A DNA stretch of 64,000 nt from positions 124,001-188,000 of the forward strand of contig JAPTJF010000060.1 in the NCBI GenBank assembly GCA_029339195.1, written 5' to 3'. This DNA comes from Micractinium sp. NFX-FRZ. Lineage: Eukaryota; Chlorophyta; Trebouxiophyceae; Chlorellales; Chlorellaceae. Numbering within the stretch: position 1 is the first letter of the stretch; each line of letters starts with the position of its first letter. The translations under genes were made by a program, and so were the position numbers. Positions 1 to 64,000 of this stretch are shown here, piece by piece. Below the pieces are notes generated by a model, which was not told the DNA's origin, made no database searches, and saw nothing but the letters and a program-made list of their open reading frames with translations.

Positions 1-142
1 TGAGTTTCATGAAGGGTTTTGCAGCAGCACAAGTGGTGCAGGCATGAGAGCACCACGTTTTCCAGGTGGTCACGTACTGCACTTTAGGTTGCTGGAGAGT
101 AACCCCCTTTGTGTCTCCTCCCCATCCCCCCGCCCCCTGCAG

Positions 143-2700
143 CCTCTACAACCGCCAGCCGTTTGCGCCGCCCACCGAGCAGTTCTCCCTCAACGTCTTC
201 AAGCAGGCCTTCACGGCAGTGCAGTCGTGCGTGGTGCACCTGCAGGGCGTGCCCCTGGGGTGAGCCCCCACCCAGAATTGTTGTGGCAGGACCTGGTGTT
301 CGGTTTGCATGTGGCACAGCTGGGGGCGGGCTGTATCTCACAAGTGACTCGAGGGCTGTGGGGCCCTCGTGTGTGCTGATGAAGCGCGTGTGTGCTTGGG
401 CCGCGCTCGTGCTTGCCGCTTGCTGCCACACCATCAAAACTCATTTACCCCGGCTGGCGCCCTGTGCACTGCTCTTGCCTGCCAATCCGGGCTGTGCCGC
501 ACTGCCCGCCCCGCTTCTGCCAACCCTGGGTTGCATCCCACCTTCGGGTGCCCCTCTTCTGATGCCCTTCTTCACGCCACGTGCTGCCTGCCTTGCCGTT
601 TGCAGCAAGCGTTTTGCGCTGGTGCCTCTGGGCCCCCCGCTGCTCACCTACAGCAGCACCAGCAAGGCAATGCTCAAGTTTGACCCGGAGACCCACGAGG
701 TGAGTGGGAGGAATGGTAGGGAGGGGAGGGAGGGAGGGAGGGGGCGGGAGGGGATGGACGGAAGGAACAGGCAAGGAGAGGCAGAGCAAGCGTGGAGCAA
801 GGCTTTGGATCGGCTACCTGCGAGGCGGGTTTGTAATGAGAGGGAGAGGAAAGGGGACGCTGTGCCCGTATTGGGCAGCGGTCACCATGGCACCCCCTGT
901 CGGCGGCCTGCACCCTCGCTGCACCCCGCTGCCGTGCCGTTTGTGGAAGAGCAGGTGCGGATGGCCCGCCTGCAGCCTGCTTGTTTTGCCTGTCGCCGTT
1001 GTTTAACCATGGGGTCACCTCCCCTGGCCTGTTCTAACCCGCCCGCATGCGGGCTGGCACATTTCTTGTCCTTTGTGTTCTGATGTTGCAGGTGCAGCTG
1101 GCTGTGGACCGCCCATATGCAGAGGGAGAGCCGCTGACCGCCTGGTGCGGCCCCCAGGTGAGCCCGCCTGCCCCGGCCCTGCTGCCATGCCAACCTACTT
1201 GCCACAACACATCTTCTCAACAACAGTTCACATGTGTTCAATGCTCGGCGGCATGCAGCCCAGACGGGCTACCAACAACCTGGCCTGAAAACGGCCGCCT
1301 CAACATGGATTCGCTTGCCCGCGTTACCCCTATCCTTGCCGAACCCCTTCCCTTGCAGCCCAACTCGCGGCTGCTCATCAACTATGGTATCGTGGATGAG
1401 GCCAACCCCTACGACAAGCTGCCACTCTCAAGTGAGCCCCCCTCCCGCTGCTGCCTGCGTGTGACGTTAAGGAGTGGTCTGCTGGCTCAGCAGGATGCGT
1501 CCTGCCTGGGCTGGCTGTGCTGCCGAGCAGTGGTGCCGCTAACCTTGCTGGTATCCTCCGCCTGGCCACTGCTGCGCCAGAGCCGCCGCCGCAGCGGCAG
1601 CATCCTCGCCACCATCTGTCTGCAGCTGAGTCAGCCCGCCTCTTGACCCCCATCTCCCTGCGCTCTGTACCGCCCTGTACCGCAGTCACCATCCCCTCGA
1701 ACGACCCCCTGTACCGCCTGAAGCGGGACAAGCTGGCGGAGCAGGGGCTCAGCACCCAGCAGGTGTGTGCCACGCCACTTGCGACCGCTCAGCAGCACGG
1801 GTTCAGTAGAGCAGGGGCGGGCAGAGCACGACCTCCGCGCCCTGCAGGTGTATCTGCGCAGCTTGCCGGGGCGGCGCAGTGCACGGCAAGGCCCTCCCAG
1901 CCCAGCGCAGCAGCCTGTTGGCAGTGCCTGCTTGTGCTCGCCCACTCTTTCAGGACTGCCTCCACCACCACCTTCACCCCTGCCATTGCCTTGCCCTCTT
2001 CTTGGCGTGCAACCCCCGCAGACCTTCCAGCTGCAGGCCTCGGCCCCGCTGCCGGCGCAGCTGCTGCCCTACCTGCGGGTGGTGCACGCCACGCGGGAGG
2101 CTGACGTGGCGGCGGCGCAGTTTGGGGAGCAGGCGGCGCCGGTGGCACCCGAGAACGAGCTCACCGCGCTCAACCAGGTGAGGTTGTGAAGGACAGGAGT
2201 GCGAGAGGGGTCGAGGGAGGCATAGTGTGCACATTGTTGGTTTGGTTTGCTGCCAAGCTCGGCGCTCAGCCTGCCTGCCTGTGCCTGGCCCGATCGACAG
2301 GAGGGCGAGAGGGGTTGAGGCATAAGGCGCGCCGGTGGTTTGTTGTTTTCTGATGTTGTCACTCGGCTTGCCTGCCTGTGCATGGCCAGCACGGCAGCCG
2401 CCTACCCCCATACAGAGTACACGACCCAACCGCCCTTCCCCCTGTTGCCACCCCTCCCTCGCGCCCCGCCAGCTCATCACCACGCTGAAGCTGCGCCTGT
2501 CCCGCTACCGCACGACAATCGAGGAGGACGAGGCAACCATTGCAGACCCCACCTCCGCCCCCCGTGCCTCCGTGGCCGCCCGCCTGCTCAAGTCGGAAAA
2601 GAAGATCCTGCATGCCTCGCTGGCGGCGGTGCTGGCGCTGCCGGGCGCAGAGGAGGCCGCTGCGCACGCGCCCATCGTCACCGCCATTCAGATGGTGTGA
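143..2700 (+). CDS. SET-domain / Rubisco LSMT-like methyltransferase, 3' part
   Basis: Seven exons are visible: 143-259, 606-699, 1092-1157, 1359-1431, 1686-1762, 2022-2177 and 2473-2700 (stop). All are GT-AG and in phase, giving about 270 residues. The exons read LVPLGPPLLTYSS, then WCGPQPNSRLLINYGIVDE (the substrate- and AdoMet-binding end of a SET domain), then a Rubisco-substrate-binding-like tail with LLPYLRVVHA and a helical C-terminus. This matches the plant plastid subfamily related to Rubisco large-subunit methyltransferase (Arabidopsis At5g14260 type) better than true LSMT. That subfamily is predicted to transfer methyl groups to lysine, but its substrate is not established. The N-terminus, with any transit peptide and the first SET motifs, lies left of the window. 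Confidence 0.85.
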
Positions 2701-3158
2701 TGAGCTGGCACGGGTGCTGGTTGTGTTCTGATGCTATGTGGCGCGATATGGTGTGTGTTTGGTGTGATGCTGTGTGTGTGTGTTTGCATGCTCTCACGGC
2801 AGGGCACAGCCGCTGTGCTCTGTGCACTCTTGTCCGCCTGCGTAGTTTTGTGTTGGGTGACGTGCGTCCATCGCTGGCGCTGGCCCTCTCTGCTTTATGG
2901 CTGAATGTGTGGGCACCTGCTAGACCCCCTGTGTGGGTGTTGACCGCATCTGCACCTAGGGTGCATGCCTCTTAAGAGTGCACATGTCCTCCGTCCCACT
3001 GCACCAGTTTTTCTGAAAAATTCCTGCTTGTGGGCTCTCCCCCCCGTCTTGTTCTGTACCATACGCCCCGCTTGCCGCTCCGGGGCCCCCGTTTTCCAAC
3101 CCCTGAGCTCACTGCATACGATTCTCATTTCAGCTGCTCGTCCTCCCTCTGCCCTCAT

Positions 3159-3163
3159 TGTAA
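3159..3163 (+). terminator. Candidate TGTAA poly(A) signal, SET gene
   Basis: TGTAA is the usual poly(A) signal of chlorophyte algae. This one lies 459 bp after the stop and faces the minus-strand signal at 3216-3220. Confidence 0.35.
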
Positions 3164-3215
3164 GTAAACGTCGGTACGCTGCCCATCAGCTCTAGACAGG
3201 AGACAGACATCAGCT

Positions 3216-3220
3216 TTACA
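3216..3220 (-). terminator. Candidate TGTAA poly(A) signal, SANT/Myb-like gene
   Basis: TTACA on the plus strand, 75 bp past the minus-strand stop at 3295 and 53 bp from the facing signal of the SET gene. Confidence 0.4.
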
Positions 3221-3294
3221 CAGGATGATGCGTGCTCAGGGGCTGCAGAGGGTGCAACGCCATCCGTGCCTCCCAGCGCATGGCCAGCTGGCTG

Positions 3295-4845
3295 CTATTG
3301 CTGCTGCGCCACGCCAATTTGAGCTGCAATCTCGGGATTTTCTTCAAGGTACCTGCATGGCAAGTCAAGTGACACAGGTTTGGAGGGCGGTGCAGTCAAC
3401 GGAGCATGCCAGTGATACTTGTGCTATGTTTTCTCTGCCCGCACTGCCACCCCTGCATTCTGCTTGGCAGCACTCCCTTGGCAGCACTCCAGGCTCACCA
3501 CACACACCGATGCACATGCGCCATATGCCAACACGCCCACAACATCCGGTGCCCTCCTCACCGTGCCACGCTGCCCTCGTCATTCTCTACGAGCACGCCG
3601 TTCTTCAAGCAGCGAGTGGCCGCTGCAATGCGCAGGTGCAGCGCGCGCTGGGCATCCACCGCCGCTCGGTCGCCTGCAGGGCAGGGGAGGGTTGGGATTG
3701 GCGGGGACAGCAGCGCCTGCTGTCACATGGGTTGCAGACACCAATGCATTTTCTGGTAAAGGCCGCAGTGACCCTCCGTCTCTCACAATTCTCCCCACTC
3801 CACCCACATCCCCACCCACACGTCCACCCACCCTGCCTCTGTCCTCATCTGCCCTGCCTCTGTTCTGTTTCTGCCCTTGTCACTACCTCTGCCCCTCTCC
3901 TGCCTCCGCCCTGCCACCCAGCTCTGCCCCTGTCCTCCCCCTGTCTCCCCTCCCCTCCCCTCCCACCCTGCCCCTGCCCCCTGCCTCACCCTTCCATCCC
4001 ACGTGGCGCGCCAGTGACTGCGTGCCCAGCAGGCGCCCAGCATGCACCCGCACATCCGTGTCCTTGTAGCGCCCCAGCTCAGCTGGGAAGGCTTGGATGA
4101 TCTCCCGCCACTTGCCCACGCCAAACCGCTCCAACCCCTGCCAGGGCAGGTTTCAGGGCGCGGTGGTTCACCAAGAGGAGGGAGGTCGGGAAGAGCACAG
4201 CAGGCGGGAGGTGCACGCGGTCTTGCACTGGCGGCAGCAGGGAGGGATGCCGCCAGGGCGTGCGCTGTGAACAAGGGCACTGTGAGCAAGGCAGGCACTG
4301 TAAACAGCCGCCCTGCATTTGCGTGCCCCCCACACATGCAAGCACACCAGCGCTGCACCTGCAACGCCGCACACCTGCGCCCCACAACTCATGTGCCGTC
4401 CAGGCGCTGCACGCACCTTGTACAGCGCCTCTCGATGCGCTGCCCCCCACTTCTCCTCGTCCTTCAGCCGAATGATGATGTTCTTTGGCTTGAAAAAGTC
4501 TTGGTCAATCTCGCCGTCTGGGCGGCACATGCCGTCCGGGCTGAACGTGGCGCGCATGCTGCGCACCCACGCCAGCCGCTCCGCCAGCTGCTCCGCCACC
4601 TGGTCCTGATGCTGGCAAGCATATCAGGGGTGGGGCCAGGGATGGGCCAAGGGCGGTGGATGGGGCGCGATGCGGCCAGGCGCGGCGGCGGGCCGGCAGA
4701 CGGCAGCAGGTGGAGCGGTGGCAGCGGCACATGCTTCCCCACTGTCGGCGGCGCTTGGTGGAACCGTTGATGGCGCTCTCACCCCTTGCTGCGTAATGTC
4801 TGGAGGTGCTGCGTGCTGCTGCTCACGGGCAACTTCTGTCGCCAT
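3295..4845 (-). CDS. Small SANT/Myb-like domain protein
   Basis: Five exons read on the minus strand: 4845-4783 (start ATG), 4605-4417, 4137-3990, 3673-3562 and 3352-3295 (stop). Every junction is GT-AG and the phases join exactly, giving 189 residues. The central part reads HREALYKGLERFGVGKWREI, which has the G-x-G-x-W pattern of the second helix of a SANT/Myb domain. It is followed by RLLGTQSLARHVGWKGD and a C-terminus YLEENPEIAAQIGVAQQQ. The N-terminal 21 residues are low complexity. I cannot name an ortholog; DNA or histone binding is inference from the motif. The gene shares a 249-bp promoter region with TAD3, transcribed the other way. The exon 1 start is the least certain part. Confidence 0.65.
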
Positions 4846-5094
4846 CTCGTCTCCCTGCCTGCTGTGAATGAGTGCACTTGGATCGGAGGGAAAAAGATCC
4901 AAGCTGCCTTGGACCGCGTATGATTGCCATAAAGCCCGGAAACGCAGAGCCACGTTCAAGTTGCCCACGTCCGACCTTCTTCCCCAGTTTGCATTGCGCC
5001 GTCTGCCGCCCCGAGCAGCTGGTCCACCGCCCAATTCGGCACACATTGCTTTCACTTCGCCCAGCTATCATCAGTCCATTCCCGCTCCCCGAGC
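4846..5094. promoter_or_regulatory. Divergent promoter region, SANT/Myb-like and TAD3
   Basis: A 249-bp gap between two start codons pointing apart, so both promoters and 5' leaders must lie here. No clear TATA box was recognised. Confidence 0.5.
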
Positions 5095-6809
5095 ATGGCT
5101 GCCATGCCGCCGCCGCTTTTTGGGAAGCCCGTCGGGGTGCCCACCACCGACGGGCCGGTCCTGGAGCTGGTGTCAATGTATGCCGCGTCGGTCCCAGCCA
5201 AGTTGGGCGGCCTGCTCATGAAGGCGCTGGGGTCGGCGGCGCCACTGTGGCGGCTGCAGCACGTCAAGCGTGTGCGCAAAACGGCAGGGGCGGCTGGGCA
5301 GCTAGACATCCTGCTGTGCCGTGCGGAGTGGCAGGAGGAGCAGCGTGAGCAGTTGCTTGAGCAGCAGGCAGAGGGGTCAGCAGGAGGAGCAGCAGAGGCA
5401 GTGCCCATGGCCACAGACGGCGACGGCTGCGATGCTGTGGTGCCACTGCTGCCGCCAGCGGTGGCAGCGATTGTGCAAGAGCACGGCCTTCGGCCCTTTA
5501 TTGCACAGGTGAGGGCACAGATAGTGAGGTTGATGCTCTGATAGTCTGCCTGTCAGCCTGGCTGCTGCTGATGTATGATTATATTTGACTGGCATTGCAT
5601 TGCCTGGTGCAGCCCGGTTGATGATGTTGCCGGGAGCAGCCTGGGTGTTGGGGGCAGCGTGGCCTTCATGGCACAGCGCTTCAGCTATGCTGGAGCACTG
5701 TACTGCAGCACTGCACTTTACTGTCCCCCCTCCCCTGCCATGCAAATCATGGTCAAGTCCCCATCCGACTTACCGTCTTGCCCGTGTGTTGCTTCCTCCC
5801 ACACAAGCAGGTGCCCAAGCACGCGCCGGTGACACGGCAGCAGCTGACTGAGTGGGGCCAGCACTGGCCCCTCAACTGGCGCTCGCCAGACCCCAGCAGC
5901 CAGCTGCATCTCGCGGAGCTGCCGCCTGCTGAGGTGGCAGCCATGCAGCGCCACATGGCGACAGCCTGGCAGCTGGCACAGCAGAACGGTGCGGCAGGCC
6001 GCGTGGCCAACGCATGCTTGCTAGTGGATCCTCAGAGGGATGCCGTGATTGCATCTGCAGCCGACTGCAGCCACGTGCACCCGCTGCGGCACGCCGCCAT
6101 GGCGGCGGTGGCAGCGGCGGCAGATTGGCAGCTGCAGGTGTGGCCTGACAGCCGGCGGCAGCAGCAGGAGCAGGCACAGCCTGCGGGTGCTGAGGGCAGC
6201 TGCCAGGCGGTGCAGCAGGGCGCAGCGGCAGCAGCAGCAGCAGCGGGAAGAGAAGGCAGCGGTGGTGGCAATGGCAGCGAGCCCCCAGGCTGTGAGGATG
6301 AAGGGGCAGATGGGAAGCGGCGGCGGCTCGAGGGAAGCCACGACGTGCACGATGCGGCACACGAGGCGGCAGCGCCAGCTGGCAGCGGCGGCTCGGGCCA
6401 CCCACACCCAGCCAAGCAGCATGCGCCGCAGGAGCGGTTGGCAGCGGCGGCGGGTGCAGCAGCGGAAGCAGGGGCAGCAGCAGCAGAAACTTCAGCAGCA
6501 GCAGCCGCAGCAGTGGGAGCAGCAGTGGGAGCGGCAGGGGGAGCAGCAGTGGCGGAGCCAGCCGGCGGCGCGTGCGACCCGGGCTCCCGCCCCTACCTGT
6601 GCACCGGATACGACTGCTACATACTGCAGGAGCCGTGCATAATGTGTGCCATGGCCCTGGTCCACTCCCGCCTGCGCCGCGTGATCTACTGTGCACCCGA
6701 CCCGCAGTGGGGCGCGCTGGGCGGCGCGCAGCGCCTGCACGCTCAGCGCAGCTTGAACCACCACTACCAAGTGTACCGCCTGCCGCTGGCGCCGGCCGAC
6801 CCAGCGTAG
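5095..6809 (+). CDS. TAD3: tRNA-specific adenosine deaminase subunit TAD3 (ADAT3)
   Basis: Two exons, 5095-5508 and 5811-6809, phase 0, giving 470 residues. TAD3 is the non-catalytic partner of TAD2; the heterodimer deaminates A34 to inosine in tRNA anticodons. The zinc motif HPLRHAAM (near residue 228) has Ala where active deaminases have Glu, as expected for this subunit. The second motif, EPCIMC (near residue 412), and a following HSRLRRVIY helix complete the cytidine-deaminase fold. An Ala/Gln/Gly-rich insertion of about 150 residues separates the two zinc motifs, much longer than in yeast or animals. The N-terminal half, from LELVSMYA to GLRPFIAQ, is the weakly conserved TAD3 arm. It runs head-on to TAD1, the other family of tRNA adenosine deaminase. 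Confidence 0.9.
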
Positions 6810-6822
6810 CTTGCCGGGATCA

Positions 6823-6827
6823 TGTAA
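6823..6827 (+). terminator. Candidate TGTAA poly(A) signal, TAD3
   Basis: TGTAA only 14 bp after the TAD3 stop; a very short 3' untranslated region if used. Confidence 0.35.
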
Positions 6828-6928
6828 CGTACTGCTCACAACAGCTGTGCGTTGGATTGTTTGCAACCAGGCAGCGGCATTGGATCTTCCAGCGATGTAG
6901 CTGAGTACCTGTGCTCACAGGGCTGAAA

Positions 6929-6933
6929 TTACA
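6929..6933 (-). terminator. Candidate TGTAA poly(A) signal, TAD1
   Basis: TTACA on the plus strand, about 300 bp past the TAD1 stop and 102 bp from the facing TAD3 signal. Confidence 0.35.
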
Positions 6934-7235
6934 GCAGCAGGCATCTGCACTGAAGCGTGGTTGATATCAAGAGGCAAGCATCGAGTGGAAAAAGAGGGCG
7001 AGAGAAAGATTCTCACTTGGGAGTGCACAGCTGAAAGGATGGGCAGGTGGGGCGCACACATCGGGGGCGAGCGGGGAGGGGTGCTGGCAGGACAGGTGGG
7101 AGAGGAGGGGCGAGCAACAGAAAGAGCACAAGAGGAGGGAGGCACAAGTGGCTTGTAGATCATGCCGCAGGAAGCTGGCAAGTGTCGTGCCACCTGACAA
7201 AACAACAAAACGTCAAACACAGGACGCTGGGTGGG

Positions 7236-9576
7236 TCAGTGGGGCAGGGAGAAGTCTTCTAGCCTGGGCGGCTTAGGGATCCAGCCCTCCAGGGGCGAGG
7301 GGAGCTCTAGAAGGCGGCGCCAGCTGTCGCAATACTGGGCCCCCGACAGCCGCTTGGCTTGGCGGTACGTCAGGCCAGCCGCATCTGCCGCTCCTGCATG
7401 GGCCGCGGCGCCGCCGTCGCTCGGCGGCTCGGCGGCTGCAAGCGCACCTGCTGCCCCATCCACCGCAGCTGCTGCTGCTGGCACCGGCAGCTGCCGCAGT
7501 GCCGCTGCCAGCTGCTGCCAAGCGGCAAACAGCGCTGCCTTGCAGACGGAGGGCTGCGCTGAGATGGGAGCCGGCTGCCCGGCTTTTGGGCGTACAGCAC
7601 CCACTTTCAGGCCGTTGCTGCCTGCCACCGCCTCAACCGACCCGCCCAGGAGCACTCCCGGCGCTGCTGCTGCTGCCGGTGCTGACGCTGTCGGCGCAGC
7701 TGCTGGTGGGGCACGGCCAACCGGCTCCCCAAGCGGCGGCTGCTGCTGCTGCTGCTGTGGCCGTGTCTGCTTCCATTTAAAGGCGGCCGAGGGAGGGGCC
7801 AGCCAGACCACCGAGGAGCCGCCCCCCACTCGCCGGCTGGCAGAGGGAGCCAGCCCAAGCCGTTCCATGGCTGCAGCACTGGGGCTGCTGCTGCTGCTGC
7901 TGCTGCTGCCGGCACTTGTGTTGACGCCTTCGTCAGGCGGGGGAGCGGCGGTGTTAAGTGGCACTCCTGCCGCGCCTGCTTGTGGGTGGCCAGGCAGGTG
8001 GACGTGCAGGGAGGGCGCCACTTGAATGCCGCCAGCTGGCAGCCGCTCCGCTGCGAGTGCTGCTGTACGGTCAAGCAGGGCGCGCTGCAGGGCCGCTGCC
8101 GCTGCCGCTGCCAAGTCGTCGGCGCTGGTGCTGCCCGGAGCAGCCGCTGCCGCAGGTGCCTGCTGCTCTCCCCCACCGAGCGGGGCTGGTGGCGGTGCTG
8201 CTGTCGTGGCTACGGCAGGTGCCTGCTGCTCTCCTGCTGCAAGCGGTGCTGGTGCCGGTGCTGCTACTGTGGCGCCAGCAGCAGGTGTGCCGTCAGGTGC
8301 GCCTGCTGGGGCAGCTGTGGGCTGCAGGCCGACAGTGATGGAGGCGAGGTGCAGCGGTGAAGCCAGCAGGCCGCTCAGCAGCGACCCCTGCGGGACAAGC
8401 GGGGAGCAGAACACCAGGGTTTCAGGCAGCAGCAGGGGAGGCACAAACCAGGGGTCCGAGCTGATGACAGAAGCAAGCAAACAACAAAACACCCATTGCG
8501 AATAGACCAGGGCATGCCTCACTCCCAGGCAGCATGGAGACGCAGCGCAGGGGCGGCTCCGGAGCAGACTGGGCACGCTTGAAGCCCGCACTTGCCTGCA
8601 AGCCCAGCAGGCACCAGCGCGCCAGCTTGTCGCTGCACGACATGCTCAGCGTGGCATCGCCCCGCCCCGGCTTGCGCCTCACAACTCCCGTGGCCTGCGC
8701 TGCATCGTAAGACTCCACCTCGTGCTGCTGCGGCAGCTGCCACTGCTGCTGGGGGGCCTGCTGCTGGCCACCTGCGTCAGCCGCAGACGGGGCCGCAGGC
8801 TGTGCACTGCCATCCTCCGTCCGAGGGCGCTTCAGAGGCTTGGCACCTGTCCGCCCAAGGCTCCCAGCGGCCGTCCTGCTTTTGCCGCCTGCCGGCTTGC
8901 AGGCTGCGCAGCTGCCCTGCTCGCCCGCCTGCTCACCAGCGGAGGCTGGCCCTCCTAGGATGCTGGCGTCTCCACAGGGCGGTTGGCTCACATACATGTG
9001 CAGCCGCACGCCCGGCTGCAGCTCGAAGCGCCAGCCGCCAAACACATCTGTGCTGCTGCTGCAGCCATCGCATGCTGGACGGACAAGCCGCAACACCCGC
9101 GTGCTAGCGGCCGCCGCCAGCGTTGCCACGTCGGCCGGCACGCTGGTACCGCCCCCCTGCTGTACTGCCTGGCTGTATTGCTGTACCGCCTGCTGCATCT
9201 CGCTGTACAACCAGCGCAGCAGGGCTCTGCGGCACAACGCCTCGGCGTGGCAGTCGTTCAGGGCTGCCCCGCCCGGCTGGAGCTTGCTGCCACCCAGGCA
9301 TTTGGTGCCTGTGCCAAGGGCAACCACTGCCAGACCGCCGCCTTGCTCAGCATGCTCAGCATGCTCAGCATGACACTGTGCGCGCGGGTCGGACGGGGCT
9401 GGCGCCGGCTGCTGCCTCGGCTGCTCTGCAGGCTGCTGGCTGCCGCCGCTGCCGTCTGGGGAGGGCAGCGACAGGGCAATGCCTGCCAGCACCGTGTGCT
9501 CGTGCGCCTGTGGCTTGCCTGTTTTGGGCAGCCCCGCAAATTGCGCCACCACCGCTGCCGCCACCGCATCGCCCAT
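7236..9576 (-). CDS. TAD1: tRNA-specific adenosine deaminase 1 (TAD1/ADAT1)
   Basis: Two exons on the minus strand: 9576-8596 and 8387-7236, 710 residues. TAD1 deaminates A37, next to the anticodon, in eukaryotic tRNA-Ala. The ADAR-type deaminase domain is clear: VVALGTGTKCLGG, the proton-shuttle motif NDCHAEALCRR (near residue 110), SQPPCGDASI (second zinc ligand, near 198), and MSCSDKLARWCLLGLQ joined across the intron to GSLLSGLLASPLHLASI. The intron starts with GC (CAG|GCAAGT), a non-standard but strong donor. The C-terminal half holds long Ala/Ser/Gln-rich stretches, then the family end motif with YRQAKRLSGAQYCDSWRRLL and GWIPKPPRLEDF. It may hold a further unrecognised intron in the low-complexity part. 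Confidence 0.9.
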
Positions 9577-9803
9577 GCCTGCCCCTGCCGGTCCAGTCTC
9601 GGGCGGTTGATTGTTTACTAAAGGGGGTGGTGTGTGCTACTGCTACTGGCTGCTGCTAAAGAATTGAAGGTTGCTGCCGCTGCTTCTCCTGCTCTGCTGC
9701 TGCTGCTGCTGTCCTACTGCGACTGCTTGATGCCGCTGCTTGCCGCTGCTTGCCGTTGCGTTTGTGCACCACAGCCGGCAATGCCTCGGGTGAGGCAAGC
9801 AGG

Positions 9804-11011
9804 TCATTCCTGCATGGCGTCCGGCCCTGCCGCTGCGGGTGCCGCTGCTGCTGCCGCCGCCGCCGGCTTGCCCTTGCCCTTGCCGCCTGCCGCCTTCTTC
9901 TTTCCCAGCTTGCGGGCTGCTGGCTTCTTGAGGGTGGGGGCGGCCTCGGTCGGTGCCTCGTTTGTCTCAATCTGCAGGGAGGGCATGAGTACAGCAGCAT
10001 GCAAGAAGTCAAAATGAGAAAGCAAGGCGCACGTGCCAGACTGTGGCCAGCCCAGTGCTCCTGCCCGCTCGCATCGCATGTGCACAGCCCTGCCGCTCAT
10101 CGCAGTGCCAACTGGCACACTACGTCTCCATGCAGCCGCATCCCAAACAACAACAACACTCGGCATTCTCAGCCCTGCACCGCCGCTGCCGCAAACTCCC
10201 ACCCACCGTGCCCACCCACAACTTATCGGATGCGCCTCCCCTGCATGCCCCCATCCAGCGCCCCCTGCCCCCTGCCTACTGCTTCAGAGGAACCACCCCT
10301 CCTCACCTTCGGCATAGCGCCAAGCTTAGCATTCGCCTGACGAGTAGAAACCGACCTCTCTTGTGCGCCCGCCCCCACTGGTGACACCACAGAACTCCTG
10401 CGCATCCCCACGTTTCCCAGCGAGTGTGGTCTGTCCAACCCCTCCCCTGCTGCCACCCACCCACCTGCATAGCCGTCTCAAGAGCCTCCTGCCCCTTGCC
10501 GGACACTGCTGCCCGGTGGGCTGCCTTGCGGGCCGCCTTTTTCGTGCGCTTGCCGCTCACAGCCGCCACAGCCTTCTTGTGTGTGACGGAAGCACCCTTG
10601 CGCTTCTTGACCTCCCGGGCTTTCTGCTTCTTCTTCGTCTGCCAAGACTTCTTCTTGCTGTTGAACCCGCCGTTCACGCTTCCTGCAAGAAGGGCATGAA
10701 GGGAAGGGCATGCAGCGGGGCAGGATTATGGTGGTAAGCAGGCAGGGCTGGCAGGCGAACAGTGGAGGATGGGTGTGCAGGCGGCGACGGCGGCGAAGGG
10801 CGGCACGGTGGCGCCAACCGCGACGGAGGACGGGCACTGGCGGCAGCGGCGGCAACGGCGGCGGGGGCTGGGAGGCGGCGGCTTTGCACCCCGTGACTCG
10901 GTGCATAGCAGCTGCTGCGCTGTCCCCCAAGCTCTAGCTGCTCTTGGCAGGCAGCAGAGCAGCCCATTTGCAAACCCAGCACATGCATGTGGCGGCGCAC
11001 GCACCCGGCAT
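9804..11011 (-). CDS. Small Lys/Ala-rich basic protein, unknown function
   Basis: Four exons on the minus strand: 11011-11005 (only ATGCCGG), 10682-10465, 10307-10336 read downward (30 nt) and 9971-9804, giving 140 residues. All junctions are GT-AG and phases agree. The product starts MPGSVNGGFNSKKKSWQTKK and continues as a strongly basic run of KKR, KRTKKAARKAA and KKKAAGGKGKGK, with an Ala-rich tail. Composition suggests a nucleolar or chromatin protein, like many ribosome-assembly factors or H1-like tails, but I recognise no family. The 7-nt first exon is chosen because it is the nearest ATG followed by a good donor (GTGCGT) in the right phase. A different first exon is possible. Confidence 0.55.
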
Positions 11012-11419
11012 GGCGAGGCTGCGCTGAAAACGAAGCGTAGCTATGTGCAGAGACAACAGATATGCACAAGAGCCTTCGGAAGAGTGCACTGTGACCTGCC
11101 AGCTAGGACGCCTACTGGAAGATGCAGACCAAGTGCCTGCTTGTTCTGTAGCCTGTGCCAATTGTGGGCCTGGGGTCTCCACACAAAGCGTCCAATTACA
11201 GGAGTCTGCAACCTAGTTTAAGGCTGCGGTCTTGCGGCACGAAAGACCAGCCCCTCCCGCTACACCCCGCCCCGCTCAGCAAGCGGCGCACTCGCTGTCG
11301 ATCGCTCACACAGCCGCTGCTGTCGAAGCCGGAGCCCGGGCGCCAGCGGACCCCCGTTTCTGACCGGCACTCGGGGCGCTTCACCTAGCTCCAGAAGGCG
11401 GGCTGCAGGGGTTGGAGCC
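11012..11419. promoter_or_regulatory. Divergent promoter region, basic protein and UBC2
   Basis: A 408-bp gap between oppositely directed start codons. It must hold both promoters and leaders; no specific element was recognised. Confidence 0.45.
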
Positions 11420-13369
11420 ATGACAACGAGCGCTCAGCTCCGCCTGATGAGCGACCTGAAGGTGGGCGGTGGTACAGAGGGCCTGTGCCGGCGATCATGT
11501 CGCTGCTGCCGGCGCTCGCTGCCTGCTGCCTTCCGCCGCCTCTCACCGCTGTGTGCCAACCGCTCCACTTCTTCCTGCCACGCCTGCTATGCAGGCCATC
11601 AAGGTGCGTGTGGAGGTGCTGGGGCCACAGCAAGTCGCTATATGTTTTCACTTCCAGCGGTAGTGGCGGGGCAGCACCCTGGGCACTGGGCGGCAACCGG
11701 CGTGCAAGCATGCACTACCCACGCCTCTTGGTGGAATGTTCTCCTAGCCTTTATGCCTCCCAGCCCATCAATCCCACGGATTTGCTCACTCTCCCACCAC
11801 CATCACGTTCAGCAGCCTCCTTGCTGGATGACTGATGCGTCACGCCTGGCTGATTGCCCTTTCCCCTCTCTCAACCCTGCATGCCCATTCTGTGCCGCCT
11901 GCCTGCCCGCCTGCCCTGCCTGCCTCCTGCCTGCTGCCCCTCGCTTGCCTGGCTGGCTTCTGCCCTCCCAACTGCCCTCGCTGGCTGGTGCTTGCAGGTT
12001 GAGCCGCCGGAGGGCTGCAGCGCATCGCCCCTTTCCGACGACAACTTGTTTGTCTGGGGCGCCTCGATACTGGGCCCTGTGGAGACGCCTTGGGAGGTGG
12101 GTTTGATATTACAAGAGGTGTGGTATTACAAGAGGTTGGGAGGCAGAGGTGGTTGGGACGGATGGGTGGTGGGGGGTGGGCTTGGAAGTGATGAAGGAGG
12201 GGCGGGGAGGTGGTGCACTTGCTGCGCCCCCCACCACTTCGTCCCATGCAGCTTCCAGCTGCGAATGACGCCCCTCCCTCCTTCCTCTGTGCCAAGCAAA
12301 TTCCTCTCCTTTCTCCCGCAACCCTCCCTAGCTTCTGGCCCACTTACCCCACTCACCCCTCACCACACCCTGCCCCACTCTCTCCACCCTCCCCGCCGGC
12401 CTGCAGGGCGGCATCTTCCAGCTGCGCGTCACCTTTGGCGAGCAGTACCCAGAAAAGCCGCCACGCGTGCGCTTCACCTCGGAAATCTTCCACCCCAACG
12501 TGAGTGTGCCACATCACTCCCCGTGATCATTCATTGTTGAGGAGTTGTGCATTGTAAGAGAGGGAACGTCAGTGCAGCGATGCTGTGTGACACAGCGATG
12601 CAGCAGGCCGGTGCGGGGGCAGGCTGGGCAGCGGGCGGCCCAGCGGTTGCTTCCCTCCCCACCTGCCCCGCCTGTACCGCCCCACTGTTACCTTGCGCAC
12701 GTGTACACCGACGGCACTCTGTGCCTGGACATCATCCATCCTGGAGGAAACTTGGGCCGGTGCCTGCCGCGGTACCTGCTCACCCGTATCGCCCTCCCCT
12801 CACTGTACCGCCTGCAGGTGTACAGCGACGGCACGCTGTGCCTGGACATCATTCAGGACCACTGGAGCCCCTGCCACAACATCTGCTCCATCCTGACCTC
12901 CATACAGTCGCTGCTCACAGACCCCAACTGCGCCAGCCCAGCAAACCCAGAAGCAGCGCAGGCAAGCAGGGGAAGGGGTGCTGCTTGTGTGTGGCGGTGG
13001 GCGAGACATGTGTGCGTGGTGGTATGTGGGGCGGGGGTGGGCCTAGGCGTATGGCTCTGTGTGCAAGTGTGTGCTGGCCCCTGGCGCTTTGTAGCGCGAG
13101 CGCCACTGCTTGCCTGACGATTTTGCGCTTAAAACTCTTACTTGAACTGGCCGGACTTGCACACCGCACGTGGGGCCATTCCCGCAGATGCACACCAGCA
13201 ACAAGAGGATGTGTCACCACAAGCTGTCCCAGTGCTGCTCCCTCCCTATGCCACCTCATTCGCTGTCTTTTGTTTGCTGTACTGCCCACCCCCGCAGATG
13301 TACACTACCAACAAAAAAGAGTACAACAGAAAGGTGCGCAGAATCGCGCAGAAGAGCGTTGATTGCTAG
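11420..13369 (+). CDS. UBC2: RAD6-type ubiquitin-conjugating enzyme E2
   Basis: Six exons: 11420-11461, 11595-11603 (a 9-nt microexon, Ala-Ile-Lys), 11998-12096, 12407-12499, 12818-12961 and 13298-13369. The product is 152 residues, the same length as human UBE2A and plant UBC1/2. It accepts ubiquitin on the active cysteine (Cys89, in [11 protein letters not shown]) and passes it to targets such as histone H2B or PCNA with RAD18/BRE1-type ligases. The E2 core shows [18 protein letters not shown] and [20 protein letters not shown]. Intron 5 has a GC donor (CAG|GCAAGC). Introns 4 and 5 each hold a decayed copy of the following exon start (12701 and 13188), which could mislead gene finders. Confidence 0.93.
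12701..12738 (+). repeat. Intronic copy of UBC2 exon 5 start
   Basis: About 35 of 38 bases match the active-site exon that starts 117 bp downstream at 12818, so the copy would also encode the catalytic Cys motif. The acceptor AG has become AC, so it should not be spliced in. Confidence 0.85.
13188..13223 (+). repeat. Intronic copy of UBC2 exon 6 start
   Basis: The copy lies 110 bp before the real exon 6 (13298). It keeps the CCCGCAG acceptor and the start of the Met-Tyr/His-Thr-x-Asn-Lys coding sequence. Use of this acceptor would give a different C-terminus. Confidence 0.75.
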
Positions 13370-14210
13370 CCCCGCCCCGCCTTGGGGCCGCCAGCCGCTG
13401 TGGACGGGCGCTGGCCTGACGGGCAGTGACGCCTAGCTTGGCCGTGAGGTGCACCCAAAGACTTGCTACCAGCACCGGCCATCTGCCTGCTGTCGCATGG
13501 CTGGTGTCAATTCCTTGCCCTAGGACTCACCTCCACCAACCCAATTGTTTTCTCCTTCCCACTGCGCTCTTGCTCCCTCAGCCGCTCCCTTCTTCCTGCT
13601 CGCTCCTCACGCACACGTGCTGATGCATATGTACCACCGACCCCCTCTGCCCTGTACCCCCGGCTTACCCCGCAGCCTCTTCAGCACCAACGCATGTTAC
13701 TCTGTATTGCACACACATGAACCAGCCTGTAACCCTGCGCCAGGACCCTCTGAGGAGTGCATCCCCTTGCAGCCTTGCCTGCACCGCAGGCTGCACCACT
13801 TGCGGCGCTCTGTTCGACAGAGTGCCGACACATGTCTGCAGCCAGGCCGTCTGCACGCGAGGGCTGGCCTGGCGGCTCCTCTGCGACATTTCCGACCTCT
13901 CATCGCATGCATATGCAACACTGGATGCCTCTCCGAGAGTTTCGTCGCTGCATGCTGCGTGCTGTCTGTCCCTGCCGCCAGAATGGGCCTCGCTGCACAT
14001 GGCCATCGTGTAGCCTCGAGATCGGGCTCAAGAACCCGCCGCTCGATTGCGCTGCAAGCGTCTGCAAGCTGCAAGCGTCTCCAGCCATCGCTATCTGCTC
14101 AGTCAGGCAGCCAGGCGGCCATCGTGCTACACATTGCATTCTGGACCAAGGAATTCGTCCCGCCTGAGGGTCCGGATCTATTCGACAGCGGGAGCCCCCA
14201 GTCTTGAAGC
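13370..14210. other. Intergenic between UBC2 and KAS III
   Basis: An 841-bp stretch with no credible conserved coding sequence. It should hold the UBC2 3' region (TGTAA at 13728) and the KAS III promoter. An open frame near 13757-14167 shows no family similarity. Confidence 0.55.
13728..13732 (+). terminator. Candidate TGTAA poly(A) signal, UBC2
   Basis: TGTAA 359 bp after the stop, within the expected range for algal 3' untranslated regions. Confidence 0.3.
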
Positions 14211-17200
14211 ATGGTGGCCAGCTTGCCCGCCGGCACTGCGCGGCTAGCAGCGGCCGCCCCACTGCCAGCCCCAGCAGCGATCGCCAGCAGCAGAGGACAG
14301 GCGCGGCAGCGGCGCGGCGTAGCCGCTGCTGCCGCTGCGAGCGGCGGCACTAGCGGCGGCGCAAGGCTGGGCGTGAGACTGGCGGGCTGCGGGTCCTCTG
14401 TGCCCGAGAAGTTCTTGACAAACGATGACCTGGCAAAGCTGGTGGACACCAGCGACGAGTGGATCACCTCACGCACAGGCATCAAGAAGCGGCACATCCT
14501 GTCAGAGGGGGAGTCCCTCGGGATGCACGCCGCCGCCGCCAGCCGGCGCGCGCTGGAGATGGCAGGTGCGCTGCTGCTCTCATACCAGGCTGGTTGGCGA
14601 TGAGGATGTACAGCTGCGGCCGCCATCGATGAGGATGTACAGCTGCGTCCGCCATCCAAAATGCATGCAGTGCATGACAGAAAGCCTGCACAATGCCAGC
14701 ATCGCCCGTGTGCCAAGCAGGCCAACCGCAGAGCTCGCCAGGCCCTCCCTCCTCACTCCTCCTCTTCACTCCTCCTCTGCCCTTCCTGCCTCTATTGACC
14801 TTGCCCTCCCTTGCAGGTATAGCCGCCGAGGAGGTGGATCTCGTCATCATGGCCACATCATCCCCAGATGACCTGTTTGGCAGCGCCACATCAGTGCAGG
14901 TGTGGCAGCAGCATGGGTGGAGGGCAAAACTGCTGGCTGCCGTTCACAGCGCCGGCAAGGCTGCGTCCTGGGCAGCAATCCTTGCAGCCTGCAGCAGGCG
15001 GTGGGGTGCTGCAGGGCAATGCGGGTGCAAGGCAACAGCTGCGACACTAATACCGCTGCCAGCCCCTTACCCTCGTCCCCGCCCTCACTTGCCACCCTCC
15101 TGCCCACGGTACTGCAGGCGGAGATCGGCGCCAGCCGGGCGGCAGCGTTTGACCTGACGGCGGCGTGCAGCGGCTTTGTGGTTGGGCTGGTCACTGGGTC
15201 CCAGTTCATCCGTGCAGGCACCTACAAGACGGTGCTTGTCATCGGTGCGTGGGCAGGTCGGGCTCCTGGCAGCTGGTGTGGCCTTGCAGTGTAGTGGGCA
15301 GCACTCAGGCTAGTCAAGGGTGGGTGCGGAGGACCAAGAATGGGGCCGCCCTCTGGCTTGCCTGCTGCCATGCTCTGGCCCTGTGCATGTTTGCCCTCGA
15401 TCCGCTCGCATCCCAACATTGTGTGTGTTTAAGCTGAGGCACGCTGTGCCGCTGCACCGCCTGGCCTCCCCCAGCCCCCAGTCAAGAGTGCCTGCTCTTC
15501 ACATGCACATGCGTCCGCCACGCTGTCTTCTGCTCGCAGGAGCCGACGCGCTGAGCCGTTACATCGACTGGCGGGACCGCGGCACGTGCATCCTGTTTGG
15601 CGACGCGTGCGGCGCGGTGGTGCTGCGGGGGCACGAGGGCGAGTGCGGGCTGCTGGGAGTGGACATGCACTCAGGTGGGGTGGGGGCAAGGGGTTGTTTG
15701 TATCTTGCCTTGTCCAGTGTACATGGTACAATGTGGCTGCAGATGGGAAGGTGCAGGCAAGGAAGCAGGGCATGTCGAGCTGCTAGTCCGAGCAGTTGAG
15801 CGGCAGGCGTGGGGTGTGTGCAGCTGCTGGGGGCGTGCCCTGGCCGGCCACAGGCTGGGCAGGGCGTGTCCTGGAAGCGCTGGCCTTCAGGGGATGCATG
15901 CATGTGGCAGCGGGGAGAGCACACAGCCCCCCACGGTTATGGGGTTACAGCTGGGGTGTGTGAGCACTCTGTGCTGCACACACTGGCGGTGCTGCTGCGT
16001 CCGCCCCCGCACCTCACACTGCGCACGCCCCTGCCGGGTGCGGGTGGCAGTGACACGACTGCGTGACCGCCATCTTCAACGCTCCGCCCGCCCCTATGCC
16101 TGCCCCACACGCCGCTGCCCACGTGCAGACGGCAACGGCATGCGGCACCTCAACTGCGCCTTCTCCGGAGAGGCACTCAAGCCGCTGAGCAACGGGCGCG
16201 CGAGCGATGAGGTGCGCGGGCGGGGCGGGGGTGCAGCGCCTGCATGGGGAGCGTAGGCGCTGCTGAGCTGTGGTTGTGGCGGCTTGTGTGTGATGGAGCG
16301 GGCCCGCCTGGCTCTGCCTGGCAGAGTTCCACTTTCAGCAAGAGTTTCTGTAGCCTTGGCCAGTGCAGTGCCCAGCAAGTGCTGCACATCTTCTGAGCAT
16401 GCATGCATGCTGCGCCTGTTGTGCCTACTTGGGTGCCAGTGGATAGCCGTTGTGAGCGTTGGACTGCTGCGCATTGGCCTCAACGCGTGCCCCGCCTGCC
16501 CCGCCTGCAGGGCGCCTACAAGAACCTGCACATGAATGGCCAGGAGGTGTTCAAGTTTGCGGTGCGGGCGGTGCCCACGGTGAGGAGGGGCAGTGCCTGA
16601 GCTGTGGGATGGACAGGGGTGCGGCGCGGGCTGGGTGTGGTCAGATAAGGTCAGGGCAGCGCAGGGTGGAGGTGGGGTTGACCTTGCCAGCATTAGCAAG
16701 AAGGTGAGGTGGCTGGCAGGACGCACCCAGCTGACTCTGGATGGCTGCACCCACCGGTGCACCCCGCCTCTTGTGCACCCTCATGGCGCCAAGCCGTTCC
16801 GACGGTGCTGCCCCCGGCCTTATGCCTCGAACCCTAAAACAATGTATACACATGTCCTTCGTTTGACCATTCCCCTGCCCCGCCCTCCCTGGCGCCAGCT
16901 CATCGAGGCGGTGCTGTCCCCGACCCACACTTGAAAGCTAAATCATGCAACTCGTTGTTTGTTCCACCCACCTCCCCTGCCCCGCCCCCCCGGCGCCACC
17001 CAGGTCATCGAGGCGGTGCTGCCTGGCCCTATGCTTCCAGGCACAACAAAGTAATCCTGTGTTGTGCAACTTCCCTGTCCTGCCATCCTTGCGCCAGGTC
17101 ATCGAGGCGGCGCTGGCGGACGCAGGCATGGAGAAGCAGCAGATAGACTGGCTGGTGATGCACCAGGCCAACATGCGCATCATGTCGTCGGCGGCAGACC

Positions 17201-17655
17201 GGCTGGGAGTGCCCACAGGTGCCTGGGTGTGGGTGGTGTTACAGAGTCTAGGCAACTGAGAGCTTCCAGAGCCTTTGGAGCTGATCTGCTGGGCGCACAT
17301 TATGAGGGCCTGGGCGGGCCTGCCCTGGACGCAGGAGAGCGCGCGTGGGCAGCCGGGCAGGGCAGGCAGACAGCGTGCGCGGCATTCGGCCAGCGGCGTG
17401 CATGGCACTTGCATCGTTCCCGCCAAGCTCCTGCCCGCCTGCTAACTCCCCGCCTGCCGGCCGCCCCTCTCCCCTCCCACTGCAGAGCGTGTGGTGAGCA
17501 ATCTGTCCCAGTACGGCAACACCTCGGCTGCCTCCATCCCTCTGGCACTCGACGAGGCGGTGCGGCGGGGGGACATTAAGGCTGGAGAGGTGCTGGCCAT
17601 GGCTGGCTTTGGGGCGGGCCTCACCTGGGCCTCCGCCATTGTGCGCTGGGGCTGA
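14211..17655 (+). CDS. KAS3: 3-oxoacyl-ACP synthase III (KAS III), plastid type
   Basis: Eight exons: 14211-14565, 14817-14899, 15118-15244, 15540-15674, 16129-16211, 16511-16579, 17098-17218 and 17486-17655, giving 380 residues. KAS III condenses acetyl-CoA with malonyl-ACP to start fatty-acid synthesis in the plastid. The first 55-60 residues are Ala/Arg/Ser-rich without acids, like a chloroplast transit peptide. Then follow [16 protein letters not shown] and [17 protein letters not shown] (family signature). The catalytic triad is visible: Cys163 in [10 protein letters not shown], His306 in VMHQANMRI and Asn336 in [11 protein letters not shown]. The end [16 protein letters not shown] is typical. 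Intron 6 contains two decayed copies of the exon 7 start. Confidence 0.95.
14599..14655 (+). repeat. Tandem duplication of about 28 bp in KAS III intron 1
   Basis: Two nearly identical units, each holding GATGAGGATGTACAGCTGCG, lie directly after one another inside intron 1, soon after the donor. Confidence 0.7.
16899..17022 (+). repeat. Two intronic copies of KAS III exon 7 start
   Basis: Copies begin at 16899 and 17004, before the real exon at 17098 (spacing 105 and 94 bp). Each starts with an AG acceptor and TCATCGAGGCGGTGCTG, then diverges. Confidence 0.85.
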
Positions 17656-18195
17656 GCTGAGCAGCCTGCTGGCGTGCCCTAGTCCCCACCCTGGGCCGCC
17701 TGCCAGCGCTGCCAGCCCAGGCTCTGCTTGCATGTGCACCCGGCCGGTGCGGTCAGCCTGGCCTGGCCAGCACAACGGCTTTGTGAGCAGCCGGCGCCTG
17801 CAGGCAGCTTGGTGGTTGTGAGCCCCTTCACCTCATGTTGTTGTGTGTGTTTGTTGAGGGGGCGCTTGGCTGCGCAGCCGTGTGCATGTGAATCCGTGGT
17901 GCTGCCTCTGCTCTCCAGCGCATTGCTCCCCCCTTTCCAGTTTTCCAGTTGCCCCCCATCCCTTCCTGCGACTCCCTTGGCCTCCCTGCGGATTCATGTC
18001 CCCCCCTGTCTCCTCCCTTTGCTTCCTGCCTTTTTTGCTCGCCCGGTGCCGTGCACACTGCCCCACCACACCATGCTGTGCACCAAGGAGTGTACTCCCT
18101 CCACATGCCACATGAACAGCCAAAGCAGCCAACAACGTGTCAATGCACTGTGATGCACACTTTCACAAAGGCCAGCCGTCCCTCATCTGCCTGAC

Positions 18196-18200
18196 TGTAA
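18196..18200 (+). terminator. Candidate TGTAA poly(A) signal, KAS III
   Basis: TGTAA 541 bp after the stop, 33 bp from the facing eIF1 signal. Confidence 0.35.
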
Positions 18201-18232
18201 CTGCCAGCACTCTTCGGTCTGTCGGTCGAGAG

Positions 18233-18237
18233 TTACA
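18233..18237 (-). terminator. Candidate TGTAA poly(A) signal, eIF1
   Basis: TTACA on the plus strand, about 440 bp past the eIF1 stop. Confidence 0.35.
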
Positions 18238-18678
18238 GGGCGCGCAGCATGCAGCGCGCTACATGAGGGGCTGGGTGTCGTTGCAGTCATTGCAGGCAAG
18301 GTGCTGTCGGCTGGGCAGCACGGCAGCTAGGGGCATGAGGGGGGTACAAGGGGGCGAAGGCAGCAGAGAGCGGGAGCAAGGGTGGGGGACGAATAGAGCG
18401 TGCCTGACAGAAGAGTGGTGAGCTACACTGGAGCGAAGTAGGGTAGGGGGCGTGCGTGCGGGGCAGCAGAGGGTGATGAGTGCCTCTGCAGGCCACCGCA
18501 GCGCTCAGCGCGCTAGCCCGGCCGCGTCGTGCGCGCCACTTTTCCGGGACGCGCGCACCTGCCGCCTGGCCTCCCGCTGCTGCTGCTGCCGCTGTTGGCC
18601 CTCAGCGCGATCTTGCGGCGTGCGGCAGCTTGTCAAGGCTGTCTCTTGACACCTGCTTGGCAGCTTCCGGGAAGCTGC

Positions 18679-19947
18679 TCAGAAGCCGTGCACCTTGATC
18701 TGGTCCTTCTTGCAGAGCTCGTTGCCCAGCAGGAAGGCAGACACGTTCTTGCGCTGGTCGCCCTGCAGCTGCAGCACCTTGCCCAGCTCCTCGTCCTCAA
18801 TCACGGTGCCGTTGCAGCAGTACTCTGCGGAGGGGGTGGCGGGACGAGGGAAGCAGTGGGGTGAGAGGCGCGGGAAGCAGCTGTGATGAGGGGACAGCAC
18901 AGGAGGGGCATGCCGCAGCAGGGTCATAGGGAGGCAGGCAGCGGAGTAATACAAGCGGTGCTGCACCGCGTGCTTGCTGAGGTGAGGTGAACACTGCAAG
19001 CTGCAGTTGTGCAGCAGCTGCGGCTGTGCTTGGCAAGCTCAGCAGCCCCATTCTGTAAAATGCTACGTCAGCGGCATCGCCCACCAATCTGGCAGTGATC
19101 CGCCCTCTCCCAACCCCTAATCCGTCGAGCAATGTAAGGTCGGCCTGGGCAACCAGAATGCACCAGTGGGCATCTCACGGCGCGTCGCCCCTTTGCCAGG
19201 TCAGCATTTTCACCAACTCACCCTTCTTGAGCGCCTTCAGGATCTTCTTGTAGTCAAACGCCTCGGGCAGGCCCTGCAAGAGGGACAGAGGAGGGAGAGA
19301 CGACGGGGCGGGAAGGGTGGGATGGCAGCAGCAAGTGGCGCAGTGCTTCGTGCGCAGCTGGCACCGGGCCTCTTGGTTTGAATGGACCCGTGACACCCCG
19401 GATTTAACACGCTGGTGAATTGGAAGGCGCTCCGCACCTGGACGGTGGTCAGCGACTTGCGGCCGTTGCGCTGCTGCATGCGAACATGGACGGCGAAGCC
19501 CTCGCTGTCCTTGTTCTTGCTCTTCTTGCTCTCGGCGGGCGCGGGCCCGTCGGCGGCCTCGTCAGCGAATGGATCTGCAAGGCAAAGCCAGGGGGCGTGC
19601 GTCAACACAAATCGCTCCGAAGCAAGACACATTAGGCACGCACACAGATTAATGCATGAGGCAGCCAGAATGCAAGTCCGAGCTGCTCCCCGCTCGGGCG
19701 GGGCGGGGCGGGGGCGGAAGCTGCCGGGGCTGCAGCAGAGGGGCCCTCGCGCCCGGCGGCGGCGTCCTGGATTTCGGAGGCACCTCCCCGGCGCGTGGGG
19801 GCTGGGCGAGGACCCCAAACCCGCGGGCAGCCAACAGCCGCCCCCCAAAAACGGCTGCGGGGGCTGATCAGGCGCCCCAGGTTCCCGCGGCCGACACCTA
19901 CCGAAGCTCCCGTTGAGCGTTGGGATGCCCAGTTCCAGGTCGGTCAT
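18679..19947 (-). CDS. Translation initiation factor eIF1 (SUI1 family)
   Basis: Four exons on the minus strand: 19947-19902, 19574-19438, 19273-19222 and 18824-18679, giving 126 residues. eIF1 binds the 40S ribosomal subunit near the P site and enforces correct AUG choice. The SUI1 fold is clear: VHVRMQQRNGRKSLTTVQGL, FDYKKILKALKKGEYCCNGT, then the end with GDQRKNVSAFLL and KDQIKVHGF. The N-terminus MTDLELGIPTLNGSFDPFAD is the plant-like form. A short acidic/Lys linker follows. It shares a 324-bp promoter region with beta'-COP, and its 3' end faces KAS III. Confidence 0.94.
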
Positions 19948-20271
19948 GAACGAGAGAATGTGCGGCGCGGGGCGAAGGATGCCGGGGCGGCTGTGGCGGT
20001 GGGCTGTGCTAGCGAGCAGCTCGAGTCTAACGGGGGGCTGCAGAGGGGCGAGTGAGGCGCAGGGAGCGTTCGGGCACCTTATGGCAGGGGCCCGCGACAG
20101 CCTGGCAGTAAATGGTGTTGGGCACGCCCCCAACCAATCCTGCAACCACCCCTGCCAATCGGCAGCCCCATTTAACAGCAAGGGCACGCGCGTGTGCAAG
20201 CCGGTTGAGCGGCCCTTGACAGCAGCTCCTTTGGAGACGATCGGAGGCGCTGGGAAGCACAGAGGGGCACC
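19948..20271. promoter_or_regulatory. Divergent promoter region, eIF1 and beta'-COP
   Basis: A 324-bp gap between two start codons pointing apart. No specific element was recognised. Confidence 0.45.
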
Positions 20272-23200
20272 ATGGTGGGTGATTCTGGACACTAACTGCC
20301 TCCTGATACCGCCAGCACGCCCCACAACGCCTGCCTGACCAACCGCGCACCGCGATCGCCCCTTGCCCCTCCTGCAGCCGCTGCGGCTTGATATCAAGGC
20401 GAGTGGGACAGCAGATCACGCGATGGCGCGGCGCCGGGCCTCGGGGAGGCGCCAGGAGGGAGGGCTGTGCACTGCTGCACCGTGCCGCCCGCCCACCGCC
20501 TGCCGCTGCCCGCTGGTCACGCCGCCTGCGCCGCTGCCTGCTGCTGCATGCCTGCCACGACCCCCTCTCTGCAGAAGGTATTTTCGCAGCGTTCTGACCG
20601 CGTGAAGAGCGTGGAGCTGCATCCCACAGAGCCATGGTGGGTGCACGCACCGGCGTCAGCAGAGGGGGTGCACCAGCGCGGGGCGAGCCGCCTTGCGAGG
20701 CGGTACTGCTGAGTTTGATATTACAACCTGCACTGCTTGCTTGATGCAGGATTCTGGCCTCCCTGTACAACGGCAATGTCTACATCTGGAACTATGCCGA
20801 GCAGGTGCTGAGAGGGGGAGGCATGGAGGGACGCCTAGTTGAGGGCAGCCTCAATGTGGCTGCTGGCGGCGGTGCAGCGGGCTCATGCCAGCAACGGGCC
20901 AACCGTGTTTGTTGTTGGCGGTGTTTGTGCTGCGCAGCTTCTTCAGTAGAGTGTGTTGCTGCTGGCACGTTGGTGCATGTGATGCCCTGTGGCTGCGCAT
21001 AGTCAAGTAGAGGCGTATGAGGGAGCCCGTCGGCCGTGTGGCAGCAGCCACGGTGTCGGCTACATGCCCTCCCCCCCTCATCTGCCGCCCGTGCTGCCTT
21101 TCTCTGGCCGGGTCGCATGATGTGGACCCGGAACTCTTCCCGCCCCTGCAGTCCCTGGTCCAGCCGTATGATGCCCTCCCTCGTTGCCTAATGCGCTCCC
21201 TGTGTGCTCCTTCCCCTGCATCCCTGTCCCCTGCGCAGTCCCTGGTCAAGTCATTTGAGGCAACCGACCTGCCCGTGCGCACCGCCAAGTTTGTGCCGCG
21301 CAAGCAGTGGGTGGTGTGCGGCGCCGACGACATGTTTGTACGGGTGTACAACTACAACACGATGGACAAGGTGAAGCAGTTTGAGGCGCACACCGACTAC
21401 ATCAGGTGCGCGCTGTGGACTGCTTTGACTTTGAGGGACGTTTAAGATGTTGAAGGCTTGGGCCCTGGGAAGATGCCGTGTGTATCATGTTGAAGCACTT
21501 GAGATGCAAGTGGGTGCTGGTTTGGGGGGCGTGGACGTGCCCTTGTGATGGGCCAGTGAGATGGTGAACGTGGCAGGCAGGTGAATTGGAAGGCATGCAG
21601 GGCGGGCAGGACACGCCCAGCAGGCACTGGCAGCTGTGTGGCTGCAAGGAGGCTGGCACTCTGGGCATCCCAGCTCGGCAGCTTGGCAGGGGTGTGCACC
21701 GGGGCCTGATCCACACTGCCGTAATATGCCTGCCCTGGTCTGATTGTGCGTGCCGTGCAGGCACATCGCGGTGCACCCCACGCTGCCCTACATCCTCACC
21801 TGCTCCGACGACATGCTCATCAAGCTGTGGGACTGGGACAAGGGGTGGGCCTGCACCCAGATCTTCGAGGGGCACTCGCACTATGTCATGCAGGTGCGTG
21901 GGGGTGGGCTATGCAGGCGGGGCGGGGCGGGAGGTGCGGGGGCTGATGGGGTCGGGTGCAGCCGGGGTGCCAAGCACAGACAGCAGCGCTGACACCTGCA
22001 GCACGGCCTGGTGTGGTGCATAGGGACGTCGGGTGACGGCAGCAGTGGGCATGCAGCAGAGGTGGGTGCTGCCAGAGAGCGGTGGCATTGTCACAAGAGG
22101 CAGCGGCAGTGGACATGTGGGGGCCAAGCGCCAGAGGCAGCGGCAGCTCTTGGGGCACGTGCATGGCATCGTCCCACCAGCACCTGCAATGCTGGCGCCC
22201 CATATTCCACCGCAATTGCTCCCCTGCAGCTGGTGTTCAACCCCAAGGACACCAACACCTTTGCCTCGGCCTCGCTGGATCGCACGATCAAGGTGAATGG
22301 GGCGTGGCAGAGCGGGCGGGCGGGCGCGGCATGTGCCAGTGTGCGACGTTGACTGCACACGTGTGTGCCGAATAGATGATTGAGTGGGCGCGTTGCGACA
22401 GATGGCTGTTGCGCGTGCTCAGCAGAGCGTGTCTCGCTGTGCGGCCACCGACCGCCCCGCCGCCGCAGGTGTGGAGCCTGGGCAACCCCACCCCCAACAT
22501 GACGCTGGAGGGGCACGAGAAGGGGGTCAACTGCATCGACTACTACTCCGGTGAGGAGGGCTGCTGAATTAGTGAATCAGCTGTCGTTGTGTTTAGTGGG
22601 GCCGGGAGGAGGGGTGAAATGCTTGGACTGCTACTTTGGTGAGGTTGCCGAGCAGCTACAGCACAGAAGCTAGAAAATTGATTGGGGGGTGGGAGGAGGG
22701 GTGGACTGCGTGGCCTACCATCCCAGTAAGGCGGGGCCTGCCGAGCACAATACATGAGTCGCAGTTTGGTTCATCAGGGTTGGGAGGAGGGGGCGAGACT
22801 GCATGGCCCGCCCACCCGGTAGGGGCAGGGTGGCGCCCCAGGGGTCGTGTTGTGCCGGCACTGCCCTGCCGCTTATGCCACACATGCCGACACCATGTTT
22901 GCTATGCGGCACACAAGCCTCCCCAGTGCTGCCCTGTTGCCCCCGCGTTGTCACACCCTGCCCCATCCTGCCCCTGCTCCGACTGTTCTCTCCTTTACCT
23001 GCTGCGGTTGCTCCCTCGTTGTTACCCACTGCCCCACCTGCCCCTGCTCCCAATCTGCTTCCCCCCCTACCCGCAGGCGGCGACCGCCCCTACCTGGTGT
23101 CTGGCGCCGATGACCGGCTGGTCAAGGTGTGGGACTACCAGACCAAGGCATGCATCCAGGTGCGCACCGGGTTGTGGGTAACGCTATGGCGAGGTAGTGG

Positions 23201-26200
23201 CACAATGGCTGAATGAACAACCGGAAGGCTGGTTGAGGTGTGGGGCTACCAGCCCAAGGCGTGAACCGCAACCTGCGGCTTTTGTGGAGGGCTAGTCTGG
23301 TTTGTGGTGTGAGGGCTGTCAATAGGCGGCGGCCTGTACTCCGGCTGCGAGTATGTGTAACTGTATCCAGCTGCAGCAGCGCTGCACCAGGCCCCTCCTT
23401 GTTTGTTTGACTGACTGGTTGCGTGCCCCCCCTGCTCACCGATCGATATGTCCATGCTTCACGCACTCAGCATGCCCCACCCACCTCGCCCTCTCCTCGC
23501 CCCCACTCCTCCCACCACTGCCACCGACCTGACAGACCCTGGACGGCCACTCCCACAGCATCTCCACCGTCACCATCCTTACCCCTCTGTGCCCTCTCCT
23601 TGCCCCACTCGGTGTCCCCCTCTCAGACCCTGGACGGCCACTCCCACAACATCTCCACCGTCTGCTTCCACCCCGAGCTGCCCCTGATCCTGACCGGCTC
23701 CGAGGACGGCACCGTCAAGCTGTGGCACTCCACCACGTACCGGCTGGAAAACACGCTCAACTATGGGATGGAGCGCGTGTGGGCGGTGGGATACGTCAAG
23801 GGCCAGAACTCCATCGTGGTCGGGTGAGTGCCTGCTGGGTGGCTGGCAGGCTGGCAGGGTACATGGCAGGGGTGTTGTGCTTGGCCAGCTGCAACGGTGT
23901 AGAGGCGCAGCTCCACGCTGTGCGGTCCCGCCTGCCTGCCAAACTCCCACCCTGGCCACCCTCTGTTCAGCATTGCTGTTGCACCGTGCGCTTCCTGCCG
24001 TACAGGCAGGCTTATCCTGGCCACTTGCCTTGACCTCAAACCTCCATCTTCCCTCGGTTTCTCCCCTGCAGCTACGACGAGGGGTGCGTGATGGTGAAGA
24101 TGGGGCGGGAGGAGCCGGTGGCCTCGATGGACGCCTCGGGCAAGATCATCTGGGCACGGCACAACGAGGTGCAGACGGTGAACGTCAAGTCGCTGGGAGA
24201 CGCGGAGGAGGTGAGCGCCCGGGGAGGCCACATGGGGGTTGGGGGGAAGGACGGGGGGAGGTGTGGCGAAAGGCAAGCTGCTGCAAGACGTGTCAGGAGG
24301 CTGCATGAGGCTGCAGAAAGGGCTGCTCCTCTCCTACCGCACCGGTGCCCGGCTTATCAGCCACCTCCGGCTCCTCCCGCTGACCCCTCGCCCCACCCCG
24401 TCCCTCTCTGTGCCCTCCCTCCCTCTCCCCCCTCCCGCCCCCCGCCCGCCTGCAGACCGATGGCGAGCGTCTGCCGCTGGCTGTCAAGGACCTGGGCTCC
24501 TCGGACATCTACCCCCAGTCCCTGCAGCACTCCCCCAACGGCCGCTTCGTGACGGTGTGTGGCGACGGCGAGTACGTCATCTACACCGCCCTCGCCTGGC
24601 GCAACAAGAGCTTCGGGCAGGCGCTGGAGTTTGTGTGGGGCGACGACTCAAACGTGTTTGCCACCCGCGAATCCTCCAGCACCAGTGAGTGGGGGGCGCC
24701 GGGGGTGGGGAGGCGTGACCGGCGTCGTGCAAGTGAGACAGGCCGAATGAGAGCAGCGGCTGTGCAGTGGCTGTGTGGGCACGCGCTGGCGGTTGCCAGT
24801 CTTGCACAGCACCAGACCAGGCGCGCTCTAGACAGCAGGCGGGCAAAGGAAGGGCAGGTGTGTGGGCACTAGGGGTGAAGACAGCGGGGCACAGGCAGGC
24901 ATAGTTGGCCGCATGGGAGAATGGTGAATGGGGCAGGCAGCAAGCAGGGAGATGAGCAGGCCCAAGCACGGGCGCCGGGGTGAGACCAAACAATCAAAAG
25001 ATCAAACCCGAGGCCGTGCCGTGCCTTCCAAAGTGCCTCACACTGCGCGGCCTGCCCCTCCAGGGGCTGAATGTGGTTGGATTCGCTTAAATCCGGCCCA
25101 GTGTATGTGCAGGGACCGACAGGGAGTGTGCGGAGCGCACAAGGTGGGCTTGCGCATGGACTCGCTCACCATGTGCAAGCCCACCTTGTGCGCTCTGCCC
25201 GCTCCCTGTCTGCCCCTCCCACATACGATGCGCCAAATTTCACCGAGTCCAACCACATTCAGCCCCCGGAGGGGCAGGCTGCAAGCAGGGGGATGAGCAG
25301 GCCCAAGCACGGGCGCCAGGGTGAGACCAAATGATGAAAAGCAGCGGCTGTGCCGTGCCTTCCAAGGTGCCTCACACTGCGCGGCCTGCCCCTCCGGGGG
25401 CTGAGTGTGGTTGGACTCGCTGAAATCCGGCCCCAATGTATGTGGAGGGACCGACAGGGAGTGCGCAGAGCCCACAAGGTGGGCTTGCGCTGGACTCACT
25501 CACTATGCGCAAGCCCACTTTGTGCGCTCTGCCCGCTCCCTGTCGACCCCTCTCACATACATTGTGCCGGATTTCAGTGAGTCGTTCCACATGCAGCCCC
25601 CGGAGGGGCAGGCAGCAAGCAGGGAGGTGAGCAGCCCCAAGCACGGGCGCCGGGGTGAGACCAAACGATCACAAGCAAGGGTCGTGCCGTGCCTGCCAAA
25701 GTGCCTCACTGCGCAGTGCACGCACAGCCGCTGCTTTTGATCGTTTGGTCTCACCCCGGCGCCCGTGCTTGGGCCTGCTCATCTCCCTCGTGCGCCTGCA
25801 AAAACAGGGAGACGAGAGCCCACAGCCTTAGTCAGGCTCCCTGGCTCCAAGAGTGCGGCCAAGCGCTGTGCTGAGTGCGTTGCAATGCAGCAAGGCTGCA
25901 GCCAGCTGGAGTTCAGCCAGACAAGACCAGGCCGCCGCCTGCCAGCGCTCCCCTTGCAGCCGGCCGGCCTCATGGCCACTTCTTGACACTCGGCACCGGC
26001 TTACCCGTATGCGGATCAAGCGCCGCGCCTGCTCCCGCATGAATGCATGCCTTGGCCAGTGCGGCCCAGACCACACTGCAACATTCAGGAGGCGCGCTGG
26101 CAGCCGCCCTTCTGTTTGCCTGCCCATGTTCCTATTGCCGTAAGCACGCCCAAACCCCCTGTTTCTCCTGTCGTGACCTCGCTTACACCCCATGTGTGTG

Positions 26201-29200
26201 TGTGTGTGTGGCCCTGCAGTCAAGATCCACCGCAACTTCAAGGAGGCGCTGACCATCCGCACGCCGTTTGCCGCGGAGGCCATCTACGGCGGCATGCTGC
26301 TGGGGGTGAAGGGCCAGGACTTCATCTGCTTCTACGACTGGGCCACCGGCAAGGTGTGCTTGGTGGGGTGGGTCGGGGTGTGCGTGCAAGCCTGGGGCTT
26401 GTGGGCGGCTGCTGCTGCTGCTGGGGGAAAGGGCGGGGGAAAGGGGGCCCGGCTGCTGCTGGGAAGTGGTGCAGGGGTGAGGGCAGGCCGACGCTAGTGG
26501 GGAAGGCATGGACCGTGGTCTGCCAAGGGTGGTGCACTGCACCGCACCTTCCCTCAAAGTCGCCCTGATCCACCCTGCCCTGCCCCTACCAGGTGCCCCG
26601 CGTGGGCGTGGCATCACCCTGACGCACTCTTCCCTCCTCCCCCCGCCCCTTCCTCTCCCCTGTCCGCCAGGTGGTGCACCGCATTGACGTGGCCGCCAAG
26701 GGCGTGCCCTACACTCTCCCTGCATGTCACCCCCACCCTCCCTCCCCCCCCCCCATCCCCACAGGTGGTGCGCCGCATTGACGTGGCCGCCAAGGGCGTG
26801 TACTGGAGCGAGGGCGGCTCCCTGGTGGCCATCGCCTCGGACAACTCGTTCTACATGCTCGAGTACCAGCGCGACCTGGCGGAGACCTTCCTGGCCTCGG
26901 GGCAGGTGCGGCGCGGGCTGCAGCTTGGTAGGGCTGGGGCAGAGCAGAGCAGAACGTGTTGTGTGTGCGGTCAGAGTGGGGCAAAGCACCATCGCCACCT
27001 GGCGGAGATCTGCCGGGGCAAGGGGCGGGAGGGAGTGGGTGGGGTTGTTGCTGGTAGCTCTGCCACACGGCAGCAATCAGTTGGTCCTCACCTCCTGCTC
27101 TCAACCCCACCCTCCCCACTGACCGACAACGCTCTAACGACAACGCTCCGATCATCATCATCTTCATCAATCACCGCAGGAGGTGGATGAGGATGGCATT
27201 GAGGAGGCGTTTGAGCTGACATCAGAGATCCCCGAGAAGATCCGCACCGGCATCTGGGTGGGTGCTGTGGGGTGCTTTGCGAGGTTGACGAGTGACAGCT
27301 GGCTGGCATGAGCCCACGACACAGCAGCTCGCTGGTATGAGCAGGATGCAGCCGGCTTGCTGCTGCTCGTGGTGCCGTCTGCAAAGCATTGTGCCCCTCC
27401 TCCCCAGCTTGAGCTGTGCTCATGGCGCTCTTCCTCCTTTCTCACACACCCCACTCCCGCCCCCTTCTTCCCACCCTGGCGCCAGGTGGGCGACTGCTTC
27501 ATCTACAACAACGCTGCCTGGCGCCTCAACTATTGCGTGGGAGGAGAGGTGACCACGCTCTACCACCTGGACAAGTGAGCATGGGGGCGGGTGCTCGGCA
27601 GCCGCCAGGCAGCTGCCCAGCTGTAGGGGCGGCGTAGGGCAGCCGCCCGGTGCTGGTGCCGGGGCAGCTGCAAGACTGGGTTTCTGATTGTGACAGCCGC
27701 GAAAGCGCTGCAGATGCGAGCTGGGTTGCTGCTTTGGACGTTTCACGTTCTCATCAACTCACCGTCTGCAGGCCCATGCACTGCAGCACCACCTGGCCTC
27801 CCAAGCCTCCCAATCTCGGGCGTACTTCCTGCTTACGTGCTGCCCCTCCGTCCCTCCCCTCCCTCCCGATCGTGCAGGCCCATGTACCTGCTGGGCCACC
27901 TGGCCTCCCAGAGCCGGGTGCACCTGATGTCTGCTTCCCACTAACCACGCACTTGCTGCCCCTGGCTCCCCCACCACCCCGCAGGCCCATGTACCTGCTG
28001 GGCTACCTGGCCTCCCAGAGCCGCGTCTACCTGATGGACAAGGACTTCAGTGTGGTGCCCTACACCCTGCTGCTGTCGGTGGTGGAGTACAAGACGCTGG
28101 TGCTGCGGGGCGACCTGGAGACGGCGGCAGAGGTGCTGGAGAACATCCCGCAGGTGAGGGGCCGGCACTTTGATGCGTCTGGTCAGGTCGTTTGGGATGC
28201 TGTGTGGGTGCTGCGCGGGGACCTGGGGACGGCGGCGGAGGTGCTGGAGAACATCCCGCAGGTGGGAGGGGGTGCGCTGCACTGTGTGAGGTTTCAGGTG
28301 TGGTCCGAGAGCTCCCCCCAGGTGACGGCACGGTGCAGCAAGGTATTGCTGCAATTGTTGAGGTTTTGGCCTGCCTGGGATGTTGCGGGGGCGGGGCATG
28401 AAGCTACCGTTGTTATGGGGTTGAGCAACCGTATGAAGCCCCGGCGCAGCCTCCCACACGGCGCTGCCTGCAGCGCTGCATGCCTGGCCATACTGATCTG
28501 CCTTGTTTGTACCGCGCCCCCCATGGTACCGCAGGACCAGTACAACGGGCTGGCCAAATTTTTGGAGGCCAAGGGCATGCCGGAGCAGGCGCTCGAGGTG
28601 GCCACAGACCCGGGTGAGTGGGCGAGCAGGGAGAGGAGGGAATGTTATAGTAGTTGAGTTGTGGGAGAAAGGAGAGGAGGATTGCTTACGAGTTAAGAGG
28701 GGCGAATTTCTGGGTCGTGAGTTTGGGTGGGCACTAACTGAAAGTAGGCGCTACATACCTTGGGAGTGTGCGGGAGAGGACTCTGCTTTGCCTTCCCTAT
28801 GCACACACACCCCACCACCCTCACATCCACATCTGCACCCTCCCTCCCCCTCTCCCCCGCAGACTACAAGTTTGAGCTGGCCGTCAGCCTGGGGCTGCTG
28901 GAGCTGGCACTGGAGCTGGCGGGGCAGTCGGGTGAGATGGGCAGCTGCCAAGCTTTTGGGCTGCTGTGGGCGGTTGTGGGGCCTGCAGGAAGGCGGCGTG
29001 TGCCTCCAGCCTCTGAGCCCCTGCCCAGCTGACCTGGCGCCAGGGCAGCCCGGGGGCGGGCGAGCCGCGAGGCTTTGGGACTGCAACAGCACACTGCACG
29101 AGTGCCAAAGCGGCGCGCCACGTGCATGCAATGCACCAGAGGAGCGCTCCCACCTGCGCGCCTGCCCTCGGCCGCTCAAAGCGTCTGCTGTGCGGGACCC

Positions 29201-31784
29201 TGCGCCGGCGCTGGAAGGTCACGACAGGCCACCCACTCTCGCCCTGCTCTCGCCCCACACACCACACAACTTCCGTCCCTGTCTTACCCCTCCCTCTCTC
29301 GCCCTGCCTCACCTCGCATACTGCACGGCCTCCGGCCCCTTCTTACCCTTCTTTCCACCCCATTGTCCACCCCTCCTCCCCCCCTCCTGCCAGACAACGA
29401 GTCCAAGTGGCGCCAGCTGGGCGAGCTGGCGCTGGGCAACGGCAAGCTGGATGTGGCGCAGCTGTGCTTCTCAAAGGCCAAGGACCTGGGCGGCCTGCTG
29501 CTGCTGCACTCCAGCCATGCCAACCCGCAGGGCATGGCGGAGCTGGCGACGATGGCGGGTGAGCGGCGCGGCGGTTGGGGAGGGCGGGGCCTGCTGGTGG
29601 TGTGCAGGGGGCGTTTGTTGCTAGGGCAGGGGGTGTGCGGGGCATGCCAGGGGGACTTGCTGGGGGTTAGTTGCCAAGCACAACATCCCATGCCCAACAA
29701 GTAATGCCCCATCACAAACCAGAGGACCTGCCGTTCATTTTTGCCTTGCGGAGGCCGCCGGCAAGCACAACAGTGTCTTCATGCGCCCCACGTCTGTCAC
29801 CAACGCATCGCTAACGTACCGCCTTTCTGTTTGTGTGTATTGCCTGTCCCCCTGCCCTCCCTGCAGAGGCTGCCGGCAAGCAGAACATCGCCTTCATCTG
29901 CCACTTCCTGCTGGGCAGACTGGACGAGTGCTGCGACCTCCTGCTCTCCTGCGGCCGCCTGCCAGAGGCCGCCTTCTTTGCCCGCACCTACGCACCCTCA
30001 CGCATGACCGAGGTGCGCTTGTGTGTGTGTGTGTGTGTGTGCTTGAAGGGTGCCCGCTTGGGTGGAGGGTGCACGTACGCGTGCAGGGCGCGCGTGTGTT
30101 CACAGGTCTGGCGCTGGCACCATGCTGGTGGCGTTGGTGTGGTCGCAATGTGACAGGGTGCCCTGACCAGGGTACGCCCTGCAGCCTGCCAAGCCACGCA
30201 GCCCATTTTGCACTCGATTTTGCACTCGTCTTGCCCCGTTTTGCACTCTCTACCTTGCGCCCTGGTTGCAGGTGGTCAAGCTATGGCAGGGCGACCTGGC
30301 AAAGATCAACCCCAAGGCAGCGGAGAGCCTGGCCAACCCAGAGGTGCGCGCCTGCCTGTGCAGCAGTTCTGGATTGTGGAAAGGCTTGTGGCAGTTTTTA
30401 GAACAGAGGAACCCAAATCTGATGCATGATGAGAGAAACGTCTTCACGCATGAGCTTCACGCATGCATGGCTGGTTTGTGTCTGCCAGCCGTTCCAATGT
30501 GCGTGAGACACACTATTCATTGAGGTTTGCGTGCCGGGGTGGCTGGTTTGTGTCTGCCAGCCTGTGCCGCGCTCATGCTTGGCCCCCCTGGGTTGGCTGA
30601 CCCCCCCGCTCCCCCTCCGCCCCCACCCACCACTGCAGGAGTACCCCAACCTCTTCCCCGGCATTGAGGACGCGCTCAAGGCAGAGACGTGGCTGCGCCA
30701 AAAGGCGGCGCACCCGCAGCCCGCGGCGCGGTGAGCCTCTACTGCTTACCCTGACCGAATTGGGTGGAGCCCCTGCGCCTATGATGCTGCCTGAATGCCC
30801 ACCAGCGGCGCCGTTGCTTGGCCTGCTGCCTCTGCCTTGCCCTCTTCGTCATTGCCCCGCCCTCCCTATGCTTTCCTCCCTACGTCCCCCACCCCTGCCT
30901 CCGCCTGCCCCTGCACCCACCCTGTCCCCACCTTTCGCCCTCTTCCCGTAACTCCCTGGTCCTGCCCTTGTCCCGCCCTGGCCTCTCCTCCCTGCAGGTA
31001 CCCCGAGCTTGAGGGCGAGCACATGCAGGACATCCTGTCCCGCGTGGCAGAGCTCAACATCAACGGCACCGGCGCCGCCCCGGCAGCTGCCCCTGCAGCC
31101 AACGGCCCGCCCGCCGCCGCCTTCTCTGCTGCCGCCGCTGCCCCAGCTGCCGCGGCAGCAGCAGCAGCAGCAGCGGGAGGAATGGAGGAGGATCTGCTTG
31201 GGCTGGATGAGGAGGAAGAGGTGCCTGTGCAGCATGGTTATGAGGCGGAGGAGGTGGAGCAGGAGGCAGAGGAGGAGGATTTGTTTGCAGACGCGGCGGC
31301 CATGCAGCAGGACGAGCTGCCGCCGGTGGCGGCCCCCGGCGGCGGCTTTGGGCTCGCCGACAGCGCGCCGCCCCCGCCGCCCGTGGCAGCCGCGCCGCCG
31401 GAGCCGGCGCCCGCGCCCGTGGCAGCCGCGCCTGTGGCGGCCACCAGCAGCGGGCTCACTCCAGAGGAGGAGGCTCTGCTGGCCGAGGATGACGATGATT
31501 TGATGGGGGACGACCTGGGGCTGGACGATGCTGACCTGGCGGGCGCGGGTGAGCTGGCGTGCTGAGCTGGCACGGTATTACTGGGGGGCCGACTGGTTGC
31601 AGGCCTGCAGCGCTTGCACCCAGCAGAGCTGAGCTGAGCACTAAGGGTCCAGGCTGCCTGGGGGGCTGTGAATCGCTTGCTGTTGTCTGATGGTGTGCCT
31701 GCTGCCCTTCCTCCCCCTGTCTTGTTTGTTGGAGCAGATGTCAACCTAGATGACGACTGGGGGCTGGAGGAGGAGAAGGACTGA
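20272..31784 (+). CDS. COPB2: Coatomer subunit beta' (beta'-COP)
   Basis: Beta'-COP is a WD40 and alpha-solenoid subunit of the COPI coat that binds KKxx cargo signals in Golgi-to-ER transport. The model has 25 coding exons and 1021 residues. Exon starts are 20272 (ATG only), 20378, 20575, 20750, 21239, 21761, 22230, 22469, 23077, 23627, 24072, 24456, 26220, 26765, 27180, 27486, 27985, 28535, 28863, 29394, 29867, 30272, 30639, 30998 and 31738. The protein starts MPLRLDIK and includes [56 protein letters not shown] and [18 protein letters not shown], then the solenoid with [19 protein letters not shown]. The acidic tail ends [11 protein letters not shown]. Intron 2 has a GC donor (GCGAGT). Nine exon edges have intronic copies, and intron 12 carries a fold-back element. 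Confidence 0.96.
21152..21180 (+). repeat. Intronic copy of COPB2 exon 5 start
   Basis: Starts with CTGCAG|TCCCTGGTCCAG, 87 bp before the real exon 5 (21239, TCCCTGGTCAAG). The acceptor is intact. Confidence 0.75.
22611..22818 (+). repeat. Three intronic copies of COPB2 exon 8 end with donors
   Basis: Copies end at 22638, 22725 and 22818, spaced 88, 87 and 93 bp after the real donor at 22550. Each keeps a G-rich lead, a CTGC/ATGG-like core and a GT donor (GTGAGG, GTAAGG, GTAGGG). Confidence 0.8.
23224..23263 (+). repeat. Intronic copy of COPB2 exon 9 end
   Basis: The WD-repeat coding stretch with TGTGGGACTACCAG recurs as TGTGGGGCTACCAG 111 bp downstream, inside intron 9. Confidence 0.8.
23536..23572 (+). 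repeat. Intronic copy of COPB2 exon 10 start
   Basis: ACCCTGGACGGCCACTCCCA and the following bases are repeated with an intact AG acceptor, 91 bp before the true exon 10 at 23627. Confidence 0.9.
24946..25795. mobile_element. Fold-back (MITE-like) element in COPB2 intron 12
   Basis: About 850 bp. The outer ends are near-perfect inverted repeats of about 50 bp (24946-25000 and 25735-25790, with GCCCAAGCACGGGCGCC). The same end sequence recurs directly at about 25281 and 25615. Between them lie two similar units, about 25050-25275 and 25375-25612. Each folds on itself with roughly 100-bp arms at perhaps 85% match (core GCACAAGGTGGGCTTGC). No transposase is present, so it would be non-autonomous. 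The long hairpins could also give double-stranded RNA if transcribed with the host intron. A class cannot be assigned from the sequence alone. Confidence 0.7.
26671..26706 (+). repeat. Intronic copy of COPB2 exon 14 start
   Basis: AG acceptor plus about 36 bases, 94 bp before the true exon at 26765, with one mismatch over the coding part. Confidence 0.92.
26992..27023 (+). repeat. Intronic copy of COPB2 exon 14 end
   Basis: CACCTGGCGGAGATCTGCC resembles the exon end CGACCTGGCGGAGACCTTCC, 122 bp upstream. The donor GT has been lost. Confidence 0.6.
27772..27938 (+). repeat. Two intronic copies of COPB2 exon 17 start
   Basis: Copies begin at 27772 and 27878 before the real exon at 27985 (spacing 106 and 107 bp). 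Both keep AG|GCCCATG. The nearer copy matches through about 60 bases and still codes for a [20 protein letters not shown] peptide. Confidence 0.92.
28209..28261 (+). repeat. Intronic copy of COPB2 exon 17 end
   Basis: About 53 bases repeat the exon end GAGAACATCCCGCAG with an intact GT donor, 108 bp after the true donor. Using it would lengthen exon 17 by 108 bases in frame. Confidence 0.92.
29752..29786 (+). repeat. Intronic copy of COPB2 exon 21 start
   Basis: GAGGCCGCCGGCAAGCACAACA mirrors the real exon start 115 bp downstream, but the acceptor AG has become GG. Confidence 0.8.
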
Positions 31785-31991
31785 TTGGCCTGCCCAGGCA
31801 GCCAGCCAGCTCGCTAGCTGGGGTTGTGCCAGCAGCGCTCGCCGAGCCACCAAAGCGCAGGCCGGCTGGAGCCTGCCCTTGCACAGCCCTCCTGCCCCAG
31901 AGCTCTTTTTTGTCTGCGCACCCCCCGACGCTGGCGGAGCAGCCTGCCTCCGTGTGGGGCGCCCTCTCTGCTTCATTTCGTGATGCCACTC

Positions 31992-31996
31992 TGTAA
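31992..31996 (+). terminator. Candidate TGTAA poly(A) signal, COPB2
   Basis: TGTAA 208 bp after the COPB2 stop, 94 bp from the facing NBP35 signal. Confidence 0.4.
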
Positions 31997-32089
31997 CGCA
32001 GCTGTCAAGGCAATGCACAGCAGGGAGGCGGCATTCCCGCACCACAGCGCAACATCAGTTACTAGCCACTTTGCCCGTAGCGGCGGTTG

Positions 32090-32094
32090 TTACA
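32090..32094 (-). terminator. Candidate TGTAA poly(A) signal, NBP35
   Basis: TTACA on the plus strand, 383 bp past the NBP35 stop. Confidence 0.35.
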
Positions 32095-32399
32095 CATGGG
32101 CAATCTGTTGGCGAGATGGCAGCACAGAGAATGGCAGGAGTGACAAGCAGAAGAGGCAAGCAACTGGCTGACAGATCAGAGGAATTGTAACGTGGCGGAA
32201 TGCGTGCGTGCAAGAACCTGAGCAGAGACCAGCAGCGGAGGGGGTGAGGCGTGGGTGTATCGGGATCGTGAATGGTGGGACTGGAACAGGTGTCTACTAA
32301 GCTCCTTCATGGCTCTCTTTAATCGTATGCAGCAGCACACATGGCAGGCGCGCTACCGGATGAAGACCCACGGTTGCCGTACCGGCGCTAGCCACAGGC

Positions 32400-32425
32400 G
32401 CTAGTCTCGCCGCCCGTGATGGCAT
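32400..32425 (-). repeat. Copy of the NBP35 3' coding end
   Basis: TCGCCGCCCGTGATG occurs here and again 89 bp higher within the last exon of NBP35, so the tandem unit spans the stop codon. Confidence 0.7.
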
Positions 32426-32476
32426 GCTCGCGAATGAAGCGCCACCCATGCTTGCCGCGCCAGCAGCGCTAGCGCT

Positions 32477-35306
32477 CTAGCCAAGGGCGGCAGTGTCGCC
32501 GCCCGTGATGACCAGCAGCTTGTCAATGATTGCCTGCAGCGCGGGTGCCGCTGCACTGCTGCCGCTGCCCTTGCCGCCCGCCGCCGCCTCAAACACCGAC
32601 CGCCCCTCCTCGCCCGCCCGGCTGAGCGCCGAATCCAGCGGGACGCTCCCCAGGAAGGGAACACCCATGTCCGTTGCCATGTGCCGCGCACCGCCCCCGC
32701 TGGCATGAAACACCGCCGTTTCAGCCATGATCTCACCGCCACCACCGCTGCCGCTGCTGCCGCTGCCATTGCTGCCGCCGACTGCGCTGCCGCTGCCGCC
32801 GCCTGCTGCTGCTGAGGCTGCTGCCAGCACTGCTGCTGTGATGTCCTGTCCGTCGGGGCCGTAGAACTTGAAAGTGGACAGCGGCTGACGCAGGCCGCTC
32901 ATGTTCTCCACCACACCCAGAACGGGAATGCCGGTCTGCGCAGGGCAGAGGAGGGGCGGGGCGGGGTGGGGAGGGGTGGGGTGACGCGAGGCGGAGGGCG
33001 CAGGGCTGCAGGCGGGGGTTGGGAGGCAAGGGCAGGGCAGCCAGCTGGCAGGGCCGGGCGTAAGCTGGGCCAGCTGCACACACTGTGCCCGCTCCCCCAC
33101 CTGTCCACGACTTATGGTTCGATATTGACCTCTCCCTTTCCCTCCCGTCCCTGCACTCTCCCGCTCTGTGCAGCAGACCTTGCGCACACTGTGGACCATA
33201 TACAGTGCTCCTCACATGCACTTGCACGCCCTCAACGCGGAATTCCACTCTAGAAGCGGCACGCCATACAGTATCACAGGTGCCTCCCCACCTTCTTGCA
33301 GAAGTTGATCTCCTTGCGCACATCGATGATGGACACCTCCTGGGGGGTGGTCACCACGACGGCACCGTCCACACGCGCAGCCTTTAGGAACTGCACAGGC
33401 CGGGGTGGGGGGGTGAAGGGTGTGATGGGTGGGGGTGCGGCAGAGCACAGCGGGGTGTGCCTGCCTTGGGCCTGCCCTTGCCCCCCCATGCAGAGAGCAC
33501 AGCAGCCACCCACGTCGCACTTGGCAAGATGGAGTTGTGCTCGCTTCACCCCCTCCCTGGGCGGGCTGCCCCTTCGTGCCCTACGCCCCCCCGGCAGAGC
33601 CCAGGGCTGCGCAAGAAGCACAGCAGGCACCCCAGCCCACCTGCACAATGGAGATGTGCTCGTCGCTGGTGCCAGGTGGCGAGTCGATGACCAGGTAGTC
33701 ACACTCCCCCCAGTGCACGTCCTTCAAGAACTGCTTGATGAGGCCTGCATGGTGGGAGGGCGGGTGGGAGTTGGCGGAGGTGGTGCATTGGCAGGAGGAG
33801 CAGGCACACATTGCGCACAACAAGGACGGGCTAAGGTTGAGTACTGGGGCACACCATTCCGGGGCTGCGTGGTGGGGTGTGCACGGATGGTGCAGGCGGC
33901 CGGCAGGACGGCATGGCGGCAGGGCGAGGAGGGCAGGCGGAGCAGGGCGGCAGAGGGCAGGGGCGGCAGCGTGGCGTGGGCGGGCCAAGGGCGGTGGCAG
34001 CGCTGCAGAGGCGGCAGGGGGCAGGGGGCGGCAGAGGGCAGGGGCGGCAGGCGCACCGTTCTTGCGCGGTCCCCGCCAGATGACGGCGTCGTCGGGGTTG
34101 GGTAGCATGAATCCGATGCTCATCACGCCCAGGTTCTCCTGTACGTACACCGGGGACCAGCCCGCCCCAGACTGGTGGATCTCCTCCCCCTCCAGGCCCA
34201 GCATCTTGGGCACTGAGGGCCCGCAGATGTCGATGTCCAGCAGGCCCACCTGAGGGGGGTGAGCGGGAGGTGGGACAAGGAGGCAGGGGGCAAGTCGGTA
34301 GGGGTGGGACAGGTAGGGGGAAACAGGTAGGGGGTGGGAGACGGGTAGGCGTGGGAGAGGAAGGGGGGTAGAAGTGGGGGTGGGGAGAGGGCAGGGTGGG
34401 ACTTGTTAGTGGGCGGTCATGGGTGGGGCGGGCGGAGGGAGGAGGGGACCTGTCGGGTGGGCGGCTGTGGGGGAAGGCAGGCTGAGGGAGGCGTGTGAAG
34501 AGAAGGGTGGGGCGGGCCCAGGGGAAGTGATGTGGAGGTGCGTGAGGAGAGGCAGTGTCGGTTTCTGCTGGGCAGCGCAGCAGAGACTTGGAGGGAGGGT
34601 GGCAGGGGTTTGAGGAGGCGGGGACATGCGCGGCCGAGGGCAGAGGAGGCGGCAGGGGTCCGCTCTCGCACGCCACCCTCAAGGGTGCATTCCGGTGCCG
34701 CCCCAGCCCAGCCCAGAACTATCGTTGGCGGGCCCCACCCAATTCCCATCCCAAACTTCTGCCTCCCGTCCGAGCAACATCTCACCCACCCAACCCCGCC
34801 GCCCCCGCTCACCTCCAGTCCGCGCGCCGCCAGCGCGAAGGCAAGCTGCGCTGAGAAGGTGGATTTGCCTACGCCCCCCTTGCCAGACAGCACCAGCACA
34901 ATGTGTTTGATTGGCGCCAGGCGGGCGGCAATGGCGGCCAGGTCGGGGTCGGGCCCCTTGGGTGCTGTGGCGCAGGCCTGCTGGTTGGGGCAGCCCTGGC
35001 AGGCGGCCGCACTCCCCGCCGCCTCGCTGGCCGTGCCGGGGCAGTCTGCACAGGCGGGGGAGAGGCAGGGGAATGGTCAGGTTGCGCCACCTGTGGTGTA
35101 GGCATGTGCGGCGTACAAGCGCGCCTCCAGAGAGCCGCGCTTGGGGGCGGGCGGCTGGCGGAGCGGCGGCGAGTGGCAGCGGCGGCAGGCGGGGTGGGAG
35201 CTGATCAGGTAGAGGGGCGTTATCAACGCGGATCCGCAGTCCAACAAGGTCGCTGCTTACGCTCGGGGGCGCCCTGCGGGACTTCGCCTTCAGCATTCTG
35301 AGACAT
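32477..35306 (-). CDS. NBP35: Cytosolic Fe-S cluster assembly scaffold NBP35
   Basis: Six exons on the minus strand: 35306-35261, 35045-34813, 34249-34057, 33744-33641, 33390-33292 and 32935-32477, giving 377 residues. NBP35 is a P-loop ATPase of the Mrp/NBP35 family on which cytosolic Fe-S clusters are built before transfer to targets. The N-terminal cluster cysteines are Cys17, 31, 34 and 40 (C-x13-C-x2-C-x5-C). The P-loop GKGGVGKST is at residues 70-78, followed by [14 protein letters not shown] and [14 protein letters not shown]. The C-terminal part reads [16 protein letters not shown] and lacks the CxxC pair of yeast and animal NBP35, as in plants. A Gly/Ser-rich insert of about 40 residues follows. 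Confidence 0.95.
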
Positions 35307-35969
35307 GGCGCAATTGAGAGGTGCCACTCGGCACACACCCTTGATTGATTGACGGATGATCGGTACTGAAATGTTCAGGCAACGTGGGGGGCTTTTTCTT
35401 TGTGAAGGGCCCTTGAAAGCGTGCTGGCGTGGCAGCCGACGGATGCCCTTGCAATTTCCGCACTTGCCAGCCCCTGGTCTGATCGGTGGCTGCCTTTCAC
35501 CCCACGCATCTGTTCGTGGAACCCCTCAAACCCGCTCCCAGACGAGAGGCAGGGCAGAGCAGGCGGAAACCCTTCGTTTGGGCGCCTTGGCCATCAGAGT
35601 CTGCACTGATCGCGGCCAAAAACATGGCGTCTCCGGTTGTGCTCCCCGACGGCCCTCCGCGGGCGCGCAAGCCCATGGCAAGTTTGCCGGCCGGCTGATC
35701 GCCTGGCAGCGCCCTTGCCTGCGCCCTTGTAGCTTGCATGAGTGCAGCGTGCACTGACAGGCCTTCCCCCGTGCGCCATCCGCAGCCTCCTCTGTCAGCG
35801 CACTCGCCGCTGTCGCGCCCTCGCCAGGGCCAGCTGAAGCCGGGCCCTTTGCCCCCCGCCTTTGATCTACCGGCGTGGCTAGGCGCGCCGCGCAGCCACT
35901 CAACCCCTGTGCTGATTATAGCGCCACCCCGTGCCGCCGCCGCCCCCGCCCCGCCCCGCCTGCCTGCAG
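35307..35969. promoter_or_regulatory. Divergent region between NBP35 and cyclase-like gene
   Basis: A 663-bp region that must hold the NBP35 promoter and the first, unresolved exon(s) of the cyclase-like gene. A short ATG-led frame from 35624 (MASPVVLPDGPPRARK) is one candidate first exon, but I found no convincing donor in the needed phase. Confidence 0.4.
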
Positions 35970-38900
35970 TACGAGGATGAGCACGCAAGCTGCTCTGTGC
36001 TGCTGGCCAAGTGAGTGTATGGCAGCACTGCAGCTGGTGGGGCAGTACATGCCACGATCTGCCTCCTAGTGACCGCTGCAGCTCCCTGCATTCTTCCCGC
36101 TTTCCGCTTGGCTGCCCATTTCCGCCCCCCTGACCCCGCCTGTGCTGCTGCCCGCACCCCACGCCCTGCCACAGAATCCGCAATGAAGACAAGCTGCTGA
36201 GCCTTCCGCCGCACGACCAGTTCCGCTGGCTGTGAGTGCTGGGAGGCGTGCTGCCGTGGTGCACTAGTGTCTTTCACTCTCCCGGTGTGCCGCGCCGCTT
36301 CACCTTTCTTGATGGTCTCGCCGGGACATCCCATCAGTGCTCCCTTCTGAGACTGCCCCCTGCGCCCCTCTTGCTCTGCAGCCACCGCTTCTACCTTGTG
36401 CTGGACCGCATCGCCGAACAGCACCGGGTGCGCAAGTGTTGGGTGCTGGCGCTGGGGTGCCATCCGGGGTGGGGGCGGCATGCTGCTGCAAACGTGTACC
36501 GGCTATGCCAGCCGGGCCAGGCAGTGCTTGCTCCCATGGCATGGTGCTTGCTCCCATGGGCGCTCATGGCTGAGCTCTTGTACGTGCTTGAAGAGGCCTG
36601 GATCTGTTTACTCGCCCATCCCGGCACACGCCGCCGCTGAATTCCAACGCTCTGCTGCCCGGTCCGCCACGTGCGCGTGGCCACTCTCCCTACGGCGGCT
36701 GCATGCATTTCGCGTGGTTCACTCCACCTCCACCGCACCTCCACTCACGGCATCACTGAAATCATGACGTGTGGCAACCATGATGGCCTCCAGGTGTACA
36801 AGCTGTATGGCGGCCCCCACGGCTTCATGATCAGCACCGGCGTGGCGGAGCCAGACGAAAACCACGCCGCCACGCTGCTGCGCTTTGCGCTGCACCTGCT
36901 GCAGGCCGTGCGTGCGGTGAGCTGCTGCCACTGCGCCGTGCTGCTGCCACCGCGCCGTGCTCCTGCCACCGCGCCGTCCTGCCACCGCGCCGCGCCGTGC
37001 TGTCCACCGGGCAATCAACGCACATGCGCGCTGCCTGCCGCCTGTGTTGCTGCACGCAGTGCTATTGAATTGCTTGAATTGATTTATTGGTCATTGTGTG
37101 CAGATCCGGCTGCCGGGCCTGGTGCCCTTGGACCTCATCATGGTGCTTGCCAGCGGGGACGCCTCTAGTGGCCTGCTGGGCACCACCAGTCTGACGTACC
37201 AGGTACGGAGGCGGGCAAGCAAGCAAGCAAGCACCCGTAGGAGAGAGCAGCAGGGGGGCAGCTGGCGGGCTGGCGGGGCAGGAGGCTGCCGCAAGTGTTG
37301 CTGCAACAATTGAGTGGGAGTGTTGCTGCAACAATTGAGTGGGTGCACGGCCTGCACATCAGTCGCCGCTGCTGCATGCCATGCCTGCCCAAGTGCCTTT
37401 GATCTTGACCTTGCCTGTCCTGTCGCCGTTCCCGACGCCTGCCACGTCCTGCAGATTGTGGGGCGCTCGGTGTCTGTTGCGCGTGAGCTCATGCAGACAC
37501 AGCGGCAGCAGCCATTCCTGGTCACAGCCGGCATGCACGCTGTGCTCAACCCCACCATCTCATCCGAGCTGCACCCGCTGGGGCGCGTGCAGCTGCGGTG
37601 CTGCCCGGGGGAGGTGGAGGAGGTGTACAGCCTGGCGCGGTACGCCCAGGTGCCGCTGACGCAGCCGCCGCGGTACGCGTCGGCGGCGCCGACGGCAGCA
37701 CCTGCCGGCACCCCGGTGCCCACACCCTCGCCCTCGGGCACCCCCAGGAAGAAGGAGGCAGCCGTGGTTACAGAGGTGCACGAGGCGGCGGTGGCCGGCC
37801 GGCCGGCGACGGTGGCCGAGGGCAGCGCGGCCCCAGCCGCCCCGGGCATCGTGACCGCCACCTCTGTGCAAGAGGAGGCGGCGGCTGCGGAGGGCGCGGC
37901 GTCTGGGCCCAGCACCGCTGCTGCTGCTGCAGAGCCTCCCAAGCAGAGCAAGCACCTGCTGCAGCATCTTGCGGCGGACCGGCGGCGGCGCATCACCGTG
38001 GCCTCTGGCAAGGGAGGCAAGGGCAAGGGAGGCAAGGCGGGGTACCACCCTTACGCCGCGTCCACGGACAACAGCCTGCCGCGCAACACCGCCAGGTGTG
38101 CGCGAGCATGCCGGTGCTGGGGGGGGGGGCGAACCGTGTGGCCGGGGACCGGGCCCCGCCTTGCTGGCGCTGCCATGCAGGGGGCCCAAAGCTCACGCCC
38201 CGCCATTTACACAGCGCAAATCTTGCCTGCCCCGCCAGCACCCCCAGCCTGGACCTGCCCCACCACACCCCCAGCCTCACCTGCCCGCCAGCACCCCCAG
38301 CCTCACCTGCCCCGCCGGCACCCCCAGCCTCACCTGCCCACCTTGCCCCACCCCCCCTGCCTCGCCTCACCCAGCCCCGCACCCCCCTTACACCTCCACC
38401 CTCCCTGCTGCAGCTCCGATGCCTGGCCTGCCGCCGACCTGCTGCTGCGGTTCGAGGACCCTGTGCTGGAGGAGCAGTACGCGCGGTTCAACAGCGAGCA
38501 GCAGCAGATGGGTGAGCGGTAGCCGGCTGCTGTGCACGCTGTGCTGCGTGTGCGCCGTGCAGTGGGGTGTGGTGAGCGGACTGGAGACCCGGCGCGCTTC
38601 AACAGCGGGCAGCACCAGACGGGTGCTGTGGGCTAAGCCGACGGCGTGCGCTTTGCAGCCGCTGTCTGTTCGCCCTGCAGCCCCGCCCCGCCCTCCCATC
38701 CCATCCACCCCCCCGCCTCACCTCCCCACCCCCGCCTGCGCTTTGCCCTGCAGGCGAGCTCTCCTGGCTCTTCCTCGGCCTGTTCACCGCCGCTCTGTAC
38801 ACCGCCGCCTCTCTGGGGCGCGGGCAGGCGGTGCCGCTGCTGCACATCATGCAGTTCCAGCTGCTGCCGCTGCTGGGTGCGGCCCTCTGGTACTCCCGCC

Positions 38901-40322
38901 ACGAGTCATACCTCAGGTGGGCATAGGGGGCGGGCATAGAGTTGCGTACGGGGTTGGGGGTGCAGGTACTGGCAGAGGCATGCCGGGCGGACACCGGCAC
39001 GCGCACGCTGGGTGGCACTGGAAGCTCTGCCGCCTGCCTGCCCAGCAGAGCTGCGGCGCATGTGTCCTGGACAGGCAGTAGCGATGATCCTGGCTGTTGC
39101 CTGCCGCGCACAGCACGCGCAGCAGCGTCAGCAGCACGTGCATCCTGCACAGGGACATGCGCTGCGCAACATGCGGTGCATGCAGTGCGCGTGCGGCAGG
39201 CAGACCCTCTGCTCTTGACGCCTCACGCACGCACCTCACTCCTTCTGTCTCTCTCTGTCCCGACCCGCAGGTGGCGCGAGGGCCTGTGGTTCGCGCAGCG
39301 CTTTGTGGTGCTCCTCTCCACCTCCCTCCCCGGTTCTTACATCTTCTCCCAGGCTGGGGCGGCCCCCCTGTTTGCCTTTGGCATGTGCAACCTGGGGCTG
39401 GAGGTCATCACGCGGCGGGTGAGGGGGCACACAGCCAGCGTTTTGGGGGCAGCAGCGGAGGAGGCAGCTGGGGAGGCAGCGGAACGGGCAGCGCTTGCTG
39501 CCTCTTCCGGCTGCAGCATAGTTGGAGTATAAGGGGTGCAACGTAAGAAGCTGGCGGCTGGCTCTGCGCCTAGCGTGGAATGCTATGCATTCCTTGACCC
39601 TGCCGTCCGCATCCCTCCCTGCATATGCACGTGCAGATTCAACCCCGTGCCAGCCACCCCCGCCTCGCGCTCGCTGACCCTCGTGCCTCTCCTCCCGCCC
39701 CCTGCCCTTGCCGCTGCAGCTGCGCCTGCACCTGCAGCTGCTCAACTCACTGCTCATCTACATCGTGGCGCTCTCCCTGATGAGCATGCACCCCGAGGGC
39801 TCCTCAGCCCGTGTCCTCATCTCACGTGAGCATCTAATCTTCCACTGGCGGCAGCTGTGGCACTGCATGGGGTTGGCGCGGCGCTTCGCTTTCCACCTAG
39901 CTGCCCATGCGCCCGCGTGCCCGCCCGATGTGGCTTCCACCCAGCCCGCAGCGTGGCTGCGTGCCCGCCCAGTGAGGATGGCCGATTCACTTGGAGGAGG
40001 ACAGGGGCCAGGGCAGGCCGCCAGTGGGATCGCCACCGCCTGGCACCGCCCCACCCCCTACGCTCTTCCCGTGCCTCACAGCCAGCCATGGCCCTGCCCT
40101 GCCCGCCGCCCCGCTGCCGCAGCCGGCTACCTCTCCCTGCACCTGCTCATCACGGCACTGGGGCCCATCTGCTACACCGCCTTGGGTGACTACTCAACCC
40201 GCCTGGCCTTCCAGACGCAGCTGCGGGAGCAGCTCAAGAGCTTCCAGCTGCACAAGCTGCAGCCCACCACCGGCCAGACCTCGGCGTCCGCACCCAGCAC
40301 CGCCCCCGAGGCCGCCGGCTGA
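35970..40322 (+). CDS. Class III cyclase-like domain with six-helix membrane region
   Basis: Eleven exons are seen: 35970-36010, 36175-36231, 36382-36427, 36794-36916, 37104-37202, 37455-38095, 38414-38511, 38754-38916, 39271-39418, 39720-39825 and 40123-40322 (573 residues; start unresolved). The first part follows the adenylate/guanylate cyclase fold: SCSVLLAKIRNED, RFYLVLDRIAEQHRVYKLYG, GFMISTGV and SGDASSGLLG, then YQIVGRSVSVARELM. The two metal-binding Asp residues and the Asn-Arg pair of active cyclases are not in their usual places, so it may be catalytically dead or divergent. An Ala/Pro-rich linker precedes about six hydrophobic helices (for example LFLGLFTAALYTAASL, LLIYIVALSLMSM and LLITALGPICYTAL). 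Membrane signalling is inference. Confidence 0.7.
37293..37342 (+). repeat. 25-bp tandem duplication in intron
   Basis: GTGTTGCTGCAACAATTGAG occurs twice in a row inside intron 5 of the cyclase-like gene. Confidence 0.8.
38237..38340 (+). repeat. Intronic minisatellite, four units of about 27 bp
   Basis: Units built on CACCCCCAGCCTCACCTGCC repeat four times in intron 6 of the cyclase-like gene, just before exon 7. Confidence 0.8.
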
Positions 40323-40470
40323 GGGGGCGGGCGCGCTGCAGCCGGCCCCATGCAGGGGAGCACTCGGCCTCCGCCCCCAGCACCGCCCCTGAGGCGGCTG
40401 GCTGGGGGGCGGGCGCGCTGCAGCCGGCCCCATGCAGGCCAGAACTCGGCTTCCGCCCCCAGCACCGCCC
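40265..40470 (+). repeat. Tandem repeat over the stop codon of the cyclase-like gene
   Basis: Three units of roughly 70-85 bp, each with CCGCCCCCAGCACCGCCCC or a close form. The first codes for the protein end (TSASAPSTAPEAAG); the next two lie in the 3' untranslated region. Confidence 0.8.
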
Positions 40471-41561
40471 CTAGGCGGCCATGTGCCCCGCCGAGAGCTT
40501 CGATAGCCGGCGCCACTTGTATGCTGGGCCGGGCCTAGGGCCCAGGGCAGGCAGCGGGATGCTTGCCTGCCCCTACACGCAGATTGCGTCTGTTGGCCCA
40601 CACAGTATATCTTGACTACCGCCTCGCTTTTTCACGTCTAATCAGCCTTGCTCCCTGCCAGCGGTGTCCCCTGGCCTCGCAGCGGCGCACGCCCGCGTGT
40701 CGTGCGCAGCAGCGCGGCCAGGCCTGGCCTCAACCCACACGGCTGGCAGGTGGCAACAACTATAAACAAGCCTTTGACCCAGCTTGAACAAGCCTTGATG
40801 GGAAACGTTCAGTTGCCTGCTTGCCGAGGAAACACCAGCCAGCAGCAGCTGCCCGCTTCAACCAACCCACCCCCCATCCTCCAACAAACACATGTCATGC
40901 CACTTGTTTCATGTCTTTGCACCGCCCTTCTTTTTTTGTCGCCCCTCAACCCGCGCCGAGCGCTCCGTTGGCATGCAGCTGCACAGCGCGCCGCCCAATA
41001 ACGAATGCTGCCTCACCCCTGACCCCCTCCCCCTGCGTCCCCCCAGTGCCAGCCGCTTCATGCGCCCATGCGGCATGCTGTTCAAACCCTGTAGGCCCTT
41101 GTTGCAATCAGTCGCTACCCGTCCCATTGGAGTTGATCTCTCCCCTCTCCCTCTCTAGGTTCTCTCACACCCTTGCGGTCACGCGGCCCCCTCAGCCCCA
41201 TCATCCTGCAATCCCGCGTGTCTGCCGGCCTCCGCATGCCACCCCTCCCGGCACCTCTTTACTTCCTTGCTATGTTTCGTGCGCGCCCACCCTCCAACGG
41301 CGCCGCCCTTTCTAGCCCAGTGTGCCCTTTCTAGCCCCCTTCCTTCCCCCCGAGCCGCCCTCCATTTGTGAGGCCGCCCTACATTCATCTTCCGACCCCT
41401 GGTATTTTTTTCAATGCTTTGCGAGTGTAACAACGGAATTACTGCAACAGGAGGAGTCCAGCCGGCCGGCGGGCGGGCAGGACTGCCGGTCAGCAGCCCG
41501 GCTGCAGGGGCGCTGCACCAGCTTCAGACCAGCTTCCCGCCCCGTCGAGCTCAGCGCCAGC
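40323..41561. other. Intergenic, convergent 3' ends
   Basis: About 1.2 kb between the cyclase-like stop and the TLDc stop. No conserved coding sequence was recognised. It begins with the tandem repeat units. A TGTAA at 41426 lies far downstream for the cyclase-like gene. Confidence 0.5.
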
Positions 41562-44500
41562 TCAGCTCAGACCCCACAGCTCCACAGATCCCACCCTGAA
41601 TTCCTGGGAGGCCGCCAAGCTGTCGTTGCCAAAAGTGGTGGAGTTTCGGGACAGGCCGGAGGACAGGTCAGCATCCAACCACAGCGCGTAGCTGCGTGGA
41701 AAGGAGGGTGGGGAGGTGGGGGGGCACAGAGGTGAGGTGTGGTGGCGTGTGGCCTGCTGGGTGGCAGAGCGCTCGGCGCCCCGTTGCAGCGGCAGAAGGG
41801 CTGGTGTTGGGCGGGTTCGGTGCGGTGAGGCGGGAGGGGCAGGGGCCCAGAGGCAGAGGCGTGGAGAGGGGCGGGAGCAGCCCAAGGCAGCGACGGCGAC
41901 GGCTGCAGTGCACAGAACGCATGCCCCCGTGCCACATCTACGCATGTCTTATGCTCCCCCGCTCGCTCACCCATCCGCCCCCTGCCACATTACACCTCGG
42001 CCTGCTGCACCCGCGCCTACCCCACCCGCCAGAGCCGCCTTACTGCAAAGCCCGTGCTGCTGCACCACACAGTGCAGTATCAACAGCCAGTCTGTAAGCC
42101 AGCCAACGGCAGCTACCCCCACACACACGCCGCTCTGCCGCTCACCCGCCGGAGCCCCCCACTGCAATGGCCTCGCTGCTGCACCATTGGAAGTAGTCGT
42201 TTGGCTCCTTGGCCATGCGGCGCCACCACCAGTACCACACCACAGGGCGGGGGGACAGCTGGAACACGAACGACTCGCCTGCGGAAGAGGGGAAGGGGGA
42301 TACAGGCGGGGAGGGGTGGTGGACGGTGCAACGCAGTGATGGCGTGCCAGCTAGGGGGAGCGCATCACAGCACGGAAACGGCGTGCGCGACCCAGCTGGC
42401 GCAGCTGGCGTGGACGCCACGGGACACAGGAATGCAGCACAGCGCAGCACAGCACAGCACATCGCAGCGCAGCGCAGCACAGTGGGCGCAGCGCACCAGT
42501 GCCGAAGAAGCGCTTGTCCAGCTTCCACGCCTCTGAGCAGTACGCGCCAAACACGTGCCTGCACAGGGTGGACCGCCAGGCAGGCAGGCAGGCAGGCAGG
42601 CAATGGTTTGGGGCAGGCTTGGGCAGCAGTGTCGGTACCGGGGGCGGCATGCTGGGGTGCTGGGACTTGCAAGTGGCGCGCAAGCCCCTAGCTGTGCTTG
42701 CTGGGCTTCCCTAACACCCCTTACAACATTACAGCAGCATAGCCATCCCCCTGCCTTCCCCACCCACCCACACACTCACTTGAGCGTGCATTGAGCGCCC
42801 CACCTGTCAAAGTCCCGCACCACCAGCTGTGCCTGCTGGGCTCCCTTCCATGCACTGAACACCACGGCATCACACCCAGCCAACCTGCCTTCCCCACCCA
42901 CAGCCACTTGAACGTGCCCCATCCTCCCACCTGTCAAAGTCTCGCACGACCAGCACCGTGGGCGCCTGCTTCACTGCATTCCTCATCATCGTCTGCAGGC
43001 TGATGCCGTCGCGGGCGGTGCTGTACAGCAGCGTCCAGCGCGCCTGGCGGTACCGCGCCGGTACCGCCGCCGACAGCGCCCGCACGTGCTCCTCGCTCAT
43101 CAGAGTGCTGGGCTCGCTCATCTCAGGGAGCGGCTGCTGCCCAGCTGCCAGCGGCGCAGGCTCCGTCGTTGTGCCCTGCAGCCAGGCAGGGCAGGCGGGC
43201 AGGCAGCGGACAGACACCAGTGGATTGGCATAGGGGTGGAGGGTGGGATAGGACCGGGGTGGGGCGCGGGGCAGGGTAGCCGAGGAGGGGAGGCATTGTG
43301 CAGGAGGAGGAGGTATGCGGGCAGCACCCATCAGTGCCTGCCCCAGTCCCCAGACCAGCCGCGCAGGTGCCGTCACACGCAGCAAGCGGCGCGGCACCCG
43401 CACGGCGCGGCTGGCTCGACCCTTAGATTGCCCGCCCTGCCACGTGCAGCAGCGTCCCAACGCACCCCCCTGCACCCCCTGTGTACACCACACCACGCAC
43501 ACACCTGCAAGTCCTCATCATCTGCCGCTGCCTCCTCGCCAGAGTGAGCTGGCAGGATGGTTGGGTACAGCGAGGTGCCCCCAGGGCTGGTGGGCGCCTG
43601 GAGGTGCCCGCCGTCGTCGTCGCCCGCTGCTGCTACTGCCTTCGCTGCTGCCGCCGCCGAGTTGCCTTCCTCGCCCCCCTCCTCACCCGCGCTGATTTTG
43701 GGGCTCAGAAGCTCCACAATTTTGGGCAGGAAGGGGACACCTCCGAGTATGCCGCCCCACCCCCCCCGCCGCTGCCCACCCTCCTCCTCCTCCTGCTCAT
43801 CATCATTGTCCTCCTCCTCATCTTCGTGCTCCTGCTCATACCCAGCCTCCAGCCGCTGCCGCTGCTCTCGATCCCGTTCGCCGCCGCTCAGCTGCCGCTG
43901 CGGTGCCTGCCGCACCGCGCCGCCTGGCGCGATGGGTCGCTGCTGCTGCGTCGCTACACCCCCGGCTGCTGCACCTGCTGCTGCCGCCGCTGCTGACCCG
44001 CTGCTAGGCCTGCGCACCGCGCCGGTGCCGGACATGCGTCCACTGGGGCCTGCAGTCAGGTGGCCGCTGTCCTCCTGCTCTAGCTGTGGGGCCGCCTGTG
44101 CCGCCCGTGGCGAGCCACCCTCTGAGGCAGTTGTGAAGTCGTCATCATCCTCCACCAGGTGTACGATGCCTGGAGGGGTGGAGAAAGCCTCAGGACCGAT
44201 TCAGCATGCAGCAGGAGTGGGCGTGGTGCGGCGTGGTGGCACGTGCGGCGCGGCGTGGCGGCGGGTGCTGAGCGGCGGCGGTGGCCGGGTTCTTCAGGCG
44301 CCGCAAGTGTCCCGATCCGTGACATTATTTGATCACGGCGTGCTCAAAGTACAGCTCGGCAGGCCGCCGGGCCGCCCAGGCAGGGCAGGGAACGCGGTGG
44401 CTGCCTCGTGCCGTTCCCGCGGCGCCCGCTCACCCTCTATCAGTCTGGACAACATCCCTGACTTCTTGCGCGTGTCCCTCTTGCGCCGTTTGCGCTGAGC

Positions 44501-44569
44501 CGGCAAGGGCCGCCGAGACGGCACCTTCCCGTTGTCTTGTGTTGGGCTAGCACAGAAGCAACGAAGCAT
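41562..44569 (-). CDS. TLDc-domain protein (OXR1/NCOA7-like)
   Basis: Six exons on the minus strand: 44569-44434, 44169-43505, 43175-42931, 42558-42497, 42278-42146 and 41691-41562, giving 456 residues. The C-terminal third is a TLDc domain: LMSEEHVRALSAAVPARYR, WTLLYSTARDGISLQTM, VVRDFDRHVFGAYCSEAW, FFGTGESFVFQLSP, NDYFQWCSSEAIAVGG and the end FGNDSLAASQEFRVGSVELW. TLDc proteins protect against oxidative stress, and some regulate V-type ATPase. The N-terminus has a basic cluster (AQRKRRKRDTRKKS), then MLSRLIEGIVHLVEDDDDF and a long acidic, low-complexity middle. No LysM, GRAM or TBC domain is seen with it. The exon 3 end has an intronic copy. Confidence 0.88.
42804..42835 (-). repeat. Intronic copy of TLDc exon 3 end
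   Basis: CACCTGTCAAAGTCCCGCAC here repeats, with few changes, the exon 3 donor edge 127 bp higher at 42931. The GT donor on the minus strand is kept. Confidence 0.88.
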
Positions 44570-45383
44570 TCATCAGACTCGCGACAGACACAGAAATTGC
44601 GCGGGCCCTATTCCCAAGGGCCTGATCATGCGTCCATGCCCCAAGGCACACCCAGCACAGCGGCGCCGCCAGCGGCGGCGTCCAGCGGTGGCACTGGCAT
44701 GCTGCCAGCAAAGTGCTTCTTGTGAGTGTCGTCACTTTAGAAGCATGCCAACTAAGGGCATGACCGCTCCTCTATGCATTCGGCAGGCCCTCTATGGGTC
44801 ACTGTCGACCCACCGGCTCAAGCATGCCCGCTCGGAATGAGCGGTACAGGTGTGCGACACCAACTGCCACTGGTCCATATGTGCTGGCACGACCCTCCCT
44901 CGCTCTTGGGTGTCGTGATCTTCCCCACCCCTGCCCCTCGCAATTGGTCGTCATTCCAAAGGGCAACTTCCCAACACAGCGTCAGGCAGCAGCACGAGCA
45001 GCCCTGGGCGGCAGCAGCGTTGACAATGCACAGCTGCGGCAAGCTCGGGTGCTCACTGCTGAGGCTGACCCGCTGACGCCTTGTGTGTTGCCAGTTCTGA
45101 CAGGTAGCAGTTGGGTCATACCATACGCATGCGGGGATTGCACCGTGGATAAATCCACTATATGTACAAGTAGGATGGGGGCAAGTGCTCTACTAGCTGC
45201 TGTTTCTTGTGCGCCACGTTGCACGTAGCGCTGGCAGCTCAGCAGGCACCTGCCGCAGTGGAGCACCCTGCGTGTGGTGACGCTTTAGCGTGGAGGCAGG
45301 CTGTATGCGCTTGCATGCGGGCTCAGCTGGGCGTCAGCAACCGCCTGTTAACTTCGTTGCCACTGGCCCCCCTCCACCTCTGC
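44570..45383. other. Intergenic, TLDc promoter side and ankyrin gene 3' side
   Basis: An 814-bp region without a recognised gene, between two minus-strand genes. It should hold the TLDc promoter and the ankyrin 3' region. Confidence 0.5.
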
Positions 45384-47451
45384 CTAATTGTCGTCATCTT
45401 CCTTCTCAGACGCCTCCAGCTCCTCATCTCCCTCTTGCTCCCCCGCCTCCTCTGCTTCGCTCTCAGACCCTGCCACATCAGATGCCATCTCCTCGCCCTC
45501 CATCCTCTGCACGCATGCATTTGAAAGATGGGGTGAGGGGCACAGGCAGCCAGGGGCACGGAAAGAACGTAGGTTGCTGCGCAGGCTTCTGCCTGGGCAG
45601 CATTCGGCACAACATGTACAATGAATGGCAGGCAGCTGTGTGGGCAGGCCACCGCGTTCCGCCCCACCTCAGCACTGCTGCGTGGCAGTGTCCAGCATGC
45701 AGGGGACACCCATGTCATGTACACTTGGCATGCATTGTGAACGGCAGGTGACGCACCTTGAGCGCCCGATCCAACATCTCGATGACTGCACACAGCTGCT
45801 TCTTGGACAGGCCGTCCCAGCTGGCGCCAGCCCGCACCAACGCCCGCACGGCACCAGCGTGGCCCTCGGAGGCAGCCAGCGCCAGGCCAGTGTTGCCACC
45901 GCTGTCCTTCAGGTCCAGGCTGGCGCCAGCGCTGATCAGCTGCCGCACTACGTCGGTGCACCCAAAGTAGGCTGCCCGGATCAGCGGCGTATCGCCGTCT
46001 GCAGCTGCCAGATCCATGTTAGCGCCATGGCTGAGCAGCACGGACACAGCTTCGTTGTAGTTGTTCTCTGCTGCGAGGGTGAGCGCTGTATCGCCGGAAT
46101 TGTTCACATGGTCCACCTTGGCGCCGTGGCTGAGCAGCGTGCGCACCACTTCCGAATGGTTGGTCTCCGCTGCATATTGCAGCGCCGTAACGCCATCGCT
46201 GTTCCACGTGTCCACGCTGGCGCTGGCGTCAATGAGCAGCTGTACTACATTGGCGTGGCCGTTGACTGCTGCCAAATGCAGCGGCGTGTCGCCATTGCTG
46301 TCAACAGCATCCACGCTGGCGCCCTCCTCCAGCAGCAGTGCCGTCATGCCAATGCGTCCTTTAACAGCTGCCCGGTGCAGCGCTGTCCGGCCGTTACCGT
46401 CTGCCAGGTTCAGGCTGGCGCCTGCTTTGATCAGCAGCCGCACCACATCGCCATGATTGCCGCCTGCTGCCAGATGCAGGCCCGCATATTTGTCCTTGCA
46501 GACCCGATCCACGCTGGCGCCGTGGCTGATCAGCAGCTGCACCACATCAGCGCGCCCATCCTCTGCTGCCCACATCAGGGCCGTGTTGCCTTGGTTCTCC
46601 ACTGCATCCACGCTGGAGCCCTTCTCCAGCAGCAGGCGCACCAAGTCTGCGCTGCCGGACGCCGCCGAATGCAGCAGCACCGGGGTGCCCTCTGGGCAGC
46701 AGAAGTTGGCGTCTGCGCCGCTGTGCAGCAGGGCCTCAGCCAGCCCCAGGTTACCCTGCTGCACGGCGTCCAGCAGCAGGGGTCCCTTGGATGCCGCGTT
46801 GCGAAGCGCCAGCTTGGCCAGTTCCTGTGGGGGTGCAGATCGGGTGCAAAGTGGCAAGCACTTGGATCAAGTTCGATACATGGGGCCGCCAGGGGGCGCA
46901 AGCAGGACGCAAGTCTGTCAATGTTTGCTCCCAAAGCCAGCTGACCACATCGGCTTCTGGAATTGATGTGCAGGTGGAATGCGGTTGCTCACCTTGCACA
47001 GCACAGTGTCGGGCGCCTGTGCATTGGCCGGGGCAGCCCGCACGCGTGGGGTGCGCGCAGAACCGGCACGGCTGGCCACCGTGGCTGCAGTTGGGCAGGC
47101 AGGCGGCAGGCTTGGTGTGAGTGCTGTGTTGGGTGCTTGCCAAAAACACTGCCGGAACATGTTTGAGCTAGTTGATCATTCGTTGCAATCTTCAACTTGC
47201 AACTGGGTTCAGCACAGCGTACAGGCCACAGCAGTTCCGCGGCGCCACACCTGGCGAGCGGGAGGCGGCGGTGGTCATGGGGGTGTCGCCGGGCGCGTCC
47301 AGCTGCTGCAGCGCCTCCTCCAGGTTGCGCTCCACTTGCTTGGCATTGCGCTCCAGCTTGCCCCTGCAGGGGCAGGTTAAAGAGGGGCAAAGGCGAAGCA
47401 ATTTGAAACGTACTTGCGGGATAGGCACCGGGAGGCCCTGCGGGCGCACAT
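45384..47451 (-). CDS. Ankyrin-repeat protein
   Basis: Five exons on the minus strand: 47451-47414, 47363-47251, 47084-46993, 46824-45757 and 45506-45384, giving 477 residues. Ten consecutive 33-residue ankyrin repeats are carried by the long fourth exon, with typical units such as NTALMWAAEDGRADVVQLLI and DTPLHLAAVNGHANVVQLLI. They form a solenoid for protein binding. The N-terminus contains a probable helix (GKLERNAKQVERNLEEALQQ) and a Pro/Ala/Arg linker. The last exon adds a strongly acidic tail ending EKEDDDN. No other domain is visible, so a partner or pathway cannot be named. Exon 1 (MCARRASRCLSRK) rests only on a strong donor (GTACGT) and correct phase, so the start is tentative. Confidence 0.8.
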
Positions 47452-48097
47452 CCAACGTTTACGGTGTATATACGACTTACAGGCGCCCCCTGGTGCTGAT
47501 CCCCTGCGTGGCCTGCACGCTGCCAAGCGGCTGGCGTGAGGCGCTGCGGCCCCTGCGCAGCTGTGTGCCTTGCTGGCTCATGGTACCCTTGTGTGCCCAA
47601 AGGATGGTGCCGAGAAGCGGGAAACGGATCCATTTTCAAGATCTTGGAGGGGCTTGGCTCAGCGCATGCAGCGTGCGCAGCGGCCGCCCCGCCTCTGGTG
47701 ACTCACAAGGAACGGGTCATGAGAGCTGATCACAGGCAGAGCCTTGCAACAGAAGCAATACAGGGCCTTTGCTGCCCATCCGCCTCCTCATGTTGCGCAG
47801 CCTGCTGGAGATCACATACAGCCAGGGTGGCCGGAGCACTGAGCAAAACGAGGCCAAGACTGAAGAGGCACTGGGGGCGACGCAGCTACGGAGAACAAAC
47901 CAAACAGAGCGAGCACGGGGGTAATAGCACTGCGGGGGTGGCGTGGGGGGGCTGCCTGCCCGCCTGCCTGCCGCTCAATAGCAACAAAAGGCCGCGCCGC
48001 TGGCTGCAGCGAACATGATCGCCAGGCAGCACGCTGGCGGATGAGCGGTCCTGCCAGCCTGACAGCCAGCCAGCCTGGAGGTGTGCGCCAGCTGGCA
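47452..48097. other. Intergenic between ankyrin start and NAP1 stop
   Basis: A 646-bp region with no recognised gene. It holds a TATATAC-like motif at about 47465 near the ankyrin start, and the NAP1 3' untranslated region. Confidence 0.5.
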
Positions 48098-51000
48098 TCA
48101 CTGCTGCTTGCACTCCTGCGGCTGCTCCTTGGCGTCTGCCGGGGGCGCGGGCATCCGCTTCTTGTCATCCCCCTCGTCATCCTCGTCATCGTCATCCTCA
48201 TCGTCCTCGTCATCGTCGTGGTCGCCCTCCTCGTCATCCTCCTCCTCATCACCCTCCTCATCCTCCTGCAGGGCGCCGGGTAAAGGGCAAGTCAAGGGGC
48301 GGCCGAGTGGCGTGTGGGGGGGCAGACAGGCAGCGACCTGAGCAGCAGTGCACGGAACAGGCGGGCTGAACAGCAGGTGTGGCAGGGGTGCTGGCGGGGG
48401 ATGGTGCAGCGTGTGGGAAGCTCGTTGCAGCGCAGCGAGGAATGACGTCGCCCACGGCAACACCCGCGCAGCACCCGCGTAGCACAGCGCAGCCCAGGCT
48501 GGCACAGCGCCAGCTCAGCGCACCTCCTCCTCAAACTCCTGCAGCGCCTCCCCGGTGAACCAGGCGGTGGCCTCCGGGATCACCTTCTCCCTGCACACGT
48601 ACAGTACGTTGAGGGAATGGTTGGGTGTGAGGTTGTGCAGGAGCAGGAGGAAGAGGGGAGGAAGGGTGGTAGAAACCGGGTGCAGAAAGGATGGGCATGA
48701 GAGGGGGACAGGGGGGCAAAGGGATCACTGCTAACTGGCTAGAGGGGTGCATGGACAGTCCACGGGCAGGCCGCCAGGCCGGAAGGTGAGCAGGCACGGC
48801 ACCGCACAACTGGCTAAGCAAGCGCCGCCCAGCCCTTCCCAAACCCTCTCCCTGCATTTGTTAAAAGACACCGTGGATGACGACTCCACAAATTTCATCA
48901 CGTACACGACCTCACAGGCCCATGCCTCTCACATCCCACAGGTCCCCACCCCTTGCAAGCACCAGCGCCTTACACCTCAAATGCAACCGCTCTCAACCAC
49001 GCCGCAATAAGGGTCCACTCACTTGATCATCTCGGCAATCTCAAAGTCCCCCTGCATGTCCTCCTCCAGCGCCTCCATCTCCTCCTGCGTCAGCTCAGCC
49101 TCCTCATCCTCCTCCGGGATCTGCGGGTAAAGAAACACAGGGTGTGGAGAGCGCTTGCATTGCGCAGTAGGGGGACAGCTATAGGAGTGCACCCCCTCCT
49201 GCGTCAGCTCATCCTCCTCCGGGATCTGTAAGTCAAATGGGCAGGTGGGTGCAGGGGTAACATTCACTCATACAGCGTGAAAGAGTGGGACAGGTAGAGA
49301 GTGTGCACTCGCTCCAGGGTCAACCCAGCCTCCTCGTCCTCCTAAGGATCTACGGGGGGGACAGGGGCGAAGACGGGTGACCAGCATGAGCATGTGCATT
49401 TCTTTCAAGAGATAGGGGACAGCCAGAGAGCGTGCACCTCCTCCCTGGGTTGGCCCAGCCTCTGCCTCGTCCTCGGGGACGTGCGGGCGGGGCAGGGGCG
49501 GGGAGGGCATTCGTATGTGAGCAATAGAAGAGGCAGCTGGAGAGTGAGCACCCTCCTGGTCCCTTGACAACTCAGCTGTCCCAGCCTGCAACACGTCCAC
49601 CTGCTGCACACCAACGCCCCTGCTAGGCGATAGGATTAAGGTTTATAGGGTTAGGGTTATAGGGCGCTATACCCTATCGGCCTCACCTCTGGCACCTCGG
49701 TGAACCAGCGGAAGAAGGACTCCACAGGCTCCGTCTTGGTCTGCGGCTTGCCGCCCTTGGAGCCTGCAACGGCATAGGTTGGGGAGGGAGGGCGGTGGTG
49801 GGCGGGCGGTGGGCGGCGGCGGGTGCAGGTGCAAGCAAGCACGCGGGCGGCGGGCGAGGGTGCCGGTGCTCGGCACGACAGTGACCAAACCAGGGCTGCC
49901 CACACAAGGCGCACAGCACCCTCACCAGCCTTCCCTGGGCCACCCCATGCCTCAAGGCGTCCCATTCTGTGGTGTGTGTTACTCTAACCCAATCAAGCGC
50001 AGCCGCCCACCTGGCTTGGGCTTCTTCTTCATCACCTTGACCGTCACATCCTTGCCCGACTTCCACTTCACACCAGAGGCTGCAGGTGCAGGGAGGCAGC
50101 GGGGAGGGAGGGGCGAGGAAAGGGGCGGGTCAGGGCAGGGCAGGGCAGGGCAGCGGGGGGGGCATGCTGGGCAGCTGCTTCGGATGCAGGGGGGGCAGAG
50201 TGGCAGGGCCCTTTACCCGCGGGTCACACGCTGCTGCACGTCTGGCTCGGCTGCGTTTGCCGTGCCTCCACCTCAGCATTGCCACGTCGCCATGCACCCA
50301 GCTCAGCGCATCACTCACTCTCCACCTGGGCGTACTCGCCATTCACCCCACACACCCCACCCCTCCACATCAGCAACACTGCCAGCTCAGCGTGCACCAC
50401 ATCACAGCAGCGTGGACCAACAGTTCTGGAGATAATAACCCTTGTACCAAATCAAAAAAAAAACAAGGTTGTCACTCACTCTCCACCTTGCGCAGCATCA
50501 TGTCGTCCTCGTCGCTCAGGTGGTACGTCTTCACCAGCTGGGCGTTGGAGAAGAATGGGTTCTCGCTGAACGTGAAGACAAGGCGGAAGCCCTGCATGCA
50601 GGGGTGGGGGTGAGCAGGAGCAGTGCACAGCATGTGTGTTGCAAGGGGGAAGGGGGGAGGAGGGGTTGTGGAGAGCGTGAAGACGAGGCGGAAGGCCTGC
50701 AGGCGGACAGGCGGGGAGAGCAGCGCACAGCATGTGTGTTACAAGGGGGACGGGGCGAAGACGGGTTGTGGAGAGCGTGAAGATGAGGCGGAAGGCCTTG
50801 CAGGGGGCGGGGGTGAGGAGGAGCAGTGCGTTACGAGGGAGGTGAACAGGGTGGAGACAGCAGTGCGGGATGTCGCTGTGCGGGAGAAAGGAGGAGAAGC
50901 AGGGTTTGCCACGAGAGACAAGGTTCCGTTGGGGGAGCCCTGCACTGCAGGGAGGACAGCAGCAGCCCCACGTGAGGAAGAAGTACATGGAGAGACAGAC

Positions 51001-52952
51001 AGCAGTGCTACAGAACAGGCAGCGCACCTCGTCCTCCTCATCCTCCCCAGTGTCTCCCACCAGCAGTACCCCGCCAGCAGTACCCAACCAGAAGTACCGC
51101 CTCGTTCACCGGTACCACAGAACAGGCAGCGCACCTCGTCCTCCTCGTCCTCCCCAATGCCCCCCTCGGTGCCGTGGAAGCGCTCGCAGCGCACATCCGT
51201 CAGGTAGGACAGCACCTCGGCATCCTTGTCGTTGATCTGCACAGGAGGAGATGGCGGGAACAGGGAACAACGTCGGGTTCGACAGGACTCGCGCCCGTCT
51301 TGGTTGGGTCTGCACACCACCCGGTTTGCCAGTCAGGCTGGCAGGGATGGCAAGAGCAGGCGCACAACTGGCAGGGAAGGCCACGTCAGCCAGTCGGGCC
51401 ACATGGCATTCACATGGTTTCTCATCCCCCAGCCCCCTGTCGACCTGCCTCGCCCCAACACACCGCGCCTGGCACCCAAGCCCCTCCTGCACATACAACA
51501 ACACAAGCCTCCCATCCCCCTCACCGTCTCCTCCTCCATCGCGTTGCGCAGCGCACACATCCAGAAGTCGGGGACGCCTGAGGGCACATCCGCCTCCTCG
51601 GCGGCCAGCGCCTGCTTGCCCTCCTCTGCAGCAGGTATGGGGGGTGGTGTGGGGGTGAGGTTCCATGGGGGAGGGGTGGGTGATGCAGGCAGCAGGATGA
51701 GGGGCTGGGAGAGCCCAGCGACAGAAGGGAGGCGTGCGGGGAAAGCGGGAAGCTCCTGCTGGCCCCGCCTGCCACGGCAGCTGCAAACACACACAGACAG
51801 CGCCCTGTGCAGCACAAGCAGCCTGCCTCGCCAGTCTCGTTCTCGGGCGCCTCTGCTGCATCCCGCCCCGCCCCGCCCCGCCCTGCCCCACCCCCGCCTC
51901 TGGCCGCGCCCTATCTTCGCAGCAGAACCACACAAGGAGCCGGCCTCACCAGTCTCGTTCTCGGGCACCTCCTTGGCGCCGGTGACGACGTCGCGGCGGG
52001 TGTCGTACAGCGGGGTGTACAGCTTCTCGTACTTCTCCTCCAGCGCACGCCGCTCCTCCCTGCACGAGTGTGGGGCAGGGCAGAGGATGAAGGGAAGACG
52101 GGAGGCGTGCACGGGGCACACGCATGCAAGCACGGCCCCCTTTGGGCCCAAGCCTAGCCCACTCGCCAGCCAACTTGCAAGCCCTGCCCTGTACCGTCTT
52201 CTCCCCTTCCCCCACAGGCAGGTGCCTGGACCACACTGCCTTGTTCCGTGCGGGCAAACGCTCAGCATGAACCAGCCGTACTGCTCACCGGTAGCGCTCG
52301 TACAGCTCCGCCCGCTCGCCATCGAGCTCCGCCAGGTATGCAATGCGCGTGCGCACCGGAGCCGGCAGGCTCTCGATGTAGCCGCTAGACTGTCCCACCA
52401 TGCCGTTCAGGGAGCGCTGCATGGGTGGGGGGCACGCGGGACGAGAGGGAGGGAAAGAGGGCGGCTTGAGGGCGGCGGGTGGGAGGCGGGAGGAACAGGC
52501 GGCCGCGGTTGTGCCCGGGAGGTGCGAGGGTGGCTGACTAGCTTGGGCGCGGGCGGGCTGGCAATATCCTCATTGGCAGCAGAGGAGGCGAGAAGGGAAG
52601 CAGCACCCCATAGCAGCAGCACCGTTGAGGCAGACGGCAACGGCAGCGGCAGCGGTGGCGGCGGCGGCAGGTCGACGGCCGGCTTGCCTGCAGTGCCTCA
52701 ACCAGCTGTGTGTTGCCGCCGGCCATAAGCTGACGGAGGACCTCCTGCATTGCAGAGGATGAAGCATGTTGGCACGTCTCATCACTGGGGGCGGCGGGGC
52801 ATGGCGCCTACTGATTGCAGGTTACAGTTGGGGGTTCCGACTACCGGAAGCCCTTCCAAAGCATTTGCAGGCGACAGCAGCGGCCAACTCACAGGGGAAA
52901 CCTCGAACTCGGCGTCCCCAGCGCCTGCCTCCTGAGCCTCCCTCCTGGGCAT
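48098..52952 (-). CDS. NAP1: Nucleosome assembly protein 1 (NAP1)
   Basis: Twelve exons on the minus strand: 52952-52893, 52744-52688, 52416-52289, 52059-51950, 51625-51525, 51236-51135, 50591-50480, 50079-50011, 49763-49687, 49120-49023, 48590-48524 and 48265-48098, giving 382 residues. NAP1 is an H2A-H2B chaperone. The core shows RRALEEKYEKLYTPLYDTRR (dimer helix), VPDFWMCALRN, FSENPFFSNAQLVKTYHL and VESFFRWFTEVPEIPEEDE. A Glu/Asp tract follows, and the protein ends CKQQ, the farnesylation box of plant NAP1 proteins. Intron 2 has a GC donor (CAG|GCAAGC). Four exon edges have intronic copies, the clearest before exon 10. The start MPRREAQEAG is the first in-frame ATG with a good donor. Confidence 0.93.
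49197..49480 (-). repeat. Array of intronic copies of NAP1 exon 10 start
   Basis: Minus-strand copies start at 49225, 49349 and 49480, upstream of the real exon start 49120 (spacing 105, 124 and 131 bp). The nearest keeps its acceptor and reads ATCCCGGAGGAGGATGAGCT; the next keeps AG but is mutated; the farthest has lost AG. A still weaker copy may lie near 49597. Confidence 0.88.
50671..50796 (-). repeat. Two intronic copies of NAP1 exon 7 start
   Basis: GTGAAGACGAGGCGGAAGGC and its near twin recur 105 and 205 bp above the true exon 7 start at 50591. On the minus strand they keep the coding sense (FRL.FT-like). Confidence 0.85.
51028..51058 (-). repeat. Intronic copy of NAP1 exon 6 end
   Basis: The acidic exon end and its GTGCGC donor recur 107 bp into the intron (CGCACCTCGTCCTCCTCATC on the plus strand). 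Confidence 0.85.
51832..51862 (-). repeat. Intronic copy of NAP1 exon 4 end
   Basis: CCAGTCTCGTTCTCGGGCGC on the plus strand repeats the true exon 4 edge at 51950, 118 bp apart. The donor is altered from GT to GC. Confidence 0.88.
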
Positions 52953-53749
52953 TCTAAGGCCGTTTGAAATTGAAGCCTGAGGCGGTGAGAACGGCAGGCA
53001 AGGGTGAGCAGCACCCAACACGGCGGGGCCAAACTTTCAAGTGAGCGGCGCTGCGCACGGCGTGGGGCGCCTCCAGTGCGGCTGCTGCCGCCACCGCAGT
53101 TGATGCAGCCAAGTGCAAAATGAAGCCAGCAAAGCAGACAAAGCGCTGGCAATGCGATTGTTGCATCTGCCGCACAGCAAGCTGCTCAGAGGCTAAAAGT
53201 CTCTTTGCGCTGCAGCCGCGTTCGGCATGGGCGCAGTTCAGGGCCCAAGGGCCTGCCTGCAAAAGCTGCACAGCCTGCACCTGCAGCACTCCTGCTGTGT
53301 GTCACGGTGAAAGCGCCGGCTGTGCTGCCCAGGGCACAGGACATCTGCAAATAAATGCAAAAACAGCCTGTGCATGCCGCACTGTGCAGCCTGACAGGGT
53401 GCCTTGCAATGCCCAGTGCCTAGCAACGCCTAGCATCGTCCATCCTGTTGCGCCGCAAGTGCAGTCCAATGCAGTCCCCAGGCGCAAATCTGCACGCTCC
53501 TCTCCACCCGCCAGCTTCCCTGTGTTGCCTCAAGCCCACTCCTGGGCCAGTTCCCCCCCTCTCCAGGCCCCACCTTGAGTCCATTTGTACATGTGCAGGC
53601 AGCAGAGGGGGTCAAAGGTTACACACACAACCGCCTGCCTGGCAGGCGCGGTATCAAAAATAAGGCGGCAGCTGCGCAGGGTCACTTGCGCGCCCTTGTC
53701 GCAGGGCGCACTGCCACGTCAGCGTGCCGCCACGTCAGCGCCCGCCACG
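52953..53749. other. Intergenic between NAP1 start and thioredoxin stop
   Basis: A 797-bp region without a recognised gene. It should hold the NAP1 promoter and the thioredoxin 3' untranslated region with a TGTAA at 53623 (-). Just below the thioredoxin stop, CCACGTCAGCG-like units repeat three times (53708-53755). Confidence 0.5.
53619..53623 (-). terminator. Candidate TGTAA poly(A) signal, thioredoxin
   Basis: TTACA on the plus strand, 127 bp past the thioredoxin stop. Confidence 0.4.
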
Positions 53750-55084
53750 TCACGCGTACTTGGAGATCAGGTTCTTCAGGCCATCCTTGGAGGCGCCCAC
53801 CAGCTCGTCAACCTTGGCACCGTTCTTCCACACCTGCCGCGGGTCGGCAAATAAAAGAAGAAGAAGCAACTTGATGGCATGGGCAGGCAGGCGGCTGGCC
53901 AGGTGTGGGCGGGGCGCACAGCCGGGGATGCGCTGAAAGGGCCCCTTGCTGTTCACCGGAGCAGCCATCAGGGCACCGCGTGCACAACAGCACACTCTTG
54001 CAGGCAGAGACAGAGAGGCGGGCACGACGGCAGTCGTCCAACACAGACGCAGCGGGCACAGCAGGCACGGCAGGCAGACCTGGAAGGTGGGCATCGCGCT
54101 GATGCCGCACGCCGCCGCCACCTGCTCCACCTCGTCGACATCCACCTGCAACACGCATGGGAATCCATGAAGGGGTTTGAACATATGGATACAATTGTGA
54201 GAAGCGCCACCTGCTCAAACTCTAGCACAGGCGCCAGGTGGGCCACAGAGCGGTGCATTGGGCCGCGTGCGCAGCACCGCCTGCCCTGCCTGCCGGCATC
54301 ACCAAAACTTGGCACACCAGGCAGATGCCCTGCCCCCTCGCCTTCCCCTTTGCCACTCGGCTGCATTCCAGGACTCTGCTGCCCCTCACCTCAACAGACA
54401 CCCCGCCAGTGAGCTCCTCGCTCCGCTTTACTCAACCCAAGAAACCGTGCACTTTCTCCATCTATCTCCCCTTCTACTTATCTTGTCCTTATCCCCACTG
54501 CTGCATTTTCAAACCACTCACCTTGAGGAACACCACTCCGGTGAACTCCTCGCTCAGCGCCTCAAAGATGGGGCCAATCATACGGCAGGGGCCGCACCAG
54601 GTGGCGGTGAAGTCCACCACAATCGGCTTGCCGCTGTTCTCCGCGTGCTGCGCATCCCACTCCGCCTTGCTGCAGGGCCAGGTTGTGGACGGGAGGGAAA
54701 TGCGGTGAGCACGGGAAGCAAGGTGTGTGGGTGGCGAGGAGGGAGCGAGAGAGGAAGGGGAGGGCACGCGTAACGCTGGCACAGCGGCACGGCAGCTGGC
54801 TGACGTGAGCGGACGGCGGCAGGGCTGTGAGCGCTGACCCGGCCACCGCGTTGCTCGCATGTAGCACACCTGCCCTCAACCGCCGGACAGACACCGAAGC
54901 AAGCAAAACAAGAGGGTAGAGCGAAGGAGGCAGAGCGCGGCTGGCGATCAAAAACGAGGCTCAAGAGCGGCCCGGCGCGCCCAGTCACTGGATCGCGAGC
55001 TGCTGATATGACTTGGGCTCAAATTCAGTGGCGCAGGTGGCGCACTGCTCACCTGTGCACAACGATCACCTTGCCGCCGGCCAT
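53750..55084 (-). CDS. Thioredoxin, h type
   Basis: Four exons on the minus strand: 55084-55053, 54669-54522, 54145-54080 and 53833-53750, giving 109 residues. Thioredoxin reduces protein disulfides in the cytosol using electrons from thioredoxin reductase. The active site WCGPC (Cys36, Cys39) sits after [10 protein letters not shown] and before [14 protein letters not shown]. The cis-proline motif is SAMPTFQ, followed by [14 protein letters not shown]. There is no transit or signal peptide, and the length fits the h type. It shares a 465-bp promoter region with the RING-PHD gene. Intron 2 holds a copy of the exon 2 end. Confidence 0.95.
54390..54425 (-). repeat. Intronic copy of thioredoxin exon 2 end
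   Basis: AGTGAGCTCCTCGCTC on the plus strand matches the exon edge (GGTGAACTCCTCGCTC) 132 bp away. The minus-strand GT donor (GTGAGG) is kept. Confidence 0.85.
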
Positions 55085-55549
55085 CTTGCTACTGCCGAGG
55101 GTTGAACGAGAACCGTGGAGTTGAGCTGGGGATACGGCAACAATGCAGAGCACACGTTGTTGTGTTGTGTAGGGGAATTAGGCAGGGAACCGGCATGAGG
55201 TTGGCCGCAGCACGCAGCAGGCCTGTGCCCCGGCTCGTCTTCGACGCCTCCCGCTATCCATAAAGCTCCCCAGTACTGCTCACACGCCTGGAGGGTGCCA
55301 GCGGCGCCCCAGCTGGCGCGTCTCGAACAAACAAATTCACGGCGGCACCAGCAGCGGGTGTACAGGGCGGCAGCGCCAGCCAGCAGGGAATGCAGGGGTC
55401 GGGGCGCGCGTAACAGCGCCCAGACACGGCGACGGTAGTCGGGGGTGAGCAGGGACCCTGCGCCGCCTTCCTGCCGGCGCCCGCAACCGCCGGCACATCC
55501 TGGAGACAGCACTGCACGCAGCTGTCACAACCGCGGCTAGCCGGGCTCC
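55085..55549. promoter_or_regulatory. Divergent promoter region, thioredoxin and RING-PHD gene
   Basis: A 465-bp gap between start codons pointing apart. No specific element was recognised. Confidence 0.45.
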
Positions 55550-58500
55550 ATGGCTGCCCCGGCCAAAAGCCCGCTGGCGGAGCTGGTCTGTGGCGTGTGC
55601 CAGGATGATTTGATGACTGAGGATGGGGGGGCAGAGCTGGGAGAGCTGGACTCGTGCAACCACCGGTGAGCTGCGCAGTTGGCACCCCCAAAGTGATGTC
55701 ACTTTTGTGTGCCCAAGAGCTGCATGGCTTTCTGCCTAGCTCTCAAGCAATGCCATCGTGGCATGCTTCCCCCTGGCGGTCGCTTCTGCCTGCTTGCTTG
55801 CCATGCGGTATTGCCGCTACTGCCACAATCTCCCACATGGCCTGCCCACTCCCACCCACCCCACTTGCAGCTTCTGCTACCCCTGCATCGCCAAGTGGGC
55901 AGAAATCGAGAACAGCTGCCCATTCTGCAAGCAGCGCTTTGGGCGGCTGCGGCGCAAGCGGCTGCCGCCCCGGTCCGCCCTGCTGGGGCTTGACCAAGCT
56001 GGCAAGCCGGGCGGGTGGCTGAGTGGGTGGGAGCAAGCGCATGCGGTCAAGTGGCGTGGCTGCCTGCCTATCTTCGCCTACCTGCTCACTCTCTGATGCA
56101 ATGGTTTGGCTGCCAAAACCGCAGGGGAGCTGCCGGGCATCTATCTGGACAGCCAGGACGTTGAGCAACGCAACCAGGTGGGGTGCAACCGCGAACTAGG
56201 GCATTCTGTTTGAGCGCATGTGCCTTGGCGCTGGCATGTTGGTAGTTGCAGCAGCAGGTGGTTGGTAGTTACAGCAGCAGGTGGAGGAAGAGGAGGAGGA
56301 TTAGGGTCCCACCAAACAAGGCCACTTACAATGGAAGCTTGCCCTCCTCCCCTGTCTACCCCCCTGCAGCGCGTGGTGTTTGACGACCCCCAGTTTGCGC
56401 GCTGGATCGAGGAGGTGGCCTGCCTGGCGTGCGGGGGCGGTGACAACGAGGACCAGCTCCTGCTCTGCGACGGTACGCGCGTCTGGTCACACCGCATGTG
56501 TTGGGCTTGTCGGCTGTTTTTTTTTTTGTCTTGGGCTGAAACTTATGAGGGGCTGGGGGCTCAGGGACAACGAGGACCAGATCCTGCTCTGCGACGGAGA
56601 GGGGGCACACACGCAGTCAGGACGCTCAGGTCCTTTTGCAAGACAGAGAGCAGACAGTTCACTAGTGCAAGCCAGCAAAAGGGAGGGCAGGGAGGTAGCA
56701 GAGATGTAGGGGGCGTGGGGAGTGGCGTGTGTGCGCTTGTTTGAAGCCAGCAGGCGGGCTGAGCCATCCCATGGCAGCAGACGGTTGGGCATCTTGCCAG
56801 TGCACGGGGGGCTTGCAGCGCCTGCTCACCAGCCTGCACCCGCGTGCCCGCTCCCCTCCCGCCCCGGCCGCCTTGCCCGCAGACTGCGACCGTGCGTGCC
56901 ACACCTACTGTGCGGGTCTGCAAGGCATCCCAGAAGGCGAGTGGTTCTGCCCTCGGTGCACGCAGCAGCGGGCGCAGCCGCGGCAGCGCCGGCGCCAGCC
57001 CGCAGCTCGGCCGCCGGCAGCAGGGCGGCGGCGGCGGCGCCAGGAGGTGGAAGAGGAGGTGATAGACCTGTCTTCCTCGGATGACGCAGAGGAACAGGGC
57101 GGCGGTGGCGCTGCCGGGCGCCGTGCAGTGCAGCGGCGCCGGGCGGCAGCTCCGGCAGGCGGGCGCAGCCGTGGCGCCGCTGCCGGGGGGCGTCGCCGGG
57201 CGGCAGCAGCAGCAGNNNNNNNNNNCGATTGGCTTGCCTCCGAAGGCGGCTCCCCCGGCGTCCGCCCTGCAGCCAGGCGCGGCGCCAGGGCGGCGGCGGC
57301 CGGTGCGCCCCGCCAGCAGCGGGCACAGCGCGGGGTTGCCGCCGGCAGCAGGGCGGCTGGCGCGCGGCGGGGCGGCGGGCAGCAGCGCCGGCGGCGGGGC
57401 TCCGCTTCCGGTGGCAGCGACGAGTCCACACATGAGCGGTATGGAGACGACTTGGGTAAGAGCAGACTGTGCCAGCTGGCAGGCGGTGCTGGCCGCTACG
57501 GACATCGCCGGCTGGGAAGCATGCTTGACGGCAGTGCCGGCTGCTGCTGCCTGCAGGCCCCTCTGGCTGGTTCATGCCAGCTGCCCTGGATTCCGTGGCT
57601 CGGCTACTTGGTTGACGAGTTATGCTGCATTACATGCACGCAGCTGCCCCTGCCTGACCCTCATGCCACAGCTTATAAAGACTGTGTACATAGTGTCCCA
57701 CCGTGTCTTTTGCAGAGCCAGAGGCGACCTTCAGCGACAGCGGTGAGAGCAGCGAGGAGGAGGAGGGAGATGAGGAGGTACCGCTGCTGGCCCGCCTGCA
57801 GCGCCGCACCGCCGCCTCTCGCCCCTCCCGCGGCAGCAGGGGAAGCGCCAGGGCAGCAGCAGGCAGCAGGGGGCGGCAGCAGGGGCGCAGCGGCGCAGGG
57901 GTTGCAGCAGGGGGCGGCAGGGGCCGGCAGGCGGAGGAGGTAGAGGGGCCCACGCGTGATCATAGGTGAGTGAGTGAGTGAATGAGGGAGGCAGGGAGGC
58001 ACTTCTGGGCAGGGCAGTCTTGCGTGCCGCATGCAACCTTCGCAGCCATCTGCCCTGCTGTGCGTACCCCCACTCCCTGGCTCCTGCAAACCGCCGCTGT
58101 GCCGGTGTGCAGCACACCAACTGGCCGCGCGCAGCACCCCAGCACCAAGCAGCACCAGCAAGCAGCTGCGCCGCTGCCTTGTCTCTTGCGCTGCACTGCA
58201 GGGCTGCAGGAATGCAAGTGCCCCTGGCGCCAGCAATGAAGGGTTGTTAAGCAAGCGCACTGCTGCTTGGCCTTGTGCTGCAGGAATGTGAGCGCTATAA
58301 ACGCCAACTGGGACAGCCTGCGGCGGGGGGACACCACGTTTGGTGACCTGCGCGGCACCGCCTCTGCCAGTGGCAGCCGCGTGGCATCCACAGCAGGCGC
58401 AGCAGCAGCGCAGCAGCCACAGCGGCGACGGCTGGTGCGTGCCGGCGCGCTTGCTGGCGGCAGCGGCGGCACCACTGCAGCGCCGGCGGCAGCAGATTTT

Positions 58501-60739
58501 GTGGACCTCCTCGACAGCCCAAGCCCTGTCCTGGCCCGGGGCAGGCAGCCTGCAGCAGGCGCCGGCAGGGGAGCGACAGCAGCAGACGAGGCCATGGCAT
58601 GGGAGGCGCTTCAGGAGGCACTCTGCGAGGGGGACAGCGGCAGGCAGCAGCAGCGGCGGCGCTCTAGCAGGTGCGTGTGTATGAGGGGGGGGCAAACAGC
58701 GGATGATGGGAGGTGGTGGTTCAATTGCTGCGCTCTGCCTCATCGGCCCAGCTGTGTGCAAACATGCAACCAAACTTAAGCCCTATACTGGCTGCCTGCA
58801 GGGGCCAGCAGCAGCTGCGGTCGCCAGCTGGCGCTGACGAGGACGAGGAAGAAGATGAGCTGGACGTACCCCTGGCAGGTGGGCCTCTGCCGACCTGCAA
58901 TCACGAGTGCCAGTCCCGTAGACTGCCTGCCTGCCTGGCAGCCTGCGTAGCCCTGCCTGCCGCAGGCCAACCCAGCTGCAGGCTGCAAGCGCCCCGGCTG
59001 TGCAAGAACTCCACCGCCTGCCCGGTCCCTTGCACGCTAGTCAGAACGTAGTCTTGTGGTCTCGGCCCGTTCTGCACGCACAGAGTGCCACGTCAGCAAG
59101 GCCAACTCCAGGGCGCAGGCGCCGAGGCCACGTTTGGAGCGCTGGCGCCTTGTGGTTGGTCCCTGAGTCATGGGTTCGAATCCTGCCGATGGCACCTTTC
59201 AAGCTCTCACTAACTTGAAAGCTAGTAGGACGTTCTAGTTGTGTCGCTACCTCTCACAGACACGAAATCGAGGATTGGGTGGGGTGGGTGAGCCCTGTCA
59301 TACCAGCACCACCGCCCCTGAGCTCTGCCTTGCACCGTTTCGCCGCCCAGTGCGACGGATGCTCTCCTCGTGGCGCTGCCTCCTCACCATCCAAGAGTCT
59401 TTCATCTGTCTGCACTTCCCTCAAAGCAATACTAGAGACCATGGTGAGGGCGCACAACGTTATGCACTGCGCAGCAAACAGCATGCAGTGCTTCGGCAGC
59501 AGTGCCAGAATCGCCCGCCGTTTCTGGCAGCGCGGCAGCAGCCCAGCGCGCCACATGCGCGCTGATGTCCGCCACTTTCATGTCCTTCCGCGAGCACTTC
59601 ACACAAAAGGTGCTGACGAAGGGCAGGATAAGAGTCCCTTAGCTTCGTCTTGCACCGTTTGGCGGTCCTCTGCCACTGGGTGCTCTCGCGTCGAGGGGTG
59701 CTGGGTGGGGTGGGTGAGCCCTCACCCCACCCCACCCCACGCGCCTCCCTAAATAGCAGTGCCTAACTTAGTCTACGTACCACACTAGTTGTCCCCACAG
59801 ACACTTCAAATTTGTCTGACTAGCAAGGTGGACTTGCAAGTATACCCATGTCGCCTTCCTCTGTGCCGCTGCTGCTTCGCTCTGTGCCATCCTTGCAGTG
59901 CGTCTGACTCGGGAAATTGCGGCGGCACGCCACGAGGGCGCCCGGCGGGTGCCACGCCAGCAGCAGCAACAGCAACAGCAGGTGGCCGCAGCGCCGCCCA
60001 GCACTGGCAGGCGCACGGTCGGAGACATGCGCCGTGAAGCTGCTGCTGCTCAGGGCGGCAGCAACACGCCCGGCAGCGGCAGCCGTGGCACCACAGCCTT
60101 GGTCATCCCACGCATGCGTGCTCTGGACGAGGCGCGGCAGCAGGGCGGCAGCTCTGCACAAAACCCTTTCAATCGCTACCAGCTCGCCGGCGGCGGCGGC
60201 AGGGGCAGCGGTGGCAGCGGCGCCGGCCCCTCTTCAAGGGACCTAGGCAGGCGGGACCGCTCTCCAGAGCCCCTCAACCGCAGCAGGCATGTCGTAGGCA
60301 GCGGCGGCGGCAGAGGCAATGGAGGCTATGGCAGTGGAGGGGCCAGCCACGGCCGGCTGCAGGGGCCTGCGTCTCTGCAGCCACCACAGCAGGCACAGCA
60401 GCAGCCGCTGCCGCAGCAGCCCTGGCAGCAGCCACCACAGCAGCAGCAGCCACAGCCGCAGCGGCCCCAGCAGCAACCGCCATGGCAGCCGCAGCAGCCG
60501 CAGCAACCATGTCTACTCCCGCAGCAGCTGCCAGGTCAGCAAGCACAGCAGGCACAGTGGCGGCCCACGCATCAGCAGCAGGTGTCGGGGCAGGCAAGTA
60601 GATCGCCGTGGGAGCAGCCTGCTCCCGGTGCTCCTGCGCCTCTGCAGCATCAGCAGCTGTGGGAGCAGCCCCCGCATGCCACGACTTCCCCTGCCCTTGG
60701 CAGGCCACCCGTGCCGCCACCGCCCCAGCCCTGGCAACA

Positions 60740-60771
<32 letters not shown>

Positions 60772-61760
60772 TAGCCGGGTGGGGTGCGTCTGCCGGCCTC
60801 TCCCCCCACCCAGAGGACAGCCGGACACCCGCTGCCCTGCCTGCCAGCCGGCTGGGCGGCAGCAGCCTGGCAACAGGCGGCAGCAGCGCAGCTGACTTTA
60901 GCTTCCGCTCCGTCCCTGAGACGCTGCCACCCCCGTCTGTCCATGAGACGCTGCCACACCCATCTGGCGGCTGGAGCCGGTCCCCAGAGCTGCCAGCACA
61001 TGTGGCACCCTCCCCCTCGTCCGCTGGCCAGCAGGCGGCGCAGTGGCACCCCGCGCTGCATGGCCCCCCGCCGCCCATGCAGCTAGCAGCAGCAGCCTTG
61101 GCATCTGCCCATGCCCAGCAGCAGCAGCAGCAGCAGCTGCCCCACGCGCCGCGCCAGCATGCTGCGACGCCGGCACAGTTGCCGTTGCAGCACCAGCAGC
61201 CGGCAGCACCGGTGCCGCACCCGCAACGCCCGCCGCCGCAGCAGCCGCCAGCACAGCAGCGAGCACACCTGCCCCCGCCACCGCAGCTGCCCCTGCAGGG
61301 CCACCGCAACAGCAGTGGCGAGATGGGTGGCAGCCCTGCAAAGCGCTTGCTGGGCAAGGCGGAGATCATGGAGCAGCTGAAGCCGATACTGAAGCGCCAC
61401 CTGGCAGGCGGCCTGCTCAATCGGGACACCTACAAAGTGGTGAGCACTCGGGGTAAAACACCTTGTTTTTCGGATGGCTAGGTGTGGCTTTATTATGGGG
61501 AGGGCCCAAAGCCTGTGCTGAAGCGCGATCTGGAAGATTGCCCCACCCCTCGCGGATGCTCCCTGCCCCGACAGTTTCTTGATGCCTGCCCACCCTGCGC
61601 TCCCTGGCCCCATGCTCCTGCCTCTTCCCTCCTACCGCAGGCTGCAAAGGCGGCGGTGGCTGCCCTGTTTGAGGCGCAGCAGGGCCCAGCATGGAGCGGC
61701 CCGTTCACAGATGCGGAGGCGGAGCAGGCGGTGCATGAGGCGGTGATGTCGGCGCTGTGA
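55550..61760 (+). CDS. RING and PHD finger protein (PHRF1-like)
   Basis: Ten exons: 55550-55665, 55871-56001, 56125-56177, 56370-56472, 56883-57455, 57716-57965, 58284-58670, 58802-58878, 59899-61439 and 61641-61760. The model is about 1116 residues, counting a 10-N gap at 57216-57225 as real length. A RING finger (CGVCQDDL, CNHRFCYPCIAKW, CPFCKQRF) is followed by a PHD finger (CLACGGGDNEDQLLLCDDCD, then HTYC and WFCPRC, residues about 118-160). This order matches PHRF1, a ubiquitin ligase that binds H3K36-methylated chromatin. The rest is Arg/Ala/Gln-rich, with an acidic motif EVIDLSSSDD and a conserved-looking C-terminal helix (KAEIMEQLKPILKRHLAGG). Exon 2 is ended at a GC donor (GCAAGC) to keep phase; this is the least certain junction. 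Confidence 0.85.
56566..56596 (+). repeat. Intronic copy of PHD exon end
   Basis: GACAACGAGGACCAGATCCT and the following bases repeat the exon 4 end 124 bp upstream. The donor GT has become GA. Confidence 0.9.
57216..57225. other. Assembly gap (10 N)
   Basis: Ten undetermined bases inside exon 5 of the RING-PHD gene, in a GC-rich CAG/CGG repeat area. The true length is unknown, although the reading frame continues if exactly 10 bases are missing. Confidence 0.98.
59140..59200 (+). other. tRNA-like sequence with Pol III A/B boxes in intron
   Basis: GGTTCGAATCC at 59174-59184 is a perfect B box / T-loop. TGGCGCCTTGTGGTTGG near 59146 is A-box-like. The segment ends GATGGCACC. A full cloverleaf could not be drawn, so a SINE head or decayed tRNA is more likely than a working tRNA gene. 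Related sequence blocks recur up to about 59720 in the same intron. Confidence 0.4.
59270..59725 (+). repeat. Repeated blocks in RING-PHD intron 8
   Basis: GGGTGGGGTGGGTGAGCCCT occurs near 59278 and again near 59704. CTTGCACCGTTT with similar flanks occurs near 59329 and 59652. They look like a decayed duplicated segment downstream of the tRNA-like sequence. Confidence 0.6.
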
Positions 61761-62089
61761 TCAACATGTAGTGGAAAGATTTAGGCAGGCAGGCGCCGTT
61801 TCTCACTGCGTGCTCTTCACCCCACGATGTAATGGCTGACATGACATAGCTGATCACACGGCCTCCAGAGAGGTAACGGGCACGATGGCCCTCCTGCTGT
61901 GCTGCCTGTGCACCTCCGCCGGGCCGGCTGCTTCCTCCGTTTCTTTCTTTCTTTCTTGGCACAGTTGTTTGATCTTAAAAACAGGGCAACATGAAATGAC
62001 CGACGAGCTTTTTGGAGAGAGGGCCAGCAGTGCGGAGACAAGCAAGTGTGCGCAAGGGGGCCAGTAGCAGCATGGGCTCAAGAGGCAGC
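61761..62089. other. Intergenic, convergent 3' ends
   Basis: A 329-bp gap between the RING-PHD stop and the DUF1997 stop. It holds a TGTAA at 61828 (+) and a TTTC microsatellite near 61940. No gene is seen. Confidence 0.6.
61828..61832 (+). terminator. Candidate TGTAA poly(A) signal, RING-PHD gene
   Basis: TGTAA 68 bp after the stop codon. Confidence 0.4.
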
Positions 62090-64000
62090 CTACCCAACCC
62101 GGTCCTGCCGCTGCTGCGCCTCCATCATGCCCACGCCTGCGGGCTGCTGCCGCCGCTCCCGCCCCTCCCGCACCGCCGCAGCTGCATCCGAAAACAGCTC
62201 TCCCACTGGGGCATCCAGCTGCCTGCTGCCGTCGGGGCCGCCGCTGCTGCCATCCAGGCCCGCCCAGCGCCGGTAATCTGCCGCAAGCAGCTCCAAAAAG
62301 TTGGGCAGTGTGGCCGTCATCACCGTGCGCAGCAGCAGGCTGCCTGCGGGCAGGGGGAAGGCGCAGAGGCAGGGCAGGAAAGTGGTCAGCTGGGTATGCT
62401 GGTTGCTGCAGGCAGCCATCCGGGTGAGTCGGTAGGGAGGGGTTGGCAGGGTCAGCTGGTCGTTGCAGGCAGTTATGCACGATGCAGCAGGGGACCCTGC
62501 AACGACCGCAGAAAGGGAGATCAACAGACACCCGATCCTGACCCATCCTCCCGCCAATCGCCCGCACATTGCCCGCACCTGCATAGCCCAGAAGTGCATT
62601 GGGCACCACCCTGAGCCCACGGGGCACCCGCGCTGCCATCGTAACGTGCGCGCGGCAGTGAAGCAACGCCTCACGCCCCTGACCCTGCATGCTGCTGCTG
62701 CTGCTGCTACCACTGCTGCCGCCTGCCTGTTGCAGGCTCTCAGCTGCTGCAGTCCTGGTTGCCGGCGTGGCGCTGCCATTGCTGCTCCTGCCGTTGCTGC
62801 TGGCGGGCCATGCCTGCTCCACTTCCTCCAGCTCAGCCAGTGCCACGTCAGCCACGTCAGCAGCCGCCGCCAGCTCAGCAGGCCCCACGTACTCGTCCTC
62901 ATCATTCTCGTCATGACTGATGTAGACATGCTGGCCAGGGAAGGGAGCCGCGCCCGCCGCCACCGCTGCCGCCGCAGCCACAGCCGCTGCGCCCGCCTGC
63001 TCTGGCGGAAGCGAGGCCCCTGGCTCAGCTGCTGCTCCTGTTGCAGAGGCGGCTCCTGGCGCTGATGTGGCGCTGTCGCCACTGGGCCATGAGGGCCCCG
63101 GCAGCCAGCCTGCTCCGCCTGCTCTCCCTGCCGCTGCTGCTGCTGCTGCCGTGGCTGTTGCCGCTGCTGGTGCCGCCCCGTTGCTGCCCTCTGGTGGCGG
63201 CCACGTCCGTCCGCGTGCTGCCGCAGCCCAGCGGCGCAGGCGGAAGACTGGCCGGCCGGGGAGATGGTCGGGCATGGCCAGGCGGCGCGGCTGGCGCTGG
63301 CTCACGACTGCCGAAACATTCAGCTTGAAGGCCTGCTCAAGTTGGGTTGTGCAGAACAAGGAAGTGCGGGGCACAGCCAGGGTTGGAAGCCAGGCGGCAC
63401 CAGGGGCAGCGCTGTCGTCGAGGGCAAATGCACATTCGCCTGGGCAGCCCAAGCCAGGCGGTTATTGAGACACCCTCTTAACCCCCAGAGCACGCACCTG
63501 GTCCAGCTCGGGAGAGCCCAGCTTCGCTTGAGTGCCCGCCAGTGTGACACGCCGCTGCTGAGGCTCAGAAAGGACGCTGCACGAGGGGTTGGAGCAGTGA
63601 GCTGGTTGCAATATGGGGGAAGGTAGGTGCACATGGCAGGCTTCCGGATGCGCACAGACTGGGCAGGGTGTGAGTCTGCCCGAACAGCAGCCGCCTCACG
63701 TCCCAACTGCCCCGCCCTGCCCTGGCGCCGCCGTTGCTTGCCCCGGATCCACAATGTCTGCTGATGCCTCACCTGCCCTCGCTCACAGCAGATCTCACGC
63801 ATGCCAGCCCACTCATGTCCACCCCCCTGCCCAAAGAAGGCATCCAAGTACGCATGGCAAGCCCTTACCTGAGGTGGCTTCCCCATCCTACCCCAACCCA
63901 ACATAACACCATGCCCACCCAGTCACACACCTGAAGTAGATCTCGGGCTGCATGTCCACGTTCACCAAATCCTGCATCGGCAGGCAGAACCGGAACAGCC
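62090..64000 (-). CDS. DUF1997 family protein, 3' part
   Basis: Four exons are visible on the minus strand: 64000-63931 (enters from the right edge), 63576-63498, 63332-62579 and 62343-62090, about 385 residues. The first exon reads LPMQDLVNVDMQPEIYF, then a beta-rich stretch with LAGTQAKLGSPELDQAFKLN. The end reads VPRGLRVVPNALLGYAGSLL and PNFLELLAADYRRW. This arrangement fits DUF1997, a family of plants, algae and cyanobacteria with no settled function; many members are plastid proteins. A long Ala/Gly/Pro-rich insert and an acidic motif (YISHDENDEDEYVG) split the conserved parts, and an unseen intron there is possible. The N-terminus and any transit peptide lie outside the window. Confidence 0.65.

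What the first reader, a model, noticed from the sequence alone, without database searches (positions are those of the whole stretch)
12701..56596. Introns built from tandem copies of neighbouring exon edges
At about 19 exon borders in UBC2, KAS III, COPB2, TLDc, NAP1, thioredoxin and RING-PHD genes, the flanking intron contains 1-3 decayed copies of the exon edge, about 26 in total. The spacing is narrow, 87 to 132 bp. Copies of exon starts lie before the exon, and copies of exon ends lie after it, many with a working-looking AG or GT. Nearer copies are usually better preserved. This suggests a recurring process that duplicates segments of roughly 100 bp across splice junctions, so introns grow in steps and spare splice sites are made. 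The steady unit length is unlike random duplication. I know of intron gain by tandem duplication as an idea, but not of this repeated pattern as a genome-wide feature.
Basis: partly seen in the sequence, partly recalled or inferred. Interest (0 to 1): 0.88.

Follow-up and report, generated by a model that had tools for sequence, protein, structure and literature searches.

The report
Algal introns lengthened by edge duplications
In a Chlorella-like green alga about one intron in six holds a decayed copy of the edge of its neighbouring exon roughly 100 bases away, which points to a recurrent small tandem duplication across exon-intron borders that lengthens introns step by step.

Summary
Self-comparison shows a sharp excess of local direct repeats at 70-130 bp, with a second hump near 200 bp, in the window and in 250 kb from 25 other contigs; shuffles give none. 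With my own gene finder, 71 of 797 testable exon edges (66 of 423 introns) have a copy in the adjoining intron; controls are near zero. 61 of 71 nearest copies lie 69-142 bp away (25% expected). Donors and acceptors are hit alike. Median intron length rises by roughly 100 bp per copy (232, 320, 403, 543 bp).

Best explanation: recurrent tandem duplication of 70-140-bp units spanning the junction; the intronic exon copy then decays without coding constraint, leaving spare splice sites. Repair of staggered breaks is a plausible cause, but inferred.

The kind is known (a potato junction duplication; human repair duplications). The narrow size and frequency look like a new variant. Unexplained: the intron half of the unit has diverged more than the exon half predicts. 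No RNA and no relative's DNA was available, so use of the copies and the order of events are not shown.

The parts
12697..12855 (+). UBC2: copy of exon start at 12697-12738, true exon start from 12818 (12814-12855); spacing 117
13181..13314 (+).
16871..17115 (+). KAS III: two intronic copies of the exon start (borders 16898, 17003) before the true exon (17098)
22523..22731 (+). COPB2: exon end plus donor 22523-22556 with copies at 22611 and 22698; spacing 88, 87
23116..23263 (+). COPB2: exon end 23116-23152 and copy 23227-23263; spacing 111
23533..23662 (+). COPB2: copy of exon start 23533-23571 and true exon start 23624-23662; spacing 91, 97% identical
26639..26800 (+). COPB2: copy with polypyrimidine stretch and CAG 26639-26706, true acceptor and exon start 26732-26800; spacing 93
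26862..27029 (+). COPB2: exon end 26862-26906 and copy 26985-27029; spacing 123
27767..28036 (+). COPB2: two intronic copies of the exon start (borders 27771, 27877) before the true exon (27985)
28099..28271 (+). COPB2: exon end plus donor 28099-28161 duplicated at 28207-28271; spacing 108 (36 codons, open frame)
29744..29897 (+). COPB2: copy of exon start 29744-29782, true exon start 29859-29897; spacing 115
38481..38625 (+). gene 36764-40322: exon end 38481-38514 and copy 38592-38625; spacing 111
42023..42186 (-). TLDc gene: exon end (donor border 42145) and copy (42025); spacing 120
42690..42954 (-). TLDc gene: unit of about 135 bp in two copies around donor border 42803
49081..49500 (-). 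NAP1: three intronic copies (borders 49234, 49350, 49480) of the exon start at 49120
50568..50829 (-). NAP1: two intronic copies (borders 50696, 50796) of the exon start at 50591; units of about 100-105 bp with intron part still alike
51010..51165 (-). NAP1: exon end (donor border 51134) and copy (51027); spacing 107
51813..51971 (-). NAP1: exon end (donor border 51949) and copy (51831); spacing 118
54382..54558 (-). thioredoxin: exon end (donor border 54521) and copy (54389); spacing 132
56430..56597 (+).

Best explanation
The nuclear genome of this Chlorella-like alga undergoes recurrent tandem duplication of short segments, mostly 70-140 bp with a median spacing near 106 bp. When a segment spans an exon-intron border, the gene stays intact if splicing keeps the border next to the rest of the exon, so the duplicate is absorbed into the intron. 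The intron grows by about one unit and a spare border (exon edge plus AG or GT) is left inside it. The spare exon piece then decays freely while the true exon is conserved, so such copies stay recognisable longer than purely intronic duplicates. Repeats of the event make ladders. Shown: excess in all sampled parts together, narrow spacing, donor/acceptor symmetry, stepwise intron length, decay without coding constraint, near-identical young arrays. Inferred: that the cause is repair of staggered double-strand breaks (fill-in of overhangs, then end joining), and that splicing mostly ignores the copies.
For: Offset peak in window and 25 other contigs, none in shuffles. Copies at 33 of 397 donors and 37 of 400 acceptors against 0 of 3693 and 3 of 3710 controls. 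61 of 71 nearest copies at 69-142 bp; ladders such as 106/212, 98/194, 114/230/360. Intron length 232/320/403/543 bp for 0/1/2/3+ copies. 15 near-full-unit pairs: exon columns differ at 46 of 466, intron columns at 231 of 1306, the ratio expected when one partner is conserved. Codon-position differences 55/546, 60/545, 85/543 and spacing modulo 3 of 27/26/18: no coding constraint. L013:1163-1777 holds near-identical 106-108-bp units with acceptor and exon start. 22 of 37 intron flanks show homology at p<=0.2, 7 of 37 at p>0.5. Acceptor copies have polypyrimidine-rich flanks, 0.69 against about 0.56-0.59 at that distance in introns without copies.
Against: The intron half of the unit is less alike than a one-rate decay predicts: 17 of 50 flanks at p<0.05, 13 of 37 in the gap-tolerant test where power should be 0.9 or more at the implied age; a neutral simulation expects 73-89% of flanks above a score that 18% reach; identity steps up at the splice border. 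The L013 leftmost unit has an identical exon copy with an unlike upstream flank. Exon parts are only 22-64 nt in 39 of 40 edges, narrower than random placement of a 105-bp unit would give. No RNA data and no relative's DNA.
Confidence: 0.68

Rival explanations
1. Exon-edge insertion with filler: only the exon edge with a few intron bases is copied, the rest of the spacing being new filler, as in templated repair insertions.
For: Sharp identity step at the border; no detectable flank homology in part of the pairs; L013 leftmost unit; two fillers have no source elsewhere in the genome.
Against: Flank homology in a large share of pairs (22 of 37 at p<=0.2) and 15 near-full-unit pairs; random filler would rarely supply a working acceptor with polypyrimidine tract.
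Confidence: 0.15
2. Splice-aware copying: a transcription- or splicing-linked process copies exon edges with their splice site into the intron.
For: Border-sharp similarity; exon parts of 22-64 nt.
Against: Equal use of donor and acceptor edges (32 and 39); full-unit tandem arrays including intron sequence; no exon-exon junction seen in the copies that I printed.
Confidence: 0.07
3. The copies are kept by selection as alternative exons, alternative splice sites or decoys.
For: Splice dinucleotides kept in 27 of 37 border-anchored copies; the COPB2 donor copy at 28207 is in frame and open.
Against: Retention equals plain decay (78% expected, p=0.31); no codon-position signature of coding; spacing not a multiple of three; copies are partial exons.
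Confidence: 0.05
4. Old tandem duplicates whose exon parts are kept alike by gene conversion while the intron parts drift.
For: Exon parts more alike than intron parts; young homogeneous array at L013.
Against: Conversion should also act on the intron halves; the excess of weaker, more decayed copies (total about 13% of edges against 6-8% above score 28) is what ordinary decay predicts.
Confidence: 0.04
5. Chance similarity, low-complexity sequence, coding repeats or assembly error.
For: 10 of 97 pairs are exon-exon, including the ankyrin block.
Against: Shuffles and cross-intron controls are near zero; most copies are decayed, so not assembly duplicates; spacing sharply peaked.
Confidence: 0.01

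Closest known systems
Junction-crossing tandem duplication in a potato RdRp gene (Ma, Lan and Niu 2016, PMC4974935; parts 1-2 of 5 read)
   Same: A tandem duplication crossing an intron-exon border; splice signals inherited from the parental border; [quoted passage not shown]
   Different: One case, which made a new intron confirmed by RNA; here dozens of borders with a narrow unit size, mostly lengthening introns, and no RNA proof.
[quoted passage not shown] passages read)
   Same: Small tandem duplication inside genes that supplies splice sites.
   Different: The model duplicates an exonic segment to make a new intron; here units span an existing border and the copy lies within an existing, longer intron.
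Repair-mediated proximal duplications in vertebrates (Pace et al. 2009, PMC2671141; abstract and two result sections read)
   Same: Short local duplications attributed to break repair, including splice sites (4 partial exon/intron donors of 824).
   Different: Donor and acceptor at least 50 bp apart by design, distances up to kilobases, tandem cases excluded; here head-to-tail spacing near 106 bp.
Small tandem duplications by CST and Pol alpha-primase fill-in at 3-prime overhangs (Schimmel et al. 2021, PMC8355091; passages read)
   Same: A mechanism giving head-to-tail duplications whose size follows the overhang.
   Different: Shown at induced breaks in mammalian cells; not tested in algae or here.
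Direct repeats near intron borders (Rogers and Bendich 2025, PMC11782384; abstract only)
   Same: Direct repeats at intron borders read as repair traces.
   Different: 4-30-bp repeats near both borders of an intron; here mostly 22-64-nt copies of one border about 100 bp inside the intron.

Membership tests
Junction-spanning tandem duplication (potato type) | Duplicated unit includes both intron and exon sequence | tested here: met
   15 near-full-unit pairs; arrays at L013 and NAP1. For a share of the pairs flank homology is not detectable.
Junction-spanning tandem duplication (potato type) | Copies head to tail, spacing equal to the unit | tested here: met
   Ladders of near-equal steps; alignments longer than the spacing in several pairs.
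Junction-spanning tandem duplication (potato type) | Relatives lack the duplication (polarity) | not testable with these tools
   No DNA of related algae is held; only proteins were found.
Intron gain by AGGT tandem duplication | A new intron bounded by the two copies of an exonic segment | tested here: inconclusive
   Introns with copies are much longer (median 350) than the spacing (median 106), which does not suit it; presence or absence of introns in relatives was not tested.
Introner or other mobile intron element | Same element at many loci | tested here: not met
   Two fillers searched in the whole genome match only themselves or their own array; other fillers were not searched genome-wide.
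Break-repair duplication (fill-in at staggered ends) | Origin at a double-strand break | not testable with these tools
   Needs new events or mutants; inferred only.
Mutually exclusive or alternative exons | Copy keeps coding constraint | tested here: not met
   Codon-position differences 10.1, 11.0, 15.7%; copies are partial exons of 22-64 nt in 39 of 40 edges.

The most novel reading that the evidence does not exclude
Copying is aimed at splice borders: a process tied to transcription or splicing copies about 40 nt of exon edge with its splice site into the intron at a near-fixed distance of about 100 bp, so that introns in this lineage are built largely by one border-directed mechanism.
Probability: 0.1. 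Interest if true: 0.88.

Novelty: new variant of a known kind. Interest (0 to 1): 0.62.

Why it matters
How introns lengthen and where spare splice sites come from is mostly inferred from single cases. Here one genome seems to record many events of one type with a measurable unit length, so that growth rate, decay and splice-site choice could be measured directly. It also offers natural tandem-acceptor and tandem-donor tests of spliceosome choice, and warns that gene predictors will misplace exons at such borders, as mine did in COPB2.

Tried and rejected
Chance: rejected by shuffles and cross-intron controls. Ankyrin coding repeat at 45895-46635: real but ordinary. Alternative exons: no coding signal, no modulo-3 bias. 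Faster loss of decoy splice sites: a first count (16 of 27 AG, 11 of 23 GT) suggested it; restricting to border-anchored copies removed it (27 of 37 against 78% expected, p=0.31). One-rate neutral decay of the whole unit: does not fit the intron flanks; a gap-tolerant test recovered part of the missing homology, so exon-only copying is kept as a rival, not claimed. Filler as dispersed repeat: not found for two fillers searched. Allelic copies to date events: no second COPB2 copy found in the assembly. Acceptor-like sites near -100 in introns without detected copies: no clear excess. Rows dropped: ankyrin rows; exon pieces under 25 nt; copies whose similarity begins more than 4 nt from the border or with short flanks; exons under 90 nt and scores under 34. 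My gene models have no RNA support, and 10 of 17 predicted window proteins were checked against Pfam.

Print search; judging by titles and abstract starts of the listed papers, and by passages in the few that I opened, none describes this pattern. The Chlorella variabilis NC64A genome paper is not held; I have a vague, unverified recollection that it may mention repeats of exon ends in introns, which would lower the novelty.
Full report
What was checked. The window is part of contig C60 of a 66-Mb assembly in 838 contigs. A predicted KAS III protein matches Micractinium tetrahymenae at 89% and Chlorella vulgaris at 84% identity (best 120 of 3134 listed), so the organism is Chlorella-like. I compared the window with itself, then 25 stretches of 10 kb from 25 other contigs; together 314 kb, about 0.5% of the genome.

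Is it more than chance? Yes. Self-blastn gives a sharp offset peak at 70-130 bp and a smaller one near 200 bp. With score >=40 and offsets 30-5000, 26 of 42 hits in the window and 54 of 113 outside it lie at 70-130 bp; three dinucleotide-preserving shuffles give none at any offset. The window count includes two coding ankyrin pairs at d=99.

Gene models. I wrote a self-trained gene finder. It converged on AG|GTGAG-like donors and TGCAG-like acceptors; with a 75-bp minimum it gives 423 introns, median 245 bp, and exons of median 104 bp. Of 17 predicted window proteins, 10 were given to Pfam and all 10 matched: UBC, KAS III, two parts of COPB2, NUBP-type ATPase, TLDc, NAP, thioredoxin, RING and a Rubisco methyltransferase substrate-binding domain. 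A solved beta'-COP (5a1u) aligns along the second COPB2 part, and its residues 598-616 are matched twice, exactly at the donor duplication 28099/28207. These are predictions without RNA.

Exon edges and copies. Comparing up to 45 nt of each exon edge with its own intron, 33 of 397 donors and 37 of 400 acceptors score >=28; against introns of other loci 0 of 3693 and 3 of 3710 do. With edges of up to 55 nt and repeated search, 71 edges have 103 copies, in 66 of 423 introns: 52 of 338 outside the window and 14 of 85 inside. Including weaker signals, the excess reaches about 13-14% of edges on each side at distances near 100-120 bp. The nearest copy has median distance 106 (IQR 94-125); 61 of 71 lie at 69-142 bp against 25% if copies lay anywhere in the same introns. 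Multi-copy edges form ladders such as 106/212, 98/194, 107/213 and 114/230/360. Loci differ: L013 has 13 affected edges among 23 introns, and 7 of 24 loci with introns have none (chi-square p 0.0009, or 0.09 without L013).

Intron growth. Median intron length is 232 bp without a detected copy (n=357), 320 with one (44), 403 with two (13) and 543 with three or more (9); any copy against none, p 1.6e-13. Long introns offer more room for a copy, so part of this could be opportunity, but steps near the unit length are what stepwise growth predicts.

Anatomy. In 15 near-full-unit pairs with an exon part, exon columns differ at 46 of 466 and intron columns at 231 of 1306. At L013:1163-1777 near-identical units of 106-108 bp, interrupted by an assembly gap, each hold an acceptor and 30 nt of exon start; I take the gene from its translation to be importin-like (recalled, not searched). 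The copied exon part reaches 22-64 nt into the exon in 39 of 40 measurable edges. Copies differ from the exon at 55/546, 60/545 and 85/543 sites in codon positions 1, 2 and 3. A freely decaying copy of a conserved exon should show a modest third-position excess: from the heterozygosity reported for Auxenochlorella (fourfold 3.44%, intron 4.02%, zero-fold 0.84%; passage of PMC12636532) I estimate a ratio of about 1.4-1.5, and the observed ratio is 1.49. Spacing is not a multiple of three (27/26/18). Border-anchored copies keep AG in 18 of 24 and GT in 9 of 13, as plain decay predicts.

What does not fit. If the whole unit decays at one rate, the intron half should still be recognisable in most pairs. 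A simple test finds flank homology in 17 of 50 (p<0.05); a neutral simulation expects 73-89% of flanks above a score that only 18% reach. Mean identity steps from 0.43 (control 0.36) at -10..-6 to 0.77 (control 0.29) at the first exon bases of acceptor copies, and from 0.29 (control 0.30) to 0.70 (control 0.34) at donor copies; the five positions next to the border carry splice consensus. A gap-tolerant test gives 13 of 37 at p<=0.05, 22 of 37 at p<=0.2 and only 7 of 37 above 0.5, while its power at the implied age should be about 0.9 or more. A NAP1 pair shows how this can arise: the distal part of the unit is nearly identical while the stretch next to the acceptor is changed by gaps and substitutions. 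I think low-complexity intron ends simply change faster, but exon-edge-only insertion remains a live rival. The leftmost L013 unit supports that rival (exon part identical, flank 51%); polypyrimidine enrichment before acceptor copies supports full-unit duplication (0.69 against 0.56-0.59).

Mechanism. Tandem duplications at random places would be removed inside exons and decay unseen inside introns; across a border they survive and stay visible because one partner is conserved. I did not model whether visibility alone explains this skew. Donor and acceptor edges are hit alike (32 and 39), which argues against a splicing-templated process. The most plausible source is repair of staggered breaks, where fill-in of overhangs yields head-to-tail duplications (PMC8355091, passages); that step is inferred.

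Comparison. The nearest published case is a duplication crossing an intron-exon border in a potato gene, which made a new intron (PMC4974935, parts 1-2 of 5). Human repair duplications include four partial exon/intron donors among 824 (PMC2671141, abstract and two sections). The AGGT model makes introns from exons (PMC3443670, passages) and is related, not identical. I found no description of a narrow, genome-wide pattern like this in the listings named under Tried and rejected, but the held library lacks most subscription papers, the NC64A genome paper among them.

Verdict.

Noticed in passing
window 24809-26041: A repeat element with tandem and inverted parts (334-bp units) inside the COPB2 gene; related pieces at 72-96% identity on at least C10, C11, C48, C56, C145, C744 and C809. 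It made my gene finder split COPB2.
   Followed up: partly
window 28099-28271: The 108-bp COPB2 donor duplication is in frame and open, so use of the second donor would add 36 residues absent from the solved beta'-COP.
   Followed up: partly
L013:1163-1777: Young array of 106-108-bp units with acceptor and exon start, interrupted by a run of N in the assembly; a candidate length-variable locus.
   Followed up: partly
window 12000-17700: UBC2 and KAS III are neighbours here, and one Chlorella vulgaris database protein (P0050) carries both domains, perhaps a fused annotation of the same neighbours.
   Followed up: no
L006:1610-2163 and L024:6495-6780: Local repeats with both copies in predicted coding sequence (offsets 87-146 bp), not examined.
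   Followed up: no
[quoted passage not shown]
   Followed up: no
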